Assembly (NCBI GenBank): GCA_025362795.1
Contig: JANYFE010000002.1
Location: 1 to 57,410 of the forward strand
From: Rhodobacterales bacterium
GTDB lineage: Bacteria > Pseudomonadota > Alphaproteobacteria > Rhodobacterales > Rhodobacteraceae
Reading direction: 5' to 3'
Length of the DNA stretch: 57,410 nt
The notes beneath the pieces were generated by a model. That model did no database searches. It saw only the letters and a list, made by a program, of their open reading frames with translations, and was not told where the DNA came from. The position numbers and the translations under genes were made by a program. Shown piece by piece: positions 1 through 57,410 of this stretch (within the stretch, counting starts at the first letter, position 1; the number at the start of each line of letters is the position of its first letter).

Positions 1-281
1 GGTGTTCCTTCTGGCAGATCGTGTTGAATTTCTCAACTAGAACTTGTTCCAGGGCGGTCAGCCGTTGCCGCAGCAGGGCATCCTCATAGACCCGTAGCAC
101 CAACTTACTGCGCTCGGCCAAAACAAGCTGCTGCTCATTGGCCTGCGCCTCCGTCAACTGGTCTATGCCGCGCTGCATCTGGCGGGCCTTCTTCTGGACC
201 CGCAGGATCAAAGCGGCGCTGACTCCATAGCCGCAGGCGATCTCGCCGGGCAGGCGAGTGTCTTTTGCAATAGCCGTGATT
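1..281 (-). other. Partial unidentified open frame at the left edge
   Basis: On the minus strand a frame stays open from about position 280 to the window edge, about 93 codons. It contains a helix-turn-helix-like stretch (LPGEIACGYGVSAALILR) followed by an Ala/Leu/Gln/Glu-rich, probably helical part. The first ATG is at 178. The frame begins only about 20 nt from the end of the neighbouring IS3-type element, so it may have lost its 5' end when that element arrived. It could belong to another transposase or to a DNA-binding protein. I do not recognise the family, and the true gene may lie mostly outside the window. Confidence 0.3.
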
Positions 282-301
282 TAGAGCCGGTCCCGGTTGT
301 C

Positions 302-330
302 TGAACAGAATCTCCGCGTCGATAAGTGGA
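302..330 (+). repeat. Left terminal inverted repeat of the IS3 element
   Basis: It reads TGAACAG, a 12-bp spacer and GATAAGTGGA. It matches the right end except that the spacer is 8 bp longer, so it may be a damaged transposase-binding end. Confidence 0.6.
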
Positions 331-343
331 GCCTCTGCCGGGG

Positions 344-1171
344 TTAGGCCGCCATGCGGATTGGCAGCGGGTTGAAGTAAGCGTGATCGGGCGTCGCGTC
401 GTCAAGGCTCGAGTGTGGCCGACGGCCGTTGTAGAAGCCGAGGTAGCGGCCGATCGAAGCACGAGCCTCGCTGACGTTGTCGTAGGCCTTCAGATAAACC
501 TCCTCGTATTTGACGCTGCGCCACAGTCGCTCGACAAAGACGTTGTCCCGCCAAGCCCCTTTGCCGTCCATGCTGATGGCAATGTCGTTCTCGATCAGCA
601 CGCCGGTGAAGGCTTGGCCCGTGAACTGCGAACCCTGATCGGTGTTGAAGATGTCCGGCTTGCCGTGACGAGCCAGGGCATCTTGCAGCGTTTCGACGCA
701 GAATGCTGCCTCCATGGTAATCGACAACCGCCACGACAGCACGCGGCGGCTGAACCAGTCGAGCACGACAGCCAGGTAGACAAAGCCCCGCGCCATCGGG
801 ATGTAGGTGATGTCCATCGCCCAGACATGATTGGGCCGGATGATCGGCAGATTTCGCAGCAGATAGGGGTAAATCTTGTGCCCCGGCGCCGGTTTTGAGG
901 TGTTCGGCTTGCGATAGAGCGCCTCAATGCCCATCCGCTTCATCAGCGTAGCGACGTGCAGCCTGCCCGCCGAGAAGCCCTCCTGCACCAATAAACCCTG
1001 CAACATCCGGCTTCCTGCGAAGGGGAAGTCCATGTGCAGCTTGTCGATCCGGTGCATCAGTTTCAGATCGGCATCGGACACCGGGCGGTGCTGATAATAA
1101 ATGCTGCCCCGGCTGATCCCCAGCACGGTGGCCTGTCGGCTGACGCTCAGCTTCGCGGTGGGATCGATCAT
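344..1171 (-). CDS. IS3-family transposase OrfB (DDE integrase domain)
   Basis: This 275-residue protein is the catalytic half of an IS3-family transposase. It has an N-terminal HTH_21-like region and then an rve integrase core. The three catalytic acidic residues sit in MDITYI, NTDQGSQ and FVERLWRS, followed by the typical YNGRRPHSSL ending, so the domain looks intact. Its ATG overlaps the TGA of orfA. Just upstream, a run of five A on the coding strand (1173-1177) sits where a -1 ribosomal shift would create the OrfAB fusion usual in this family. Because orfA is interrupted upstream, production of a full fusion transposase is doubtful. Confidence 0.93.
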   Translation of the reverse strand: MIDPTAKLSVSRQATVLGISRGSIYYQHRPVSDADLKLMHRIDKLHMDFPFAGSRMLQGLLVQEGFSAGRLHVATLMKRMGIEALYRKPNTSKPAPGHKIYPYLLRNLPIIRPNHVWAMDITYIPMARGFVYLAVVLDWFSRRVLSWRLSITMEAAFCVETLQDALARHGKPDIFNTDQGSQFTGQAFTGVLIENDIAISMDGKGAWRDNVFVERLWRSVKYEEVYLKAYDNVSEARASIGRYLGFYNGRRPHSSLDDATPDHAYFNPLPIRMAA

Positions 1172-1524
1172 CTTTTTGCGCTCGGCAACAGACCCGCCTT
1201 GCCGAGCGCCCCGGACAAAAAATCATTCTCCAGCGTCAGCTCCCCGATTTTCGCATGCAGGGTTTTTACGTCGATCGCCGGTTCTGGCTCAGGTCTCGCG
1301 GCCTCGCCAAACACCCCGGTTGCACCCTCCAAGAGTTGGTCGCGCCACTGCTTGATCTGGTTGGGGTGGACGTCAAAGTCTTGAGCCAATTCGATCAGGG
1401 TCTTCTCGCCCTTGATCGCAGCAACAGCCACCCGATCGTCGGGAAAACGATCCCCCGGATCGTTTTCTGATCCTCCTCACACCTTGAATGCCGGGCTGTG
1501 GTTCCGGCGCGGTCGTCTCGTCAT
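1168..1524 (-). pseudogene. IS3 transposase OrfA, interrupted near its 5' end
   Basis: The original start is probably the ATG at 1524, preceded by AGGAG with 6-nt spacing. The first codons read MTRRPRRNHSPAFKV, the usual beginning of such OrfA proteins. A stop follows immediately because a 48-bp palindromic segment (1432-1479) has been inserted. Beyond it the frame resumes with VAVAAIKGEKTLIELAQ and the helix-turn-helix FDVHPNQIKQW, then a leucine-zipper-like C-terminal part to 1168. The 48-bp insert plus a 3-bp duplication keeps the phase but brings in a TGA. A GTG at 1431 could restart an 87-residue protein lacking about 15 N-terminal residues. Confidence 0.75.
1432..1479. repeat. 48-bp palindromic insertion inside IS3 orfA
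   Basis: The core is a perfect 11-bp inverted repeat, GAAAACGATCC (1443-1453) and GGATCGTTTTC (1457-1467), around CCC. The segment interrupts orfA and is flanked by CAC on both sides (1429-1431 and 1480-1482). Removing the segment and one CAC restores the expected reading FKVAVAAIKGE. It therefore looks like a small palindromic element that moved into the gene with a 3-bp target duplication. Confidence 0.7.
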
Positions 1525-1570
1525 GGTCATCTCCTCGCATGCGGCAATCATGCCGTTGTTGCGCGGAAAA

Positions 1571-1591
1571 TCCACTTATCCCAACTGTTCA
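1571..1591 (-). repeat. Right terminal inverted repeat of the IS3 element
   Basis: Read on the minus strand it is TGAACAG, TTGG, GATAAGTGGA. Its first three bases form the TGA that ends the adjacent amidase-like reading frame. Confidence 0.65.
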
Positions 1592-2881
1592 GTTTTCCCG
1601 AACCACCTCTGCCGTCCCCGCCGCCGGAAACGGCAAACCCTGCGTCATCGTGTAATCAATCCCATCCACTTCATAGGCAAATATCTTTGCCGAGGCACCC
1701 AAGACGTCGCCATACCCAAGCCCGGTGTCTCGCAGAGACCAGTGATCCGGCCGATAGATCGCAAATCCCCCCGAACCATGGGCCGCACACCGGCTCCAGC
1801 CGGCATACACCCCCATCGACCCGGTCAGACCCAAAGTCGCAACACCGGGGCGTTTGATCTGCGGATGATCCCAGTAGCTGGTCAAACGGCGCGGATCAGG
1901 ATGCGGATCGGGCGAAGACTTATAGCAAGACTGGGTCAGCAGGTCATCCGACAGTCGGGTCTGCCAAAAGAAATTCCCTCCAAACCGCGCGAGTTGACCG
2001 CCCCTGTCGAGCCAAGCCTCAAGATGATCCCGCATCTCCCATGTCCAGTACTCATCGTGTCCAACAATCAACGCGCGGTCGTGACCGTCCAAAGCGGTAG
2101 GGTCATTGTGCAGGTCGTGCTGTGTGGTGAAATCCAACACAATGCCCTGCGCTTCGCACCACAGGGCAAAAGGCTTCTCAAAAGCGGCCCAACCTGAAGA
2201 GGCATACTTCTTGGAAACCCCTTTGGCGCGGGCATAATCCATATGCGGATAGCGCGGACGCGTCAGCAATGGTGAAGCATGCGGAATACGCGGCGCATCT
2301 TTGGGCCACCTGACAAATCCCTTTGCCCAAGGCCGCAAGAGGCTGACATTCTCGGCAAAGTCAGTTTGCCGCATGCCGGTAATGCCGGTGTAATGATTGG
2401 ACCCGCCCCAGTCGTTGTAGGCACACCAGGTGCCGGTGGCGAGGACCATCAGGATTTTTGCTTTGGGCTGTCCGGTCTTGGATTTCACAACAAACATGTG
2501 TTCGGTTCGGTGGCCCGGGACCGTCAGAGCGATAGTGTAGACCCCGCTATTCCAATGGTCAGGAATAGCCAGACTAAATCTTTCTGGCCACTTGCATCCC
2601 GATACCGAACAATCGGTCGGCGTAGCGGCAAAATCCGTCGCAATGTCGGCCTCAAGCACGGCCTCGGGCGCGTTGCCATCACGAGATATGACCATTTTGG
2701 CCGTTGCAGCATTGCTTATGGCGTGCAACCGCAGAATGTCGCCCGAAGCATACGACAAGGCACCGGTGTAACCCCAGACTTGTGGGCGCGCCGCATTGGG
2801 TGATGCCATTTCAAAGTAGTGACCAGTGACGGAATCGCCATCATCATAAGGGCCCGCGACGAAGTGATCTTTCAGCGTCAT
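1589..2881 (-). CDS. N,N-dimethylformamidase beta-subunit-like protein, 3' end cut by IS3
   Basis: The 430-residue product resembles the large-subunit domain of N,N-dimethylformamidase and related proteins, a fold probably devoted to amide hydrolysis. Recognisable parts are a beta-rich N-terminus, TWCAYNDWGGSN at 151-162 and GHDEYWTWEMRDHLEAW at 274-290. The frame ends VVREN, and its stop codon is the first three bases of the IS3 terminal repeat. From memory, relatives continue for some tens of residues beyond this point, so the C-terminus is probably missing and activity is uncertain. Its ATG overlaps the stop of the upstream S9 peptidase (ATGA), making it the last gene of the long minus-strand operon. 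The substrate is unknown; a peptide or amide is only suggested by the neighbours. Confidence 0.75.
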   Translation of the reverse strand: MTLKDHFVAGPYDDGDSVTGHYFEMASPNAARPQVWGYTGALSYASGDILRLHAISNAATAKMVISRDGNAPEAVLEADIATDFAATPTDCSVSGCKWPERFSLAIPDHWNSGVYTIALTVPGHRTEHMFVVKSKTGQPKAKILMVLATGTWCAYNDWGGSNHYTGITGMRQTDFAENVSLLRPWAKGFVRWPKDAPRIPHASPLLTRPRYPHMDYARAKGVSKKYASSGWAAFEKPFALWCEAQGIVLDFTTQHDLHNDPTALDGHDRALIVGHDEYWTWEMRDHLEAWLDRGGQLARFGGNFFWQTRLSDDLLTQSCYKSSPDPHPDPRRLTSYWDHPQIKRPGVATLGLTGSMGVYAGWSRCAAHGSGGFAIYRPDHWSLRDTGLGYGDVLGASAKIFAYEVDGIDYTMTQGLPFPAAGTAEVVREN

Positions 2882-4668
2882 TGACCTGCCCCAGCAAAGG
2901 CTTCTTGGAGAAACCCTGCGGTGCTTGCCAAGTAAGTCGCAACATTGCCGCGACGAAAAATGCCGTGGCCTTCGTTTTCAAACAGCAGAACCTCATGCGG
3001 GATTGCCGCGGCCGTCAGTTCCCGAATTGCAGCATGGGTGTTTTCCGGGCCGACATTGCTGTCCGCAAGCCCGTGGACGATCAACAGGCGGCCTCGGATC
3101 AAATGAATGAAATTGCCGGGGCTGGCGTTGGCATATTTCTCCGGGAACTGCGCTGGTGTGCCGCCCATCATTTCCTCTGAATAGGCACGGCCATGCGGCA
3201 TTTCAGTTTCGTGAAAGTCGATGTCCAGTCGGTACATGCCACACATCGGAACCGCTGCGTTCACCAGATCAGCATGCCGGGTGATGGCAAACCAACTGGA
3301 AAACCCACCATACGAATTGCCGGCCACAGCAATTTTTCCTTTTTGGGCATACCCTTTGGCGATAGCCGCCTCGATCCCCATGCGGATGTCGGATTGTTCG
3401 CGCCCGCCCCAGCCATCCACCTTGACCGCCTCACGCCAGGCAAAACCGAAACCGGTGGAGCCGCGATAATTGGGGTCCAACACAGTATACCCAAGCTGTA
3501 CCCAGAAACCGATCTTGGGGTTGACCCAATCTTCCGAATGCCATGTCGGGCCGCCGTGAACGTAAGCAATGAAGCCCTTTGACTGACCTTCAGGTTCGTA
3601 AAGCCAGCCTTGACAATCCAGTCCGTCGGCCGTTTTCCACCAGAATTCGCGCCCTGCCCGATGCCGTCTGAACGACGGCGTGGCGGTCCACAACCGCAAG
3701 CAAGAACCATCCTGCCTGATCCGAACCAAATCGTGCGGACCGTCTGCATCATAGGCTTCGGCAATCCAACCTCCGTCCGGCAAACAGGCATGGGGCAACA
3801 GGGTCCGTCGGCCGGAATTGTTAGGAAAATTTCCGGCGACAACCGTATGTGAATGATCGTGCGCAATACACAGAAAGCTACCATCTTGCCCAGGACGCAC
3901 TTCATGCGGCAGAAGGTCTGGCTCACCATTGAGCCAGTCCACCTCTTCGGTTGAGACCGTTAAAACTCCCAAAAAATCTACACCGTCCCGATCCGTGACG
4001 AAGGCGATCTGATCGTCGGAAATCCACTCGCCACGTGTATTGCACGTGTCATTCAGGCACAAAATCTCGCGCAGGTCGGCGCCATCAAGCCCCATTGCCC
4101 AAAGTTGGGTCGAGCCTGGCGAATGATCGTTCAAGTTTAGAAGGATTTGCCGCCCCGAAGGCGATAGGCTGGGCGGGCGGTCGAAGAAATTCTTCGTCCG
4201 TGCAAGACATTTTCGGGAACCTGTGTCCAGGTCTTGCAGCCATACCATCCCACCTTCGATGACCCGTTGGGCCGTATAATCGTAGTCGGTACAAAACACG
4301 ATCGCCTTGCCGTCGCGCGTCAACCTGCCGCCGTAGACATAGTGGCTATCTTGCTTGGGCGTCAGCAGATGCAGGCGGTTTCCGGCGGTACGGTCCAACA
4401 GCATAAGGTGATCATGTTCGCTGGCATGGCGAGACTGGGCAAGAATTAGGCGCATGCCATCGGGTGAAACATCGCGGATCAGATGGTGATCAGTGCCAAA
4501 GGTAAGTTGCTCGGGCGGGGCACTGCCATCGGTCAGGGTGGCATAGACCTCGTCGACTTCGTTCAGGCCGGACATGCAGAACAGCGCCCATTTACCATCG
4601 CCGGAGGCATGAATGTTGGACAGTTGCGGCAATGCAGCCCAAGCTCGCGCTAATTCATGAATGTTCAT
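2878..4668 (-). CDS. S9-family peptidase (prolyl-oligopeptidase / acylaminoacyl-peptidase type)
   Basis: This 596-residue serine peptidase has an N-terminal WD40-like beta-propeller (about residues 20-335) and a C-terminal alpha/beta-hydrolase domain. The oxyanion-side HGGP is at 371-374, the nucleophile Ser452 in GNSYGG, Asp536 in HGLADSN and His568 in NEGHGIF, so the triad is complete. There is no signal peptide, so it should act in the cytoplasm on short or N-blocked peptides. Its ATG directly follows the TGA of the transporter ATPase gene and its stop overlaps the next gene. This fits a role in cleaving compounds delivered by the two oligopeptide-type importers. The exact specificity cannot be read from the sequence. 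Confidence 0.9.
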   Translation of the reverse strand: MNIHELARAWAALPQLSNIHASGDGKWALFCMSGLNEVDEVYATLTDGSAPPEQLTFGTDHHLIRDVSPDGMRLILAQSRHASEHDHLMLLDRTAGNRLHLLTPKQDSHYVYGGRLTRDGKAIVFCTDYDYTAQRVIEGGMVWLQDLDTGSRKCLARTKNFFDRPPSLSPSGRQILLNLNDHSPGSTQLWAMGLDGADLREILCLNDTCNTRGEWISDDQIAFVTDRDGVDFLGVLTVSTEEVDWLNGEPDLLPHEVRPGQDGSFLCIAHDHSHTVVAGNFPNNSGRRTLLPHACLPDGGWIAEAYDADGPHDLVRIRQDGSCLRLWTATPSFRRHRAGREFWWKTADGLDCQGWLYEPEGQSKGFIAYVHGGPTWHSEDWVNPKIGFWVQLGYTVLDPNYRGSTGFGFAWREAVKVDGWGGREQSDIRMGIEAAIAKGYAQKGKIAVAGNSYGGFSSWFAITRHADLVNAAVPMCGMYRLDIDFHETEMPHGRAYSEEMMGGTPAQFPEKYANASPGNFIHLIRGRLLIVHGLADSNVGPENTHAAIRELTAAAIPHEVLLFENEGHGIFRRGNVATYLASTAGFLQEAFAGAGQ

Positions 4669-5640
4669 TCATTCCTCTATGAAATGGCACGCAGCCTGAC
4701 GCACGCCAAAGCTGCGAAGTTCGGGCCGTTCGGTGTGACAGCGTGGCCTGGCGATCGGACACCGGCTGGCGAAGACGCAACCCGGCGGAGGGGACAGGGC
4801 AGAGGGAAGTTCGCCGCGCAGCGATTGGCCAATACGGCCTTTTTCACGCCTTGGGTCTGGTTCGGGGACCGCGCTCATCAAAGCCTTCGAATAGGGGTGC
4901 AGCGGCTTGGCATAAAAATCGTCGCGGGGTCCGGTTTCCATGACCCGGCCCAGACACATCACCATCACCTCGTGGCTGATGTGGCGGACAACGGCAAGGT
5001 TGTGGGAGATGAACACGAGGGCAAGCCCCAGCTGATCTTGCAGGTCCATCAACAGGTTAACCACCTGCGCCTGAATGGAAACATCCAAAGCGGACACCGG
5101 TTCGTCGCAGATGACCAACTTTGGCCGGCCTATAATCGCGCGTGCAATGCCGACGCGTTGGGCCTGCCCGCCCGACAATTCGTGAGCATACCGTTGCGCG
5201 AAATCGGCGGATAGACCGACAAGGCGAAGCGAGTCTATTGCCCGGCTGTTCAGCTCCGCGCGGCCAAGACTGGGCTCAAAGGTGGCCAAGGGCCGAGAGA
5301 CGATCCGCCCAATCGTCATCCGGGGATCAAGGGCAGCGACAGGATCCTGGAAAATGATCTGCATTTCAGAACGCCGCTTGCGCAGGGTGTCGGCTGACAT
5401 GGTGGCCATGTCTTGCCCCTGCCACAGGACAATGCCGGAAGTCGGCTTGATCAGGCGCAGCAAGGCACGACCCAAGGTTGATTTGCCACATCCGCTTTCG
5501 CCCACAACGCCCAAGGTGCGGCCTGCGTCGAGTGATAGACTGGTATCGTGAACGATGGGCAGAATACGGGATTTTGAAAACACCCCTGCACCGGAAACGG
5601 GGTAGCCGACATTCAGGCGCGCAGCTTGCAGCAGTGTCAT
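4669..5640 (-). CDS. ABC transporter ATP-binding protein, OppF/DppF type (importer 2)
   Basis: A 323-residue cytoplasmic ATPase subunit of an oligopeptide-type importer. It carries Walker A GESGCGKST at 47-55, the signature LSGGQAQRVGIAR, Walker B LVICDEPVSALD, and the C-terminal oligopeptide-transporter extension with HPYSKAL and paired cysteines. The start is taken at the ATG overlapping the stop of the preceding ATPase gene (ATGA) rather than at an earlier in-frame start at 5661. It pairs with the next ATPase upstream to power the permeases at 6598-8401. It is directly followed by the S9 peptidase gene. Confidence 0.92.
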   Translation of the reverse strand: MTLLQAARLNVGYPVSGAGVFSKSRILPIVHDTSLSLDAGRTLGVVGESGCGKSTLGRALLRLIKPTSGIVLWQGQDMATMSADTLRKRRSEMQIIFQDPVAALDPRMTIGRIVSRPLATFEPSLGRAELNSRAIDSLRLVGLSADFAQRYAHELSGGQAQRVGIARAIIGRPKLVICDEPVSALDVSIQAQVVNLLMDLQDQLGLALVFISHNLAVVRHISHEVMVMCLGRVMETGPRDDFYAKPLHPYSKALMSAVPEPDPRREKGRIGQSLRGELPSALSPPPGCVFASRCPIARPRCHTERPELRSFGVRQAACHFIEE

Positions 5641-6608
5641 GTCGCACCTGTCAGGTGGCATGACACTAGACGCTCCGGTGCGATCGCGATGAGGGGCGGT
5701 CGGGTCGCATCACAAATCGGGATTTTCAAAGTACAGCGTGGAGCGAAAGGACAGCCCGGAAGCATTGCACCGCCGGATCTTGGGGTGCCGGGGATGGTCC
5801 CAAGACGCTTTGTCAGCGCATCTTCCAACCGAGGTGTGGCGGCAAGCAGCCCCTGGGAATAGGGGTGCGCTGGACTTGCGAACAAAACTTCGGCTTCACC
5901 CTCTTCCATCACCCTTCCACCATACAAGACGATCACCCGGTCGCAAAGTCGGGCAACAACGCCAAGGTCGTGGGTAACAAGAATGATGGCGGTGCCGATT
6001 TCGCGCCCAAGTTCGGCCATGAGGTCAAGGACTTGGGCCTGAATCGTCACGTCAAGGGCCGTGGTGGGTTCATCCGCCAGCAGCAGGGCTGGTCGCACGA
6101 GCAGCGCCATTGCGATCATCACCCGTTGGCGCATCCCGCCCGAGAATTCGTGTGGATAATGGCGGGCGCGGCGGGCTGCGTCGGGTATTCTCACCCGGTC
6201 GAGCATGGCAACAGCGGCTTTCCATGCTTCGGCTTTCGACAAGCCCTTATGGACACGAAGCCCCTCTGCCAACTGATCGCCAATCCGCATATACGGGTTA
6301 AGCGACGTCATCGGGTCTTGAAAGATCATCGACAAAGTGACGCCACGGATGCTGTCCAACGCCATAGGACCGAGCGCCAGCAGATCTTGACCCTGAAAAC
6401 TGGCCGTGCCCCGCGCAGTGCCATTGGAGGCCAGCAAACCCATCAGACTAAACAGTATCTGACTTTTGCCCGACCCGCTTTCACCGACAATCCCCAGAAC
6501 TTCCCCCGGTTTCACGTCGAAACTGACGCCATCCACGGCGGTCATCGCGCCCGCTGGCAGGCGAAATTTGACCTGAAGGTCACGGACAGAGAGCAAGCTA
6601 TCTGTCAT
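5637..6608 (-). CDS. ABC transporter ATP-binding protein, OppD/DppD type (importer 2)
   Basis: A 323-residue ATPase with Walker [10 protein letters not shown] at 42-50, signature [12 protein letters not shown], Walker [13 protein letters not shown], switch histidine in [10 protein letters not shown] and a C-terminal Opp extension (HPYSQGLL, then a cysteine-rich PGCPFAPRC). The start chosen is MTDSLLSV, which overlaps the upstream permease stop by 11 nt; an ATG at 6623 is also possible. It forms the second nucleotide-binding subunit of importer 2. This is a clear family member with unknown substrate. Confidence 0.92.
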
Positions 6609-7464
6609 TGGGATCAAACGCATCTCTCAGGCCGTCTGCAATGAAATTGAGGCAGAACAGAACCAAAGCCAGAAGGATTCCGGGCAACAACAAGAGGCGC
6701 AGGTCGGTGTCCATTGCAGCGGTGCCTGTCTGAATCAAATTTCCCCAACTGGCCTGGGGTTCCTTGATGCCAATGCCCAGAAAGGACAGGAAGCTTTCCG
6801 ACAGGATCACCTCGGGCACCAAAAGAGAACCGTAAACAATCACGACAGAGGCACAATTCGGCACGATGTGTTCCAGCACGATCTGCCAAGGTGTCATTCC
6901 ACCGGCGCGTGCCGCTTCAACAAACTCGCGTTTCGAAAGGGATTGCGCCTGAGCGCGGACGATCACAGCGGGGGTCAACCACAGGGTGAATACTATGGCA
7001 GCAAAGAGGGCGACGTTGCCGCCGCCAAACAGCAGGCTGAGAAGGATGACGAGGATTACATAAGGAAACCCGTACAAAATCTCGACCATGCGCATCATCA
7101 GCCGATCCGTTCGGCCGCCGGCATAACCTGCGACAGCACCATACAAGACGCCGATGAAACCGGCGGTAATGGCACCCAGAAAGCCGATTGCCAAGGAAAT
7201 CCGACCGCCTTCCAGCACCCGAAGCAACAGATCACGGCCAAAATCATCTGTGCCGAAGGGGTGGGGCGAGGCAAGGTCGATAGGTGCGCCGATAAAGTCG
7301 AAGTCGGCATCCTCACCGGTGAAAGGAAAAGCGAAGGGGCCGAAAAAGCACGAGGCAGCGATCAGCGCAAGTAATGCAACCGAGATCATGGCGAGGCGGT
7401 TTTGGGCGAAGCGTCGCAGTTGCAGCTGAAACGTCGATAGGGAACGTGGGGTGATATCAACCAT
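6598..7464 (-). CDS. ABC transporter permease, OppC/DppC type (importer 2)
   Basis: A 288-residue inner-membrane protein with an N-terminal OppC-type hydrophobic segment (residues about 20-45), further membrane helices, and the coupling motif EAARAGGMTPWQIVLEHIVP that contacts the ATPases. The start at MVDITPRS overlaps the preceding permease stop by 8 nt. A periplasmic loop follows helix 1 and contains GTDDFGRDLL, typical of this subunit. It works with the OppB-type partner encoded just upstream. Confidence 0.9.
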   Translation of the reverse strand: MVDITPRSLSTFQLQLRRFAQNRLAMISVALLALIAASCFFGPFAFPFTGEDADFDFIGAPIDLASPHPFGTDDFGRDLLLRVLEGGRISLAIGFLGAITAGFIGVLYGAVAGYAGGRTDRLMMRMVEILYGFPYVILVILLSLLFGGGNVALFAAIVFTLWLTPAVIVRAQAQSLSKREFVEAARAGGMTPWQIVLEHIVPNCASVVIVYGSLLVPEVILSESFLSFLGIGIKEPQASWGNLIQTGTAAMDTDLRLLLLPGILLALVLFCLNFIADGLRDAFDPNDR

Positions 7465-8401
7465 TGCCACGCGCCCTGGGATCCAACCAGCCGCGCACAA
7501 GGTCGGTCAGAATGTTGAAAACAATCAGCAACGCGCCATAAAGCAGCGTGATCCCCATGACCAGAGGATAGTCCCGGTTCAGCGCTGCATCGACAAAATG
7601 GCGGCCAATGCCGGGCACGGCAAACACCGTCTCGATCAGGATCGACCCCGTGATGATGCCCGCAGTGGATGGTCCAAGATAGGCGATCACTGGCAGCAGC
7701 GCCCCCTTGAGCGTGTGCTTCATCAAAGTGCGCCGCGCACCGATACCCTTTGCGCGGGCAGTCCGGACGTAATTTTCCCGCATCGTCTCGATCATTGAGC
7801 CGCGGGTCAGCCGCGATATGTATGCAATGTTGGGCAGGCTCAGCACCAGCACTGGCATAACCAGTGACCGCCACCCCTGATCAGACCCTCCGACCGGCAG
7901 CCAGTTCAGTTTGAGCGCGAAAACGACCTGAAATAACGGCCCGATCACGAAAATCGGCACCGCGATGCCCACGACCCCCAATATACCTGCGACATAGTCC
8001 GTCGGTGTATTGCGGCGCAGCGCCCCGGCAATCCCAAGGGCGACGCCGACCATCGCAGCCACGACGATGGCCCAGAACCCGATGGTCAGCGAATACGGCA
8101 GGCCCGACGCAATCAGATCACCCACGGAGTAATCACGAAACCGTGTGGATGGGCCAAAGTCGAAATGCAGAAGGCCCCAAACGTATCGTGCGAATTGCTG
8201 CCAAACCGGCTCGTCCAGATGGAACGCCGCCTTGATATGCTCCAGCACTTCGGGCGAGATTTTGCGATTCTTGGAAAAGGGCCCACCAGGGGCAAGACGC
8301 ATGACGAAGAAAGTCAAAGTGACCAGCGCCGCCAAGGTCAGCGTCCCTTCCCACAGCCTCCTACCCACAAACCGCAGCACCGGACTCGCTTTCCCTGTCA
8401 C
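7457..8401 (-). CDS. ABC transporter permease, OppB/DppB type (importer 2)
   Basis: A 314-residue inner-membrane permease. It begins with the characteristic N-terminal helix and RLAPGGPF motif, has about six membrane segments, and carries the coupling motif TARAKGIGARRTLMKHTLKGA. The end (VFNILTDLVRGWLDPRAR) is the usual DppB ending. It lies 49 bp downstream of the binding-protein gene and overlaps the next permease, consistent with co-transcription. Confidence 0.92.
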   Translation of the reverse strand: MTGKASPVLRFVGRRLWEGTLTLAALVTLTFFVMRLAPGGPFSKNRKISPEVLEHIKAAFHLDEPVWQQFARYVWGLLHFDFGPSTRFRDYSVGDLIASGLPYSLTIGFWAIVVAAMVGVALGIAGALRRNTPTDYVAGILGVVGIAVPIFVIGPLFQVVFALKLNWLPVGGSDQGWRSLVMPVLVLSLPNIAYISRLTRGSMIETMRENYVRTARAKGIGARRTLMKHTLKGALLPVIAYLGPSTAGIITGSILIETVFAVPGIGRHFVDAALNRDYPLVMGITLLYGALLIVFNILTDLVRGWLDPRARGNG

Positions 8402-8450
8402 CTAGACGCAAACATCACCCGGAGGGCGATGCCCTTTTCGGCCTTTGCCG

Positions 8451-10037
8451 CTAGTCCAGCGTCAGGAACTGCGAGTTGTTGTATCCCGCCGCCGACGCCG
8501 CCCAGCCGTGCACTGTCGGTTTGACCAGATGGCGGTTTGGCACGATCGAGATCGGCGCAAAGATATAATCGTCGAGCAATATCTTCTCTGCCTTGGCCAG
8601 CGCCTCGTACCGCGCCGGGAGGTCCGCAATCTTGGCGGCCACATCCATTGCAGCGTCATATTCCGGCTTGACCCAGTTGTACCCAGGCTCGGCAGAGGGG
8701 CGTTGGTACGAAAGAAAGGTCTCGGGCCCCGCGAAATCTCCGACCAGATCGTCAGAAAACACATCCCAACCACCGGCGTAGAAGGCATCAAGCCAGGCTT
8801 TCCGCTCCATCGGTTCGTTCACAGCCACAACCCCCAGCACCTTTTTCCACATCAGAGCGACGCCCTGCGCCCGACGTGTGGCATCTTCGGATACGGTCGA
8901 GACGATGTTCAGTTTCAGTGGGTTATCCGGTCCGTAGCCAGCCTTGGCATAAAGGTCCTTTGCCAAGGCCTCGCGAGCGGCCTGGGTCATCGTCGCCTCG
9001 GCAATCTGCGGGCCCTTGTAGTCGGCGTCAAAACCACCCGCATAGGAATAGTCAGGGATGGCCTCGCCTTTGACGATCTTGCCTTCAAGTGTTTCGCGGT
9101 CGATGGCCAGCGACAAGGCGCGGCGCAGGTCGATGTTTTTAAGCGCCTCGTGGGTCAGGTTGAAGGAATAATAGATGACCTCGGTCGAGGGTGAAATTTT
9201 GACCTCCTCAGGAATAGACTTCTTCAGCGCCTCAATCTGATTCAACGGGATGTCGTAGGTGATATCAATTTCGCCGGCCTGATAACGCTTGAGCTCGGTC
9301 GAAACATCTTCTGTTACAAGATATCTCACGAATGGGATTTTGACATTGGCGGCGTCCCAATAATTGGGGTTGCGCGCCAACAGGACGTGACTTTGCGGAA
9401 CGACTTCCTGAATGATGTATGCGCCGTTCGACACGACATGTGCAGGGTCGATGAATACGGCAGCACCATACTTGTCAAAACTTGGGGAATGCAGCGGCGC
9501 GACCTGAAAGGCACCCATGAGTTCCAGCATGTTCGGCGCCGGTGCCAACAGTTGCATCACCACTGTCTGCGGATCAGGTGCCGTAACGCCAAGGGTTGCA
9601 ATGTCCTTGCTGGTGCCATCCGAAATTTCCTTGGCCCCCTTCACCTGAATGACTGAATAGAAGTAATAGCCCTTCTCTGAAGCGGTATCAGGGTTCAGTG
9701 TGCGGTAAACGCCGTTGACGAAATCCTGCCCAACCAACGGATCGCCGTTCGACCACTTCAGTCCGGCACGCAGATGGAACGTATAAGTCAGCCCGTCTGG
9801 CGTGATGTCCCACTTTTCGGCGGCACCCGGGATGACCTTGCCTGTGCCATCATACGTCACCAGGCCCTCGTAGGCGTCAGATTGAATCCAACCTGCCGCT
9901 GCGTCGAAATTCACCTGGGGGTCCAGCGAGGACCATTCCGAGCCGACTCCGCGGTCCAACGTGTCATCGGCAAAGGCCGGAGCGGCCAGCCCCAGAGCGA
10001 GGGACAGAGCCAGTATCGTCCACGGTTGCATCTTCAT
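8451..10037 (-). CDS. Extracellular solute-binding protein family 5 (importer 2)
   Basis: A 528-residue periplasmic binding protein with a Sec signal peptide; cleavage is likely after AFA at residue 23. It has the family-5 layout, including LDPQVN near the N-terminus, LRAGLKWSNGDP, and a second lobe ending near the C-terminus. The ATG at 10037 is used; a GTG one codon upstream is also possible, with GGGGAG 6 nt before it. It delivers the ligand to permeases encoded immediately downstream. Family 5 members bind oligopeptides, but also opines, nickel complexes and other amides, so the ligand is open. Confidence 0.9.
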   Translation of the reverse strand: MKMQPWTILALSLALGLAAPAFADDTLDRGVGSEWSSLDPQVNFDAAAGWIQSDAYEGLVTYDGTGKVIPGAAEKWDITPDGLTYTFHLRAGLKWSNGDPLVGQDFVNGVYRTLNPDTASEKGYYFYSVIQVKGAKEISDGTSKDIATLGVTAPDPQTVVMQLLAPAPNMLELMGAFQVAPLHSPSFDKYGAAVFIDPAHVVSNGAYIIQEVVPQSHVLLARNPNYWDAANVKIPFVRYLVTEDVSTELKRYQAGEIDITYDIPLNQIEALKKSIPEEVKISPSTEVIYYSFNLTHEALKNIDLRRALSLAIDRETLEGKIVKGEAIPDYSYAGGFDADYKGPQIAEATMTQAAREALAKDLYAKAGYGPDNPLKLNIVSTVSEDATRRAQGVALMWKKVLGVVAVNEPMERKAWLDAFYAGGWDVFSDDLVGDFAGPETFLSYQRPSAEPGYNWVKPEYDAAMDVAAKIADLPARYEALAKAEKILLDDYIFAPISIVPNRHLVKPTVHGWAASAAGYNNSQFLTLD

Positions 10038-10065
10038 CACAGCATGCTCCCCATTCTTGTTACAG

Positions 10066-11184
10066 TCAGTCTGACAACAAATCGCCGGTGCGGACAACAG
10101 TTTCTCCCGCAACATGTGCCAGGGTTTGGCCGCGCAGGCAGGACCGCCAAAGTTCGGTGCGAAACAGCATCCCCGACACCGGCGCTGTGACGGAAAGACA
10201 GCGTCGGCTGACCGGGTCCGTGACATGCGCCAAGGTTTGCCCCGCCATCACATCATCGCCCGGATGGACCAGCCATGACACCACGCCACCCTGCGGCGCA
10301 TAAACACTATCCGCGGCGCCCAAAGGCAGGTGTTGCGGGTTCGGGTAGGCAGGCTTTTCAATCCAGCCCTTCACAGCGCCAATCGCGGACAGGAAAGTCA
10401 TCAGGTTCGCGGCGTCCTGTGCGGCGGTCGCATCGTCAACGTCGAACTGGCCGCGATACTCCACCGTGCTGGAAAAGCAACCGGACGGAATCGGATGACG
10501 ATCGCCAAAACGTGCGCGCAGGTGAAGCCACGGGACGGTATGGGCCTCGTCAAATGCGTTGCCGCCGGAGACATCCTCGATAAGTGCCAGCTTTGCCCCG
10601 ACCGAGCGGCAGAGAAGTTCGGTGATCTCTGGTCGCGCGTTCGACGCGTAAAGGTGCATCACAGCGAAATGGTCGCAATGCAAGTCAAGCACGTAATCCG
10701 CATCGCAGGACCAGTTCAGCAAGGCGATCTGCAACTCCTGCACATCGGTTCGCGCTTCGAGTTTGGCCAAAGCAGCGCGGAAGGCGCGGCGCACAATGTG
10801 CAGATTTTCGACTTCCGACCCCGTCAGCTTCCCCTCCAAAGCATCGCCGACCAATTTGGCAAGTTCAGGATAAGAGCGATTGAAGTTTTGCAGACTTTCC
10901 GCATCCTGCCGCCCCATTGGCCGCTGATGAGTCCATTGCGACAGTCCGATCGGATTGGCCGCGGGCACAACCAGCACTTCTCCTCGCAAGCCGTTATAAC
11001 TTTCCGCCTGATCCAGCAGTGCCATCAAATGTTGCAACACCAAGACACCGGGCATTTCGTCGGCATGCAGTCCCGCTTGCAAATAGACCTTTGGCCCCGA
11101 CCCGCTGGTACCATAACGATACAGCGTCAACTCGCGCCGCGTCCCGGCAGAGGCACCTGTCATGGGGCAGGTTTCAATCCGCAT
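10066..11184 (-). CDS. Succinylglutamate desuccinylase/aspartoacylase-family zinc deacylase
   Basis: A 372-residue cytoplasmic protein of the AstE/AspA (M14-like) family, which removes acyl groups from N-acyl amino acids or related amides. The zinc ligands are visible as His40 and Glu43 in GLHADE and His169 in DLHCDH. A likely catalytic glutamate lies in TVEYRGQ. The C-terminal barrel-like part contains APQGG and APVSG repeats. It is encoded between the two transporter sets, 28 bp upstream of the second binding-protein gene. I infer that it processes an imported N-acylated compound. It is not a confident astE, since no arginine-succinyltransferase genes are nearby. Confidence 0.85.
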   Translation of the reverse strand: MRIETCPMTGASAGTRRELTLYRYGTSGSGPKVYLQAGLHADEMPGVLVLQHLMALLDQAESYNGLRGEVLVVPAANPIGLSQWTHQRPMGRQDAESLQNFNRSYPELAKLVGDALEGKLTGSEVENLHIVRRAFRAALAKLEARTDVQELQIALLNWSCDADYVLDLHCDHFAVMHLYASNARPEITELLCRSVGAKLALIEDVSGGNAFDEAHTVPWLHLRARFGDRHPIPSGCFSSTVEYRGQFDVDDATAAQDAANLMTFLSAIGAVKGWIEKPAYPNPQHLPLGAADSVYAPQGGVVSWLVHPGDDVMAGQTLAHVTDPVSRRCLSVTAPVSGMLFRTELWRSCLRGQTLAHVAGETVVRTGDLLSD

Positions 11185-11265
11185 TCAAATTATCCAGACG
11201 GTGAATTCGCTAATGTCAGGTTGATCAGGGCCCAGCGATTCCGTCAAGCATTAGCAGCCAAACCA

Positions 11266-12066
11266 TTATAGCCATGCTTGATCGGGGTCGGGCAGTGGGA
11301 TCGAACCTAGCAGTTCGCGAGTGTACTCCGCTTGTGGATAGTTGAAAACTTGCTCTGTGGCAGCATTTTCAACAATGCGGCCATGTTGCAGCACCAACAC
11401 GCGGGTGCAGAGCCTTCGGATCACGCTCAGGTCATGGCTGATAAAGGCGAGAGTCATGCCAAGGTCCTTCACCAAACCCGCAAGCAGGTTAAGGATTTGG
11501 GCTTGGGACGAGACATCGAGCCCCGAAACAATCTCATCGGCCAGAATGAATTCCGGTTTCAACGCGATGGCGCGGGCAATGCCGATACGCTGACGCTGCC
11601 CGCCGGACAGTTCATGCGGATAGCGTTGCGCGAAACTGCGCGGCAGACCCACCTGGTCAAGCGCGTCGGCAATCCGCGCCGGGGAATGGTCGAGCCCCTG
11701 AACGCCCAACGGCCCGGCGATGATCTGGGCAACCTGCTGTCGAGGGTTCAGCGACGACATTGGGTCTTGGAAAATCATCTGAAACCGGCAGCGAAGCGGA
11801 CGCAACCGGCTTTCTGGCAGGTGGGTGATGTCCAGCCCTGCAAAGGAAATGCTGCCCGCGGTCGGTTCCAGCAGCCGGATCAGCGCGCGGCCCAGCGTTG
11901 ATTTTCCCGACCCCGATCCGCCGACGATTCCCAGTATTTCGCCACTTGGGATGGTGAAACTCAGCCCCTTCAGGATTTCAAGACGCGGCGCAGCACCAAG
12001 CAGCGGTTTCCGCGTCATGTCAGGCAGGGAAAGGTGCAGATCGCTGACTGTGTACAATTCAGCCAT
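11266..12066 (-). CDS. ABC transporter ATP-binding protein, DppF type (importer 1)
   Basis: A 266-residue ATPase with Walker [10 protein letters not shown] at 49-57, signature [13 protein letters not shown], Walker [13 protein letters not shown] and switch region [11 protein letters not shown]. It is shorter than the importer-2 equivalent and lacks most of the C-terminal Opp extension. It overlaps the preceding ATPase gene by 8 nt. An 81-bp gap separates it from the deacylase gene. It energises importer 1. Confidence 0.9.
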
Positions 12067-12925
12067 GCCAAGCCCTGTCTGCCGCGGCGACCTGCGCCTC
12101 CAACGCTTGTACCACTGCGTCGGGGACTGGCAGCAGGCTGGCGTCGGGGTCTGTATATTTCGGGGTCGCTGCCAACAAAGCGCGCGAATAGGCGTGTTGC
12201 GGCGCGTTAAAAAAGCCGCGCACCGTGGCCTCTTCTACGACCAGCCCGCCGTATAGCACTGTCAAGGTTTGGCACACTTTCGACACCACCCCCAGGTCAT
12301 GCGTCACGAACAAAAGCGCTGTGTTGTGGTGCGCCTGCATCCCGGCAATCAGCCGCAAAATCTGTTTTTGTACGGTCACATCCAGCGCCGTTGTCGGTTC
12401 GTCCGCAATGATGAGCTTGGGTTCGGCTGCAAAGGCCGAGGCGATCAGGATACGCTGGCGCATTCCCCCTGACAACTCGTGAGGATAACACCGCAGTACC
12501 CGTTCGACGACGTCAATCTGTACCTCTGCCAGCAGTTCGCGCGCCCGCGCCTCTGCCTCTGGTCGTTTCCAGCCCAGAATATCGATGAGCCGTCCGGTAA
12601 TTTGCGGCCCGACCCGTCGCGACGGGTTCAAAGCCGTCAGCGGGTCTTGCGGGATCAGCGCCGCCAGCGCTCCGATCCGCCTGCGTCTCGGCCGCGGGGG
12701 CAGGGTCAATAGATCCACGCCATCCAGCCAAATTTCCCCCGAAACCACCTCTACCGCCTGTGGCAGAGTGCCCAGAATGGCTTTGCCGATCATCGATTTA
12801 CCTGCGCCGCTCTCTCCGACCAGCCCACGCACTTCCCCCGGTTGCACGTCCAGCGAAACGCTGCGCAGCAGACGTTGCCCCCCTTTCAGCTGCACCGACA
12901 GATTTCGGATCGAAAGGAAACTCAT
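12059..12925 (-). CDS. ABC transporter ATP-binding protein, DppD type (importer 1)
   Basis: A 288-residue ATPase with Walker [10 protein letters not shown] at 37-45, signature [12 protein letters not shown], Walker [13 protein letters not shown] and [12 protein letters not shown]. Its ATG overlaps the stop of the upstream permease (ATGA). It pairs with the DppF-type subunit encoded next. The C-terminus ([12 protein letters not shown]) is the usual oligopeptide-importer signature. Confidence 0.92.
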
Positions 12926-13773
12926 CGCAGCACCGGGTCGAAGCGGTCCTTCAAACCTTCACCCAACTGGCTGAAAGCGAGCACCGTCAGAAACAGCGTT
13001 ACCAGCGGAAACACCAAAACCCACCACGCTTGGTGCACACTGGTGCGACCTTCGGCAATCATGCCGCCCCAGGTCGGGTCGTCAGTTGAAATTGAAAGGT
13101 TCACAAATGACAGGATTGCTTCGACAATCACCGCGATTCCCATTTCCAGCGTCAGCAGCACGACGATGGTGGGCAAGACATTCGGTAGAATTTCTACCAA
13201 CATTGTCCCCAGTCTTGACCGACCCGCCACTTGGGCCGCGGCCACATAATCCATTGCCCCCTGCCCCATCGCCTCTGCCCTGATCACTCGGGCGAACCGG
13301 GTCCAGTCAATCACAACAATGGCGAGAATGATGGAAAACAACCCCGGGCCCAGCACAGCGATCAGCAAGACAGAGAACAAGACCGGCGGAAACGCCATCC
13401 AGATGTCGATCAGCCGCGAAATGACCACATCGACCCAACCGCGCAAAAACCCCGCGAGCAGCCCCAGAGTTGCGCCGATCAGACATGTCAGCGTCCCGGC
13501 GATCAATGCCACTGCCAGCGCAATCCTCGCGCCAAAAATAATCCGGCTCAGCACATCTCGGCCAAGACTGTCGGTGCCCAGAATGAACGTTTTGTCCGCG
13601 CCTTGGACCCAGAACGGCGGCAAGCGGCCCGAGAACAGGTCCTGCGCCAGCGGATCTTTCGGTGCGGCCCAGGGCGCAAAGATGGCGATCAGGGTGACAA
13701 ACAGCAGCCAACCCGCCGACAGCCACAATCTTGCCCCGGCGCTGCGTCGAACCTGAATGCGCCCGTCACCCAT
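12922..13773 (-). CDS. ABC transporter permease, DppC type (importer 1)
   Basis: A 283-residue inner-membrane permease. It has the N-terminal DppC helix (WLLFVTLIAIFAPWAAP), a periplasmic loop with GTDSLGRDVLSR, and the EAA-type coupling loop (YVAAAQVAGRSRLGTMLVEILP). The start MGDGRIQ overlaps the upstream permease stop by 8 nt and is preferred over an earlier in-frame start at 13800. It forms the channel of importer 1 with the DppB-type protein. Confidence 0.9.
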   Translation of the reverse strand: MGDGRIQVRRSAGARLWLSAGWLLFVTLIAIFAPWAAPKDPLAQDLFSGRLPPFWVQGADKTFILGTDSLGRDVLSRIIFGARIALAVALIAGTLTCLIGATLGLLAGFLRGWVDVVISRLIDIWMAFPPVLFSVLLIAVLGPGLFSIILAIVVIDWTRFARVIRAEAMGQGAMDYVAAAQVAGRSRLGTMLVEILPNVLPTIVVLLTLEMGIAVIVEAILSFVNLSISTDDPTWGGMIAEGRTSVHQAWWVLVFPLVTLFLTVLAFSQLGEGLKDRFDPVLR

Positions 13774-14776
13774 GTCGCAGCCTTGGATTGAAAGCGGCAT
13801 AGCACAGGTCGACCAGCAAATTGACCGCGGTGAAGATCACCGCAAACAGGATCACAATGCCCTGAATCAAAGGCAAGTCGCGGTTGATCACGGCATCAAT
13901 GGCCATGTTCCCCAGCCCCTCGAAGGAAAACAAGCGCTCGATGATCACTGTGCCACCGATCAGAAACGTGAATTGCACCCCTACCAAAGTCAGCGTCGGC
14001 AACACGGCGTTGGGCAAAGCCTCGCGCAAGATGACATGGGTTTCGCCATAGCCTTTTGTGCGGGCAAGGGCCACATAGTCCAAATGCATCACCTCTTTGA
14101 GGCTTTGCTTCAACAGCTGACTGATGATCGCCGCAAGGGGGATTGCCAAGCCCATGGCGGGCATTATCATGTGGCTTAGTAGATCGCGCGTCAGGTCAAA
14201 CCGAAGCCGCACGACACTTTCAACTAGGTAAAAGTTGGTGGAGAACGGCAGTGTCAGCGACGGCGTTATGCGCCCCGAAATTTGGAACAGCGGCATCAAC
14301 ACACCGAACAGCAAGATCAGCACCAGCCCCCACAGGAAATCCGGCACTGACAGCGCCATACCATTGCCCACGTCAATTGCCGCCTCGACCCGCGTGCCGC
14401 GCAGTCGGGTTCCGATCAGCGCCGCCGTCCCGCCCAGAAAAACCGCGATGAACAACGCAAGTGCTGACAGCTCCAGCGTCGCAGGCAGGTGATCCAGCAC
14501 CAGCGCCAAAACCGGTTGGCGGTTGGTGATAGACACCCCGAAATCGCCTCGCAGAACACCTGTGCTCCAGATCAGGAACTGTGTGGGAATACTTTTGTCC
14601 AGCCCGTACAACGCGGTAAGCCGCGCCACATCGGCATCGGTTGCACCGGGTGGTAACATCATGGCGATCGGATTACCGGGCACGACGCGAATGACGAAAA
14701 ACACGATCAGCGCCACACCGAACAACGTGACGGCCGTGGTGACAAGACGCAGAAGTATGGCTTTGATCAGCCTCAT
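13766..14776 (-). CDS. ABC transporter permease, DppB type (importer 1)
   Basis: A 336-residue inner-membrane protein with the DppB N-terminus (FFVIRVVPGNPIAMML), about six membrane segments, and the coupling loop YVALARTKGYGETHVILREALP. It is separated from the binding-protein gene by 79 bp that contain a strong hairpin. This may lower permease expression relative to the binding protein. Confidence 0.92.
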   Translation of the reverse strand: MRLIKAILLRLVTTAVTLFGVALIVFFVIRVVPGNPIAMMLPPGATDADVARLTALYGLDKSIPTQFLIWSTGVLRGDFGVSITNRQPVLALVLDHLPATLELSALALFIAVFLGGTAALIGTRLRGTRVEAAIDVGNGMALSVPDFLWGLVLILLFGVLMPLFQISGRITPSLTLPFSTNFYLVESVVRLRFDLTRDLLSHMIMPAMGLAIPLAAIISQLLKQSLKEVMHLDYVALARTKGYGETHVILREALPNAVLPTLTLVGVQFTFLIGGTVIIERLFSFEGLGNMAIDAVINRDLPLIQGIVILFAVIFTAVNLLVDLCYAAFNPRLRHG

Positions 14777-14826
14777 CGTCCTGAACTGTTCCCCCGTTCA
14801 CGCCGGCAAAAATACTCCACAGGGGT

Positions 14827-14847
14827 CCGGGGGTGTGAAACCCCCGG
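14827..14847 (-). terminator. Intercistronic hairpin after the importer-1 binding-protein gene
   Basis: CCGGGGG and CCCCCGG form a perfect 7-bp stem with a 7-nt loop, just past the binding-protein stop on the minus strand. A T5 run follows on that strand after about 15 nt. It may act as a partial terminator or an mRNA-stabilising structure between a highly expressed binding protein and its permeases. Confidence 0.5.
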
Positions 14848-14855
14848 CCTGTCCG

Positions 14856-16373
14856 TCAGGCCCGCTTCATCAGATGCGGCAACAGCGCTCCGGACGCATG
14901 TGGTGTCACAACCACACCCGCCACCGACAGGATCGGTTGCACATACTGCAAGAGCGGGATGACATAGGCGTTTTCCGCAATATAGCGGTCAACATCCTTC
15001 CATCCCTGAATGCGCTTGGCCTCGTCCGGCTCGCCCCACAACGGCCCGATCTTGTCGATCAGATCCTGGCTGTCCCATACCGAATGCGGGCTGGGGCCGA
15101 ACATCGCAAACCCGGTCGACGTGGTCGGGTCGCCCACCGAATTGCCCCAGTTGTAGAACGCCGCCGGGGCCAGCTTGTCCGCCGCGCGCAACTCGTAGTG
15201 CTTGGCGATTTCATAGGTTTCGATGGTCGCCTCGATGCCGACCTTGCGCCAAAGGCCCACAATGGCCTGGATCATCTCGTAGTCCTTGGGCTTGAACCCC
15301 TTGGTGGTCTGGATGGTGAACTTGACCGGTTTGTCGACGGAATAGCCCGAAGCCGCCAGTAGTTTGACCGCAGCATCCGGATCATAGGGCGTCTTGATGC
15401 TGGCGTCATAGGCATCATAGTCCGGCGTTTCCAGTGTATCAATCGGCACACCATAACCTGACAGCAGACGGGTGATGATGGTCTGCTTGTCGATGGCGAC
15501 GACGGCTGCTTTTCGGACATTCGGGTCCAGCATCACGTCGATGTCGTTCAGGAAAATCATGCCGATGTCGGAAATCGGATGGGCAACCCCATTCAGTGTG
15601 CCTTTCAGGCGGTCGTATTCCTCGTAGGGCATCTCCAGCGTGACATGGCTGTTGCCGGATTCCACTTCGGCGACCCTTGCGGCGGGGTCGGTTACGAATT
15701 TGATCGTCACGGTCTCGAAATCCGGTTTGCCGCCCCAGTAGTTGGCATTTGCTTGCAAACGCACGTATGCGCCGCGTTCGAATTTTTCGACCTTATAGGG
15801 GCCGGTGCCGATGGGTGCGGCCTCGAATCCCTCGGCCCCGACCTTTTCGTAATAGGCTTTCGGCAGGACATAACCGGTCAGGAAATACATCCATTTGAAG
15901 ATCGTCGGTTCAAACCGCGCCACATCCGCCGTCACCTTGTTGCCGTCGGCCTTGATATTGGCCAGCGTCGACCAGATGAACTGGATCGGGTTGCCGGTTT
16001 TCTCGTCGGCAGCGCGGGTCAGGCTCCACGCGACATCTTCAGCGGTGAAAGGCGAGCCGTCGTGCCAGGTCACGCCATCGCGGACCGTCATGTGGACGGT
16101 TTTCTTGTCATCGCTCCAGCCCCAGTCAGTCAACAGGCCGGGCGCGGGTTTGAGGTCGGGCTGTTGCAGGATGAACTGGTCGAACACCGACTGATACAGA
16201 CCCTGAATCGTCGGATTGACGGCACTTGGCCCGGTCGTCGGATCCCAGCTGGGAAGATCGACGTTAAAGGCGATGACCAACTCGTCAATCGCGGCGCGGG
16301 CCGGCAGGCCGGTCAGCCCAAGCGCCGCAGAGGCGGCTGAGAGTTGCAGTAAGGAACGGCGATTGAGGTTCAT
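14856..16373 (-). CDS. Extracellular solute-binding protein family 5, Tat-type signal (importer 1)
   Basis: A periplasmic binding protein of about 505 residues. The signal NRRSLLQLSAASAALGL looks like a twin-arginine export signal, ending near LPARA. The mature part has the family-5 pattern (LPSWDPTTG, VRDGVTWHDGSPFTAEDV). The start at 16373 follows AGGGAT with about 7-nt spacing; in-frame ATGs at 16382 and 16397 are alternatives. The gene begins close behind the stop of the FAD oxidoreductase gene, so the two are probably co-transcribed. Tat export suggests folding before export. The ligand is unknown. Confidence 0.9.
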   Translation of the reverse strand: MNLNRRSLLQLSAASAALGLTGLPARAAIDELVIAFNVDLPSWDPTTGPSAVNPTIQGLYQSVFDQFILQQPDLKPAPGLLTDWGWSDDKKTVHMTVRDGVTWHDGSPFTAEDVAWSLTRAADEKTGNPIQFIWSTLANIKADGNKVTADVARFEPTIFKWMYFLTGYVLPKAYYEKVGAEGFEAAPIGTGPYKVEKFERGAYVRLQANANYWGGKPDFETVTIKFVTDPAARVAEVESGNSHVTLEMPYEEYDRLKGTLNGVAHPISDIGMIFLNDIDVMLDPNVRKAAVVAIDKQTIITRLLSGYGVPIDTLETPDYDAYDASIKTPYDPDAAVKLLAASGYSVDKPVKFTIQTTKGFKPKDYEMIQAIVGLWRKVGIEATIETYEIAKHYELRAADKLAPAAFYNWGNSVGDPTTSTGFAMFGPSPHSVWDSQDLIDKIGPLWGEPDEAKRIQGWKDVDRYIAENAYVIPLLQYVQPILSVAGVVVTPHASGALLPHLMKRA

Positions 16374-16400
16374 TTGAAGCATCCCTATTGTTTTCATTGT

Positions 16401-17969
16401 CTAATTTCCAACAAGTTTTCGCGCCAGCAGGTATCCCGGCCCGGCCCCGGTGCCCGCACCGGGCCAGACGGCGGCCCCGGTCAGGAACAGGTTGCGGATC
16501 GGCGTCACCCCGTCTGCATGGCCAAGGGCGGGGCGGAACAGGAAGTTCTGGCTCAGATGATGGCTGCCGCACAACTGATCGCCTCCGACCAGGTTGGGGT
16601 TTTCGGAGTGCAGTTCGACGGGGGTAACGATCCGCTTTCCCAGAATTTTCGCGGTGGTCCCCGGCGCATAGCGGTCGAGGATCGCCAGCACGCGGTCGGC
16701 AAAAGGGGCAGCGGCCTGCGTCCAGTCAGTTGCAGCAATTTCACCCTTGGCGTCGCCCCGGATCACCCCTGGCACCATGCGGACCTGCACCCACAGCACA
16801 TGTTTGCCGTCCGGCGCACGGCTGGGGTCAAACGCCGTCGGCTGACCTACCACCAGCACCGGCTCGTCCGGCAGCAGGCCCGCCTTGGCCTGTGCATAGG
16901 TCCGGGCCATTTGATCCAGCGAGGGCGCAAGCTGGACATAGGCGAAGCTTTGCAAGGCCGTGCCGGCGGTCCAATCCGGCAACCCCTCCAGCGCCAGATG
17001 AATCATCATCGTGCCCGGCGCAGGGTCGAAACGGGTCATGGCGGCATCAAAGCGGGGCGTTGTGGCCCCGGTCAGGCGGGTCAGGGCGGCGGGGGCGACC
17101 CCGGCAATCACCGCCTTTTCGGCCATCACGCGGCGCCCGTCTGCCAGCTCTATTCCGGTGGCTTTGCCGCCTTCGCGCAGGATGCGGGATACCGGCGCAT
17201 TGCAGTCCACAACCCCGCCGCGCGACTGAATCGCGGCCACCAACGCCTTGATAACAGTGTCTGATCCGCCTTTGCCCAAGGCCATACCAAAGGCCTGTCC
17301 GGCCATCCCTTCAAGGTAGGGGAACAGCGCGCCGCCCGCGATGTCGGGGGCGAAATCAAGATGCATGCCCCAGGCCGCCAACATGGCCTGAACCTTGGGA
17401 GAATCGAAGGAGGCGGTCAGGAAATTGCGCGGTGATTGCACCAGAAAGCGGGTCAGTTCGAGCGTTCCGGCAAAGCCTTTGGCACGGAGTATTTTGAACA
17501 CGAAATATGCCAGCGCACGAAAGCGCATCGGAGTGCCCAGAAGGCCGAACAGATGCGGGGCCTCGGCAGGGAAAGCCGCGACCATGCCGGCCCAGGTTTC
17601 GGCGTCTTTGGCCGAAAACGCGGCGATGCGGGCGGTGGTTTCGGCCAGATCGGTAGAGACGCCGACCCAGGTGCCATCCGGGAAGGCAGAGGCGGCGGGC
17701 TTGGAAACCGGAATGAATTCAAGGCCATGCTTGATCAGCTCGCCCGCGTAAGTCTTGAAAAACGGCGAGCCTGCGAACAGCGACAGGTTCATCGCGGCCC
17801 AGTCATGGCGAAAACCGGGCAGCGTATAGGCGCCGGTCTTGACCGCGCCGCCCGCGACCGGCGCCTGTTCAAACAGACCGACGCGCCAGCCCCGCGCGGC
17901 CAGATGCAACGCTGCGGCCAGCGTGTTGTGCCCTGCTCCGATGAAAACCGCGTCAAAGCTGGCTGGCAT
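16401..17969 (-). CDS. Phytoene-desaturase-like FAD-dependent oxidoreductase (copy 1)
   Basis: A 522-residue flavoprotein of the phytoene dehydrogenase/amine oxidase superfamily. An N-terminal dinucleotide fold has GAGHNTLAAA at 11-20 and the acidic end FEQ. The C-terminal FAD motif NLFLTGAAVWPGAGTGAGPG is present. It is likely cytoplasmic. No carotenoid genes are nearby, so a carotenoid role is unlikely. The neighbours are peptide-type importers and hydrolases, which suggests oxidation of an amine or ring in the catabolised compound. The ATG is preceded by GGAG with 6-nt spacing. It is the first gene of the minus-strand operon and is a distant paralog of the protein encoded at 18908-20461. 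Confidence 0.88.
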   Translation of the reverse strand: MPASFDAVFIGAGHNTLAAALHLAARGWRVGLFEQAPVAGGAVKTGAYTLPGFRHDWAAMNLSLFAGSPFFKTYAGELIKHGLEFIPVSKPAASAFPDGTWVGVSTDLAETTARIAAFSAKDAETWAGMVAAFPAEAPHLFGLLGTPMRFRALAYFVFKILRAKGFAGTLELTRFLVQSPRNFLTASFDSPKVQAMLAAWGMHLDFAPDIAGGALFPYLEGMAGQAFGMALGKGGSDTVIKALVAAIQSRGGVVDCNAPVSRILREGGKATGIELADGRRVMAEKAVIAGVAPAALTRLTGATTPRFDAAMTRFDPAPGTMMIHLALEGLPDWTAGTALQSFAYVQLAPSLDQMARTYAQAKAGLLPDEPVLVVGQPTAFDPSRAPDGKHVLWVQVRMVPGVIRGDAKGEIAATDWTQAAAPFADRVLAILDRYAPGTTAKILGKRIVTPVELHSENPNLVGGDQLCGSHHLSQNFLFRPALGHADGVTPIRNLFLTGAAVWPGAGTGAGPGYLLARKLVGN

Positions 17970-18116
17970 TTATTGCTCCGGTTGACGTCGGGATATTTGC
18001 AAATGCATTTAATTCTGTCTAGTCTGATTCAGGCGGGTTTGGCCAAAGTGGCTGTCTTCTTTGCGTCTTGCCCACGTCTTGAATGCGTGAAGACAACTGG
18101 CGACAGGGAGAATGAC
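17970..18116. promoter_or_regulatory. Divergent promoter region of the catabolic island
   Basis: This 147-bp region separates the two arms and must hold both promoters. An AT-rich stretch contains two overlapping perfect 10-bp palindromes, ATTTGCAAAT (17995-18004) and AAATGCATTT (18001-18010). That is the kind of site bound by MarR-family dimers. The MarR gene of the right arm (20458-20928) is the natural candidate regulator. I did not identify the promoter boxes with certainty. Confidence 0.55.
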
Positions 18117-18908
18117 ATGACGTCTGCAACGACGCTGGCCGATCTGGCCGGAATGCTGGCCTCGGGTGGGGTTGAAGTGGTGGACCTCACCGGGGTTCTG
18201 GGGCCGGAAACGCCGCTGTTGAAGCTGCCGCCGGATTTTGCCCGCGACACCCCGGCGATCGAGATTCACCGGATCAGCGAGTATGACAAGGACGGGCCGT
18301 TCTGGGCGTGGAATTGGCTGAAGGTCGGCGAGCATTCGGGGACGCATTTTGACGCGCCGCACCACTGGATCACCGGGCGCGATTTCGCCGACGGCTATAC
18401 CGACACGCTGCCGGTGCAGCGGCTGGTGGCCCCGGTCAACGTGTTGGACTTTGCGGCGGAATGTGCGGCCGACCCCGATTTTCTGCTGACCATTGCGCAT
18501 GTCAAAACCTGGGAAGCCAAACACGGTGCCATCAAGGCGGGCGAATGGGTCGTGCTGCGGTCGGACTGGGATGCCCGCGCCCATGACGCCGGGTTGTTCC
18601 TGAACGCCAACGAGACCGGGCCGCATACGCCGGGGCCGACTTCCGAGGTGGTGGAATATCTGATCGGGCTGGGCATTGTCGGCTGGGGGTCGCAGTGCAT
18701 CGGCACGGACGCGGGTCAGGCCGGGGGCATGACCCCGCCCTATCCGGCGCATAACCTGCTGCACAAGAACAACCGCTACGGGCTGGCCTCGCTGGCCAAT
18801 CTGGACAAGTTGCCGCCCAAGGGCGCGATCCTGATCGCGGCACCGTTGAAGATCAAGAATGGCACCGGATCGCCGATCCGGGCGCTGGCGCTGGTGCCGA
18901 GGGGCTGA
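18117..18908 (+). CDS. Cyclase family protein (bacterial kynurenine-formamidase-like metal hydrolase)
   Basis: A 263-residue protein with the family metal-binding motif HSGTHFDAPH at 73-82. The family includes kynurenine formamidases and related hydrolases that open formyl-amides or lactones. The start follows AGGGAG with good spacing. Its stop overlaps the ATG of the following FAD oxidoreductase gene, so the two are translationally coupled. In this island it could hydrolyse an N-formyl or cyclic intermediate of an aromatic compound. True kynurenine formamidase is possible, but no other kynurenine-pathway gene is visible here. Confidence 0.87.
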   Translation: MTSATTLADLAGMLASGGVEVVDLTGVLGPETPLLKLPPDFARDTPAIEIHRISEYDKDGPFWAWNWLKVGEHSGTHFDAPHHWITGRDFADGYTDTLPVQRLVAPVNVLDFAAECAADPDFLLTIAHVKTWEAKHGAIKAGEWVVLRSDWDARAHDAGLFLNANETGPHTPGPTSEVVEYLIGLGIVGWGSQCIGTDAGQAGGMTPPYPAHNLLHKNNRYGLASLANLDKLPPKGAILIAAPLKIKNGTGSPIRALALVPRG

Positions 18909-20461
18909 TGACCGACCATGTCATCATCGGTTCCGGCATCAACGCGCTTGTGGCCGGCGCGATGCTGGGGCTGCGGGGGCAAAAGGTTTTGCTGCTGGAG
19001 CGGTCTGACCGCGCCGGCGGCTGCCTGCGGTCGGAGGAGGTGACGCTGCCCGGGTTTACCCATGACGTGATGGCGGCGACCTGGGTGCTGTTCATGACCT
19101 CGCCCGCCGGGGCTGCGCTGGGGCCGGATCTGGCGCGGCATGGCTTTGAATATTGCCATGCAGCGCATCCGACGGCGGTTTTGCGGCCGGATGGGACGGC
19201 GCTGGTCGCGGCGATGGACCGGGCGGCGAATGTGGCGGCGTTCAACGCGCTGACGGCGGGGGATGGTGACCGGCATGCCCGCGATGTCGGAGCGATCGAG
19301 GCGGATGCGCCGTTTCTGTTTGCTTTGCTGGGCGGGTCGTTGTGGTCGTGGCCGATGGTGAAACTGCTGTGGGGGCAGGTGCGCAAACGGGGCTTGCGCG
19401 GGCTTGCGGCATGGATGGGTGCGGCGCTGGCTTCGGCGCGGGGCTGGCTGGAGGGCTATCACAGTCCGCTGGTGCAGGCGTTGTGGGCGCCCTGGGTGCT
19501 GCATTGCGGGCTGACGCCGGAAAGCGCCTATTCGGGGCAGATGGCCAAAGTTGTGGCGTTCGCGCTGGAGGCGGCGGGGGCGCCGGTCGTGAAGGGCGGG
19601 GCGGCGGTGGCGGTGACGGCGTTTCGGCAGCTGATCGAGGAGAAGGGCGGCGAGATACGCTGCGGCGCAGATGTGGAGCGGATACTGGTGCGCGATGGCC
19701 GCGTGACGGGGGTTCGGCTGTTCGGTGGCGCAGAGATTGCCTGTGGGTCGGTGCTGGCGTCGGTGGCGCCGGGGCAGTTGTACGGGCGGTTGCTGGAGGG
19801 CGTGAACCTGCCGAAGGATCAGGCGGCGGCGCGGGGGTTCCGGCATGGGCGGGGGAATTTCCAGCTGCATTACGCGCTGGACCGCAGCCCGGAATGGTTG
19901 ACGGCGGGGCTGGAGGATGTGGCGCTGATCCATCTGTCGGATGGCATTGATGCCGTGTCGAAATCGGCCAACGAGGCAGAGCGGGGGATGCTGCCGGAGG
20001 TGCCGACGATTTGCGTGGGACAGCCGTCGCGGCTGGACCCGTCGCGCTGCCCTGACGGCAAGGCGGTCTTGTGGCTGCAAATCCCCGATGCGCCGCGCGT
20101 GATCAAGGGCGATGCGGGCGGCGAGATTGACGGGCAAGACTGGGCAGCGGTGCGCGAAGCGTTTGCGGACCGTATCGAGGCGATATTGGCGCGGCATATC
20201 AAGGATTTCGCTGCGATCAAACTGGCGCGGCGGGCCTATTCGCCTGCGGACCTTGAAGCGATGAACATCAACCTTGTCGGCGGTGATCCCTATGGCGGGG
20301 CTTGTTCGATTGACCAGTTTTTCATCTGGCGGCCCTTTGCCCATTCGACCAATGGCAGGGGGACAGTGCGCGGCTTGATCCATATCGGGGCCTCGACCCA
20401 TCCCGGCCCCGGATTGGGCGGCGGATCGGGCTATAACGCGGCGAAAAGGCTGGGGGCATGA
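18908..20461 (+). CDS. Phytoene-desaturase-like FAD-dependent oxidoreductase (copy 2)
   Basis: A 517-residue flavoprotein with the N-terminal FAD fold GSGINALVAG at 8-17, a central substrate domain, and a C-terminal FAD motif near GLIHIGASTHPGPGLGGGSG. It shares layout and motifs with the protein at 16401-17969, including the shared phrase VGQPSRLDPSRCPDGK against VGQPTAFDPSRAPDGK. The two are therefore paralogs placed at the head of opposite arms. They may act together as two subunits or in successive oxidations. It overlaps the cyclase gene upstream and the MarR gene downstream by 4 nt each. Confidence 0.88.
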   Translation: MTDHVIIGSGINALVAGAMLGLRGQKVLLLERSDRAGGCLRSEEVTLPGFTHDVMAATWVLFMTSPAGAALGPDLARHGFEYCHAAHPTAVLRPDGTALVAAMDRAANVAAFNALTAGDGDRHARDVGAIEADAPFLFALLGGSLWSWPMVKLLWGQVRKRGLRGLAAWMGAALASARGWLEGYHSPLVQALWAPWVLHCGLTPESAYSGQMAKVVAFALEAAGAPVVKGGAAVAVTAFRQLIEEKGGEIRCGADVERILVRDGRVTGVRLFGGAEIACGSVLASVAPGQLYGRLLEGVNLPKDQAAARGFRHGRGNFQLHYALDRSPEWLTAGLEDVALIHLSDGIDAVSKSANEAERGMLPEVPTICVGQPSRLDPSRCPDGKAVLWLQIPDAPRVIKGDAGGEIDGQDWAAVREAFADRIEAILARHIKDFAAIKLARRAYSPADLEAMNINLVGGDPYGGACSIDQFFIWRPFAHSTNGRGTVRGLIHIGASTHPGPGLGGGSGYNAAKRLGA

Positions 20462-20928
20462 ACGACGAGACCGCCATCCATCTGCGTCTGGGCGAGATCG
20501 GCCTCGGCAATTACGCGCCCTATCTGATGAACCGGATCATGGGGCGCTATAATGCGGCCTTGCGCGCCGAGATGGCGGAACTGGGCCTGACCACGCCCAA
20601 GATGCGGGCGCTGGCGGTGCTGTCGGTGGTCGAAGGTCCGCTGATCCGGGAATTGTCGGTTTACACGGTGGTCGAGGCCTCCACGTTAAGCCGGGCGCTG
20701 GACCAGTTGCGGGCGGATGGTCTGGTGCGGCGCGAGGTCGATGCGTCTGACAGCCGCGCGGTGCGGGTGTTCATCTCCGATGCGGGGCGGGCAACGTTTG
20801 AAACCTTGTGGCCGCATATGGCCGCCGGTCAGGCGCGGATGTTTCGCGGAATCCCAGAGGCCGAACGGCAGGCCTTTGTCGGCACGTTGCAGAAGATGCT
20901 GGCGAATATACGGAGGCACGACATCTGA
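20458..20928 (+). CDS. MarR-family transcriptional regulator
   Basis: A 156-residue protein with the MarR winged-helix fold. It has a helical N-terminus, LTTPKMRALAVLSVV, recognition-helix region VVEASTLSRALDQLRADGLVRRE, and the conserved wing DASDSRAVRVFISDAGR. Dimeric MarR repressors usually respond to small aromatic ligands. Its gene overlaps both neighbours, and the palindromes in the divergent promoter region at about 18000 are its likely target. I infer that it represses both arms until the substrate or an intermediate is present. Confidence 0.93.
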   Translation: MNDETAIHLRLGEIGLGNYAPYLMNRIMGRYNAALRAEMAELGLTTPKMRALAVLSVVEGPLIRELSVYTVVEASTLSRALDQLRADGLVRREVDASDSRAVRVFISDAGRATFETLWPHMAAGQARMFRGIPEAERQAFVGTLQKMLANIRRHDI

Positions 20929-23072
20929 TGGCAGAGCGCAGTTTCAAAGCGGAAGTCGAGCATTTGCGGCTGGGCGATGGCGGCACCTTTACCGGCGAGG
21001 GGATACTGGCGCTGACCAAGGCCTTGCTGGAAAACGGCGTGGGCTATGTCGGCGGCTATCAGGGTGCGCCGATTTCGCACCTGATGGACGTGCTGGCCGA
21101 TGCACAGGATTTGCTGGGCGAATTGGGGGTCCGTTATGAGGCCAATGCCAACGAGGCGGCGGCGGCGGCCATGCTGGCGGCCTCGGTGCATTACCCCATT
21201 CGCGGGGCGGTGACGTTCAAGGGGCCAGTCGGCGTGAATGTGGCGTCGGACGCGCTGGCGAACCTTGCCTCGTCGGGGGTGACGGGCGGCGCTTTGGTGA
21301 TTGTTGGCGAGGATTACGGCGAGGGTTCCTCGATCATGCAGGAACGCAGCCATGCCTTTGCGATGAAATCGCAGTTCTGGCTGTTGGACCCGCGCCCCAA
21401 TCTGCCGTCGATCGTGAAAGCGGTTGGCGACAGTTTTGCACTGTCAGAGGCGACGAATACCCCGGTCATGCTGATGGTCCGCATCCGGTCGTGCCATGTC
21501 ACCGGGCAATTCGCCACCCGCGACAATCAGCGGCCGAAACTGTCGGTCAAGGATGCGCTGAGCGCCCCAAGGTCGGATTTCAACCGGGTGGTCCTGCCGC
21601 CGATGTCCTATGTCCACGAACAGGACAAGATCAAGAACCGCTGGCCCGCCGCACAGGCCTTCATCAAGGCCCACGGGTTGAACGAGGTATTCGGGCCGGA
21701 TGCCAAGGTGGGCATTGTCGTGCAGGGCGGCATGTACAACGGCACCATTCGCGCCCTGCAACGGCTGGGGCTGGCCGATATTTTTGGCGAGACGCAGGTC
21801 CCCTTGTATGTGCTGAACGTGACCTATCCGCTGGTGCCGGACGAGTTTCTGGCCTTCGCGGCGGGCAAGGACCATCTGCTGGTGATCGAGGAAGGCCAGC
21901 CGGAATTCATCGAACAGGCACTGGGCGCAATCCTGTACCGGGCTGAGGCCCATGTGAAACTGCATGGCAAAGGTGCGTTTCCGATGGCAGGGGAATACAC
22001 CGGCACGGTGATGTTTCAGGGCATCGAGGCGTTTCTGAAAACCGCAGCACCAGGGATGCTGCCGGCGGTGGTGCGGGCCCCGAATGCGGACAAGCCGCAG
22101 ATCCCCGACCTGTCGAAAACCGTGCCGATCCGGCCACCGGGGTTCTGCACCGGCTGTCCGGAACGGCCGATATTCGCGGCGATGAAGCTGGTGGAACAGG
22201 AACTGGGCAAGCACCAGATTGCCGCCGACATTGGCTGTCATCTGTTCGCTTCATTGCCGCCATTCGAGATTGGCGGCGCGACGATGGGCTACGGACTTGG
22301 GCCGGCAGCCAATGGCGCGTTTGATGGCGGCGGCGCGCGCCGGCCGATTGCCATCATCGGCGATGGCGGGTTCTGGCATAACGGGCTGTCGTCCAGTTTC
22401 ACCAATATGGCGTTCAACAAATCGGACGGCGTGGCGATCGTGGTGGACAACTATTACTCCGCTGCAACGGGCGGGCAGGACAACATGTCGTCCCGCGCCG
22501 ACAATACCACCAAATCGACCAAGAACCCGATTTCCAAGGCGCTGAAAGGCGTGGGGATCGACTGGGTCCGGCAGATTGACCACACCTATGATGTGGGGAA
22601 GATGCGCGACACGCTGCGCGAGGCTTTGACCACCAACACACCGGGGCCGAAGGTGATTGTCGCGTCATCGGAATGCATGCTGAACAAGCAGCGCCGCGAA
22701 AAGCCTTTGCGCGTGGCGGCGATCAAGGCGGGGCGCCGGGTGGAAGCGCCGCGGTTTGGCGTCGACGAAGACATCTGCACCGGCGACCACGCCTGTATCC
22801 GGCTGTCGGGCTGCCCGTCCTTGTCATTGAAAAGACTGGACGATCCGTTGCGCGATGACCCGGTGGCGTCGATTGACCAAAGCTGTGTCGGCTGTGGCAA
22901 TTGTGGTGAGGTGGCGGATGCCGCGATCCTGTGCCCCAGCTTTTACCGCGCCGATGTGGTGCACAACCCCCGCGCGTGGGAGCAGCGGCTGTCGGCGTTT
23001 CGGTTGCGGATCATTGGCCGGCTGCAAGCCCGGCGCGCGGCGCGGCGGCTGTCGTTCGAGGTCGCGCCATGA
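20928..23072 (+). CDS. iorA: Indolepyruvate ferredoxin oxidoreductase, alpha-type subunit
   Basis: A 714-residue thiamine-diphosphate enzyme subunit. It has an N-terminal pyrimidine-binding domain (LTKALLENGVGYVGGYQGAP), a central domain, a ThDP/Mg-binding domain with GDGGFWHNG and the downstream VVDNYYSAATGGQDN, and a C-terminal ferredoxin-type part with CTGDHAC and CVGCGNCG clusters. Relatives convert aryl pyruvates with CoA to aryl-acetyl-CoA and reduced ferredoxin. The ATG overlaps the MarR stop, and its own stop overlaps iorB. Occurrence in a presumably aerobic bacterium is known for this family. It suggests that the island ends in a 2-oxo acid with an aromatic side chain. Confidence 0.9.
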   Translation: MAERSFKAEVEHLRLGDGGTFTGEGILALTKALLENGVGYVGGYQGAPISHLMDVLADAQDLLGELGVRYEANANEAAAAAMLAASVHYPIRGAVTFKGPVGVNVASDALANLASSGVTGGALVIVGEDYGEGSSIMQERSHAFAMKSQFWLLDPRPNLPSIVKAVGDSFALSEATNTPVMLMVRIRSCHVTGQFATRDNQRPKLSVKDALSAPRSDFNRVVLPPMSYVHEQDKIKNRWPAAQAFIKAHGLNEVFGPDAKVGIVVQGGMYNGTIRALQRLGLADIFGETQVPLYVLNVTYPLVPDEFLAFAAGKDHLLVIEEGQPEFIEQALGAILYRAEAHVKLHGKGAFPMAGEYTGTVMFQGIEAFLKTAAPGMLPAVVRAPNADKPQIPDLSKTVPIRPPGFCTGCPERPIFAAMKLVEQELGKHQIAADIGCHLFASLPPFEIGGATMGYGLGPAANGAFDGGGARRPIAIIGDGGFWHNGLSSSFTNMAFNKSDGVAIVVDNYYSAATGGQDNMSSRADNTTKSTKNPISKALKGVGIDWVRQIDHTYDVGKMRDTLREALTTNTPGPKVIVASSECMLNKQRREKPLRVAAIKAGRRVEAPRFGVDEDICTGDHACIRLSGCPSLSLKRLDDPLRDDPVASIDQSCVGCGNCGEVADAAILCPSFYRADVVHNPRAWEQRLSAFRLRIIGRLQARRAARRLSFEVAP

Positions 23073-24619
23073 CGCTGCACGCGGCATTGCCGCCCCTCCC
23101 GCAAGATCCGCGGCTGGGGGGGATCATCAAGCTGGCGGTGCTGGCGGTGGGGGGGCAGGGCGGCGGCGTGCTGACCTCGTGGATCGAGGATCTGGCCCGT
23201 GGCAATGGCTATGCGGCGCAGGCGACATCGGTCGCGGGGGTGGCGCAGCGCACGGGGGCCACGATCTATTATGTCGAGATGTGCCCGGTATCGCCGCGCC
23301 CGCCGGTCTTTGCGCTGATGCCGGCCGCGGGCGATGTGGATATCATGATCACATCAGAGATGATGGAGGCCGGGCGGTCGATCATCCGGGGGTTTGTGAC
23401 GCCGGACCGCACAACGCTGATCACCTCGACCCACCGGGCGTTGGCGGTCAGTGAAAAGATGATGCCGGGCGATGGGATTGCCTCCAGTGCCGAGGTGATG
23501 GCGGCGGCCGAGATCGCGGCGCGACGGCTGATCAGCGCCGATTTCGATGCGCTGGCGATTGCGCAGGGGTCGGTGATTTCGGCGTCGTTGTTCGGGGCGC
23601 TGGCGGCGTCCGGGGCGCTGCCGTTTCCGGTTCAGGCATTCGAGGCGGCGATCATGGCGGGTGGCAAGGGGGCGGAGGCCTCGTTGCGGGCGTTTCGCGC
23701 CGGGTTCGAGGCGGCGCAGTCGCCGGTGGGGCAGTCGCCGGTGGGGCAGACCGCGCCCATAGTCCCTGCTGCCGCCATCGCCGCCAGGGGGCCGGCGCAC
23801 CTGATGGCGCAATGGCAGACCCTGACTGCCCGCGTGCTGCGGCTGCCGGCGCAGGTCGCCGCATTTGCGCGGCCCGGGTTGCAGAAGGTGGTGGATTTTC
23901 AGGATCTGGCGTACGGCGCGGAATACCTGACCCGTGTCGAATCCGTGCTGGCCCGCGATACCAGCCCGGACCACGGTCTGACCGCGCAGGCGGCGAAATA
24001 TATCGCCAATGCAATGGCTTATGATGATGTGATCCGGGTGGCCGACCTGAAAACACGAGCCAGCCGCCAAAGCCGCATTGCCGCTGAGATGGGGGTGGAC
24101 AGTGCCAAAGTCATGCATGTGACCGAATTCTTTCACCCGAGGGCCGAAGAAATCATTGGCATGCTGCCTGCCAGACTGGGCGCAAAGCTGGACGCCAGCC
24201 CGGTCTGGACCGCCCGGATCGACCGGATCTTCAACAAGGGCCGGCGGTTGCGGTCGGACGGGTTGACAGCCTATGTCCTGCTGTATGCCCTGAGCGGCCT
24301 GAAATCCCGCCGCCGCCGTTCGTTCCGGCATGCCCAGGAACAGGCCCATCTGACCCGCTGGCTGGACACCGCACTTGGCTATCTGCCCAATCACGCGCTG
24401 GCCACCGAGGTCGTGAAATGCCGCCGCCTGATCAAGGGCTATTCCGACACGCACACCCGGGGTCTGTCCAAGTTCGACCGTGTGCTGGCGGGCGTGGCGC
24501 TGGTGGCCAAGCGCGAGGATGCCGCCGACTGGACCCGCCGGCTGCGCGAAGCCGCCTTGCAGGACGAAGCGGGCCGGGCGCTGGATGGGGCGCTGCAAAC
24601 CGTCGCCAGTTTTAGCTGA
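23069..24619 (+). CDS. iorB: Indolepyruvate oxidoreductase subunit beta-family protein with long C-terminal extension
   Basis: A 516-residue partner of the preceding alpha-type subunit. Residues about 15-205 form the gamma/catalytic-type domain (VLAVGGQGGGVLTSW near the N-terminus) that pairs with IorA. The remaining about 290 residues are the extra C-terminal domain seen in proteobacterial long IorB proteins (DUF6537). A Gln/Pro/Gly linker (QSPVGQSPVGQ) lies between them and is encoded by a perfect 15-bp tandem duplication at 23717-23746. Translation is coupled to iorA by an ATGA overlap. It is the last gene of the plus-strand arm. Confidence 0.88.
   Translation: MTLHAALPPLPQDPRLGGIIKLAVLAVGGQGGGVLTSWIEDLARGNGYAAQATSVAGVAQRTGATIYYVEMCPVSPRPPVFALMPAAGDVDIMITSEMMEAGRSIIRGFVTPDRTTLITSTHRALAVSEKMMPGDGIASSAEVMAAAEIAARRLISADFDALAIAQGSVISASLFGALAASGALPFPVQAFEAAIMAGGKGAEASLRAFRAGFEAAQSPVGQSPVGQTAPIVPAAAIAARGPAHLMAQWQTLTARVLRLPAQVAAFARPGLQKVVDFQDLAYGAEYLTRVESVLARDTSPDHGLTAQAAKYIANAMAYDDVIRVADLKTRASRQSRIAAEMGVDSAKVMHVTEFFHPRAEEIIGMLPARLGAKLDASPVWTARIDRIFNKGRRLRSDGLTAYVLLYALSGLKSRRRRSFRHAQEQAHLTRWLDTALGYLPNHALATEVVKCRRLIKGYSDTHTRGLSKFDRVLAGVALVAKREDAADWTRRLREAALQDEAGRALDGALQTVASFS
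23717..23746 (+). repeat. 15-bp tandem duplication in the iorB linker
   Basis: Two identical copies of CAGTCGCCGGTGGGG lie end to end. They add QSPVG twice to the linker between the two IorB domains and keep the frame. Confidence 0.8.
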
Positions 24620-24692
24620 CCCAAGGCCCCTGAGCCGCGACCGCGATCACCCCGCCCGCAAGCCGCGTCAAATGACGCACCCTGCCGCCCGG

Positions 24693-25184
24693 TCATTCGG
24701 CCAGCCCGCGATAGCCGCCGTTCCAGTAGATCAGCGCACCCTGCCCCGGCGTGGTGCGGATCGCCAGCACGCGGCCGATCACGATGGAATGGGTGCCGCG
24801 GTCCAACATCTCTTCCACGGCGCAGTCAAAGGCGAGTGGTGCGCCTGCCAGCGTCCGCGCCCCGGCCGCGCCCGTGACCCAGTCCGCGCCGTCATACCGC
24901 GCCGCGCCCCGCGCCCCGGACCTGCCGGAAAACCGTTCCGCCACCGCCTGATGCGCCGCACCCAGTGCTGACCAGCCGAACACTCCGGCCTCTTTCAGCA
25001 ACGGCCAGCCCGACGAGGCGCGGTTGACACAGGCCAGCACCATCGGCGGTTCCGCTGTCAGCGAAATGCCGGAGGTCACGACCAGACCGGACGCCGCTTC
25101 GCCCGCCCCCATCGTGATCAGGCTGCACGAGCCGACAAAGCCCCGCATTGCCACTTTGAACGCGCTTGCCGTGGGTTCTGCCAT
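24693..25184 (-). CDS. Flavin reductase family protein
   Basis: A 163-residue FMN/FAD-binding split-barrel protein with the usual motifs VTSGISLTAEPPMVLACVNRASS and, near the C-terminus, HSIVIGRVLAI followed by LIYWNGGYR. Such proteins supply reduced flavin to two-component monooxygenases. No oxygenase partner is adjacent, so the client is unknown. It converges on iorB with a 73-bp gap and is probably not part of that operon. Confidence 0.92.
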   Translation of the reverse strand: MAEPTASAFKVAMRGFVGSCSLITMGAGEAASGLVVTSGISLTAEPPMVLACVNRASSGWPLLKEAGVFGWSALGAAHQAVAERFSGRSGARGAARYDGADWVTGAAGARTLAGAPLAFDCAVEEMLDRGTHSIVIGRVLAIRTTPGQGALIYWNGGYRGLAE

Positions 25185-25322
25185 GCCGCCTCCGATCCTA
25201 TCGGCAGATAGAGCAGTCGCGCGCCGGTTTCCAGCGACCCGCGAGGTTTACGAAGTCTGCGGCACGCCTTAGTCTGTCTTAGTCGCCAAAAACAGGGCGC
25301 ACCCCCGAATCCCAGAGGCCGC

Positions 25323-27065
25323 ATGTCCGACCCCGTTCAAGCCTACCGCGTTCTGGCCCGCAAATATCGGCCGGAAACCTTTGCCGATCTGGTCGGACAG
25401 GAAGCGATGGTCCGCACCCTGAAAAACGCCTTTGCCGCTGACCGGATCGCGCATGCGTTCATCATGACCGGCATTCGCGGCACCGGCAAAACCACTACGG
25501 CAAGGATCATTGCAAAGGGGCTGAACTGCGTCGGGCCGGACGGCAAGGGTGGCCCCACGACCGAGCCTTGCGGCCTGTGCGATCCGTGCCGGTCGATTGC
25601 CGAGGGCCGCCATGTCGACGTGCTGGAAATGGATGCGGCCAGCCAGTCGGGCGTGCAGAACATCCGTGACGCCATCATCGACACCGTGTCCTATCGCGCC
25701 GCTTCGGCCCGGTTCAAGGTCATCATTCTGGACGAAGTTCACATGCTGAGCCCTGCAGCCTTTAACGCGCTGCTGAAAACGCTGGAAGAACCGCCCGCCC
25801 ATGTGAAATTCATTCTGGCCACCACGGAGATTCGCAAGGTCCCGGTCACGGTCCTGTCGCGCTGCCAGCGCTTTGATCTGCGGCGGATCGAGCCGGAGGT
25901 GATGCTGGGCTTGTTGCGCCGCATCGCCACGGCGGAACAGGCGCAGATCAGCGATGCGGCGCTGGCGCTGATCACGCGGGCGGCAGAGGGGTCGGCGCGG
26001 GATGCGACATCGCTGTTGGATCAGTCGATTTCCAACGGTGCGGGCGAGGTTTCGGCAGAACAGGTGCGCAGCATGCTGGGTCTGGCCGACCGGGGCCGTG
26101 TGCTGGACCTGTTCGACATGATCATGAAGGGTGCGGCACCAGAGGCTTTGGCGGAACTGGCGGGGCAGTATGCCGATGGGGCCGATCCTTTGGCCGTGCT
26201 GCGCGATCTGGCAGAGATTACCCATTGGATATCGGTGATCAAGATCACGCCAGAGGCCGCCGAAGATCCGACGACACCGCCGGATGAACGGGCGCGCGGG
26301 CTGGATATGGCGCTGCGGCTGCCGATGCGGGTGCTGTCGCGGATGTGGCAGATGCTGCTGAAGGCGCTGGAGGAGGTGCCCTTGGCACCGAATGCGATGA
26401 TGGCGGCGGAAATGGCGGTGATCCGGCTAACCCATGTCGCCGACCTGCCCGACCCCGAGACGCTGATCAAACGCCTGCAAAGCCAGCCGCAACCGACGGG
26501 CGGTGCACCCGCGGGGGGCGCGGGGGGTAGTACGGTGCAGGGGCCGATGATGCGGCTGGCACCTGCGGGGCCGGCACGAGGCCCGATGATGCAGGGCGGG
26601 CAGGCGCTGGCCTTGGCCGAAGCGCCGCTGACGGTGTACCAGACCTTTGATCAGGTCGTGGCGCTGATCCGGGAAAAGCGCGACATGCGGCTGCTGGTCG
26701 AGGTGGAAACCTCGCTGCGGCTGGCGAAATATGCGCCGGGGCGGATCGAGTTTGAACCTGCGCCAAATGCCGCGCCGGATCTGGCCGCGCGGCTGGGGCA
26801 ACGGTTGCAGGGCTGGACCGGTGTGCGCTGGGGGGTGGCGGTGGTCGGGTCGGGCGGTGCGCCCACGATTGCCGAGGTGCAGGATCAGGACTTGAACGCG
26901 GCCCGTGCCGAGGCCATGTCCAACCCGCTGGTGCAGGCGGTGCTGGCGGTGTTTCCGGGGGCCAGGATCACCGCGATACGCACCCAAGAGGCGATGGCGG
27001 CATCGGCGGCGGTCGAGGCTTTGCCAGAGGTGGATGACGAATGGGATCCGTTCGAGGACGAGTGA
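25323..27065 (+). CDS. dnaX: DNA polymerase III subunits gamma and tau
   Basis: A 580-residue clamp-loader ATPase. Walker A GIRGTGKTT is at 50-58, a zinc-binding cysteine set lies around CGLCDPC, Walker B is DEVHM, and the sensor region is LATTEIRKVPVTVLSRCQRFDLR. A Gly/Pro/Met-rich linker at about residues 390-430 precedes the tau C-terminal part that contacts polymerase and helicase. It is followed 7 bp later by ybaB and then by recR, the conserved bacterial order. Confidence 0.96.
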   Translation: MSDPVQAYRVLARKYRPETFADLVGQEAMVRTLKNAFAADRIAHAFIMTGIRGTGKTTTARIIAKGLNCVGPDGKGGPTTEPCGLCDPCRSIAEGRHVDVLEMDAASQSGVQNIRDAIIDTVSYRAASARFKVIILDEVHMLSPAAFNALLKTLEEPPAHVKFILATTEIRKVPVTVLSRCQRFDLRRIEPEVMLGLLRRIATAEQAQISDAALALITRAAEGSARDATSLLDQSISNGAGEVSAEQVRSMLGLADRGRVLDLFDMIMKGAAPEALAELAGQYADGADPLAVLRDLAEITHWISVIKITPEAAEDPTTPPDERARGLDMALRLPMRVLSRMWQMLLKALEEVPLAPNAMMAAEMAVIRLTHVADLPDPETLIKRLQSQPQPTGGAPAGGAGGSTVQGPMMRLAPAGPARGPMMQGGQALALAEAPLTVYQTFDQVVALIREKRDMRLLVEVETSLRLAKYAPGRIEFEPAPNAAPDLAARLGQRLQGWTGVRWGVAVVGSGGAPTIAEVQDQDLNAARAEAMSNPLVQAVLAVFPGARITAIRTQEAMAASAAVEALPEVDDEWDPFEDE

Positions 27066-27072
27066 GGGAAAG

Positions 27073-27426
27073 ATGCTGAAAGGTTTGGGCGGTCTGGCGG
27101 GTCTGGGCGATTTGCCGAAGATGATGAAAGCGGCGCAAGAGGCGCAGGCGAAGATGGCCGCGTTGCAAGATGATCTGGCGCGGATCGTGGTGCTGGGCGA
27201 GGCCGGTGGTGGTCTGGTCAGGGTGCGGGCGACTGCCAAGGGTCAGGTCACGGGGCTGGAGATTGACACTTCGATCCTGATCGCGTCGGAAAAAGAGGTC
27301 GTGGAAGACCTGATCGTTGCGGCCATTCAGGATGCGCAGGGCAAGGCCATGGCGCGAGGCCAGCAGGAAATGGCGCGGCTGGCCGAAAGCATGGGGTTGC
27401 CTGCCGATATGAAGCTGCCGTTTTGA
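27073..27426 (+). CDS. YbaB/EbfC nucleoid-associated protein
   Basis: A 117-residue small DNA-binding protein. It has a Gly-rich start (MLKGLGGLAGLGDLPKMMK), an alpha-helical KAAQEAQAKMAALQDDL, the strand region VVLGEAGGGLVRVRATAKGQV, and a Met-rich C-terminus. The start is 7 bp after the dnaX stop. Its position between dnaX and recR is the usual one. Confidence 0.94.
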   Translation: MLKGLGGLAGLGDLPKMMKAAQEAQAKMAALQDDLARIVVLGEAGGGLVRVRATAKGQVTGLEIDTSILIASEKEVVEDLIVAAIQDAQGKAMARGQQEMARLAESMGLPADMKLPF

Positions 27427-27535
27427 ACCGGCGTCCGGGTGGCACAGCCCGTGAAGGTCACACCCCCGGACTGCCGCGCGATACTTGTGGGCAGAGAATG
27501 CGAAACTCTAGGTAAACTGGGCGCAAAGGCAAGGC

Positions 27536-28135
27536 ATGCAGCAGACACCGCGCGACATCGAGCAGTTGATCGACATCATGGCCCGCTTGCCCGGTCTGGG
27601 GCCGCGTTCGGCGCGGCGGGCGGTGCTGGCGATGCTGAAAAAGCGCGAGGCGCTGATGGCGCCCTTGGCGCAGGCTTTGGCGGGCGTGGCCCTGTCGGCT
27701 CGGGACTGCCGGATCTGCGGCAATATTGGTACCTCTGACCTTTGTGCGATCTGTGCCGATGACACCCGCGCCAATGGCGAGATTTGCGTGGTCGAGGATG
27801 TCGCCGATCTGTGGGCATTGGAGCGCAGCCGCGCGTTCAGCGGCCGCTATCATGTGCTGGGCGGCACGTTGTCGGCGCTGGACGCGGTTGGGCCCGAGAA
27901 TTTGCGCATCCCGCAACTGCTGGACCGGATCGACACCGAAGGATTGCGCGAGGTCATTCTGGCGCTGAATGCCACGGTCGAAGGCCAGACCACCGCGCAT
28001 TACATTGCCGATGCGCTGGCGGGGGTGGCGGTCAAGATCAGCTCGCTGGCGCAGGGGGTGCCGATTGGCGGCGAGCTGGACTATCTGGACGACGGCACGA
28101 TCGGGGCGGCGCTGCGGGCGCGGCGCGGGGTCTAG
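27536..28135 (+). CDS. recR: Recombination protein RecR
   Basis: A 199-residue RecFOR-pathway protein for loading RecA at gaps. The N-terminal HhH motif ([11 protein letters not shown]) is at about 19-28, the C4 zinc site uses Cys58, Cys61, Cys70 and Cys73, and the TOPRIM domain begins at VVEDVADLW. The C-terminal [15 protein letters not shown] is intact. A small inverted repeat (28143-28160) follows the stop. Confidence 0.96.
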
Positions 28136-28142
28136 GCCACCG

Positions 28143-28160
28143 CGCCGCGTCTTTGCGGCG
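28143..28160 (+). terminator. Possible terminator hairpin after recR
   Basis: CGCCGC and GCGGCG form a 6-bp stem around GTCTTT in the 31-bp gap between two converging genes. No clear U tract follows, so this is a weak call. Confidence 0.35.
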
Positions 28161-28166
28161 GCCGGA

Positions 28167-29804
28167 TCAGCCGAACAGGATTTGCGCGTCCAGCCCGGCG
28201 GTCGAGGTCACGTGCAGCAGGTGCAATTCTTCGGTGCCGAAATCCAGCACGACATGACCGTCGCGGATCTGGGCGAAATCGGCGATCACCTGTGCCGCCG
28301 ACATCAACGTCCCGCCCCACAGGTTAGCCCCCAGTTTCAGGAAGTCGTTGGCATGGAAGTCGGTGACCTTGTCCTTGCCACCGCCCATCGCAAAGACAAA
28401 ATCGTCGGCCCCCTTGTTGCCGGTCAGACTGTCGTCGCCACCGCCCCCCGCAAGGCTGTCGGCCCCTTTGCCGCCGCCCAGCCGGTTTGCCAGCGCGTTG
28501 CCGATCACGTGGTCGGACCCTTTGCCACCCACCGCATTCTCGATCATCGCGCCAAGGGCGATTGACAGGTTGTTGCTGAACCCGCCGACGCTGGAAAAAT
28601 GGCCGTCGTTCAGGTCGATCACCTGCGCCCCGCCAAAGCCTGACAGGTCCAGCGTATCATTGCCGGCCCCGTCCCAGATGCACATCAGCGGATCGGTGTT
28701 GACGGTAAAATCATAGGCACCGCCGACGGTGCTGTGGAACCCATAGGTGTCATCCCCCGCGCGGGTGGCGTGGTTCACGCCATACAATTGCTGCACGGCA
28801 AAGATGTCATACATCATCAGCGTGTCGGCATAGGTCTTGGGCGCATCAGGTTCGGTCGCCCGGGCGTGGAAATAGCTCATCACCGAGTATTGTTCGCTGT
28901 CCTGCATGAATTGCGCGGAATTGGCATAGGTGATGCTGACACCGGGCGCGGCGTTGTAATCGCCGGGATGCGCCAGACCCATCGCATGGCCCAGTTCGTG
29001 CAGAAAGACGAATTGCGAATAGGTGCCGAATTGCAGATCGGTGGTGCTGACATACTGGTCGTTCAGCCACAGATCGCCCGCATTTTTGCCCGACGCCTCT
29101 GACCCCGGATAATAGGCGAACGCGCCGGCGCCGTCTGTCGTCGAGGTATAGGCCCCCATCAGGATTGTTGCTTCGTTGGTGGTGCCGCCGGGATTGACCT
29201 CTTGAAAGACAATTCCGGCAACATCCGAATAATTGCCAAGCGCATATTTCGCGGCCGCATACTGGGCGGCAGTCAGTTGCGAAAACGGTGCATCATCGCC
29301 GCTGGCATCGCTGGCCGGGCCATCCGTCCGCAAGCCCCAGGTCACCACGACCGGCGTGTCGGGCGTGTCGGACCAGGATTTGCCGGGCCGGTAGATGATC
29401 GCGGCCCCAAGTTCGGTGCCATAGCTGGGGCGGTCACCTTCGGTCATCGACAGACCGTAGCTGCCATCAGGCGAAGACACCTTGGCATTGACCTCGACGT
29501 AGTAGACGCCAGAGGTGACGGCGGTGAAGGTCACGCTGGCAGACAGGCCCGCGCCGTTGTCATCGTCTTGCACCAGCACGCTGCCATCCGCGGCCCGCAG
29601 GAACAGTTCCGGATCGACCACACCGCTGCGAACGGCCCCGACGCCCACCGCACCAAAGCTGTAGGTGGTGCCCGCGGTCAGGGTGACGGCGATCCAGTCG
29701 CTTGTGCCCTGATCGAGATTGCCCCAGAACTCGTCGCCCGCCGACATGGAATACAAGGTGGTGGTCGCGGCCTCGGCATCCGCGCCTTCGATGATCGTGG
29801 TCAT
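28167..29804 (-). CDS. Secreted serralysin-like M10 metalloprotease with pre-peptidase and RTX domains
   Basis: A 545-residue protein. Residues about 15-120 form a PPC-like beta domain (LDQGTSDWIAVTLTAGTTYSFG). The protease domain carries the zinc site HELGHAMGLAH with His269, Glu270, His273 and His279, followed by a Met-turn in SVMSYF. The C-terminal serralysin region has RTX-like repeats (GGKGADSLAGGGGDDSLTG) that bind calcium and direct type I secretion without an N-terminal signal. The start at 29804 follows GGAG with 6-nt spacing, and an upstream in-frame ATG at 29894 is less likely. No type I secretion genes are in the window. It likely degrades extracellular protein. Confidence 0.9.
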   Translation of the reverse strand: MTTIIEGADAEAATTTLYSMSAGDEFWGNLDQGTSDWIAVTLTAGTTYSFGAVGVGAVRSGVVDPELFLRAADGSVLVQDDDNGAGLSASVTFTAVTSGVYYVEVNAKVSSPDGSYGLSMTEGDRPSYGTELGAAIIYRPGKSWSDTPDTPVVVTWGLRTDGPASDASGDDAPFSQLTAAQYAAAKYALGNYSDVAGIVFQEVNPGGTTNEATILMGAYTSTTDGAGAFAYYPGSEASGKNAGDLWLNDQYVSTTDLQFGTYSQFVFLHELGHAMGLAHPGDYNAAPGVSITYANSAQFMQDSEQYSVMSYFHARATEPDAPKTYADTLMMYDIFAVQQLYGVNHATRAGDDTYGFHSTVGGAYDFTVNTDPLMCIWDGAGNDTLDLSGFGGAQVIDLNDGHFSSVGGFSNNLSIALGAMIENAVGGKGSDHVIGNALANRLGGGKGADSLAGGGGDDSLTGNKGADDFVFAMGGGKDKVTDFHANDFLKLGANLWGGTLMSAAQVIADFAQIRDGHVVLDFGTEELHLLHVTSTAGLDAQILFG

Positions 29805-29996
29805 TGCTTGCTCCAATAGAACCGTACAAACGCAAACCGGTCTTGCAGAGCCCTGGGCGTCCCTGCTGCTTCCGGTTGCGGGCGACTGAACCACTTTGGC
29901 CGCGATCGGTCAACTCGGCGGCTGCCGAAATCGGGCCGGGGCGGGATGAGAGGCGCAGGCGAACACCGGCTGCCCATGCCGATCTTGCAAGCCGGA

Positions 29997-30020
29997 TGCC
30001 CGCGGGTTGCGGCGCGGGCA
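29997..30020 (-). terminator. Hairpin downstream of trcR
   Basis: TGCCCGCG and CGCGGGCA form a perfect 8-bp stem with an 8-nt loop, about 30 nt past the trcR stop on its strand. No U tract follows. It lies in the 244-bp gap before the metalloprotease gene. Confidence 0.4.
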
Positions 30021-30048
30021 CCCGGTTCAGGGGCAAGAGACGTGACGT

Positions 30049-30795
30049 TCAGTCTTCGTCATCCTCGTCGTCTTCGACAGTCGGCAGGTTGAAGAAGCTG
30101 TCGGCGTCCGAGAAATTGGCCGGCTTGTCTTCGCGGGCCTTTTCGTCGCGGGCGGCCTTGGTGAAAGCCTGCAGTCCCGAGGGCATTTTCGGCTCGTCGG
30201 GCATGCCCAGCGATTGTTCGGTGGACACCAGTTTACGGCGTTCGTCGTCGGTCATCACGACACCTTCGGAGGCTTTCTTGCGGGCGGCGGCCTGCACGGC
30301 GGTGTCAAGTTCGGTCTGCCTGCACAGGCCCAGCGCCACCGGGTCAATCGGCGTGATCTGGCTGATGTTCCAATGGGTGCGTTCGCGGATCGACAGGATG
30401 GTGGGTTTGGTGGTGCCGACCAGCTTGCCAACCGCGCCGTCGCTGAGTTCCGGGTGAAACTTCACCAGCCACAGGATCGCAGCGGGGCGGTCCTGCCGTT
30501 TGGACAGTGGCGTATAGCGCGGGCCACGCCGCTTTTCCTCGCCCACTGCGGAGGCAATGAATTTCAACTTCATCCGGTACAGGGGATCGGCCTGACCGCG
30601 TTCAATCTCGACCGGGTCAAGCTGGTTGTTGGCGACAGGATCGAAGCCTTTCACGCCGGTCGCCACATCGCCATCGGCAATGCCTTGCACTTCCAGCTCG
30701 TGCATCCCGCAGAAATCAGCGACCTGACGGAAGGTGAGCGTGGTGTTATCCACCAGCCAGACGGCGGTGGCCTTGGACATCAGCGGCTTTGTCAT
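30049..30795 (-). CDS. trcR: Cell-cycle transcriptional regulator TrcR (DUF1013 family)
   Basis: A 248-residue alphaproteobacterial regulator. The N-terminus (MSKATAVWLVDNTTLTFRQVADFCGMHELEVQGIADGD from residue 5) contains a predicted helix-turn-helix and is highly characteristic. The C-terminus is strongly acidic (VEDDEDDED). The family acts in cell-cycle-linked transcription in Caulobacter and relatives. It is transcribed divergently from the RNase T2 gene. A 17-bp perfect palindrome lies about 20 bp upstream of its start. Confidence 0.9.
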   Translation of the reverse strand: MTKPLMSKATAVWLVDNTTLTFRQVADFCGMHELEVQGIADGDVATGVKGFDPVANNQLDPVEIERGQADPLYRMKLKFIASAVGEEKRRGPRYTPLSKRQDRPAAILWLVKFHPELSDGAVGKLVGTTKPTILSIRERTHWNISQITPIDPVALGLCRQTELDTAVQAAARKKASEGVVMTDDERRKLVSTEQSLGMPDEPKMPSGLQAFTKAARDEKAREDKPANFSDADSFFNLPTVEDDEDDED

Positions 30796-30816
30796 CCCAT
30801 CACTCCTTTACAAATC

Positions 30817-30852
30817 TTTCCCGGACCGGGAAAACGGTGCGACCTGGGTCGC
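30817..30852. promoter_or_regulatory. Two adjacent palindromes between trcR and the RNase T2 gene
   Basis: TTTCCCGGACCGGGAAA (30817-30833) is a perfect palindrome with a one-base centre, and GCGACC-TG-GGTCGC (30839-30852) follows it. They lie in the 120-bp divergent region close to the trcR start. They could be operators, possibly autoregulatory, but this is not shown. Confidence 0.5.
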
Positions 30853-30915
30853 GGTAGTCTCGTTTTCGGGAAGTTGGGTGTCTATAATGCTGTTTCAGGG
30901 CGAGGGAAAGTGAAA

Positions 30916-31554
30916 ATGCGCTGGATTTATTGCATCATTCTGGCACTTTTCGCCGCTTTTCCGGCGCAGGCGCAGGGCGAAAGGGCCGGGACGTTCGACT
31001 ATTACGTCCTGTCGCTCAGCTGGTCGTCGAACTGGTGCGCGCTGACCGGCGACAATCGCGGTGATCCGCAATGCGCGGCGGGGCGGCATCTGACCTTCAC
31101 GCTGCACGGGATGTGGCCGCAGTTCGAGGCCGGGTATCCGTCCGACTGCCGCACGGTCGAACGCGATCCGTCGCGGGCGGATACCGCCGCTATGGCCGAT
31201 ATCATGGGCGGTTCGGGCGTTGCGTTTCACGAGTGGCAAAAGCATGGCCGCTGTTCAGGTCTGGCGGCGCAGGACTATTTCGCCACGATGCGACGGGCCT
31301 ATGGCTTGGTCACCATTCCACCGCTGTTCGCCAGGGTCAGCCGGGATTTGCGGGTGCCCGCTTCGGTGGTGCAGGATGCGTTTCTGGACAGCAATCCGCA
31401 GCTGACCGCGGATCAGGTCACAGTCACCTGCACCGGCCGGATGATCCAGGAGGTGCGGATTTGCCTGACCAAGGATCTGGCGCCCCGCACCTGTGCCGCC
31501 GACGTCGTGCGCGATTGCACGTTGCCGGATGCCGAACTGGACGCGGTGCGCTAA
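30916..31554 (+). CDS. Secreted ribonuclease T2 family protein
   Basis: A 212-residue endoribonuclease with a Sec signal peptide (MRWIYCIILALFAAFPAQAQ). Both active-site boxes are present: LHGMWPQ at 63-69 and HEWQKHG at 105-111, with catalytic His64, Glu106 and His110. It probably degrades RNA in the periplasm or outside the cell for nucleotide or phosphate salvage. A GTG two codons upstream is an alternative start, with GAGG about 4 nt before it. Confidence 0.92.
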   Translation: MRWIYCIILALFAAFPAQAQGERAGTFDYYVLSLSWSSNWCALTGDNRGDPQCAAGRHLTFTLHGMWPQFEAGYPSDCRTVERDPSRADTAAMADIMGGSGVAFHEWQKHGRCSGLAAQDYFATMRRAYGLVTIPPLFARVSRDLRVPASVVQDAFLDSNPQLTADQVTVTCTGRMIQEVRICLTKDLAPRTCAADVVRDCTLPDAELDAVR

Positions 31555-31580
31555 GGGATCAGGCCACGACGCGCGGCCTG

Positions 31581-32276
31581 TTACGGCCGCGCCGGAATAA
31601 CTGCACCACGCTGCACCGCGGGGCGGGCCAGGAACCGATCCAGATAGGCCACCACATTCTTGCGACCCGGCAGACCGGTGACGTCGCCCGCCTTGTAGAA
31701 ATCGCGCAAGGTGCGCAACCACGGCCCGATGGCAATATCGGCAATGGAGTATTCGCCCGCAATCCAGTCGCGCCCCTCCAGCGCCTGATCCAGCACTTTC
31801 AACAACCGCTCTGCCTCGGCCCGGTAGCGTTCCTTCGGGCGCGGGTCTTCGATGTCCTTGCCGGCAAAGACGTTGAAGAACCCGACCTGCCCGAACATCG
31901 GCCCGATGCCACCCATCTGGAACATCAGCCATTGCAGCACTTCATAGCGGTTGGCGGCTGGCAGCAACTTACCCGACTTTTCCGCAAGATAGATCAGGAT
32001 TGCCCCGCTTTCGAACAACGCCAGCGGCTTGCCGCCCGGTCCCACCGGATCCAGGATTGCGGGGATTTTATTGTTGGGATTCAAGCTGAGGAATTCCTGC
32101 GACATCTGGTCATTGGTGGCAAAGTTCACCAGATGCGCATCATAGGGCAGGCCCATCTCTTCCAGCGCAATCGAGACTTTCTGGCCATTCGGCGTGGGCA
32201 GCGAATACAGCTGGATCGCCGCCGGGTTGACCGGCGCCCAGCGTTTGGTGATCGGATAGGCGGCTAAAATGTCCAA
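31581..32276 (-). CDS. Glutathione S-transferase family protein
   Basis: A 231-residue protein with an N-terminal thioredoxin-like domain (LYSLPTPNGQKVSIALEEMGLPYDAH, then NKIPAIL and FESGAILIYLAEK for glutathione binding) and an all-helical C-terminal domain. The layout resembles the YfcG/YghU group, in which disulfide-bond reductase activity is known. The likely start is TTG at 32276 with AAGGAG 7 nt upstream. An upstream in-frame start at 32339 has less support. Confidence 0.9.
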   Translation of the reverse strand: MDILAAYPITKRWAPVNPAAIQLYSLPTPNGQKVSIALEEMGLPYDAHLVNFATNDQMSQEFLSLNPNNKIPAILDPVGPGGKPLALFESGAILIYLAEKSGKLLPAANRYEVLQWLMFQMGGIGPMFGQVGFFNVFAGKDIEDPRPKERYRAEAERLLKVLDQALEGRDWIAGEYSIADIAIGPWLRTLRDFYKAGDVTGLPGRKNVVAYLDRFLARPAVQRGAVIPARP

Positions 32277-32425
32277 ATTGGTGCTCCTTGCAGATTCTGT
32301 GGACAAGATAGGCGAAATTTCCCCGTGAAACAGGGGCACCGCTGTGCCATCATGCAGAGGGCTTGCGCATAAATGCAGGCCACAACCGGCGCCGGAATGG
32401 CCGCCATCCAGCAGGGACGTGAGAA

Positions 32426-32836
32426 ATGCTTAAAGAATTCAAGGATTTCATTGCCAAGGGCAATGTGATGGACCTTGCGGTCGGTATCATCATCGGCGCG
32501 GCGTTCACCGCCATTGTCAACTCGCTGGTGGGCGATTTGATCAACCCGATCATCGGCCTGATCCTTGGCGGGATCAATTTCTCGGACATGTTCATCGACC
32601 TGTCGGGCAAGGCTCCTGTCTCGCTGGCTGCGGCCAAAGATGCCGGCAACGCGGTCTTTGCCTACGGCGCCTTCATCACCGCGATCATCAATTTTCTGAT
32701 CGTGGCGTTTGTGGTGTTCATGCTGGTCAAGTCGGTGAACCGCATGATGCCCAAGGCCCCGGCTGCGCCGGCCGCGCCGACTGGCCCGACCGAACTGGAC
32801 GTGCTGAAGGACATTCTGGCTGCTGTGAAGAAGTAA
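32426..32836 (+). CDS. mscL: Large-conductance mechanosensitive channel
   Basis: A 136-residue inner-membrane channel that opens at hypo-osmotic shock. It has the N-terminal amphipathic segment ([20 protein letters not shown]), TM1 with the glycine/alanine pore motif ([15 protein letters not shown]), TM2 ([19 protein letters not shown]) and the cytoplasmic C-terminal helix. Length and motifs are normal. A strong hairpin follows the stop. Confidence 0.96.
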
Positions 32837-32853
32837 ACTGCGCGACCGAGCCC

Positions 32854-32881
32854 CCCCGGCAGCCCCAGAGGCCTGCCGGGG
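32854..32881 (+). terminator. Terminator after mscL
   Basis: CCCCGGCAG and CTGCCGGGG form a 9-bp stem with a 10-nt loop, followed by ATTGCTTT. It lies 18 bp past the mscL stop. Confidence 0.65.
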
Positions 32882-32946
32882 ATTGCTTTGCGCCGGATCA
32901 GCATCCGTGCTAATCTGAGACCGCCTTGGTCAGGTCAGGTGATGTG

Positions 32947-33330
32947 ATGGAACGCGCTGACGCACAAAGCCTTGATGTCAGGATGACATCGTTCGAAATC
33001 ACCGTGACTGCCGAAGTGGCGGCTACTATGGCAAGTCCGGCCATCCCGATCCTGACGGCGAAACTCACCCCATTTCTCGCCAAAGGCACCACCACCGGTG
33101 ACTGGTTTCCGATGTATTTCAGGGGCCAGCCGTCACCGCTGACCCTGAGCTGCACAAGCGACGAAGCGAACAGGGATTGTCACGACGACGATGCCGGCAA
33201 TATGTGGAAGATTGTCGCTGAGAATTTCGACCCGATCTTCCCGCTTTTCCGCACTACGATAAAGTTTGACATCGTGACGGATCACACCATCAGAATCGTG
33301 ATCACCCCGGCACCGCAGCAAATATTCTGA
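32947..33330 (+). CDS. Hypothetical protein
   Basis: A possible 127-residue protein with AGGTGA about 4 nt before the ATG. It contains a run of beta-type segments (FEITVTAEVAATMA, IKFDIVTDHTIRIVITP) and no membrane helix or signal. Codon use is similar to the neighbours, which is why I list it. I recognise no family, and an overlapping minus-strand frame exists, so it may not be real. It converges on ald. Confidence 0.4.
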   Translation: MERADAQSLDVRMTSFEITVTAEVAATMASPAIPILTAKLTPFLAKGTTTGDWFPMYFRGQPSPLTLSCTSDEANRDCHDDDAGNMWKIVAENFDPIFPLFRTTIKFDIVTDHTIRIVITPAPQQIF

Positions 33331-33362
33331 CGGACCGCCGGGATGATCTGGCAGCCTGGCCG

Positions 33363-34478
33363 TCACATCTTCAACGCCTCTGACGCCGTCGTGACCGGCA
33401 GACCCAGCGCCGCACCGACCGCCGCATAGGTCAGCTTCCCGGCATGGGTGTTCAGCCCGGCCAGCAGATGGCGATCCTCGGCGCAGGCCCGTTTCCAGCC
33501 CTTGTCGGCCAGTGCCAGCATGAACGGCATGGTCGCATTGCCCAATGCAAGCGTCGAGGTCCGTGCCACCGCACCGGGCATGTTCGCCACGCAATAGTGC
33601 ATGATGCCGTCCACCGCGTAGATCGGGTCTTGATGGGTGGTGGCGTGCGACGTCTCGAAACAGCCGCCCTGATCAATCGCCACATCCACCAGCGCCGCAC
33701 CGGGTTTCAGTTCGGACAATTGCGCCCGCGTGATCAGTTTGGGCGCGGCAGCCCCGGGGATCAGCACCGCGCCGATGATCAGATCGGCTTGCCGCGCCAG
33801 CTCGATGGTGGTGGCGGCGTCAGAATAGGCCGATTTGAACGTGCCACCGAACACATCATCCAGATAGCGCAGCCGGTTCACCGACCGGTCCAGCACGGTG
33901 ACATCCGCCCCCATCCCCGCCGCGATCTTGGCGGCGTGGGTTCCCACCACGCCACCACCCAGCACCAGCACGCGGGCCGGCAACACCCCCGGCACACCGC
34001 CCAGCAAGACGCCGCGCCCGCCATTGGCCTTTTGCAGCGTCCACGCCCCGACTTGCGGCGCAAGCCTGCCCGCCACCTCTGACATCGGCGCCAGCAGCGG
34101 CAGGCCACCGCGATCATCGGTCACGGTTTCATAGGCAATCGCCGTGACACCGGATTTCAGCAGGTCACGGGTCTGATCGGGATCGGGTGCCAGATGCAGA
34201 TAGGTGAACAGCACCTGACCTTCGCGCAGGCGGGCGCGTTCGACCGGCTGCGGTTCCTTGACCTTGACGATCATCTCTGCCGCGAACACCTCTGCCGCCG
34301 TGCCGACAATGACTGCGCCAGCCGCCGTATAATCCGCATCCGTGAAGCCTGCGCCGTTGCCTGCGCCGGTCTCCACAATCACCGCATGGCCGCGCAGCGC
34401 CGCCTCGCGCACCGCATTGGGCGTCATGCCAACCCGGAATTCCTGTGGCTTGATCTCTTTCGGGCAACCGATTTTCAT
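33363..34478 (-). CDS. ald: Alanine dehydrogenase
   Basis: A 371-residue NAD-dependent enzyme that interconverts L-alanine and pyruvate plus ammonia. Substrate-site residues Arg15 and Lys74 (VKVKEPQ) and catalytic His95 (YLHLA) are in place, and the NAD fold VLVLGGGVVGTHAAKIAAGMGADV is intact, as is VDVAIDQGGCFETS with the catalytic Asp. Length matches the family exactly. It is transcribed divergently from an Lrp-type regulator, the usual arrangement for ald control. Confidence 0.97.
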   Translation of the reverse strand: MKIGCPKEIKPQEFRVGMTPNAVREAALRGHAVIVETGAGNGAGFTDADYTAAGAVIVGTAAEVFAAEMIVKVKEPQPVERARLREGQVLFTYLHLAPDPDQTRDLLKSGVTAIAYETVTDDRGGLPLLAPMSEVAGRLAPQVGAWTLQKANGGRGVLLGGVPGVLPARVLVLGGGVVGTHAAKIAAGMGADVTVLDRSVNRLRYLDDVFGGTFKSAYSDAATTIELARQADLIIGAVLIPGAAAPKLITRAQLSELKPGAALVDVAIDQGGCFETSHATTHQDPIYAVDGIMHYCVANMPGAVARTSTLALGNATMPFMLALADKGWKRACAEDRHLLAGLNTHAGKLTYAAVGAALGLPVTTASEALKM

Positions 34479-34620
34479 GGCGTCTCTCCCAGTGGGAACC
34501 CTGTCCCTGTCGGGTAAGTTTCGCGCAGGCCATCCGCAAATTCTTTGAAACTTGGGTGGCATTTGGCGGAAATCTTGATAGATTATCGCGCAAATCTGTC
34601 TTTTCAACGTAGAAATCACC
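34479..34620. promoter_or_regulatory. Divergent ald-lrp promoter region
   Basis: A 142-bp region that is AT-rich in its right half, with repeated AAAT/ATTT-type tracts (for example GCAAATTCTTTGAAACTT and AAATCTTGATAGATT). Such tracts suit Lrp binding. Individual sites cannot be assigned by eye. Confidence 0.45.
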
Positions 34621-35085
34621 ATGCCCCAGCAATTCGACGCAACCGACCGCCGCATTCTGGCCGTGCTGCAAAAGCAGGGCCGCATCACCAATGCCGAATT
34701 GTCGGAGCTGGTGAACCTGTCGCCGTCGGCCTGCCACCGCCGGGTGCAGCGGCTGGAGGAGGATGGGGTTATTGCCGCCTATGTCGCCTTGCTGGACAAT
34801 CGCCGCATGGGTCGCCCCACGACGGTCTTTGTCGAGATCACCCTGCAGTCGCAGGCCGAAGACCTGCTGGACGCCTTTGAACGCGAGGTGGCGCGCGTGC
34901 CGGATATTCTGGAATGTCACCTGATGGCGGGGACGGCGGATTATCTGATCAAGATCATGGCCGAAGACACCGAAGATTTCGCCCGCATCCACCGCCAGTT
35001 CCTGTCGCGCCTGCCCGGCGTACGCCAGATGCAATCGTCGTTCGCCTTGCGCACCGTGGTGCAGACCACGGCGTTGGCGGTGTAG
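34621..35085 (+). CDS. Lrp/AsnC-family transcriptional regulator
   Basis: A 154-residue regulator. It has an N-terminal winged helix-turn-helix (DATDRRILAVLQKQGRITNAELSELVNLSPSACHRRVQRLEEDGVI) and a C-terminal RAM domain that binds amino acids and oligomerises. It sits divergently next to ald and probably activates it in response to alanine, as known for such pairs. It ends 4 bp from the converging LysR gene. Confidence 0.94.
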   Translation: MPQQFDATDRRILAVLQKQGRITNAELSELVNLSPSACHRRVQRLEEDGVIAAYVALLDNRRMGRPTTVFVEITLQSQAEDLLDAFEREVARVPDILECHLMAGTADYLIKIMAEDTEDFARIHRQFLSRLPGVRQMQSSFALRTVVQTTALAV

Positions 35086-35089
35086 CCGT

Positions 35090-36025
35090 CTAAAACGCCG
35101 CCATCACCGCTACTGCTGCCTTGTGATCCAGTTCTCCTTGCAGGAGCGGACGCAGAGAACGCAGTGCCTCGGCGGCAAAGCCCATGAATCGACGGACCGG
35201 AGCCAGGTTGTGGGCCTCGGGAGCGGCCACGATCCACCACGCGGTGGACATCTCGGGCAGCGGCGCGAAACAGCGCTGCAGTTCAGGAAAAAGATCGCCG
35301 GAAAGACACGGCAAAATCCCGATTCCCAGCCCGGCCTTGATCATCCCCGCCATGTTCGGCACCGAATTGCTGGTGCCGACGATGTCCGCAGCGTCGATCT
35401 GCGCCATGAAGATCTTCGACACGGACATTTGCGAGATCCCCGGCCCGTAGCCGATCACGCGCTGCCCCGCCATCTGCGCCAATCCATTCGGCGCGGCATG
35501 GGTGGCGGCGTAACCATGGCTGCAATACGCGGCCCAATATACATCCGGCAGGCCTATGCTGATCAGGGTGTCGCCCTCCAGCACGCCGCCCGCGCGAAAG
35601 GCAATGTCGGCCTCGCCCTTGGCCAGATCAAGTCGATGCTCCGCCGAGATATAGTCGAACCGCACTTCGGGGTGTTGACGGCGAAACCGCAGCGTCAGCG
35701 GTCCGACAAACATCGCCATAATCACTTCGGGCGCAGTGATGCGGATCACGCCGCTGATATTGCGCTTCAGCCGCCCTGCCTCGCCGTCCACCCTCAGCAC
35801 CGCCGCCTCGACCTGTCTGGCATGGGTCAGCAACACCTCGGCCTCGGGTGTCAGATGGCTGCCCCGCGCATCGCGGAAAAACAGGCCGACCCCCAGCGCA
35901 TGTTCCAAAGCATCCATCCGCCGCGTCACGGTAGTCTGGTTCAGGTTCAATTCCTTGGCCGCCGCCAGCGCCGAACCGCTGTGCGCGATGGCCAGAAATA
36001 TCCGCAGGTCGTTCCAGTCGAACAT
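35090..36025 (-). CDS. LysR-family transcriptional regulator
   Basis: A 311-residue regulator. The N-terminal helix-turn-helix runs from FDWNDLRIFLAIAHSGSALAAAKELNLNQTTVTRRMDALE, and the C-terminal co-inducer domain covers residues about 90-300. The start at MFDWND is used; a TTG at 36037 is an alternative. It is divergent from the sulfotransferase gene, the classical LysR arrangement, and two palindromes lie between them. Regulation of the sulfotransferase is inferred. Confidence 0.92.
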   Translation of the reverse strand: MFDWNDLRIFLAIAHSGSALAAAKELNLNQTTVTRRMDALEHALGVGLFFRDARGSHLTPEAEVLLTHARQVEAAVLRVDGEAGRLKRNISGVIRITAPEVIMAMFVGPLTLRFRRQHPEVRFDYISAEHRLDLAKGEADIAFRAGGVLEGDTLISIGLPDVYWAAYCSHGYAATHAAPNGLAQMAGQRVIGYGPGISQMSVSKIFMAQIDAADIVGTSNSVPNMAGMIKAGLGIGILPCLSGDLFPELQRCFAPLPEMSTAWWIVAAPEAHNLAPVRRFMGFAAEALRSLRPLLQGELDHKAAVAVMAAF

Positions 36026-36075
36026 CGCGGCACCCAAAGAACGTTCTGCGTTTCTGCATAACAGGAGTTCATTTG

Positions 36076-36109
36076 CCCGGATAGTCCGGGATCAAGAAGA
36101 ACGATCTTG
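36076..36109. promoter_or_regulatory. Candidate LysR operators between lysR and the sulfotransferase gene
   Basis: CCCGGA-TAG-TCCGGG (36076-36090) and CAAGA-N7-TCTTG (36093-36109) are perfect inverted repeats placed side by side in the 134-bp divergent gap. LysR-type proteins often bind two such neighbouring sites. Confidence 0.5.
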
Positions 36110-36159
36110 TCGTCCCAAGACAGATTTTAAAAACCACTTGGCTCAATCGGAGACGTCAG

Positions 36160-37077
36160 ATGAACAAATCCTTCTCAACGCGTACCCAGCCGGTCAAAAC
36201 CCGCGAGATGCACAACCACCATTTTGACAGCACGATGTGGAATGGTTTTGCCTTCCGAAATGACGATGTGATCATCGCCAGCTACGCCAAATCCGGCACC
36301 ACCTGGTTGCAGCAGGTCGTCGCCCAGCTGATCTTTGACGGAAATGTCGAGGGTCCGGTGGGTGAGATGTCGCCCTGGGTCGATCTGCGTGTGCCGCCGC
36401 GTGAGGTGAAACTGCCGATGATCGAGGCGCAAAGCCACCGGCGGTTCCTGAAAACCCACCTGCCGGTCGAAGCGCTGAACTTTTCGCCCAAGGCCAAGTA
36501 TATCTACATCGGCCGCGATGGCCGCGACGTGGTGTGGAGCCTTTATAACCACCACAAGAACGCCAATGCCCACTTTTATGAAGCCCTGAACGACACCCCC
36601 GGCCTGGTCGGTCCGAAGATCACGCCGCCGACCACCGATGTCGTGCCCTATTTCCGCGACTGGCTCGCCACTGACGGGCAACCGTTCTGGAGCTTGTGGG
36701 ACAATATGCGCTCGTGGTGGGATATCCGGGGTTTGGACAATGTGCTGATGGTCCACTACGCCGATCTCAAGCGCGATATGGAAGGTGAAATCCGTCGCAT
36801 CGCCGATTTTCTGGACCTTGATCCGCAGAACTGGCCCGCAATCCTGAAGCATTGCTCGTTCGACCACATGAAAGCCAACGCCGCCGCCTCTGCGCCCCTT
36901 GGGGGTGCGCTGTGGGAAGGCGGGGCGGACACCTTCATCCACAAAGGCACCAATGGCCGCTGGCAAGGGCAATTGACCGCAGAGGACGTCGCCGCCTACA
37001 ACGCCCGCGCCTTGGCCGAACTGGGGCCCCATTGCGCAACCTGGCTGGCGGTGGGCCGTCACGCCACGATGTATTGA
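36160..37077 (+). CDS. Sulfotransferase domain protein
   Basis: A 305-residue cytoplasmic enzyme that should transfer sulfate from PAPS to a hydroxyl or amine. The PAPS 5'-phosphosulfate loop YAKSGTTWLQ is at 42-51, the catalytic His in FLKTHLP, and the 3'-phosphate site in YIGRDGRDVVWSLYNH. The C-terminal GxWxxxL-like part (KGTNGRWQGQLTAED) matches eukaryote-like aryl/alcohol sulfotransferases. The acceptor is unknown. The gene stands alone apart from the divergent LysR gene and is followed by a strong terminator-like hairpin. Confidence 0.9.
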   Translation: MNKSFSTRTQPVKTREMHNHHFDSTMWNGFAFRNDDVIIASYAKSGTTWLQQVVAQLIFDGNVEGPVGEMSPWVDLRVPPREVKLPMIEAQSHRRFLKTHLPVEALNFSPKAKYIYIGRDGRDVVWSLYNHHKNANAHFYEALNDTPGLVGPKITPPTTDVVPYFRDWLATDGQPFWSLWDNMRSWWDIRGLDNVLMVHYADLKRDMEGEIRRIADFLDLDPQNWPAILKHCSFDHMKANAAASAPLGGALWEGGADTFIHKGTNGRWQGQLTAEDVAAYNARALAELGPHCATWLAVGRHATMY

Positions 37078-37096
37078 AAACACCGCCGCGCCTGAC

Positions 37097-37134
37097 GGCA
37101 ATGCCCCCTCTGGTTGCGCACTGGGGGCATTGCC
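37097..37134 (+). terminator. Hairpin after the sulfotransferase gene
   Basis: GGCAATGCCCCC and GGGGGCATTGCC form a perfect 12-bp stem with a 14-nt loop, 20 bp past the stop. It isolates the gene from the following metalloprotease. Confidence 0.6.
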
Positions 37135-37185
37135 ACACTTCGACTAAAGGCTTAATCTTGGGCGATTGCTGCGCAGGAGATTGTC

Positions 37186-38679
37186 ATGCCCGATGATTAT
37201 ACCGGCCTTTTGTCAGGTTCCTACTGGTCCGGAATCGAAGTGACCGGCAAACCGACCATCGTCACCTATTCCTTTCCGACCACCGCACCCGCCTATGATG
37301 GGGCGATCAGTGACCCCAATCTGACGCCCGCCGCCTTGGCCAGCTTTACCGCCTTCACCGCCGCCGAGGCGCAGATGGCGCGGGATGCGCTGGCGGAATG
37401 GGGCAATGCCAGCGGTCTGGTCTTTATCGAGGTGGCGCCGGGTCAGGGCGACATCAACTTTCAGAAGCTCGACTTTACCGGCACCGGTTATGCCGGCGCG
37501 GGCGGCATCGCCTATCACGCCTTTGGCGACTGGAATTTCGACAGTCGGCCCAATTTCACCTCGGATCTTGACGCGGCAGGCGACGTCTTCATGAATTCGG
37601 ACTTGCCGCTGGTCTATGGCACCATCCTGCACGAGATCGGCCACGCGCTTGGCCTGAAACACCCGACCGAAGTCTGGACCGATTTTGCCGCCGACCCGCC
37701 GGTGGTCCATAATGTCTGGGGCGTGGACGACCCGACCCTGACCATCATGAGCCAGCTTGCCGGTGGCACCGGCCATCTGACCGCCATCGACATTCAGGCG
37801 ATACAGGCGATCTACGGCACCAATGCGCAGGACGGCACCGAGGTGGCATCCTACAGTTGGAACGCCGCCAAGCAGACCTTGACCCAGACCGGCTATGCCA
37901 CCGCGGATGCGATCCGCGGCTCGTCGGTCAAGGATGTGATCAACGGCATGGATGGCAACGACCGGCTCTATGGGCTGAACGGCACGGACACACTGAATGG
38001 CGGCGCGGGCAATGACACGCTGGATGGCGGGCCGGGCAGCGACAAGCTGGCGGGTGGGTCGGGCGACGATGTGTATTTCGTCGATACGGCAGGTGACAAG
38101 ATCACCGAACTGCTGGGCGAAGGCACCGACAGCGTCTATTCCACCGCCACGCTGACCCTGGCCGCCAATGTCGAGGTGTTGTATTTTCTGGGGGCGGCCA
38201 AAGTCACCGGCACCGGCAACGAGCTGGACAACAGCCTGTTTGCGGGCGGTGGCCTGACGACGCTGAAGGGAATGGCGGGCAATGACTACCTTGTCGGTGG
38301 CGCTGCCAAGGACCAGATCACCGGCGGCGCTGGCAGCGATTACATGTTTGGCCAAGGCGCTGCCGACACGTTCATTTTTGCCAGCACCGCCGATTTTGGC
38401 CCGCTTGCCACCCCCGACGCCATCGGCGATTTCAGCCATGCCGAGGCGGACAAGATCAGCCTGAAATCCATCGACCCCGATGCGGTGACGGTGGGCGATC
38501 AGGCCTTCAGCTTTGTCGGCACCGCCGCCTTTACCGTCGATGCCAGATTTCAGGTCCGCTATGACACGGTGGGAACCACGACCACGGTGCAGATCGACTG
38601 GAACCACGACACGGTCGCCGATGCGACGGTCGTTCTGTATGGCGTGACCAGCCTGATTTCGAGCGATTTTCTGCTTTGA
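37186..38679 (+). CDS. Secreted M10-type metalloprotease with RTX repeats
   Basis: A 497-residue matrixin/serralysin-like protein. The zinc site HEIGHALGLKH uses His149, His153 and His159, with a Met-turn in LTIMSQL. Calcium-binding RTX nonapeptides follow (GGAGNDTLDGGPGSDKLAGGSGDD and, further on, GGAGSDYMFGQGAADTF), ending with a serralysin-like C-terminal beta-roll. No N-terminal signal is seen, so export by a type I system encoded elsewhere is expected. It differs from the protein at 28167-29804 by lacking the PPC domain. Confidence 0.9.
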   Translation: MPDDYTGLLSGSYWSGIEVTGKPTIVTYSFPTTAPAYDGAISDPNLTPAALASFTAFTAAEAQMARDALAEWGNASGLVFIEVAPGQGDINFQKLDFTGTGYAGAGGIAYHAFGDWNFDSRPNFTSDLDAAGDVFMNSDLPLVYGTILHEIGHALGLKHPTEVWTDFAADPPVVHNVWGVDDPTLTIMSQLAGGTGHLTAIDIQAIQAIYGTNAQDGTEVASYSWNAAKQTLTQTGYATADAIRGSSVKDVINGMDGNDRLYGLNGTDTLNGGAGNDTLDGGPGSDKLAGGSGDDVYFVDTAGDKITELLGEGTDSVYSTATLTLAANVEVLYFLGAAKVTGTGNELDNSLFAGGGLTTLKGMAGNDYLVGGAAKDQITGGAGSDYMFGQGAADTFIFASTADFGPLATPDAIGDFSHAEADKISLKSIDPDAVTVGDQAFSFVGTAAFTVDARFQVRYDTVGTTTTVQIDWNHDTVADATVVLYGVTSLISSDFLL

Positions 38680-38948
38680 CCTGATGCACAGGCAACAGGG
38701 CGGGAACGAGGCCCGACCCTTATAACGCCCGCGTCATATAAGGCTGCTACCTCTGGCCTATCCCAGCCAGAGGAGGCACTGTCCGGCATCTGGCAGAGAA
38801 TGCCGAGACGCTGCGCAAAGCCGAAACGCTGTGGCCCGATTTCAAGGACGGTGTCGGACCGTTGTCGCCATCCAGCGCAAGGACCGTGCCGAAGTGGCCA
38901 GTTGAACCCGCTGCCCCGCCCGCCCCATCGGGCGGGCGGGGCAGATGT
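38680..38948. other. Intergenic stretch with a strong shared terminator
   Basis: This 269-bp gap contains no supported gene. Its right end carries a perfect 15-bp stem, CTGCCCCGCCCGCCC (38911-38925) with its complement at 38930-38944, loop CATC. It probably terminates transcription from both converging genes. Confidence 0.6.
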
Positions 38949-39776
38949 TTACGCGGGCTGATCCACCCGTTCAGGCTCCACCCGGTCAGTCCAGATCTTG
39001 AAGGCTTGCAAGACATGCGGGCCAAAGGAATGGATCAGCGGCACATCCGCCGCATCCCGCCCATAGGCTACGACCAGCCGCCCGATCCGCGGCTTGTTGT
39101 TGCGCGGATCGAACGTGTGCCAGCGGCCATCCAGGAAAACCTCCATCCAGGCGGCAAAGTCCATCGGGCCGGTGACCGGCACGCCGATGTCGCCCAGATA
39201 GCCGTTCACATAGCGCGTCGGAATGTTCATGCAGCGGGTCAGCGTGATGGCCAGATGGGCAAAGTCGCGGCAGACCCCGGTGCCTTCCTGCCAGCCCTCA
39301 TAGGCGGTGCGGGTGACACGGGCATTCATGTAATTGAACCGGATATGGTTGTGGACATAGTCGCAGATCGCCTGAACACGGCTCCAGCCGGGCGTGGTCT
39401 GGCCGAACATGTCCCAGGCGAATTGGCTGAGCTTATCCGTCTCGCAATAGCGGCTGCCAAGCAGATAGATCAGCACGTCGTCCGGCAATTGCGCAATCGG
39501 GGTTTCCGGCAGCCAGGACAGCACAGGATCGGGTTGATCCGAGCTTTCGATGGTCCAATCGCCGCGCAGGCTGAACAGCCCTGCCGGGGCCACACAGCGG
39601 CGACAGGCATTGCCGAACACGTCACGATAGGCGGTGGTAGGCACCGATGGCGTGGTGGCAATGCCAACCTGCTGACGCAGATCATCGCGCCGCTCGTCGC
39701 GCACCTCCATCATGCAGATCAGCGGCGTATCTTGTGGGCAGGACACCGTAATATCGTAACCGTAGCGGATCAGCAT
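38949..39776 (-). CDS. Transglutaminase-like (transglut_core) family protein
   Basis: A 275-residue protein with an N-terminal beta domain and a C-terminal papain-like core. The nucleophile Cys169 lies in GTGVCRDFAHLA and the Asp in WHTFDP (Asp223). At the usual histidine position of the DFHAW motif this protein has Ala208 (DFAAW), so it may be inactive or use another base. There is no signal peptide. Members act as peptidases or transglutaminases; the substrate is unknown. Confidence 0.85.
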   Translation of the reverse strand: MLIRYGYDITVSCPQDTPLICMMEVRDERRDDLRQQVGIATTPSVPTTAYRDVFGNACRRCVAPAGLFSLRGDWTIESSDQPDPVLSWLPETPIAQLPDDVLIYLLGSRYCETDKLSQFAWDMFGQTTPGWSRVQAICDYVHNHIRFNYMNARVTRTAYEGWQEGTGVCRDFAHLAITLTRCMNIPTRYVNGYLGDIGVPVTGPMDFAAWMEVFLDGRWHTFDPRNNKPRIGRLVVAYGRDAADVPLIHSFGPHVLQAFKIWTDRVEPERVDQPA

Positions 39777-39923
39777 GAAACATCCTTTGGCAAGGCCGCT
39801 GGGGCCGACAGAGTTAGCTTAAGCCCGAACATGCGCCCGTCGCGTGATAAATGCGATATGCGGGGCAAAAAGCGCGATTTCTTACCGACGCAGCCCGCGC
39901 GATGCCAGCTTTTCAGGCTTTCG

Positions 39924-40022
39924 CCGCCACCAGCACCGCCCCGCCACCGCTCAACGCCACGCTTAGACAGTTGGTTCCCGACAGTTTCTCACCCAGAAAC
40001 ACGCTAGCGGTGACGGCGACCC
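39924..40022 (-). pseudogene. 3' remnant of a DMT/EamA-type transporter gene
   Basis: The minus strand encodes VIRVAVTASVFLGEKLSG continuing to GGGAVLVAAKA and a stop. This looks like the last membrane helices of a drug/metabolite transporter. Upstream the homology stops where the 3' end of the HNH-type gene begins. About 30 codons remain, so the rest was probably lost when that gene arrived. Confidence 0.55.
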
Positions 40023-40025
40023 TGA

Positions 40026-40841
40026 TCACATGGGGTCGATCTCGGAAAGTCCAGCGCGAGTTGAGTTTATGGTTGGCTGGACCATTCGAGGGATTTTCGA
40101 GAAGGTTTCGGCGAGATGCTCGGAAAAAATGGGATTGTCGGTTGCAATAACCAAAATATGGAGCGAGTCATGAAAGGACAAAAGAGCAGCAACGATGTCC
40201 TCGCGGTTCGTGTTGTAACGTAGCGAGAATTGCTTTCCTGACACTTTCTTACCCTGCGTTAACTGGGCGAAACCCGGCATAATTCCAACCAGATTTTCGA
40301 AGATTTGCGACGAGAGGCCTCCGTTCAGAAACCACTCAGTATAAATCAAACTTTGCATCTCCAGCGGCCTACCAGTGAAGTTTCGAAAAGCTGCCATCGC
40401 CGCTTTGGCCGAGAACAGGTCAAGGTTTTTCTTTGTCAGCGGACCATCGGCGCGCACTGATTTTGAACGATACAGAGACCCATCACGGCGAACGAGGGTG
40501 TCGTTCCACTGGCCTCGACCAAATAGCTCCTCCATTACTCCGGGCGCATATTTATCGACTGCGGCTCGCACCTTTAACATGCTGGCGACCTTCCACTCGT
40601 CCTCGGTGATCACCTCCATTTTGGCAACGAACTGAGCCAGAGCGTCAGCCCCACGGGTGCCTTTGTTGCATCGCTCGCAGCACCCAAACGCCCAGCCATC
40701 GGGGCGATCCTTATTCTCAAATAGGCCAATAGGCGGCATGTGCTCAAGCTCAGTCACTTCGGCTGACAGGCAGTAAACGCACCTAGACGCAGCTTCGAGA
40801 ATCTCTTTTCTAGTTAGGCTGCGGCGCTTTGCGTCTCCCAT
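40026..40841 (-). CDS. HNH-endonuclease-like protein of unknown role
   Basis: A 271-residue protein. Its N-terminus carries a zinc-linked HNH-like motif: Cys21-x2-Cys24, His34 in LEHMPP, then Cys54/Cys55-x2-Cys58 with Asn59. The rest shows no family I recognise. The start at 40841 (MGDAKRR) follows AGGAG with 6-nt spacing. The base composition is somewhat less GC-rich than the neighbours. It lies right after the rpsU terminator and cuts off a transporter remnant, which suggests horizontal arrival. A nuclease in phage defence or a mobile element is possible but not shown. Confidence 0.7.
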   Translation of the reverse strand: MGDAKRRSLTRKEILEAASRCVYCLSAEVTELEHMPPIGLFENKDRPDGWAFGCCERCNKGTRGADALAQFVAKMEVITEDEWKVASMLKVRAAVDKYAPGVMEELFGRGQWNDTLVRRDGSLYRSKSVRADGPLTKKNLDLFSAKAAMAAFRNFTGRPLEMQSLIYTEWFLNGGLSSQIFENLVGIMPGFAQLTQGKKVSGKQFSLRYNTNREDIVAALLSFHDSLHILVIATDNPIFSEHLAETFSKIPRMVQPTINSTRAGLSEIDPM

Positions 40842-40872
40842 CGCGAACTCCTCTGAATAGCCCCCCCCAAAG

Positions 40873-40901
40873 AAAAACCCCCACCCTTCACAGGACGGGG
40901 G
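40873..40901 (-). terminator. Rho-independent terminator of rpsU
   Basis: On the minus strand CCCCCGTCC pairs with GGGTGGGGG (two wobble pairs) around TGTGAA and is followed by TTTTT. It lies 53 bp past the rpsU stop. Confidence 0.8.
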
Positions 40902-40953
40902 CAATTCGGTGGAGTTCCGGCTTGCGACGGCTCCCCCAGCTTTCGCTAACGGC

Positions 40954-41160
40954 TTACAGACCGCCTTCACGCTGGAGCTTCTTCCGGGCGAGTTTCCTCG
41001 CGCGGCGTACGGCTTCGGCTTGCTCGCGGGCTTTCTTGACGGACGGTTTCTCGAAATGTTGCTTAAGCTTCATTTCGCGGAAAACGCCTTCGCGCTGCAG
41101 CTTTTTCTTCAAAGCCCGCAGAGCCTGTTCGACGTTATTGTCGCGGACGCTGACCTGCAT
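40954..41160 (-). CDS. rpsU: 30S ribosomal protein S21
   Basis: A 68-residue basic protein with the typical N-terminus [25 protein letters not shown] and the Arg/Lys-rich tail. The upstream region contains the inverted repeat TGCAC-TATAT-GTGCA (41191-41205). The gene has its own terminator. Length and sequence are normal for Rhodobacterales. Confidence 0.96.
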
Positions 41161-41266
41161 GTGGTTGTCACCACCTTCCTAGGTTAAAGTTGCACTATAT
41201 GTGCAGGCTCGTGGCCCATAGCAAAGCCGCCCCGCCTTGTCCACCGAACCCGTGAAGGAAGCCGAA

Positions 41267-41950
41267 ATGGACCCTGAAAACACCATGCAAGCCGCCAAAA
41301 CCCGGCTTCTGGAGGCTGCCCTGCCCCATGTCGCCTTTGACGGCTGGTCGGACGCCACGTTCAAGGCTGCCATCAGCGATTCGCAGACCGCGCCCGGGTT
41401 GGCGCACGCCCTGTTTCCGCGCGGGGGGGTGGACCTGGCGCTGACCTATCACCGCGACGGCGATGACCGGATGACAGAGGCGCTTAAGACAACCGACCTT
41501 GCCGCGCTGCGCTTTCGCGACCGCATCGCCACCGCCGTCAAACTGCGCCTGTCCCGGGCCGACCGCGAAATTACCCGGCGGGGTGCCGCCCTGTTCGCCC
41601 TGCCGCAACATGCCGCCGACGGCACCAAGGCGATCTGGGGCACGGCGGATGCGATCTGGATTGCCCTTGGCGACACGTCGAACGACCTGAACTGGTATAC
41701 CAAACGCGCCAGCCTGTCGGCGGTCTATGGGGCGACGATGCTGTATTGGCTGGGCGACGACAGCCCCGACCATGCGGCCAGTTGGGATTTCCTCGACCGG
41801 CGCATCGAAAACGTGATGAGTTTCGAAAAAGCAAAGGCAAGTTTTCGCGAAAATCCGCTGGGCAAGGCGCTTTTGGCCGGTCCCCTGAAGATTCTGGAAA
41901 GACTTCATGCGCCAAAAGGTCAGCGCGATTTGCCCGGTTCCACGCAGTGA
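41267..41950 (+). CDS. COQ9 family protein (ubiquinone biosynthesis accessory)
   Basis: A 227-residue protein with a TetR-like N-terminal helical region and the COQ9 core (AIWGTADAIWIALGDTSNDLNWYTKRASLSAVYGAT), the lipid-binding part. It supports ubiquinone synthesis by presenting intermediates to hydroxylases. The ATG at 41267 has AAGGAAG upstream; an upstream TTG at 41237 is less likely. The quinone oxidoreductase gene follows after 11 bp. Confidence 0.92.
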   Translation: MDPENTMQAAKTRLLEAALPHVAFDGWSDATFKAAISDSQTAPGLAHALFPRGGVDLALTYHRDGDDRMTEALKTTDLAALRFRDRIATAVKLRLSRADREITRRGAALFALPQHAADGTKAIWGTADAIWIALGDTSNDLNWYTKRASLSAVYGATMLYWLGDDSPDHAASWDFLDRRIENVMSFEKAKASFRENPLGKALLAGPLKILERLHAPKGQRDLPGSTQ

Positions 41951-41961
41951 AAGGCCCAGAG

Positions 41962-42951
41962 ATGACCCTGTCCCACGCGATGCTTGCCATGGAAATCGCC
42001 AGCCCCGGCGGGCCAGAGGTGTTGAAACCCTGCGCCGTGCCGGTCCCGGTGCCGGGCCATGGCCAGATCATCCTCCGGGTCGCCTATGCCGGGGTGAACC
42101 GGCCCGATGCCCTGCAACGCGCCGGTGCCTATGCGCCACCCGCCGGGGCCTCGGCCCTGCCCGGGCTGGAGGCGTCGGGCACCGTGGTGGCAATGGGTCC
42201 GGGCGTTGTGCGCTGGCAGATCGGCGACAAGGTTTGCGCCCTGCTGCCCGGCGGCGGCTATGCCGAATATGCGGCATGCAACGAACATCACGCCCTGCCC
42301 GTGCCTGACGGCACTTCGATGCGTGACGCCGCCTGCCTGCCCGAGACCTGCTTTACCGTCTGGTCCAACATGGTGATGCGCGGGGGGCTGAAGGCGGGCG
42401 AACGCCTGCTGGTTCAAGGCGGCACCTCTGGCATTGGCACCACCGCGATCCAGATCGCCCGCGCTTTGGGGGCGAGTGTTTATGCCACGGCTGGCAGCGA
42501 TGCCAAGGCCCGCGCCTGCGAAGCGCTGGGGGCCACGCGCGGCATCAACTACAAGACCGAAGATTTCGCGGCCGTGGTGAAACAGCTGGGCGGGGCCGAT
42601 GTCATCCTCGACATGGTCGGCGGCGCTTACATTCAGCAAAACCTCAAGGCGCTGGCCGATGATGGCCGTCTGGTGCAGATCGCCTTCCTGCAAGGTGCCA
42701 AGGCCGAGGTCAGTTTTACCGAACTGATGACCCGCCGCCTGACCATGACCGGATCGACCTTGCGCCCGCAAAGCGACCTTGCCAAAGCCCGCATCGCAGC
42801 AGAGGTCGAACGCCATGTCTGGCCGATGGTGGCGTCGGGCGCGGTCAAAGTGGTGCATGACAGCGAATACCCGCTGCACGAAGCCCCCGCCGCCCATTGG
42901 CGGATCGAGGCGCAGCACATTGGCAAAATCGTGCTGAAGGTCGAAGAATAG
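41962..42951 (+). CDS. NAD(P)H:quinone oxidoreductase (zinc-free MDR, PIG3-like)
   Basis: A 329-residue medium-chain reductase. It has the GroES-like fold with PGLEASGTVVAMG, the cofactor site GGTSGIGTTAIQIA, and the C-terminal dimer part. There are no structural zinc cysteines. It probably reduces quinones or enones with NADPH. It is closely spaced behind the COQ9 gene, so the two are likely co-transcribed. Confidence 0.92.
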   Translation: MTLSHAMLAMEIASPGGPEVLKPCAVPVPVPGHGQIILRVAYAGVNRPDALQRAGAYAPPAGASALPGLEASGTVVAMGPGVVRWQIGDKVCALLPGGGYAEYAACNEHHALPVPDGTSMRDAACLPETCFTVWSNMVMRGGLKAGERLLVQGGTSGIGTTAIQIARALGASVYATAGSDAKARACEALGATRGINYKTEDFAAVVKQLGGADVILDMVGGAYIQQNLKALADDGRLVQIAFLQGAKAEVSFTELMTRRLTMTGSTLRPQSDLAKARIAAEVERHVWPMVASGAVKVVHDSEYPLHEAPAAHWRIEAQHIGKIVLKVEE

Positions 42952-43172
42952 CGCCCGAACGCCTTTGTCGAGACTTCTGCGAAACCGGGGCGTTCTCGGG
43001 TGAATTGATAACTCGTGTGCTGTGTCCGGCGCGACGGCGCAGGCGGTGATCCGTTGAGCGCGGCGGCCATGCCTGGAACCCGGAAAATCGGCGCGGCACA
43101 CGGCGGGGTCGAACGCATCTTCGGCCATATCAAACGGCCGCGCGGTACATCCCTGTCAGCCGCAGAGCCCGC

Positions 43173-43409
43173 TTAAAACGCCTTGAACGTCATCGTCGTC
43201 AGCGTCCTGACAATCCCCGGAATGTCAAACAGCCGGTCCGACAGGTAATGCCCGACATCATCCTCTTCCGGGATATAAACCTTGGCGATCAGGTCATATT
43301 CGCCGCTGGTCGAATACAACTCGCTGACCACCTCGCGGTCGTAAATCGCATCCGCCACCTCATAGGTCTTGCCCGGTGTGCAGCGGAACTGGACGAAAAC
43401 GCAGATCAT
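43173..43409 (-). CDS. Stand-alone Lrp/AsnC ligand-binding (RAM) domain protein
   Basis: A 78-residue protein consisting only of the RAM effector domain (MICVFVQFRCTPGKTYEVADAI, EYDLIAKVYIP). It lacks the DNA-binding part of Lrp. Such proteins occur in many bacteria and may modulate full-length Lrp members or bind amino acids. It ends at the border of a 221-bp gap in which I see no gene. Confidence 0.88.
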   Translation of the reverse strand: MICVFVQFRCTPGKTYEVADAIYDREVVSELYSTSGEYDLIAKVYIPEEDDVGHYLSDRLFDIPGIVRTLTTMTFKAF

Positions 43410-43431
43410 CGGAATCTCCTTTGCCCCAAAC

Positions 43432-44964
43432 CTAATCTTGTGCAGCCTGATCCAGCAAGGTCAACACCGGAGACGCCCGCAAGTCCTCGACCGTCAAGCC
43501 GCGCTTCGGTCGCGCCAGACTGCTGCGCACCACCCAGTGCAGCCGCTTTTCCGCCCGGGTGATCGCGACATAGGCCAACCGCTTCCACAACGGCATCCCG
43601 GCCTCGCTGCGTCCGGCCATCGCGGCGGCATAGAGGTCGGGCGCAAAGACCTGCACATCCTCCCATTGCGACCCCTGCGCCTTGTGGATCGTCACCGCCG
43701 CACCATGCAGAAACGCTGCCCCCATGTTGGCCGCGCTGGGAATGAACGGCTCCTCCTCGCCCGGCTTTTCAATCTTGATGATGCTGGCCGCCGACATTTG
43801 CGGATCCTCTGCCCCCACCACATGCAGCTTGGCAAAACCCGGCCGGCTGCCCGGCCCCAGATAGATCACCTGCGCCCCCTTGATCAGCCCGCGCGCCTCC
43901 AGATCAATCCGCTTCTTGCGGTGCTTCAAGGGCAGTTCGATCCCGTCGCAGATCAACGGCTCGCCCGGCATCAGTTCGAACTCCGGGCAGCCGTGCCCCG
44001 CCCTGAACGCCTGGATCAGCTTGATCCGCGTCACATTGCGCCACACGAGCACGGGAGAGCGCGCCATCAGATCGCTGTCCACCCGCTCCGCCCAGATCAC
44101 CCGGTCATCGCGCCGGGACGCGTTCTGAACCATCGCCTCGAAATCGCCAAAGCCGATCTCGTCATCCGCCAGCGCATGGGCCAGGTCCAGAATCGGATTG
44201 TCCTCGGCCTGCCGGTGAATGCGGTGCAGCACCAGCTTGCGGCTGTCGCCCAGCTTATCGAACACCATCTCGCCCGAATTGCCGACCGGAGCCAGCTGTG
44301 CCGGGTCGCCAAACAGCACCAGCGTCGGGAAAATCTCGCGCAGATCGTCCAGCGCCTTCTGGTCCAGCATGGAACTTTCGTCGACGAACCCAACGTCCAG
44401 CGGCTCCTCGCGCCGCTTCCAGCCTTGGATGAAATCCGACCCGCGCAGACCCGCCGCCGCCAGCGCGCCCGGGATCGACGGCACTTGGCTGTAAAACGCA
44501 AACGCCCTGTCCAGCGCCAGTTCCGTCAGCCCCTCCACCGCCGGACGCGGCGCCTGCCCCGCCAGCCATTCCGCGATCTTTTCATACTGTGGGTCATAGA
44601 CCGGCGTATACAGGATCCGGTGGATCGTCGTCGCCGGAACCCCGCGCAGCCGCAGCACGCTCGCCGCCTTGTTGGTGGGCGCCAGCACCGCCAATGTACG
44701 CCGATCCTTGCGCCGCCGCCCCTCGAAATCGCCCGAGACGATATCAACCCCCGCGCCCTTCAGCGCCCGGTACAGACTGGCCAGCAGCATGGTCTTGCCC
44801 GACCCCGCCTTGCCGACCACCGCCAGCACCGAATTCTTGCCCTCGGCCATCGGCGTCAGTCCGCCGGCGTCCAGATCAATTCCCATGCCGAACAGGTCCG
44901 CCGCGACCCGGTCATAGGCCTCGGCCTGATCGGCGGAAAATGTAATCAGGGCATCAGATTGCAT
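43432..44964 (-). CDS. ATP-dependent RecD-like DNA helicase (SF1)
   Basis: A 510-residue helicase. Walker A GKAGSGKT is at 51-58, Walker B/motif II in VDESSML, motif III in LFGDPAQLAPVG, and motif VI/UvrD-C in TIHKAQGSQWEDV with VAITRAEKRL. It resembles RecD2-type or phage Dda-type helicases rather than the RecBCD subunit. No RecB or RecC is nearby, so a role in repair or recombination is inferred. It lies 22 bp downstream (minus strand) from the RAM gene's RBS side. Confidence 0.9.
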   Translation of the reverse strand: MQSDALITFSADQAEAYDRVAADLFGMGIDLDAGGLTPMAEGKNSVLAVVGKAGSGKTMLLASLYRALKGAGVDIVSGDFEGRRRKDRRTLAVLAPTNKAASVLRLRGVPATTIHRILYTPVYDPQYEKIAEWLAGQAPRPAVEGLTELALDRAFAFYSQVPSIPGALAAAGLRGSDFIQGWKRREEPLDVGFVDESSMLDQKALDDLREIFPTLVLFGDPAQLAPVGNSGEMVFDKLGDSRKLVLHRIHRQAEDNPILDLAHALADDEIGFGDFEAMVQNASRRDDRVIWAERVDSDLMARSPVLVWRNVTRIKLIQAFRAGHGCPEFELMPGEPLICDGIELPLKHRKKRIDLEARGLIKGAQVIYLGPGSRPGFAKLHVVGAEDPQMSAASIIKIEKPGEEEPFIPSAANMGAAFLHGAAVTIHKAQGSQWEDVQVFAPDLYAAAMAGRSEAGMPLWKRLAYVAITRAEKRLHWVVRSSLARPKRGLTVEDLRASPVLTLLDQAAQD

Positions 44965-45005
44965 GTCGTGATCATAACGAAGCCCACGCGGAACAGCCAG
45001 ACCAC

Positions 45006-45185
45006 CTAATGCGCTATACCCTTGACCACCACGCCGTCGCCGCTGGTCGGCTGGCATGCCGTCTCGATTTCCTGCTGCGCCACACTCAACGCTTCATCGG
45101 CCTTGCTGGCCAGCGCGGCAAGGCCGTTCGCACGTGCATAGGATGACAAGTCCCGCAAGACTTCGAGTATCCACTCATGACCCAT
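45006..45185 (-). CDS. Small conserved-looking hypothetical protein
   Basis: A 59-residue protein that starts MGHEWILEVLRDLSSYARANGLAAL and is mostly helical. GAGG lies about 5 nt before the ATG. I recall similar short proteins (HEWI...VL.DL..FA..NGL) in Rhodobacterales genomes, but no function is known. A longer frame up to 45374 has no better start evidence. Confidence 0.55.
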   Translation of the reverse strand: MGHEWILEVLRDLSSYARANGLAALASKADEALSVAQQEIETACQPTSGDGVVVKGIAH

Positions 45186-45401
45186 GCACACCTCGATGAG
45201 AATTGTTTCGCGTTTAGCAACAATCCCCGGGCCGACCCTGACAGCATCTCGAAGGAGTTCAACAGCCTTCAAGCTCATTTTCAGATAACAAGGCGGAAGG
45301 CCGCCGCATCTCTCGGCGGCAGGGCGATGAAAAACGCCCTGGCAGGTGGCGCTTGCGCCGGGACTGCTGCGCAATTTCGCAGCAACGCCGCCCGATCCGC
45401 G

Positions 45402-46745
45402 CTAGACAGTCAGCCGCTGCAACACCGCGGCGGCATAGTAGTCGCAAATCCGCTGACCCTGCGGCAACACCCGCAAATCCGCCGCCACCAGCCCGCGCCC
45501 GATCAGGGTCGCCAGCCCCTCGTCCAGCGTTGCGGTCATGCCTTGCGGCGGCAGTTTCAACACCGCCCCCGCCGCCGCCAGCTCTGCCGCCAGCCGCACC
45601 ATCCCGGCCAGCAACGCCTCCCGCGTCGCCGGGGTTTCCCGCAAGCCCGCCGCGACCAGCGCCACCGGCACCACCGGCACCACCCGGCCAATCGCCTGCA
45701 TCAGGTGCTGACCCAGATCTTCTGCCGTGGCCTGTGGCTGGGCGGCGCGAAACGCCGACAGCGACACCGGCGCGCCAAACGCCGCCGCCGCCGTGCCAAA
45801 CCCGTTGAACCGCCGCAGCACGATCCGGCCCAGCGTCGCCAAAGTAAAACCGATGATCGACAACGGCTTGCCGCGAAACCGCCGGTTGCCAGCCGCGGCG
45901 GCATCGGTCAATATCCGGTCCTCCAACACCCGGTCATAGGCAAGGCCGACCGGCACGAACACCACATCCCGCGCAGGCTCGCCCGTCATGATGTAACTCA
46001 GCAACCCCAGCTTGGCCGGACCCACCCGGCCATCCAGACTGAGCCCGCCTTCGGGGAAAATCGCCTGCGTGATGCCCTCTGCCGTCGCCATCTGCACATA
46101 GCGCGCCAGAACCCGGCGGTATAAAGCATTGCGCGAACTGCGCCGGATGAAATAGGCCCCCATCGCCCGGATCAGCCCCGACATCGGCCAGAAATGCGCC
46201 CATTCGCCCACCGCATATGAGATCGAGGCGCGCCCGGCCACCAGCCATGTCACCAGCACGTAGTCCATATTGCTGCGGTGGTTCATCACGAAAATCACCG
46301 TGGCTTTGGGGTCAATGCCACGCAACGCGATGTCGATCCGGCCAAACCGCACCCGGTAAAGCGCCCGGCTGAACCAGCGCGCCAGCCGGATCGCCACGCC
46401 GAAATACAGCGTCGTCGAAAACCCCGGCACAATCTCCCGCGCATAGCGCCGGGCTTCCTCAAACGCGACCGGCCCCGGCATGCCGGTCTCGGCGGCATGT
46501 TCGCTGACCGCCTCCAGCACCTTTGCGTCATAGACCAGCCGCGCAATCCGGTCCTGTCGCTCTGCCAGTTTGAACAGGTCAATCGGCCGGTCCAGCCGTT
46601 GGTTCAGCCGTGCCAGCGCCCGCTCCATCCGGCGGCGCAGGAACCAGCGCACCGAGGGAAACAGGAAATTAGATGCAAAACTTGTCACCGCAAAGGCGAT
46701 GATCAGGCTGAACAGCCACAGGGGCACGGCAACGGGTGCGGTCAT
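45402..46745 (-). CDS. 1-acyl-glycerol-3-phosphate/glycerol-3-phosphate acyltransferase (PlsB-like)
   Basis: A 447-residue membrane-associated acyltransferase. It has an N-terminal membrane helix, the catalytic HX4D box NHRSNMD with His156 and Asp161, and a glycerol-phosphate site in IFPEGGLS. The domain order resembles long PlsB-like enzymes of phospholipid synthesis. No partner is adjacent. Substrate preference cannot be fixed from sequence alone. Confidence 0.88.
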   Translation of the reverse strand: MTAPVAVPLWLFSLIIAFAVTSFASNFLFPSVRWFLRRRMERALARLNQRLDRPIDLFKLAERQDRIARLVYDAKVLEAVSEHAAETGMPGPVAFEEARRYAREIVPGFSTTLYFGVAIRLARWFSRALYRVRFGRIDIALRGIDPKATVIFVMNHRSNMDYVLVTWLVAGRASISYAVGEWAHFWPMSGLIRAMGAYFIRRSSRNALYRRVLARYVQMATAEGITQAIFPEGGLSLDGRVGPAKLGLLSYIMTGEPARDVVFVPVGLAYDRVLEDRILTDAAAAGNRRFRGKPLSIIGFTLATLGRIVLRRFNGFGTAAAAFGAPVSLSAFRAAQPQATAEDLGQHLMQAIGRVVPVVPVALVAAGLRETPATREALLAGMVRLAAELAAAGAVLKLPPQGMTATLDEGLATLIGRGLVAADLRVLPQGQRICDYYAAAVLQRLTV

Positions 46746-46804
46746 GCCGCAGTCATGGCACGACCGTCACACCACCGCAAACCCACCTCTATTCGGTAAG
46801 GTGT

Positions 46805-47140
46805 CTATTCGGTGTAGTAATAGTCACCGACTTCGCAAACGTTGACATGATCCTTTTCCAGAACCGACCCGTCCGAAAACTCGGCGCGGAAGTCAAAGTC
46901 GCAATAGCCATATTTGTTGTCGAAGTTCAGGTTCATCGCCGCGCCGTCGTCCAGCGTCGAATCACCCATCACGTCGCTGCCCCAGTTCTTGGCGCCAGAG
47001 TTGGTGCTGTAAAACCGATAGATCGTTACACCGGTGCCGTTGTGGATTGTCACACTGCGATCGGTAGCAGCCGCGGTCAGGGTCGAAGCAGCCAGAACAA
47101 CGGCCGCCGTGGTCAGGCGAAGCATGGTGGTTGATAGCAC
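46805..47140 (-). CDS. Secreted hypothetical protein
   Basis: A 111-residue protein with a signal peptide (LRLTTAAVVLAASTLTAAA) and a beta-rich mature part (VTIHNGTGVTIYRFY, YGYCDFDFRAEF) with two cysteines. The GTG start is preceded by AGGAGA with 5-nt spacing. I recall similar secreted proteins in Rhodobacterales, but no function is known. Confidence 0.7.
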   Translation of the reverse strand: MLSTTMLRLTTAAVVLAASTLTAAATDRSVTIHNGTGVTIYRFYSTNSGAKNWGSDVMGDSTLDDGAAMNLNFDNKYGYCDFDFRAEFSDGSVLEKDHVNVCEVGDYYYTE

Positions 47141-47285
47141 GATGGTCTCCTTGGTCTTTTTTGTTCAATGGACAGGATTCTAATCAAGAAGCCGCCCAAT
47201 TCAAGGCGTTATTCAGGCCAAAAACCGCAACAACCGGCCTGCCGCACCACAGCCCGTGCAGGCACCCAAACCCGTGCCATGCGCG

Positions 47286-49715
47286 CTATACCGCCAGCAG
47301 CCGCCCCGGCATCGTCAGCACCGCCCGACAGCGCAGATCGGTTGCCGAAAACCCGGCGCTGATCTCGAAAGCCCCGGCCTCGACGCGCCATTCCCCCGCT
47401 GCTACGTCAAAGAACGCAAAGGCCCGCGGCTCCAGATCGAACCGCACCACCTGCGCAGCACCCGCCGCCAGCGTCACCTTGGCAAAGCCCTTCAGCTCTT
47501 TCTTCGGGCGCGGCACGCTGGCTTCCGGATCGCCGACATAGACCTGCACCACCGTGGTGCCGCTGCGCTCGCCGGTGTTGGTCAGCGTCACCTCCACCGT
47601 CCCATCCGCCGCAACCATCATCCCGGACAGATCGAAACTGGTGTAGCCCAGCCCGTGACCAAAGGCGAACATCGGGTCAATCCCCAGCCGGTCATAATGC
47701 CGGTAGCCAACGAACACGCCCTCCTCATATCGGACATGGCCGTTCAGCCCCGGATAGATCTCGGCATCCTGACTGTGGGTCGGATTGTCGGCCCAGTGCT
47801 TTGGAAAGGTCTGCGCCAGCCGCCCGGTCGGTTCCGCATCACCGAACAAAACGTCCGCAATCGCATGGCCTGCCTCCTGTCCCGGATACCACGCCTGCAC
47901 CACGGCCCGCGCCTGACCCAGCCACGGCATCTCGACCGGCCCGCCGGTCTGCAACACCACCACCGTATCCGGATTGGCCGCCAGCACCGCCGCAATCAGA
48001 TCGTCCTGTCGCCCCGGCAGCCGGATGTCCTGCAAATCCGACCCTTCGGTGTCCCATTCCGCATTGCGCCCGACGCACAGCACCACCCGGTCCGCCGCCC
48101 GCGCCACCGCAACCGCCTCGGCAATCTCTGCATCCCCCATCGGATAGCCGATCCCGACCCGCAGTGCCGAAAACGCCAGATTGGCCCCGGCATGCGCGGC
48201 AAACTCCACCACCACCTGGTGCGCCCGCCCCGCTGTCAGCGTGACCTCGCCCACCACCTCGTCACAGCCCTCCTCAAAGAACGTCCGCCCCGGCGTCCAC
48301 CCGGTCCAGGCATCCGCCACCAGCACACCATCCACCAGCACCCGCGCCACCCCGGCACAGAACACGCCCACGTGGTGCACCCCTGACACCTGCGGCACAT
48401 AAACTCCGCTGACTCGGGCCGAGAAATTCGCAGGGTCCAGAACCGCCCCGCCGAACGGCGGGATCCAGAACGCCGTCACATCAGCCACCGGTTCGGAATG
48501 CACCGGCCCCCGGGCAAAATCACGCCCCGCAAAGAATTCGACCGTGAAATCGCCCGACAGTTGCGGCTGGAACCGGTCCGCCGAACAGCCCGGCGCAAAC
48601 CGCAGCGCCGCCTCGCCCAACTTCGCCACCAACCCGTCCCACGGGCTGACCCGGTAATGCGGGTTCAACTGCGCCGACCCGCCGCCCATGATCTGCGCCA
48701 CCCGTGCATTCGGCCCGATCACCGCCACCGTGCCCGCGCGCCCCAGCGGCAGCAACCCGTCGTTCTGCAACAACACCGCCCCTTCCGCCCCCGCCCGCCG
48801 GATCAGCGCCCGGTGCTCCGGCCGGTCCTCCGCCTTTTCCTCGTGCCCCCGCACTTCCGCCAAGGCCCCGGTCCGCTGCATCAGCCGCAGCACATTGCCA
48901 CAGCGTTCACGCACCGTGGCTGCCGTCACCAGCCCCGCCGCCACCGCTGCCACCAGCTTCTCGCCCCGGTCCCGCGACGGCCCCGGCATTTCCAGATCCA
49001 GCCCCGCATTCACCGTAGGCTCGGTCGAGCGTGAGCCGAACCAATCCGACATCACCGCGCCGTCAAATCCCCAGTCGTCCCTTAAGACCTGAGTCAAGGT
49101 CCAGTGGTTCTCCGCCGCATAAGTCCCGCCAACCTTGTTATACGACGACATGATCGCCCAGGTGCGTCCCCGCTTCACCGCCGCCTCGAATGGCACCAGA
49201 TAAACTTCGCGCAACGTCCGCTCATCAATATCGGAACTCATCGTTGTGCGCTCAATCTCGCTTTCATTGCCGATATAATGCTTGATCGTCGCGCTGATCC
49301 CCTGCCCCTGAAGCCCCTGAATAAAGCCGACCGCCAATTCAGCCGTCAGGATCGGGTCTTCCGAGTAACATTCAAAGTTCCGGCCGTTCGTCACTGACCG
49401 CTGGATATTCACGGTTGGCGCCAAAGACACATGCGCCCCTTTCGATTTGACCTCTGTGGCGAGTGCCGCACCAATCTCCCGCGCCAGTTCCGGGTTCCAG
49501 CTTGCGCCAATGGCAATCCCGACCGGAAACGCCGCCGATTTGACGCCACCCACCAATGACCCGCCACCCCGCGCCCCGTTCGGCCCATCCGTCACCCGCA
49601 GCTTGCCGATCCCCAGCCGGGGAATTGCCGGAAGCGACCAGAAATCCTCGCCCGCCAACAGCGATATCTGCTCCGCCAGCGTCATCTGATCCAATAGCGC
49701 GTTGATCTCGGTCAT
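47286..49715 (-). CDS. Beta-glucosidase-type glycoside hydrolase family 3
   Basis: An 809-residue enzyme. The N-terminal TIM-barrel domain carries RVTDGPNGARG, KHYIGNE at 145-151 and the nucleophile Asp224 in VMSDWF. A PA14-like insert (about residues 385-500) lies in the alpha/beta domain, and a fibronectin III-like end closes the protein. No signal peptide is seen. Start MTEINALLDQ follows GGAGA. It hydrolyses beta-glucosides or related sugars. It is divergent from deoD, and no sugar transporter is adjacent. Confidence 0.93.
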   Translation of the reverse strand: MTEINALLDQMTLAEQISLLAGEDFWSLPAIPRLGIGKLRVTDGPNGARGGGSLVGGVKSAAFPVGIAIGASWNPELAREIGAALATEVKSKGAHVSLAPTVNIQRSVTNGRNFECYSEDPILTAELAVGFIQGLQGQGISATIKHYIGNESEIERTTMSSDIDERTLREVYLVPFEAAVKRGRTWAIMSSYNKVGGTYAAENHWTLTQVLRDDWGFDGAVMSDWFGSRSTEPTVNAGLDLEMPGPSRDRGEKLVAAVAAGLVTAATVRERCGNVLRLMQRTGALAEVRGHEEKAEDRPEHRALIRRAGAEGAVLLQNDGLLPLGRAGTVAVIGPNARVAQIMGGGSAQLNPHYRVSPWDGLVAKLGEAALRFAPGCSADRFQPQLSGDFTVEFFAGRDFARGPVHSEPVADVTAFWIPPFGGAVLDPANFSARVSGVYVPQVSGVHHVGVFCAGVARVLVDGVLVADAWTGWTPGRTFFEEGCDEVVGEVTLTAGRAHQVVVEFAAHAGANLAFSALRVGIGYPMGDAEIAEAVAVARAADRVVLCVGRNAEWDTEGSDLQDIRLPGRQDDLIAAVLAANPDTVVVLQTGGPVEMPWLGQARAVVQAWYPGQEAGHAIADVLFGDAEPTGRLAQTFPKHWADNPTHSQDAEIYPGLNGHVRYEEGVFVGYRHYDRLGIDPMFAFGHGLGYTSFDLSGMMVAADGTVEVTLTNTGERSGTTVVQVYVGDPEASVPRPKKELKGFAKVTLAAGAAQVVRFDLEPRAFAFFDVAAGEWRVEAGAFEISAGFSATDLRCRAVLTMPGRLLAV

Positions 49716-49818
49716 CGTTCTCTCCCGGGGGGCGAATCGCCCCGTGTTGTCCCCAACCTCGCACCCCCTTTCCCAGACCCCAAGCCTGACATAGCCTGCG
49801 CCAAACAGGAGAACCCCA

Positions 49819-50523
49819 ATGACCTTCCATATCGGTGCCAAACCCGGCGACATCGCCGAAACCGTCCTCTTGCCCGGTGACCCCTACCGCGCCAAATGGG
49901 CCGCGCAAAAATACCTTGAAAACCCGGTTCTGGTGAACGAGGTGCGCGGCATGCTCGGCTATACCGGCACCTACAAGGGCCACCGCGTCACCATCCACGG
50001 CTCTGGCATGGGCATGCCCTCGCTGTCGATCTACGCCAACGAACTGATCCGCGACTACGGGGCGCAAACCCTGATCCGCATCGGGTCCGCCGGGGCCCTG
50101 CAATCGCACGTCAAAGTCCGCGATGTCGTGCTGGCCCAGACCGCATCGACCAACGGCAGCCCCTCGCGTTCGATCTTCCGCGAGTTGAACTTCGCCCCCT
50201 GCGCCGATTTCGGCCTGCTGACCGCCGCGCACAAAGCCGCGCTGAAAATCGGCGTCCCGGTCCATGTCGGCGGCATCTATTCCTCTGACACATTCTACGA
50301 CGAACGCCAGGATCTCAGCGACCAGTTGCAGCGCCACGGCACGCTGTGTGTCGAGATGGAGGCTGCAGAACTGTATATGCTCGCCGCCCGCCACCAGCGC
50401 CGCGCTTTGGCCGTGCTGACGATCTCCGATCACATCCTGACCCACGAAGCCCTGCCCGCCGATCAGCGCGAAACCAGTTTTGGCGCGATGGTAGAGGTGG
50501 CGCTGGAGGCAGCCTTTGCCTGA
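49819..50523 (+). CDS. deoD: Purine nucleoside phosphorylase, DeoD type
   Basis: A 234-residue hexameric enzyme that cleaves purine (deoxy)nucleosides with phosphate. It has the phosphate site [18 protein letters not shown], the central RIGSAGAL, and the purine/ribose site [15 protein letters not shown] with SDH. Length is normal. It is a single gene in front of a 286-bp gap. Confidence 0.96.
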
Positions 50524-50809
50524 CCATCCGCCCCTCGCGTCAACGCAAAGCCCTGTCAGGGCACTGCGCAGCCCAACCCGCGCTAAATCCGGGCAGTGTT
50601 AACGTCGAATCACCCACGCCACGCTGTTTTGCAGCGCCCCTTGGGTGGTGACGCCGGCAAGACGTCGGCAAGACGTGGGCAAGACAGTGATCTTTCCGCC
50701 CGGCACCGGTGTCGTCTGCGGTTAACTCAGCGTCCGCAGCCCCGTGCCACTCCGCGGTTGCCCCGGCGCACCACCTCTGCTTCACTCGCCCTAAATCCCG
50801 GAGCCTGTC
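50524..50809. other. Intergenic gap with an 11-bp minisatellite
   Basis: This 286-bp gap has no supported gene. It contains three consecutive 11-bp units (CGGCAAGACGT, CGGCAAGACGT, GGGCAAGACAG) at 50655-50687. The promoter of the following SHMT-like gene must lie here. Confidence 0.7.
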
Positions 50810-52126
50810 ATGCCAAACCTTGCCTCTCGCCTTTGGGTTCCTGCCCATGCCGAAGCCCTGATCCAGCGCTTAGCCACTGAAACCGCAGCAGATTCCGCCA
50901 CCGTCGATGCCCGGATCGAACATCTGATCCAAAACAACGCCCAAATCCACGACCGCGACTGTTTCAACCTCAACCCCGCCACCAACATCATGAATCCCCG
51001 CGCCGAAGCCGCCCTGTCGCGCGGTCTGGGCAGCCGTCCCTCCTTGGGTTATCCCGGCGACAAATACGAGATGGGCCTTGAATCCATTGAAGAAATCGAG
51101 GTCATCTGCGCCGAACTCGCCGCCGAAGTGTTCCAATCCCGCTATGCCGAAATCCGGGTCGGCTCGGGCGCTTTGGCCAATCTTTACGGCTTCATGGCAT
51201 TGTCCAAGCCCGGCGACTGCATCATCGCCCCGCCGCCCGCGATCGGCGGCCACGTCACCCACCACGCCGCCGGATGCGCCGGTCTTTACGGTTTGTTAAC
51301 CCATTCCGCACCGGTCGATAGTGACGGCTATACCATTGATATCGCAGCACTTCGCACGCTTGCGCATCAGGTCAGGCCCAAGATCATCACCCTCGGCTCC
51401 AGCCTCAACCTGTTTCCCCACCCCATCGCCGAAGCGCGCGCCATCGCCGATGAGGTCGGCGCGAAACTGCTGTTTGACGCCGCCCACCAATGCGGCATCA
51501 TCGCGGGCGGTGCATGGCCTAACCCCTTGAATCAAGGCGCACATCTGATGACGATGAGCACTTACAAAAGCCTCGGCGGCCCCGCCGGCGGCCTGATCGT
51601 CACCAACGATGCCGCCATCGCCGAACGCCTTGACGCCATCGCCTACCCCGGCCTGACCGCCAACTTCGACGCCGCCAAATCCGCAGCCCTCGCCATCACC
51701 CTGCTGGACTGGCGCGACCATGGCAAAGCCTATGCCCGCGCCATGATTGACCTCGCCCAAGCCCTTGCTGCGGAACTGAAATCCCTCGGCCTGCCACTTT
51801 ACGAAACCGACCACGGGATGACCCAAAGCCACCAGTTCGCCATCGAAGCCGCAGCCTTTGGCGGTGGCCAGACCGCCTCCAAGACCCTGCGGAAAGCGGG
51901 TTTTCTGGCCTGCGGCATCGGCCTGCCCATCGCCGCCGTCGATGGCGATCTGAACGGCCTGCGCATCGGCACCCCCGAACTCGCCAGACGCGGCGTGACC
52001 CTTGCGGATATCCCCCAACTTGCGGCATTGATCGCGGAAGGCCTGCGTTCCAACGCGCCAGAAACCATCTCCCCCCGCACCGCCGCATTTCGCGCCCGGT
52101 TTCAGGGGTTCCACTACATGAGGTAG
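50810..52126 (+). CDS. Serine hydroxymethyltransferase-like PLP enzyme
   Basis: A 438-residue fold-type I PLP protein of the SHMT family. The Schiff-base Lys253 lies in STYKSLGGPAGG, where normal SHMT has THK and RGPRGG; PLP-binding Asp223/His226 (FDAAHQ) are kept; GYPGDKYEMG replaces the usual GYPGxRYYGG; the substrate carboxylate Arg in LRIGTPELARRG is kept. It is probably a divergent paralog, perhaps with another amino-acid or aldol substrate, rather than the housekeeping glyA. Only 2 bp separate it from the aldo/keto reductase gene, so they form an operon. Confidence 0.88.
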   Translation: MPNLASRLWVPAHAEALIQRLATETAADSATVDARIEHLIQNNAQIHDRDCFNLNPATNIMNPRAEAALSRGLGSRPSLGYPGDKYEMGLESIEEIEVICAELAAEVFQSRYAEIRVGSGALANLYGFMALSKPGDCIIAPPPAIGGHVTHHAAGCAGLYGLLTHSAPVDSDGYTIDIAALRTLAHQVRPKIITLGSSLNLFPHPIAEARAIADEVGAKLLFDAAHQCGIIAGGAWPNPLNQGAHLMTMSTYKSLGGPAGGLIVTNDAAIAERLDAIAYPGLTANFDAAKSAALAITLLDWRDHGKAYARAMIDLAQALAAELKSLGLPLYETDHGMTQSHQFAIEAAAFGGGQTASKTLRKAGFLACGIGLPIAAVDGDLNGLRIGTPELARRGVTLADIPQLAALIAEGLRSNAPETISPRTAAFRARFQGFHYMR

Positions 52127-52128
52127 AC

Positions 52129-53112
52129 ATGAAATATCGTCTGCTCGGGGCCACTGGACCCAGAGTCTCTGCCATTGGCCTCGGCTGCATGTCGTTCGGC
52201 GGCATCTTCGGCACGACGGATGACGCAACCAGCCTGCGCTGTCTGGACGCCGCCTATAACCACGGCATCACGTTCCTCGATACGGCCAACATCTATGGCA
52301 TGGGCCGGTCGGAACAGGTGCTTGGCAAATGGCTGGCCTTGCGCAAACCGAACATCGTGCTGGCCACAAAAGCCAGTATCGTCAACGGCCCTGAACGCCG
52401 CTTCGACAATTCAGCCAAATATTTACGGGATGAACTTCACCTGTCGCTGCGCCGCCTTGGCGTGGATCATGTGGACTTATTCTACATTCACCGCCGCGAA
52501 ACCTCGCGCCCGGTAGAAGAGGTTGCAGACATCTTGGGCCGCATGATCGACGAGGGGTTGATCGGCGGCTATGGCCTGTCCGAAGTCTCACCCACCACCC
52601 TGCGCCGCGCTCATGTCGTCCGGCCATGTGCCGCGGTGCAGAACGAATATTCGCTATGGACCCGCCTGCCCGAATTGGGCCTGATCCAGACCTGCGCCGA
52701 ACTGGGCGTGGCCTTTGTCCCGTTCTCACCGCTGGCAAGGGGCGCCTTTGGCCAGCGCGGCATCGACCCCACAGCTTTGGCACCGGGCGATTTCCGCCTG
52801 ACCATCCCGCGGTTCCAAGGCCCGCACTGGGCGATGAACCAAGCCCGCCTTGCCGCCTTTCGCAGTTTTGCCGCAGACCGCGGATTGACCCCGCCCGCTC
52901 TGGCCTTGACGTGGATTCTCGATCAGGGTCAACATCTTATCCCGATCCCAGGTACCCGAACCGCCGAAAATCTGGCCGATTGGGCTGGGGCCGCCGACGT
53001 CACGCTCACCGCCGAAGACCGCGGCGCGTTGGCCCGCATCCTGCCGGTTGGCTGGGCCTATGGCGACCGCTACGGTCCGGACCAAAGCGCCTCGGTCGAA
53101 CATTACTGCTAG
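52129..53112 (+). CDS. Aldo/keto reductase
   Basis: A 327-residue TIM-barrel NADPH oxidoreductase with catalytic Asp51, Tyr56 and Lys81 and a His in YIHRRE. The C-terminal cofactor part is IPIPGTRTAENLADW. It is immediately downstream of the SHMT-like gene, which suggests that it reduces or oxidises an aldehyde made by that enzyme. The substrate is unknown. Confidence 0.93.
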   Translation: MKYRLLGATGPRVSAIGLGCMSFGGIFGTTDDATSLRCLDAAYNHGITFLDTANIYGMGRSEQVLGKWLALRKPNIVLATKASIVNGPERRFDNSAKYLRDELHLSLRRLGVDHVDLFYIHRRETSRPVEEVADILGRMIDEGLIGGYGLSEVSPTTLRRAHVVRPCAAVQNEYSLWTRLPELGLIQTCAELGVAFVPFSPLARGAFGQRGIDPTALAPGDFRLTIPRFQGPHWAMNQARLAAFRSFAADRGLTPPALALTWILDQGQHLIPIPGTRTAENLADWAGAADVTLTAEDRGALARILPVGWAYGDRYGPDQSASVEHYC

Positions 53113-53266
53113 GCTCCGCACCACGACCGATCGGCCCGGGCACACCGTGGGGAACAACGGCACACCTTGGCAACGGACTGCGGCAACATGGGCATAGCAC
53201 TGCCGTCCGATGACCAGAACGGCATCGGTCGGCACAGGCTGACTGGCACGCGGGTCAACATCGCCG

Positions 53267-53980
53267 TCAGGCGGTTGCCGCCTGCATTGGGGCTGCGAAG
53301 CTGCCGGAATGCACCAACTCCAACGGTGCAATCGGCTTTTGCGACAAGCGTGCCGGCAACGCGAACGTCTGCATCACCGCCGCCCGCCGCACCGCCGAAT
53401 ACTCCGCTGGCATCCGCAAGACGCCGTATTGCCGGCCATCCTCGCCATTGCGATAGGTCTCGCCCAGCCGGGTGACATCATAGCCGATCTGGCGCAGCGC
53501 CCGCATCAGATGCAGCGATGACAGACAGATCAGCTCCTCCGCCCCATGCCGGCGCACCAGATCGACAAGCCCGTCAATGATCAGCCGCATACACTCCGTC
53601 CGCTCGGCCTGCGTGGTCAAGTCGTTGGAAATGACCAGTCTTGTGCACTCCCACACCTTCGGCGTGGCGATGTCGACCGACATGATATGCGGCGGAATAT
53701 GCGGCAGTTTGCCGGAATAGGCATCGCGCAACATGTAGGTATGCTGCCCCCATGTCGCCGTGGTTGCCATGGCCCGCGCCCCGCCAACCACCACGCCATC
53801 GCGTAGAACCAGCGAGTAATGCGCCACCGGCGTGTCGTACTGATCCATCTCGACCGTGTCATTGTGGGGGACGTCCCATTTCAACTCATCGACAAAGATC
53901 TTCTTCCGCAACGCAAGAAACTCGTAGAACGCCCGGCCGTGGCGGTGAAAGTCAGAGAAGTCGAATCGGATATTTTCCAT
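53267..53980 (-). CDS. luxI: Acyl-homoserine-lactone synthase, LuxI family
   Basis: A 237-residue protein with the complete LuxI fingerprint: Arg25, Phe29, Trp35, Asp46 and Asp49 in LALRKKIFVDELKWD...MDQYD, spaced as in LuxI, then GGARAM and the acceptor-site Glu and Arg in WECTRLV. It makes an N-acyl-homoserine lactone from SAM and acyl-ACP. The start MENIRF follows GGGGGA; an ATG at 53998 is an alternative. It lies downstream of luxR on the same strand. A 30-bp inverted repeat lies just before it. The acyl chain cannot be predicted. Confidence 0.93.
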   Translation of the reverse strand: MENIRFDFSDFHRHGRAFYEFLALRKKIFVDELKWDVPHNDTVEMDQYDTPVAHYSLVLRDGVVVGGARAMATTATWGQHTYMLRDAYSGKLPHIPPHIMSVDIATPKVWECTRLVISNDLTTQAERTECMRLIIDGLVDLVRRHGAEELICLSSLHLMRALRQIGYDVTRLGETYRNGEDGRQYGVLRMPAEYSAVRRAAVMQTFALPARLSQKPIAPLELVHSGSFAAPMQAATA

Positions 53981-54000
53981 GTTAGTCCCCCAAGACATGT

Positions 54001-54030
54001 AGCAGTTCGTAAGCTAATGCTTAAACTGCT
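54001..54030. promoter_or_regulatory. Inverted repeat upstream of luxI (candidate LuxR-binding site)
   Basis: AGCAGTTCGTAAGC and GCTTAAACTGCT are complementary apart from two extra bases (CG) on the left, with TAAT between. The repeat ends about 21 bp before the luxI start. It is not followed by a U tract on the luxR-luxI strand, so an operator is more likely than a terminator. Confidence 0.5.
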
Positions 54031-54108
54031 GTAAGTTGTATTGCTTGCTGAATCTGACACCATGAGTGGAAAAGCTGCACAACTGTGCAATCTAATGCCG
54101 ATCAACGG

Positions 54109-54720
54109 TCAGAGAATGCGGCGCGCCACCGCAATCGACGTGGCCTGGGACTGCGTCTTTGCCCCCAGTTTGCGTTTGACGTTGTTCAGCCGGGCCTTGA
54201 CCGCACTTTCGGAAATGCCCAGCAAGGCGGCAATCTGCTTCAATCGCATGCCTTCAGATTGCAGTTTCAGCGCCTCCACTTCCGCCGCCGTCAGGCTGGG
54301 TTCATCGTCCACGCCGGAGTGCAGCTGCATCACGATATGCCGCAAGTCTTGCAGATCGCGTTCTTCGAAATCGCGGTCATCGCGAAAGAAAAATCCATAG
54401 CTGCGGCGGCCCCGGTCGGTTGCGGTCATCACAGAAATCGCAGCGCCGTGGCTGAGCCCAAATCCAGCAGCGCGGGCGCGAACCTGGTGCGGGTCGGGCA
54501 GGGAAAGGTCGGAAAAGCGCACCACGCCTACGTTACCATAGACCCATTTCATCGCTGGATCGTGAATGACCAACCCATGAGTCGTGTAAAATTCGACCCA
54601 GTTATCGGGCAACTCATTGAGTTCCTCTTCCGGAAACGAAAATCCAACGCGGAGTGCCACGTAGAACCCCGCCGGAGAAATCTGGTCGATCTGTGCTCGC
54701 ATCGCTTGAAGTAAGGTCAT
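54109..54720 (-). CDS. luxR: LuxR-family AHL-responsive transcriptional regulator
   Basis: A 203-residue regulator. The autoinducer-binding domain keeps Trp41, Tyr45, Asp54 and Pro55 with LuxR spacing. The C-terminal HTH (residues about 142-195) starts LTAAEVEALKLQSEGMRLKQIAALLGISESAV and ends in KRKLGAKTQSQA. It sits upstream of luxI on the same strand and divergent from a second, HTH-less homolog. It probably controls luxI and the neighbours on binding AHL. Confidence 0.93.
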   Translation of the reverse strand: MTLLQAMRAQIDQISPAGFYVALRVGFSFPEEELNELPDNWVEFYTTHGLVIHDPAMKWVYGNVGVVRFSDLSLPDPHQVRARAAGFGLSHGAAISVMTATDRGRRSYGFFFRDDRDFEERDLQDLRHIVMQLHSGVDDEPSLTAAEVEALKLQSEGMRLKQIAALLGISESAVKARLNNVKRKLGAKTQSQATSIAVARRIL

Positions 54721-54827
54721 CTACTCAAAACAGTTGCCGAACCGCGGCAGTAACCATAGCTTCTAACCGGAAACCAATGCCCGGAACGAGTGTTATTCGC
54801 ATCCGCTAGCATCCTAGAGGTGAAAAA
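54721..54827. promoter_or_regulatory. Divergent promoter region between luxR and the HTH-less homolog
   Basis: A 107-bp gap that must hold both promoters. No clear lux box can be named by eye. The right gene has AGAGGTG about 6 nt before its TTG start. Confidence 0.35.
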
Positions 54828-55307
54828 TTGGCGAAAAGCCCCGGCAAGGACGAAATTGTCGCACAATATTTGGGCAGACTTGCTGCGCTTTGCGGCAGCG
54901 GCTACGCTTTGGCGGTTCATATTCGTTACACACGACCGACCTTGCTGTATCAGACCTACAGTCAGGCATGGGCCGATCACTACAGTGAAAAGGGCTATAT
55001 GCTGTCTGATCCGGTGGTGCGTTGGGGCATCATGCATACCGGCAGGATAGAGTGGAATAGCCTTGTGGATCAAGATCCTGAGGGTGTGATTGCCGCCGCT
55101 GTTTCCTTTGGCCTGACCAATGGCTGGACCTATGCGACCGGAACTGCCAGCACACGAACAATCGCTGGCCTGACACGTTCTGGCGGCCCGTTTTCACCGG
55201 AAGATGTCGCGGAAATTATCCGCATCGTCGACGCGATCCATGATGTGACCGAAGGCTTCGAAGCTTTCACGCCAGAGCTGCAAAACACCCTGCGCACCCT
55301 GCTCTGA
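54828..55307 (+). CDS. Autoinducer-binding domain protein lacking the DNA-binding domain
   Basis: A 159-residue LuxR-like N-terminal domain with the AHL-binding residues Trp48, Tyr52, Asp61, Pro62 and Trp76 at exactly the LuxR spacing. It ends at about residue 159, where an HTH domain would begin; no HTH sequence follows in any nearby frame. TTG start with AGAGGTG upstream. Such proteins may sequester AHL or form inactive dimers with the full LuxR. It is divergent from luxR and upstream of the FAD oxidase. Confidence 0.85.
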   Translation: MAKSPGKDEIVAQYLGRLAALCGSGYALAVHIRYTRPTLLYQTYSQAWADHYSEKGYMLSDPVVRWGIMHTGRIEWNSLVDQDPEGVIAAAVSFGLTNGWTYATGTASTRTIAGLTRSGGPFSPEDVAEIIRIVDAIHDVTEGFEAFTPELQNTLRTLL

Positions 55308-55495
55308 CCGAATCACCCCGGCAGTAGCGCTCCGTCGCCCCGCCTATCACTCGATCGCGGCTCTGCCGCCCCAGGGCCACCGCCTGCCAGAATTGATCGA
55401 AAGTGCGTGCCGTGTTAAAACTTGGCGGCCTGCTTCAAGCTGTGGCCAGCGGTTCTTTTCGACTGGACTGGTCGGTTTCCAGAAAGGGGGCAAGC

Positions 55496-56839
55496 ATGCA
55501 AACGCTGCCGCTGATTCACGCCTTGTCCCAAATCGTCACCGCCCGCTACGTATTTGGCCCGACATCGCCCGAATATGACAAGTTGCGCAGTGTCTGGAAC
55601 GGCATGATAGACCGGCATCCTCTGGCCATCGCGCTGCCGCAAAATGCGCAAGAGGTGGCGGCCATCATAACCCTTGCTGCCCGCGAAGGTCTGCCGCTCG
55701 CGATCCGCTGCGGTGGCCACAGCTTTCCGGGTTTTTCCACCTGTGATGGCGGCATCGTGCTGCACCTTTCGCGTCTGAACCGGGTTGCCATCGACCCGGT
55801 AAGCCGAATTGCAGAAGTTGGCGGCGGCGCACTGCTGGGGGATCTGGACCGTGCTGCGGCACCATTCGGTCTGGTGACGCCGGCTGGGCTGGTGTCGCAC
55901 ACTGGCGCGGGCGGTCTGGTTCTTGGCGGTGGTATGGGTTGGACCAGCCGACGACTGGGCCTCAGCGTCGACAGTCTGCTGGCTGCAGAACTTGCGACGG
56001 CGGACGGCACGATCATGGATGTCAGCGCGCATTCTCACCCGGACCTGTTTTGGGCCTTGCGGGGCGGCGGCGGCAATTTCGGTGTGGTCACAAGGTTCCG
56101 CTTCCGCTTGCATCACCTTGGCAAGGTGACGGTGGGCAACTGGCACTATGCGCCTGATCAGGCACACGATGCTTTGCTGACCTTGTCAGACCGCGCAGCG
56201 CACGCGCCGCGATCTGTGACGACTGTCTTCAATATGACGAACGCCGCGCTGTCGCTGACAGCCTTTCACAGTGGCGAGGAGACCGGAGGCGAAGCCGCCA
56301 TTGCCCCGTTTGCCGATCTTGCCGGGCCGGGACAGGGCGGCAAGATTGACACAGATTATGTCACCCTGCAAAGCCGCAGCGACGCGGCCCTGCGGCCGGG
56401 ACGGCGCTACTACGGCAAGGGTGGCTTCCTGAACCGGCTCGGTGCGCCGGTGGCCGACCTTTTGGCGACACTTGGCCGAACAGCCCCGACAGAGGCTTGC
56501 GAAATCTACATGCTTCAGCTTGGCGGGGCAGTTGCCGATGTTGCCGAAGATGCAACCGCTTATTCAGGACGCAGCGCCGCCTTTTACTGGATTGTCCAGC
56601 CCGTCTGGGACGATCCCGCCGATGACACAGCCTGCCTCAAATGGGGCGCGGAAGGCGGTCGGCAGATGGCAGATTTGTCGCAAGCCGGAAACTACCTGAA
56701 CGAACAGGGCGAGGTCAGCCCGGAATTGACCATGCAGGCCTATGGCCAAGTCAAATATGATCGGCTGGCCCGCCTGAAAGCCCGGTATGACCCGGGAAAT
56801 CTGTTCCGGCTGAACCAGAATATCGCGCCTTCCCCCTGA
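55496..56839 (+). CDS. Berberine-bridge-type FAD-linked oxidase
   Basis: A 447-residue flavoprotein. The FAD-binding PCMH domain has His75 in RCGGHSFPGF, the site of covalent FAD linkage, and VLGGGMGW; the C-terminal BBE motif is YDPGNLFRLNQNI. The second, cysteinyl link seen in bicovalent members is not evident (AGLVSHTGAGG), so FAD is probably bound through His only. The start at 55496 has GGGGG 6 nt upstream. It lies 188 bp after the AHL-domain gene and may belong to the quorum regulon. The substrate is unknown. Confidence 0.9.
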   Translation: MQTLPLIHALSQIVTARYVFGPTSPEYDKLRSVWNGMIDRHPLAIALPQNAQEVAAIITLAAREGLPLAIRCGGHSFPGFSTCDGGIVLHLSRLNRVAIDPVSRIAEVGGGALLGDLDRAAAPFGLVTPAGLVSHTGAGGLVLGGGMGWTSRRLGLSVDSLLAAELATADGTIMDVSAHSHPDLFWALRGGGGNFGVVTRFRFRLHHLGKVTVGNWHYAPDQAHDALLTLSDRAAHAPRSVTTVFNMTNAALSLTAFHSGEETGGEAAIAPFADLAGPGQGGKIDTDYVTLQSRSDAALRPGRRYYGKGGFLNRLGAPVADLLATLGRTAPTEACEIYMLQLGGAVADVAEDATAYSGRSAAFYWIVQPVWDDPADDTACLKWGAEGGRQMADLSQAGNYLNEQGEVSPELTMQAYGQVKYDRLARLKARYDPGNLFRLNQNIAPSP

Positions 56840-56843
56840 CGCC

Positions 56844-57003
56844 TCACACCACCCGCTCCACCATCATCGCCTTGATCTCGGCAATCGCCTTTGCCGGGTT
56901 CAGCCCTTGGGGCAGATTTTGGTGCAGTTCATGATGGTGTGGCAACGGTACAGCTTGAACGGATCTTCCAAGGCGTACCGCTGTTTCCCCGCGGCTTCGT
57001 CTC
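56844..57003 (-). pseudogene. sdhB: Frameshifted 3' remnant of sdhB
   Basis: The minus strand reads [16 protein letters not shown] and [18 protein letters not shown], then a stop, then in another frame [19 protein letters not shown]. This is the C-terminus of the succinate dehydrogenase iron-sulfur subunit with its last cysteine cluster. One G is missing in the run after AAG, which shifts the frame at CPKG. Upstream of ALRDE the similarity ends, so only about 50 codons remain. No other sdh gene is present, so the functional copy must lie elsewhere. Confidence 0.75.
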
Positions 57004-57047
57004 GCAAAGCGATGACCTAAAGACAGGAAAATGATTGCGCACCCGCT

Positions 57048-57320
57048 CTACCGCACGGTGAACAAATACGTGCCTGCGCCATCATCATGAGGGTCGCGGT
57101 CGCAGAGCTTCTCATTGGCTTTCTTGCCATATTGTGCGGGCAACGCCCACTTCGCGCTTGCATCCTGGACGCACCAGGAGCCGAAACTGGAATACACAAT
57201 GTCTCGTTTCACCAGGATGCCATAATAGTTCTCGCCTTTGTAAAGGACGCGCTCGGTGCTCACGCCTTTAATGGACCTGTCGCGGTTTCGTTCCGGTTTT
57301 TTGAGAGCAATACTCGCCAT
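57048..57320 (-). CDS. Small hypothetical ORF, possibly 5'-truncated by an IS
   Basis: A possible 90-residue protein with a Tyr/Lys-rich middle (RVLYKGENYYGILVKRD) and two cysteines. The ATG has no Shine-Dalgarno sequence. Its first about 16 codons may lie inside the adjacent IS end, so the original start was probably lost. I recognise no family. Confidence 0.35.
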   Translation of the reverse strand: MASIALKKPERNRDRSIKGVSTERVLYKGENYYGILVKRDIVYSSFGSWCVQDASAKWALPAQYGKKANEKLCDRDPHDDGAGTYLFTVR

Positions 57321-57334
57321 CAAGGAGACCGGAC

Positions 57335-57410
57335 ATGGCAGCGATACACAGCGACGAGTTCAAACGGGATGCGGTTCGCATCGCGCAAACAAGCGGCCTG
57401 ACCAGACGTC
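57335..57410 (+). CDS. IS3-type transposase OrfA, partial at the right edge
   Basis: The first 25 codons read MAAIHSDEFKRDAVRIAQ then TSGLTRR, which is the usual OrfA beginning with an HTH to follow. AAGGAG lies 8 nt upstream. The element continues beyond the window. A possible IS end, TGGACCTGTCGCGG, lies at 57272. It is a different element from the one on the left. Confidence 0.75.
   Translation, partial: MAAIHSDEFKRDAVRIAQTSGLTRR

Follow-up and report, generated by a model that had tools for sequence, protein, structure and literature searches.

A conserved divergent gene block beside an unrelated peptide-uptake locus in a Rhodobacterales bacterium is a candidate unit for isatin breakdown

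The 23 kb between positions 1589 and 24619 of contig JANYFE010000002.1 from a Rhodobacterales bacterium raise the question of whether genes that lie next to each other also work together. The original prediction took them as a single island of two divergent operons, which would take up and cleave an amide, oxidise its core and end at an aryl-acyl-CoA. We analysed this stretch within a window of 57,410 nucleotides. Searches with Pfam and NCBIfam confirmed two complete Opp/Dpp-type importers (4669–10226 and 11266–16397), the S9 peptidase, the DMFA-like protein, the AstE/AspA-type protein and the IorA and IorB genes. The two predicted flavoproteins were also confirmed and are CrtO/CrtI-like (16401–17969, minus; 18908–20461, plus), and the short gene overlaps are real (2878–2881, 20458–20461 and 23069–23072). 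The MarR gene at 20458–20928 was missing from the earlier gene list. Below, M1 denotes 1589–11184 and M2+M3 denotes 11266–24619.

1589–2881, minus: M1, DMFA2_C protein (N,N-dimethylformamidase beta subunit-like, C-terminal part; possible amidohydrolase); PF20254, E 1.3e-62
2878–4668, minus: M1, S9-family peptidase; PF00326, E 1.9e-35; GNSYGG at residue 450
4669–5661 and 5637–6623, minus: M1, ATPases of Opp-type ABC importer 1; PF00005, PF08352
6598–7500 and 7457–8401, minus: M1, permeases of Opp-type ABC importer 1 (4669–8401); PF00528
8451–10226, minus: M1, OppA-like solute-binding protein SBP1; PF00496, E 2.1e-73
10066–11184, minus: M1, AstE/AspA-type (M14-like) deacylase or dipeptidase; PF24827, E 5.2e-16; HADE at residue 40
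11266–12066 and 12059–12925, minus: M2, ATPases of Dpp-type ABC importer 2; Pfam
12922–13800 and 13766–14776, minus: M2, permeases of Dpp-type ABC importer 2 (11266–14776); Pfam
14856–16397, minus: M2, solute-binding protein SBP2; PF00496, E 3.1e-72
16401–17969, minus: FLV1, CrtO-like flavoprotein 1; PF01593
17993–18025, no strand: operator-like box (ATATTTGCAAATGCATTT), then promoter-like TGTCTAG, between the divergent operons
18117–18908, plus: CYC, well-supported isatin hydrolase B orthologue; PF04199; PDB 4j0n, E 1.5e-135
18908–20461, plus: FLV2, CrtO-like flavoprotein 2; PF13450, PF01593
20458–20928, plus: MarR-family regulator; PF12802, E 6.7e-11
about 20925–23072, plus: IorA, TPP- and iron-sulphur-dependent 2-oxoacid oxidoreductase alpha subunit; TIGR03336
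23069–24619, plus, ATG at 23069: IorB, beta subunit with DUF6537; PF01558, PF20169

The real start of SBP1 is probably inside ORF 8451–10226, and its score with the OppA model (293 bits) is under the cut-off. CYC is likely to start at 18117 rather than 17436. The ORFs at 344–1431, left of the DMFA gene, presumably encode an IS3-type transposase, the family being judged by eye from the translation; the idea that an IS element had shortened the DMFA gene was unsupported, as matches in three relatives span 1263–1278 nt. A flavin-reductase-like gene (24693–25184) lies to the right of IorB; like the transposase ORFs, it was missing from the earlier gene list.

The 23 kb is two unrelated loci lying side by side and not one pathway. 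In a genome of the same genus (G077), collinearity with the window covers 35051 to 24718, up to the flavin-reductase-like gene; about 100 bp further on, the sequence passes into M1 at AstE, and the 13.5-kb M2+M3 block sits on another contig. The M1 AstE gene and the cyclase gene both occur in five other family genomes (G077, G034, G121, G068 and G028); in each of the five they lie on separate contigs or at a distance of about 617 kb, and no ABC2 gene adjoins AstE. Among a wider set of genome contigs the ABC2/SBP2 genes of M2 adjoin AstE at none of 16 AstE loci, at least three of which come from genomes already in the family sample. M1 is present without the cyclase in G093, and of the 31 other genomes with the cyclase at least 25 lack the M1 AstE gene.

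These findings make it very improbable that an amide is imported, cut by the AstE, S9 and DMFA proteins, and its core oxidised by the flavoproteins and IorAB to an aryl-acyl-CoA, even though all the genes are adjacent here. ABC2F is 82 bp from AstE on the same strand, so that read-through between M1 and M2 is possible. The cyclase is also found in six of the seven sampled genomes with the M1 AstE (p 7e-5, without phylogeny correction and among close relatives), which counts against a complete split. However, the operator-like box occurs once in the window and not at M1, and a single 23-kb pathway was rejected on synteny with the relatives; since M1 lies apart from M2+M3 there, the import, cutting and oxidation of an amide as one pathway is unsupported. 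Separation of the two arms in relatives had been named beforehand as what would refute the island: the left 9.6 kb does separate, while the right arm and the second importer stay together. The divergent pair is 11266–17969 and 18117–24619, with 1589–11184 separate in the relatives examined. A break in GC content between M2+FLV1 (0.605) and M3 (0.654) in the window was considered as a sign of two origins. The difference is at most 0.023 in the five relatives measured, and we dropped this argument because M2+FLV1 and M3 make one block in relatives despite the difference in the window.

M2+M3, in which importer 2, SBP2 and FLV1 are divergent from CYC, FLV2, MarR and IorAB, is one conserved and widespread unit. 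All 11 genes of the block are present in 12 of 20 family contexts, and SBP2 has matches at 65–89% in 23 other family genomes. Tritonibacter mobilis and Sulfitobacter sp. S190 are among those that carry the complete block. Minimal clusters of CYC-MarR-IorAB occur at three loci (L079, L083 and L093). G148 has CYC, FLV1, FLV2 and ABC2, with MarR and IorAB absent from the 20-kb context (L082). An alignment of the operator-like box takes in the window together with 26 other loci, and ATATTTGCAAATGCATTT is the sole site at two or fewer mismatches in its own genome. It was not found in, among others, L083, L119, L120, L300, L301 and L302. Both divergent operons are probably under MarR control through this single conserved, predicted operator. 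For M1, a regulator was sought among the ORFs upstream in relatives, and no conclusive candidate emerged.

We consider it probable that, of these two loci, M2+M3 is an isatin-catabolic unit that ends at 2-aminobenzoyl-CoA under the control of MarR. The Dpp-type importer (SBP2/ABC2) might take up an oxindole-type compound, which FLV1 and FLV2 would oxidise to isatin. CYC would then open isatin to isatinate, a step strongly indicated by its orthology to an isatin hydrolase of known structure, and IorAB would convert isatinate and CoA to 2-aminobenzoyl-CoA by oxidative decarboxylation. On contig C44, this genome also carries an ABM-like (2-aminobenzoyl-CoA monooxygenase) cluster, which would take over this product. 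The predicted end at an aryl-acyl-CoA fits the evidence, in the form of 2-aminobenzoyl-CoA.

The assignment of CYC as an isatin hydrolase B orthologue that catalyses the step from isatin to isatinate is well supported by sequence. Residues 2–262 match isatin hydrolase B (PDB 4j0n) at the E value listed above, PDB 5nmp is matched at E 6.7e-85, the metal motif HSGTHFDAPHH at 73 follows the pattern HxG[T/A]HxDxPxH, and GLAS is found at 222. Of the earlier label "formamidase-like cyclase", the PF04199 cyclase part is correct; the formamidase part is wrong and should read isatin hydrolase, as the arylformamidase model TIGR03035 gives 22.1 bits against a cut-off of 223.05 (E 1.2e-4). A kynurenine formamidase would share this Pfam family, and ABM also serves anthranilate, the end of tryptophan breakdown by the kynurenine route. 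Such a role for CYC and the block is nevertheless extremely improbable given the TIGR03035 score, the isatin hydrolase B match with the LaIHB GLAS motif, and the profile matches of the block, which include neither a tryptophan dioxygenase nor a kynureninase family. As an isatin hydrolase, CYC runs in the same numbering as Labrenzia aggregata LaIHB (PDB 4J0N, 4M8D) over residues 2–262 and keeps HxGTHxDxPxH, GLAS, A224, S225, W65 and W84, but has W for F63 and Y for F209 (PMC6117287). The accessible portion of that paper does not mention IorAB, flavoproteins or an importer beside the hydrolase.

The step from isatinate to 2-aminobenzoyl-CoA by IorAB is argued from linkage and chemistry. Like the classical indolepyruvate:ferredoxin oxidoreductase (TIGR03336), IorAB has an alpha/beta layout, and its IorA subunit carries a TPP motif together with two Cys clusters, but this alpha subunit is far under the cut-off (269.8 bits versus 650.9) and its context is isatin hydrolase and ABM. 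IorB scores 653.3 bits with NF006179 (indolepyruvate oxidoreductase subunit beta family), above the cut-off of 348. This score and the family name would suit a genuine indolepyruvate oxidoreductase that supplies indole-3-acetyl-CoA at an earlier step, with the isatin hydrolase later in the same tryptophan pathway. According to the available text of PMC9613470, iorAB is also present in iad loci, which break down indole-3-acetate. Such a role for IorAB seems unlikely, however, in view of the IorA score, the lack of an aminotransferase family among the block's profile matches, the minimal CYC-MarR-IorAB clusters and the frequent adjoining of ABM.

Linkage of IorAB to isatin-related genes follows the similarity of IorA. 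Of 19 phylum contexts whose IorA reaches at least 59%, 17 contained CYC, ABM or IadD (the unlinked ones being L184 and L194), against none of the seven with IorA below 57%. Together these contexts make up 26 stretches, taken from 23 of 29 matching genomes; the remainder are the window's own genome and five others of genera already sampled. In a tree of 50 of the 52 extracted IorA rows, where loci with the IorA match in short pieces gave no row, the clade has branch support of 100/100 and 41 of its 43 members are linked. Among plasmid records, CYC is present in 40 of the 46 whose IorA match reaches about 60% and in 0 of the 4 whose match lies below, counting presence on the same record with distances judged by eye. 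Loci that carry IadD-type genes, such as L190, L191, L193 and L303, have IorAB of this clade too.

Isatinate is 2-aminophenylglyoxylate and therefore a 2-oxo acid. The phenylglyoxylate oxidoreductase of Azoarcus converts an aryl-glyoxylate and CoA to an aroyl-CoA and CO2, as in the proposed step; its subunit layout differs from IorAB, and the two are likened by reaction, not by sequence. The frequent oxygen sensitivity of IOR-type enzymes was counted against the proposal. A wider claim is that the IorAB clade is an isatinate:acceptor oxidoreductase serving a shared post-isatin step for indole, auxin and oxindole from Alphaproteobacteria to Actinomycetota, to which the window would add a new entry route, from imported oxindole to isatin by two CrtO-like flavoproteins under one MarR operator. 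Its chances are close to even, though slightly on the lower side.

FLV1 and FLV2 score only 198.3 and 141.4 bits with the CrtO model, against a cut-off of 1000. We propose FLV2 as the oxidase of oxindole or dioxindole to isatin, a role better supported than that of FLV1: in Azospirillum thermophilum FLV2 lies between indole monooxygenase and cyclase genes. Outside the family FLV2 is rare, with matches at E 1e-90 in 4 of 385 genomes of the class sample, two of them from its own family. A Mesorhizobium loti plasmid carries FLV1, ABC2 and FLV2 but gives no match to CYC or IorA, which raises the possibility of another role for the flavoproteins. Sulfitobacter indolifex has FLV1, ABC2 and FLV2 without CYC between them. 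Both arrangements would agree with detoxification of isatin or oxindole, or with signal quenching, in which importer and flavoproteins feed another reaction and CYC removes by-product isatin. Such a function is distinctly improbable, as co-occurrence with IorAB and ABM points to carbon use and the S. indolifex plasmid does carry CYC and IorA at another position. The flavoprotein tree was built from 43 chosen rows. A flavoprotein pair in Tsukamurella was rejected as a counterpart, one of the two being related (41%) and the other not.

For the fate of 2-aminobenzoyl-CoA, a 2-aminobenzoyl-CoA monooxygenase/reductase-like cluster is present on C44; the operator box was sought there and not found. 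ABM occurs in 29 of 32 cyclase genomes (the exceptions being G014, G028 and G108) versus 39 of 166 others, without phylogeny correction. The sets comprised 32 of 73 genomes for the cyclase (matches at 66% or more), 68 of 72 for ABM (excluding four that showed just the OYE part), 7 of 8 for indole monooxygenase (one at 28% excluded) and 7 of 44 for AstE (58% or more). ABM also serves anthranilate, and the ABM cluster of the window's genome holds a benzoate-CoA-ligase-like gene of its own, so anthranilate can be activated without IorAB; G034 carries such a gene as well. Because of these genes, and an AMP-binding protein in Tsukamurella, we dropped as a general argument the idea that IorAB must supply the thioester for want of a CoA ligase. 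No ligase was seen among the genes listed from ABM to MarR in the incomplete gene table of Alloyangia, nor between IorA and CN-hydrolase in L200.

Two known routes resemble the proposed pathway. The iad loci of Variovorax, Bradyrhizobium and Achromobacter share iorA/iorB (IadA/IadB) and MarR control, with isatin and isatinic acid given as intermediates in the consulted part of PMC9613470, and Paracoccus saliphilus carries an iad-type gene set followed by CYC-MarR-IorAB. The window block differs in having no Rieske oxygenase (IadDE), AMP-ligase or thiolase, with flavoproteins and a Dpp importer instead; the best match to IadD in its own genome is at 30% identity, and no close one was found. Nine iad genes (iadC to K2), with iadAB not among them, restore anthranilic acid in Variovorax according to extracts of PMC12633357, which would make IadAB dispensable for reaching free anthranilate there. 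In the iif indole route via 3-hydroxyindolin-2-one, anthranilate is made by a cofactor-free oxygenase, and the available passages of PMC6221969 state that no isatin gene is present. The likeness is that indole monooxygenase, SDR and flavin reductase genes lie near the block in some relatives (G034, G121, G138, G587 and Alloyangia). The window's genome had no match to the indole monooxygenase of relatives at E 1e-40, and a PF01212 search of it for tryptophanase used a family too broad to single that enzyme out.

If true, the isatin pathway would place isatin hydrolase within a CoA-thioester route leading to 2-aminobenzoyl-CoA and not to free anthranilate. It would bear on the status of isatin as a genuine intermediate in the degradation of indole, a question left open in the review PMC6221969 as far as its available text goes. 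It would also give a role to IadA/IadB, whose genes mark the iad loci for auxin degradation and to which the accessible parts of PMC12633357 and PMC9613470 assign no function, and correct labels such as "cyclase", "indolepyruvate oxidoreductase" and "NAD(P)/FAD-dependent oxidoreductase" that these genes bear in plasmid records.

Within the two-locus explanation that we favour as probable, M1 would be a unit for uptake and cleavage of a peptide or N-acyl-peptide. Its DMFA2_C protein matches N-acetyl-(R)-beta-phenylalanine acylase (PDB 8huy, E 2.5e-10) and dimethylformamidase (PDB 6lvb, E 3.3e-5), and its AstE protein matches PDB 8ein (E 7.2e-67), which we take to be a member of the cyanophycin dipeptide hydrolase family. 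That family is named in the excerpt of PMC10206079. No cyanophycinase or cyanophycin synthetase family was found among the M1 genes with Pfam. The M1 AstE is likewise M14/AstE-AspA-type and about 40% identical to the wider family, but among the best 80 of at least 487 loci its group is 53–73% identical internally and at most 43% to others, a gap between 53% and 43% that parts it from the rest. It also differs from the cyanophycin dipeptide hydrolases in being coupled to the Opp, S9 and DMFA genes.

Searches with Pfam and NCBIfam models confirmed every gene family named in the original prediction. The assembly of this genome comprises 3.84 Mb in 108 contigs, and the region of interest is bordered by the following features.

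344-1431: IS3-type transposase ORFs, left border, at the left-hand end of the contig and immediately beside the DMFA (N,N-dimethylformamidase-like) gene
24693-25184: flavin-reductase-like gene, right border
25323-27065: dnaX, right border

CYC, predicted as a cyclase, probably starts at 18117 and IorB probably at 23069; a MarR gene sits between FLV2 and IorA. Further right, the stretch 28167-40007 groups proteins of the serralysin C-terminal and RTX-repeat types closely with an RNase T2-like protein and a sulfotransferase.

The 23-kb stretch is two loci, not the single island originally proposed. M1 (1589-11184) carries AstE (an AstE/AspA-type protein), an S9 peptidase, an Opp importer (ABC1, SBP1) and DMFA; M2+M3 (11266-24619) carries a Dpp importer (ABC2, SBP2) and the CrtO-like flavoprotein FLV1, divergent from CYC, a second such flavoprotein (FLV2), MarR, IorA and IorB. 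Among 198 family genomes, M1 AstE orthologues (58-69%) occur in six others and CYC orthologues (at least 66%) in 31 others. Five other genomes hold both, and the two are apart in 5/5: on different contigs in G077, G121, G068 and G028, and approximately 617 kb from each other in G034. An ABC2 gene beside AstE was found in none of these five. When the best 80 of at least 487 AstE matches in genome_contigs were taken as loci, 16 matched at 53-73% and the remaining 64 at 43% or less; neither ABC2 nor SBP2 adjoined AstE in any of the 16, at least three of which come from genomes also in the family sample (G077, G028 and G121). Followed leftwards from 35051, the window is collinear with G077, of the same genus, as far as 24718; about 100 bp further on G077 reaches AstE, so some 13.5 kb of the window is absent at that spot. 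In G077 and in locus L212 the neighbours of the flavin-reductase-like gene are dnaX and AstE. In G104 and G178 it adjoins IorB, so either arrangement may be the older one.

M2+M3 is one unit. All 11 genes from ABC2F, the block-end ABC2 gene, to IorB are present in 12 of 20 family contexts, some of the other eight being truncated where a contig or stretch ends; L079, L083 and L093 hold CYC-MarR-IorAB only, and L082 is missing MarR and IorAB. The complete unit is also found in two genomes beyond the family (L295, L296) and is plasmid-borne in Tritonibacter mobilis and Sulfitobacter sp. S190. On one Sulfitobacter indolifex plasmid some 60 kb separates FLV1-ABC2 and FLV2 from CYC and IorA. Where a plasmid record has FLV2 at 56% or above (18 cases), CYC is present in 17 and IorA in 16. 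A Mesorhizobium loti plasmid (L120) places FLV1-SBP2-ABC2 and FLV2 with molybdenum-hydroxylase-like subunits, cupin, RidA and FAH genes, and no CYC or IorA match was found on that record.

An operator-like box (17993-18025) stands in the 147 bp that separate FLV1 from CYC and can be aligned, with variants, between the window and 26 other loci. It is the sole site with up to two mismatches in the whole genome, and three further sites appear at three mismatches, versus four for the reversed pattern. At the same two-mismatch limit the box precedes CYC in L079 and Paracoccus saliphilus, separates FLV1 from FLV2 in L118 and L188, and is found in L192 between IorA and ABM (2-aminobenzoyl-CoA monooxygenase-like); chance would be expected to give essentially none in these loci. 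It was not found at this limit in L083, L119, L120, L300, L301, L302, L190, L196 or L197, at this genome's own ABM, or in M1.

CYC aligns with Labrenzia isatin hydrolase B (4j0n; E 1.5e-135) over residues 2-262 with identical numbering. Compared with the reference residues in passages of PMC6117287, it keeps the metal motif, GLAS and an aromatic pocket, although F63 and F209 are replaced by W and Y.

IorA scores far below the NCBIfam cut-off for the classical indolepyruvate enzyme alpha subunit, while IorB clears that of the broader beta family. IorA was found in 29 of 398 genomes of the phylum, and among 26 phylum stretches examined an isatin hydrolase, ABM or the auxin-locus Rieske gene type IadD accompanies it in 17 of 19 with IorA at 59% or above and in none of seven below 57%. 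In a tree of 50 IorA sequences a 100/100 branch places that of the window on a side of 43, of which 41 are linked; the other seven are unlinked. Where IorA on a plasmid record reaches roughly 60% or higher, CYC is on that record too in 40 of 46 cases, mostly at short spacing but up to approximately 21 kb (Ruegeria pomeroyi); the six without CYC are from Hydrogenophaga, Variovorax and one uncultured record, and L202, the single examined stretch whose contig equals one of them in length, carries an IadD-type gene.

As an aryl-glyoxylate, isatinate is a 2-oxo acid, and such acids are converted to acyl-CoA and CO2 by 2-oxoacid:ferredoxin oxidoreductases, as exemplified by phenylglyoxylate oxidoreductase. 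IorAB would convert isatinate and CoA to 2-aminobenzoyl-CoA and CO2. The linkage to ABM fits this product: ABM occurs in 29 of 32 CYC genomes versus 39 of 166 without CYC (counts that ignore phylogeny), is 2-6 kb away from IorB in G077, G034, G104, G178 and G142, and shares a stretch with IorAB in Alloyangia, Caballeronia and the actinomycete Tsukamurella. Counting against the step, a passage of PMC12633357 describes anthranilate formation without iadAB in Variovorax. No earlier proposal of it was found in titles and abstract openings of the isatin, isatinate and aminobenzoyl-CoA literature, in a check that also covered passages of PMC9613470, PMC12633357, PMC6221969 and PMC6117287; one may be in print elsewhere, subscription papers falling mostly outside this scope. 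In the window's genome ABM is on contig C44 with SDR, MarR, acyl-CoA dehydrogenase, thioesterase, RidA and benzoate-CoA-ligase-like genes. Three loci (L200, L302, L207) have IorAB and ABM alongside gentisate-dioxygenase-like, FAH and CN-hydrolase genes, company that suggests ring cleavage following 5-hydroxylation.

The upstream modules feeding CYC-MarR-IorAB differ between genomes. Paracoccus saliphilus has an auxin-oxidation gene set ahead of it, and in G034, G121, G138, G587 and Alloyangia the block has an indole monooxygenase gene nearby, together with flavin reductase and SDR genes. The row in Azospirillum thermophilum reads SDR, indole monooxygenase, flavin reductase, transporter, FLV2 and cyclase, a placement that points to FLV2 as the enzyme taking an oxindole-type intermediate to isatin. 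CrtO ketolase is the best-scoring NCBIfam model for both FLV1 and FLV2, far below its cut-off; judged from sequence, ketolation would suit conversion of oxindole C3 to the C3 ketone of isatin. That indole monooxygenase is unmatched in the window's genome, and the best IadD hit there is distant (30%), so entry into the pathway is likely to run through FLV1 and the importer. Two more CrtO-like flavoproteins, 28% to FLV2, stand in a row adjoining Rieske-like genes on another contig of this genome (C59, 14261-20028; L003, L004, L305).

M1 is intact from AstE through DMFA in six of the 16 closer AstE loci and reaches from AstE to S9 or further in 11; L213 and L214 have it in part only. The named closest AstE relatives among the matches listed belong to Rhodobacterales and are led by a Rhodobacteraceae MAG and by two MAGs that carry the label Pseudorhodobacter antarcticus. 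AstE keeps HADE and matches PDB 8ein (E 7e-67). For the DMFA protein, similarity to N-acetyl-(R)-beta-phenylalanine acylase (E 2.5e-10) and to N,N-dimethylformamidase centres on an H-x-E stretch. M1 also encodes an S9 peptidase and a binding protein of OppA type, and the best-fitting putative role for the locus is scavenging of peptides or N-acyl-peptides. In locus L212 (6600-10056), from a Rhodobacteraceae MAG, SBP1, ABC1 and S9 match only as fragments between AstE and DMFA, as if decaying.
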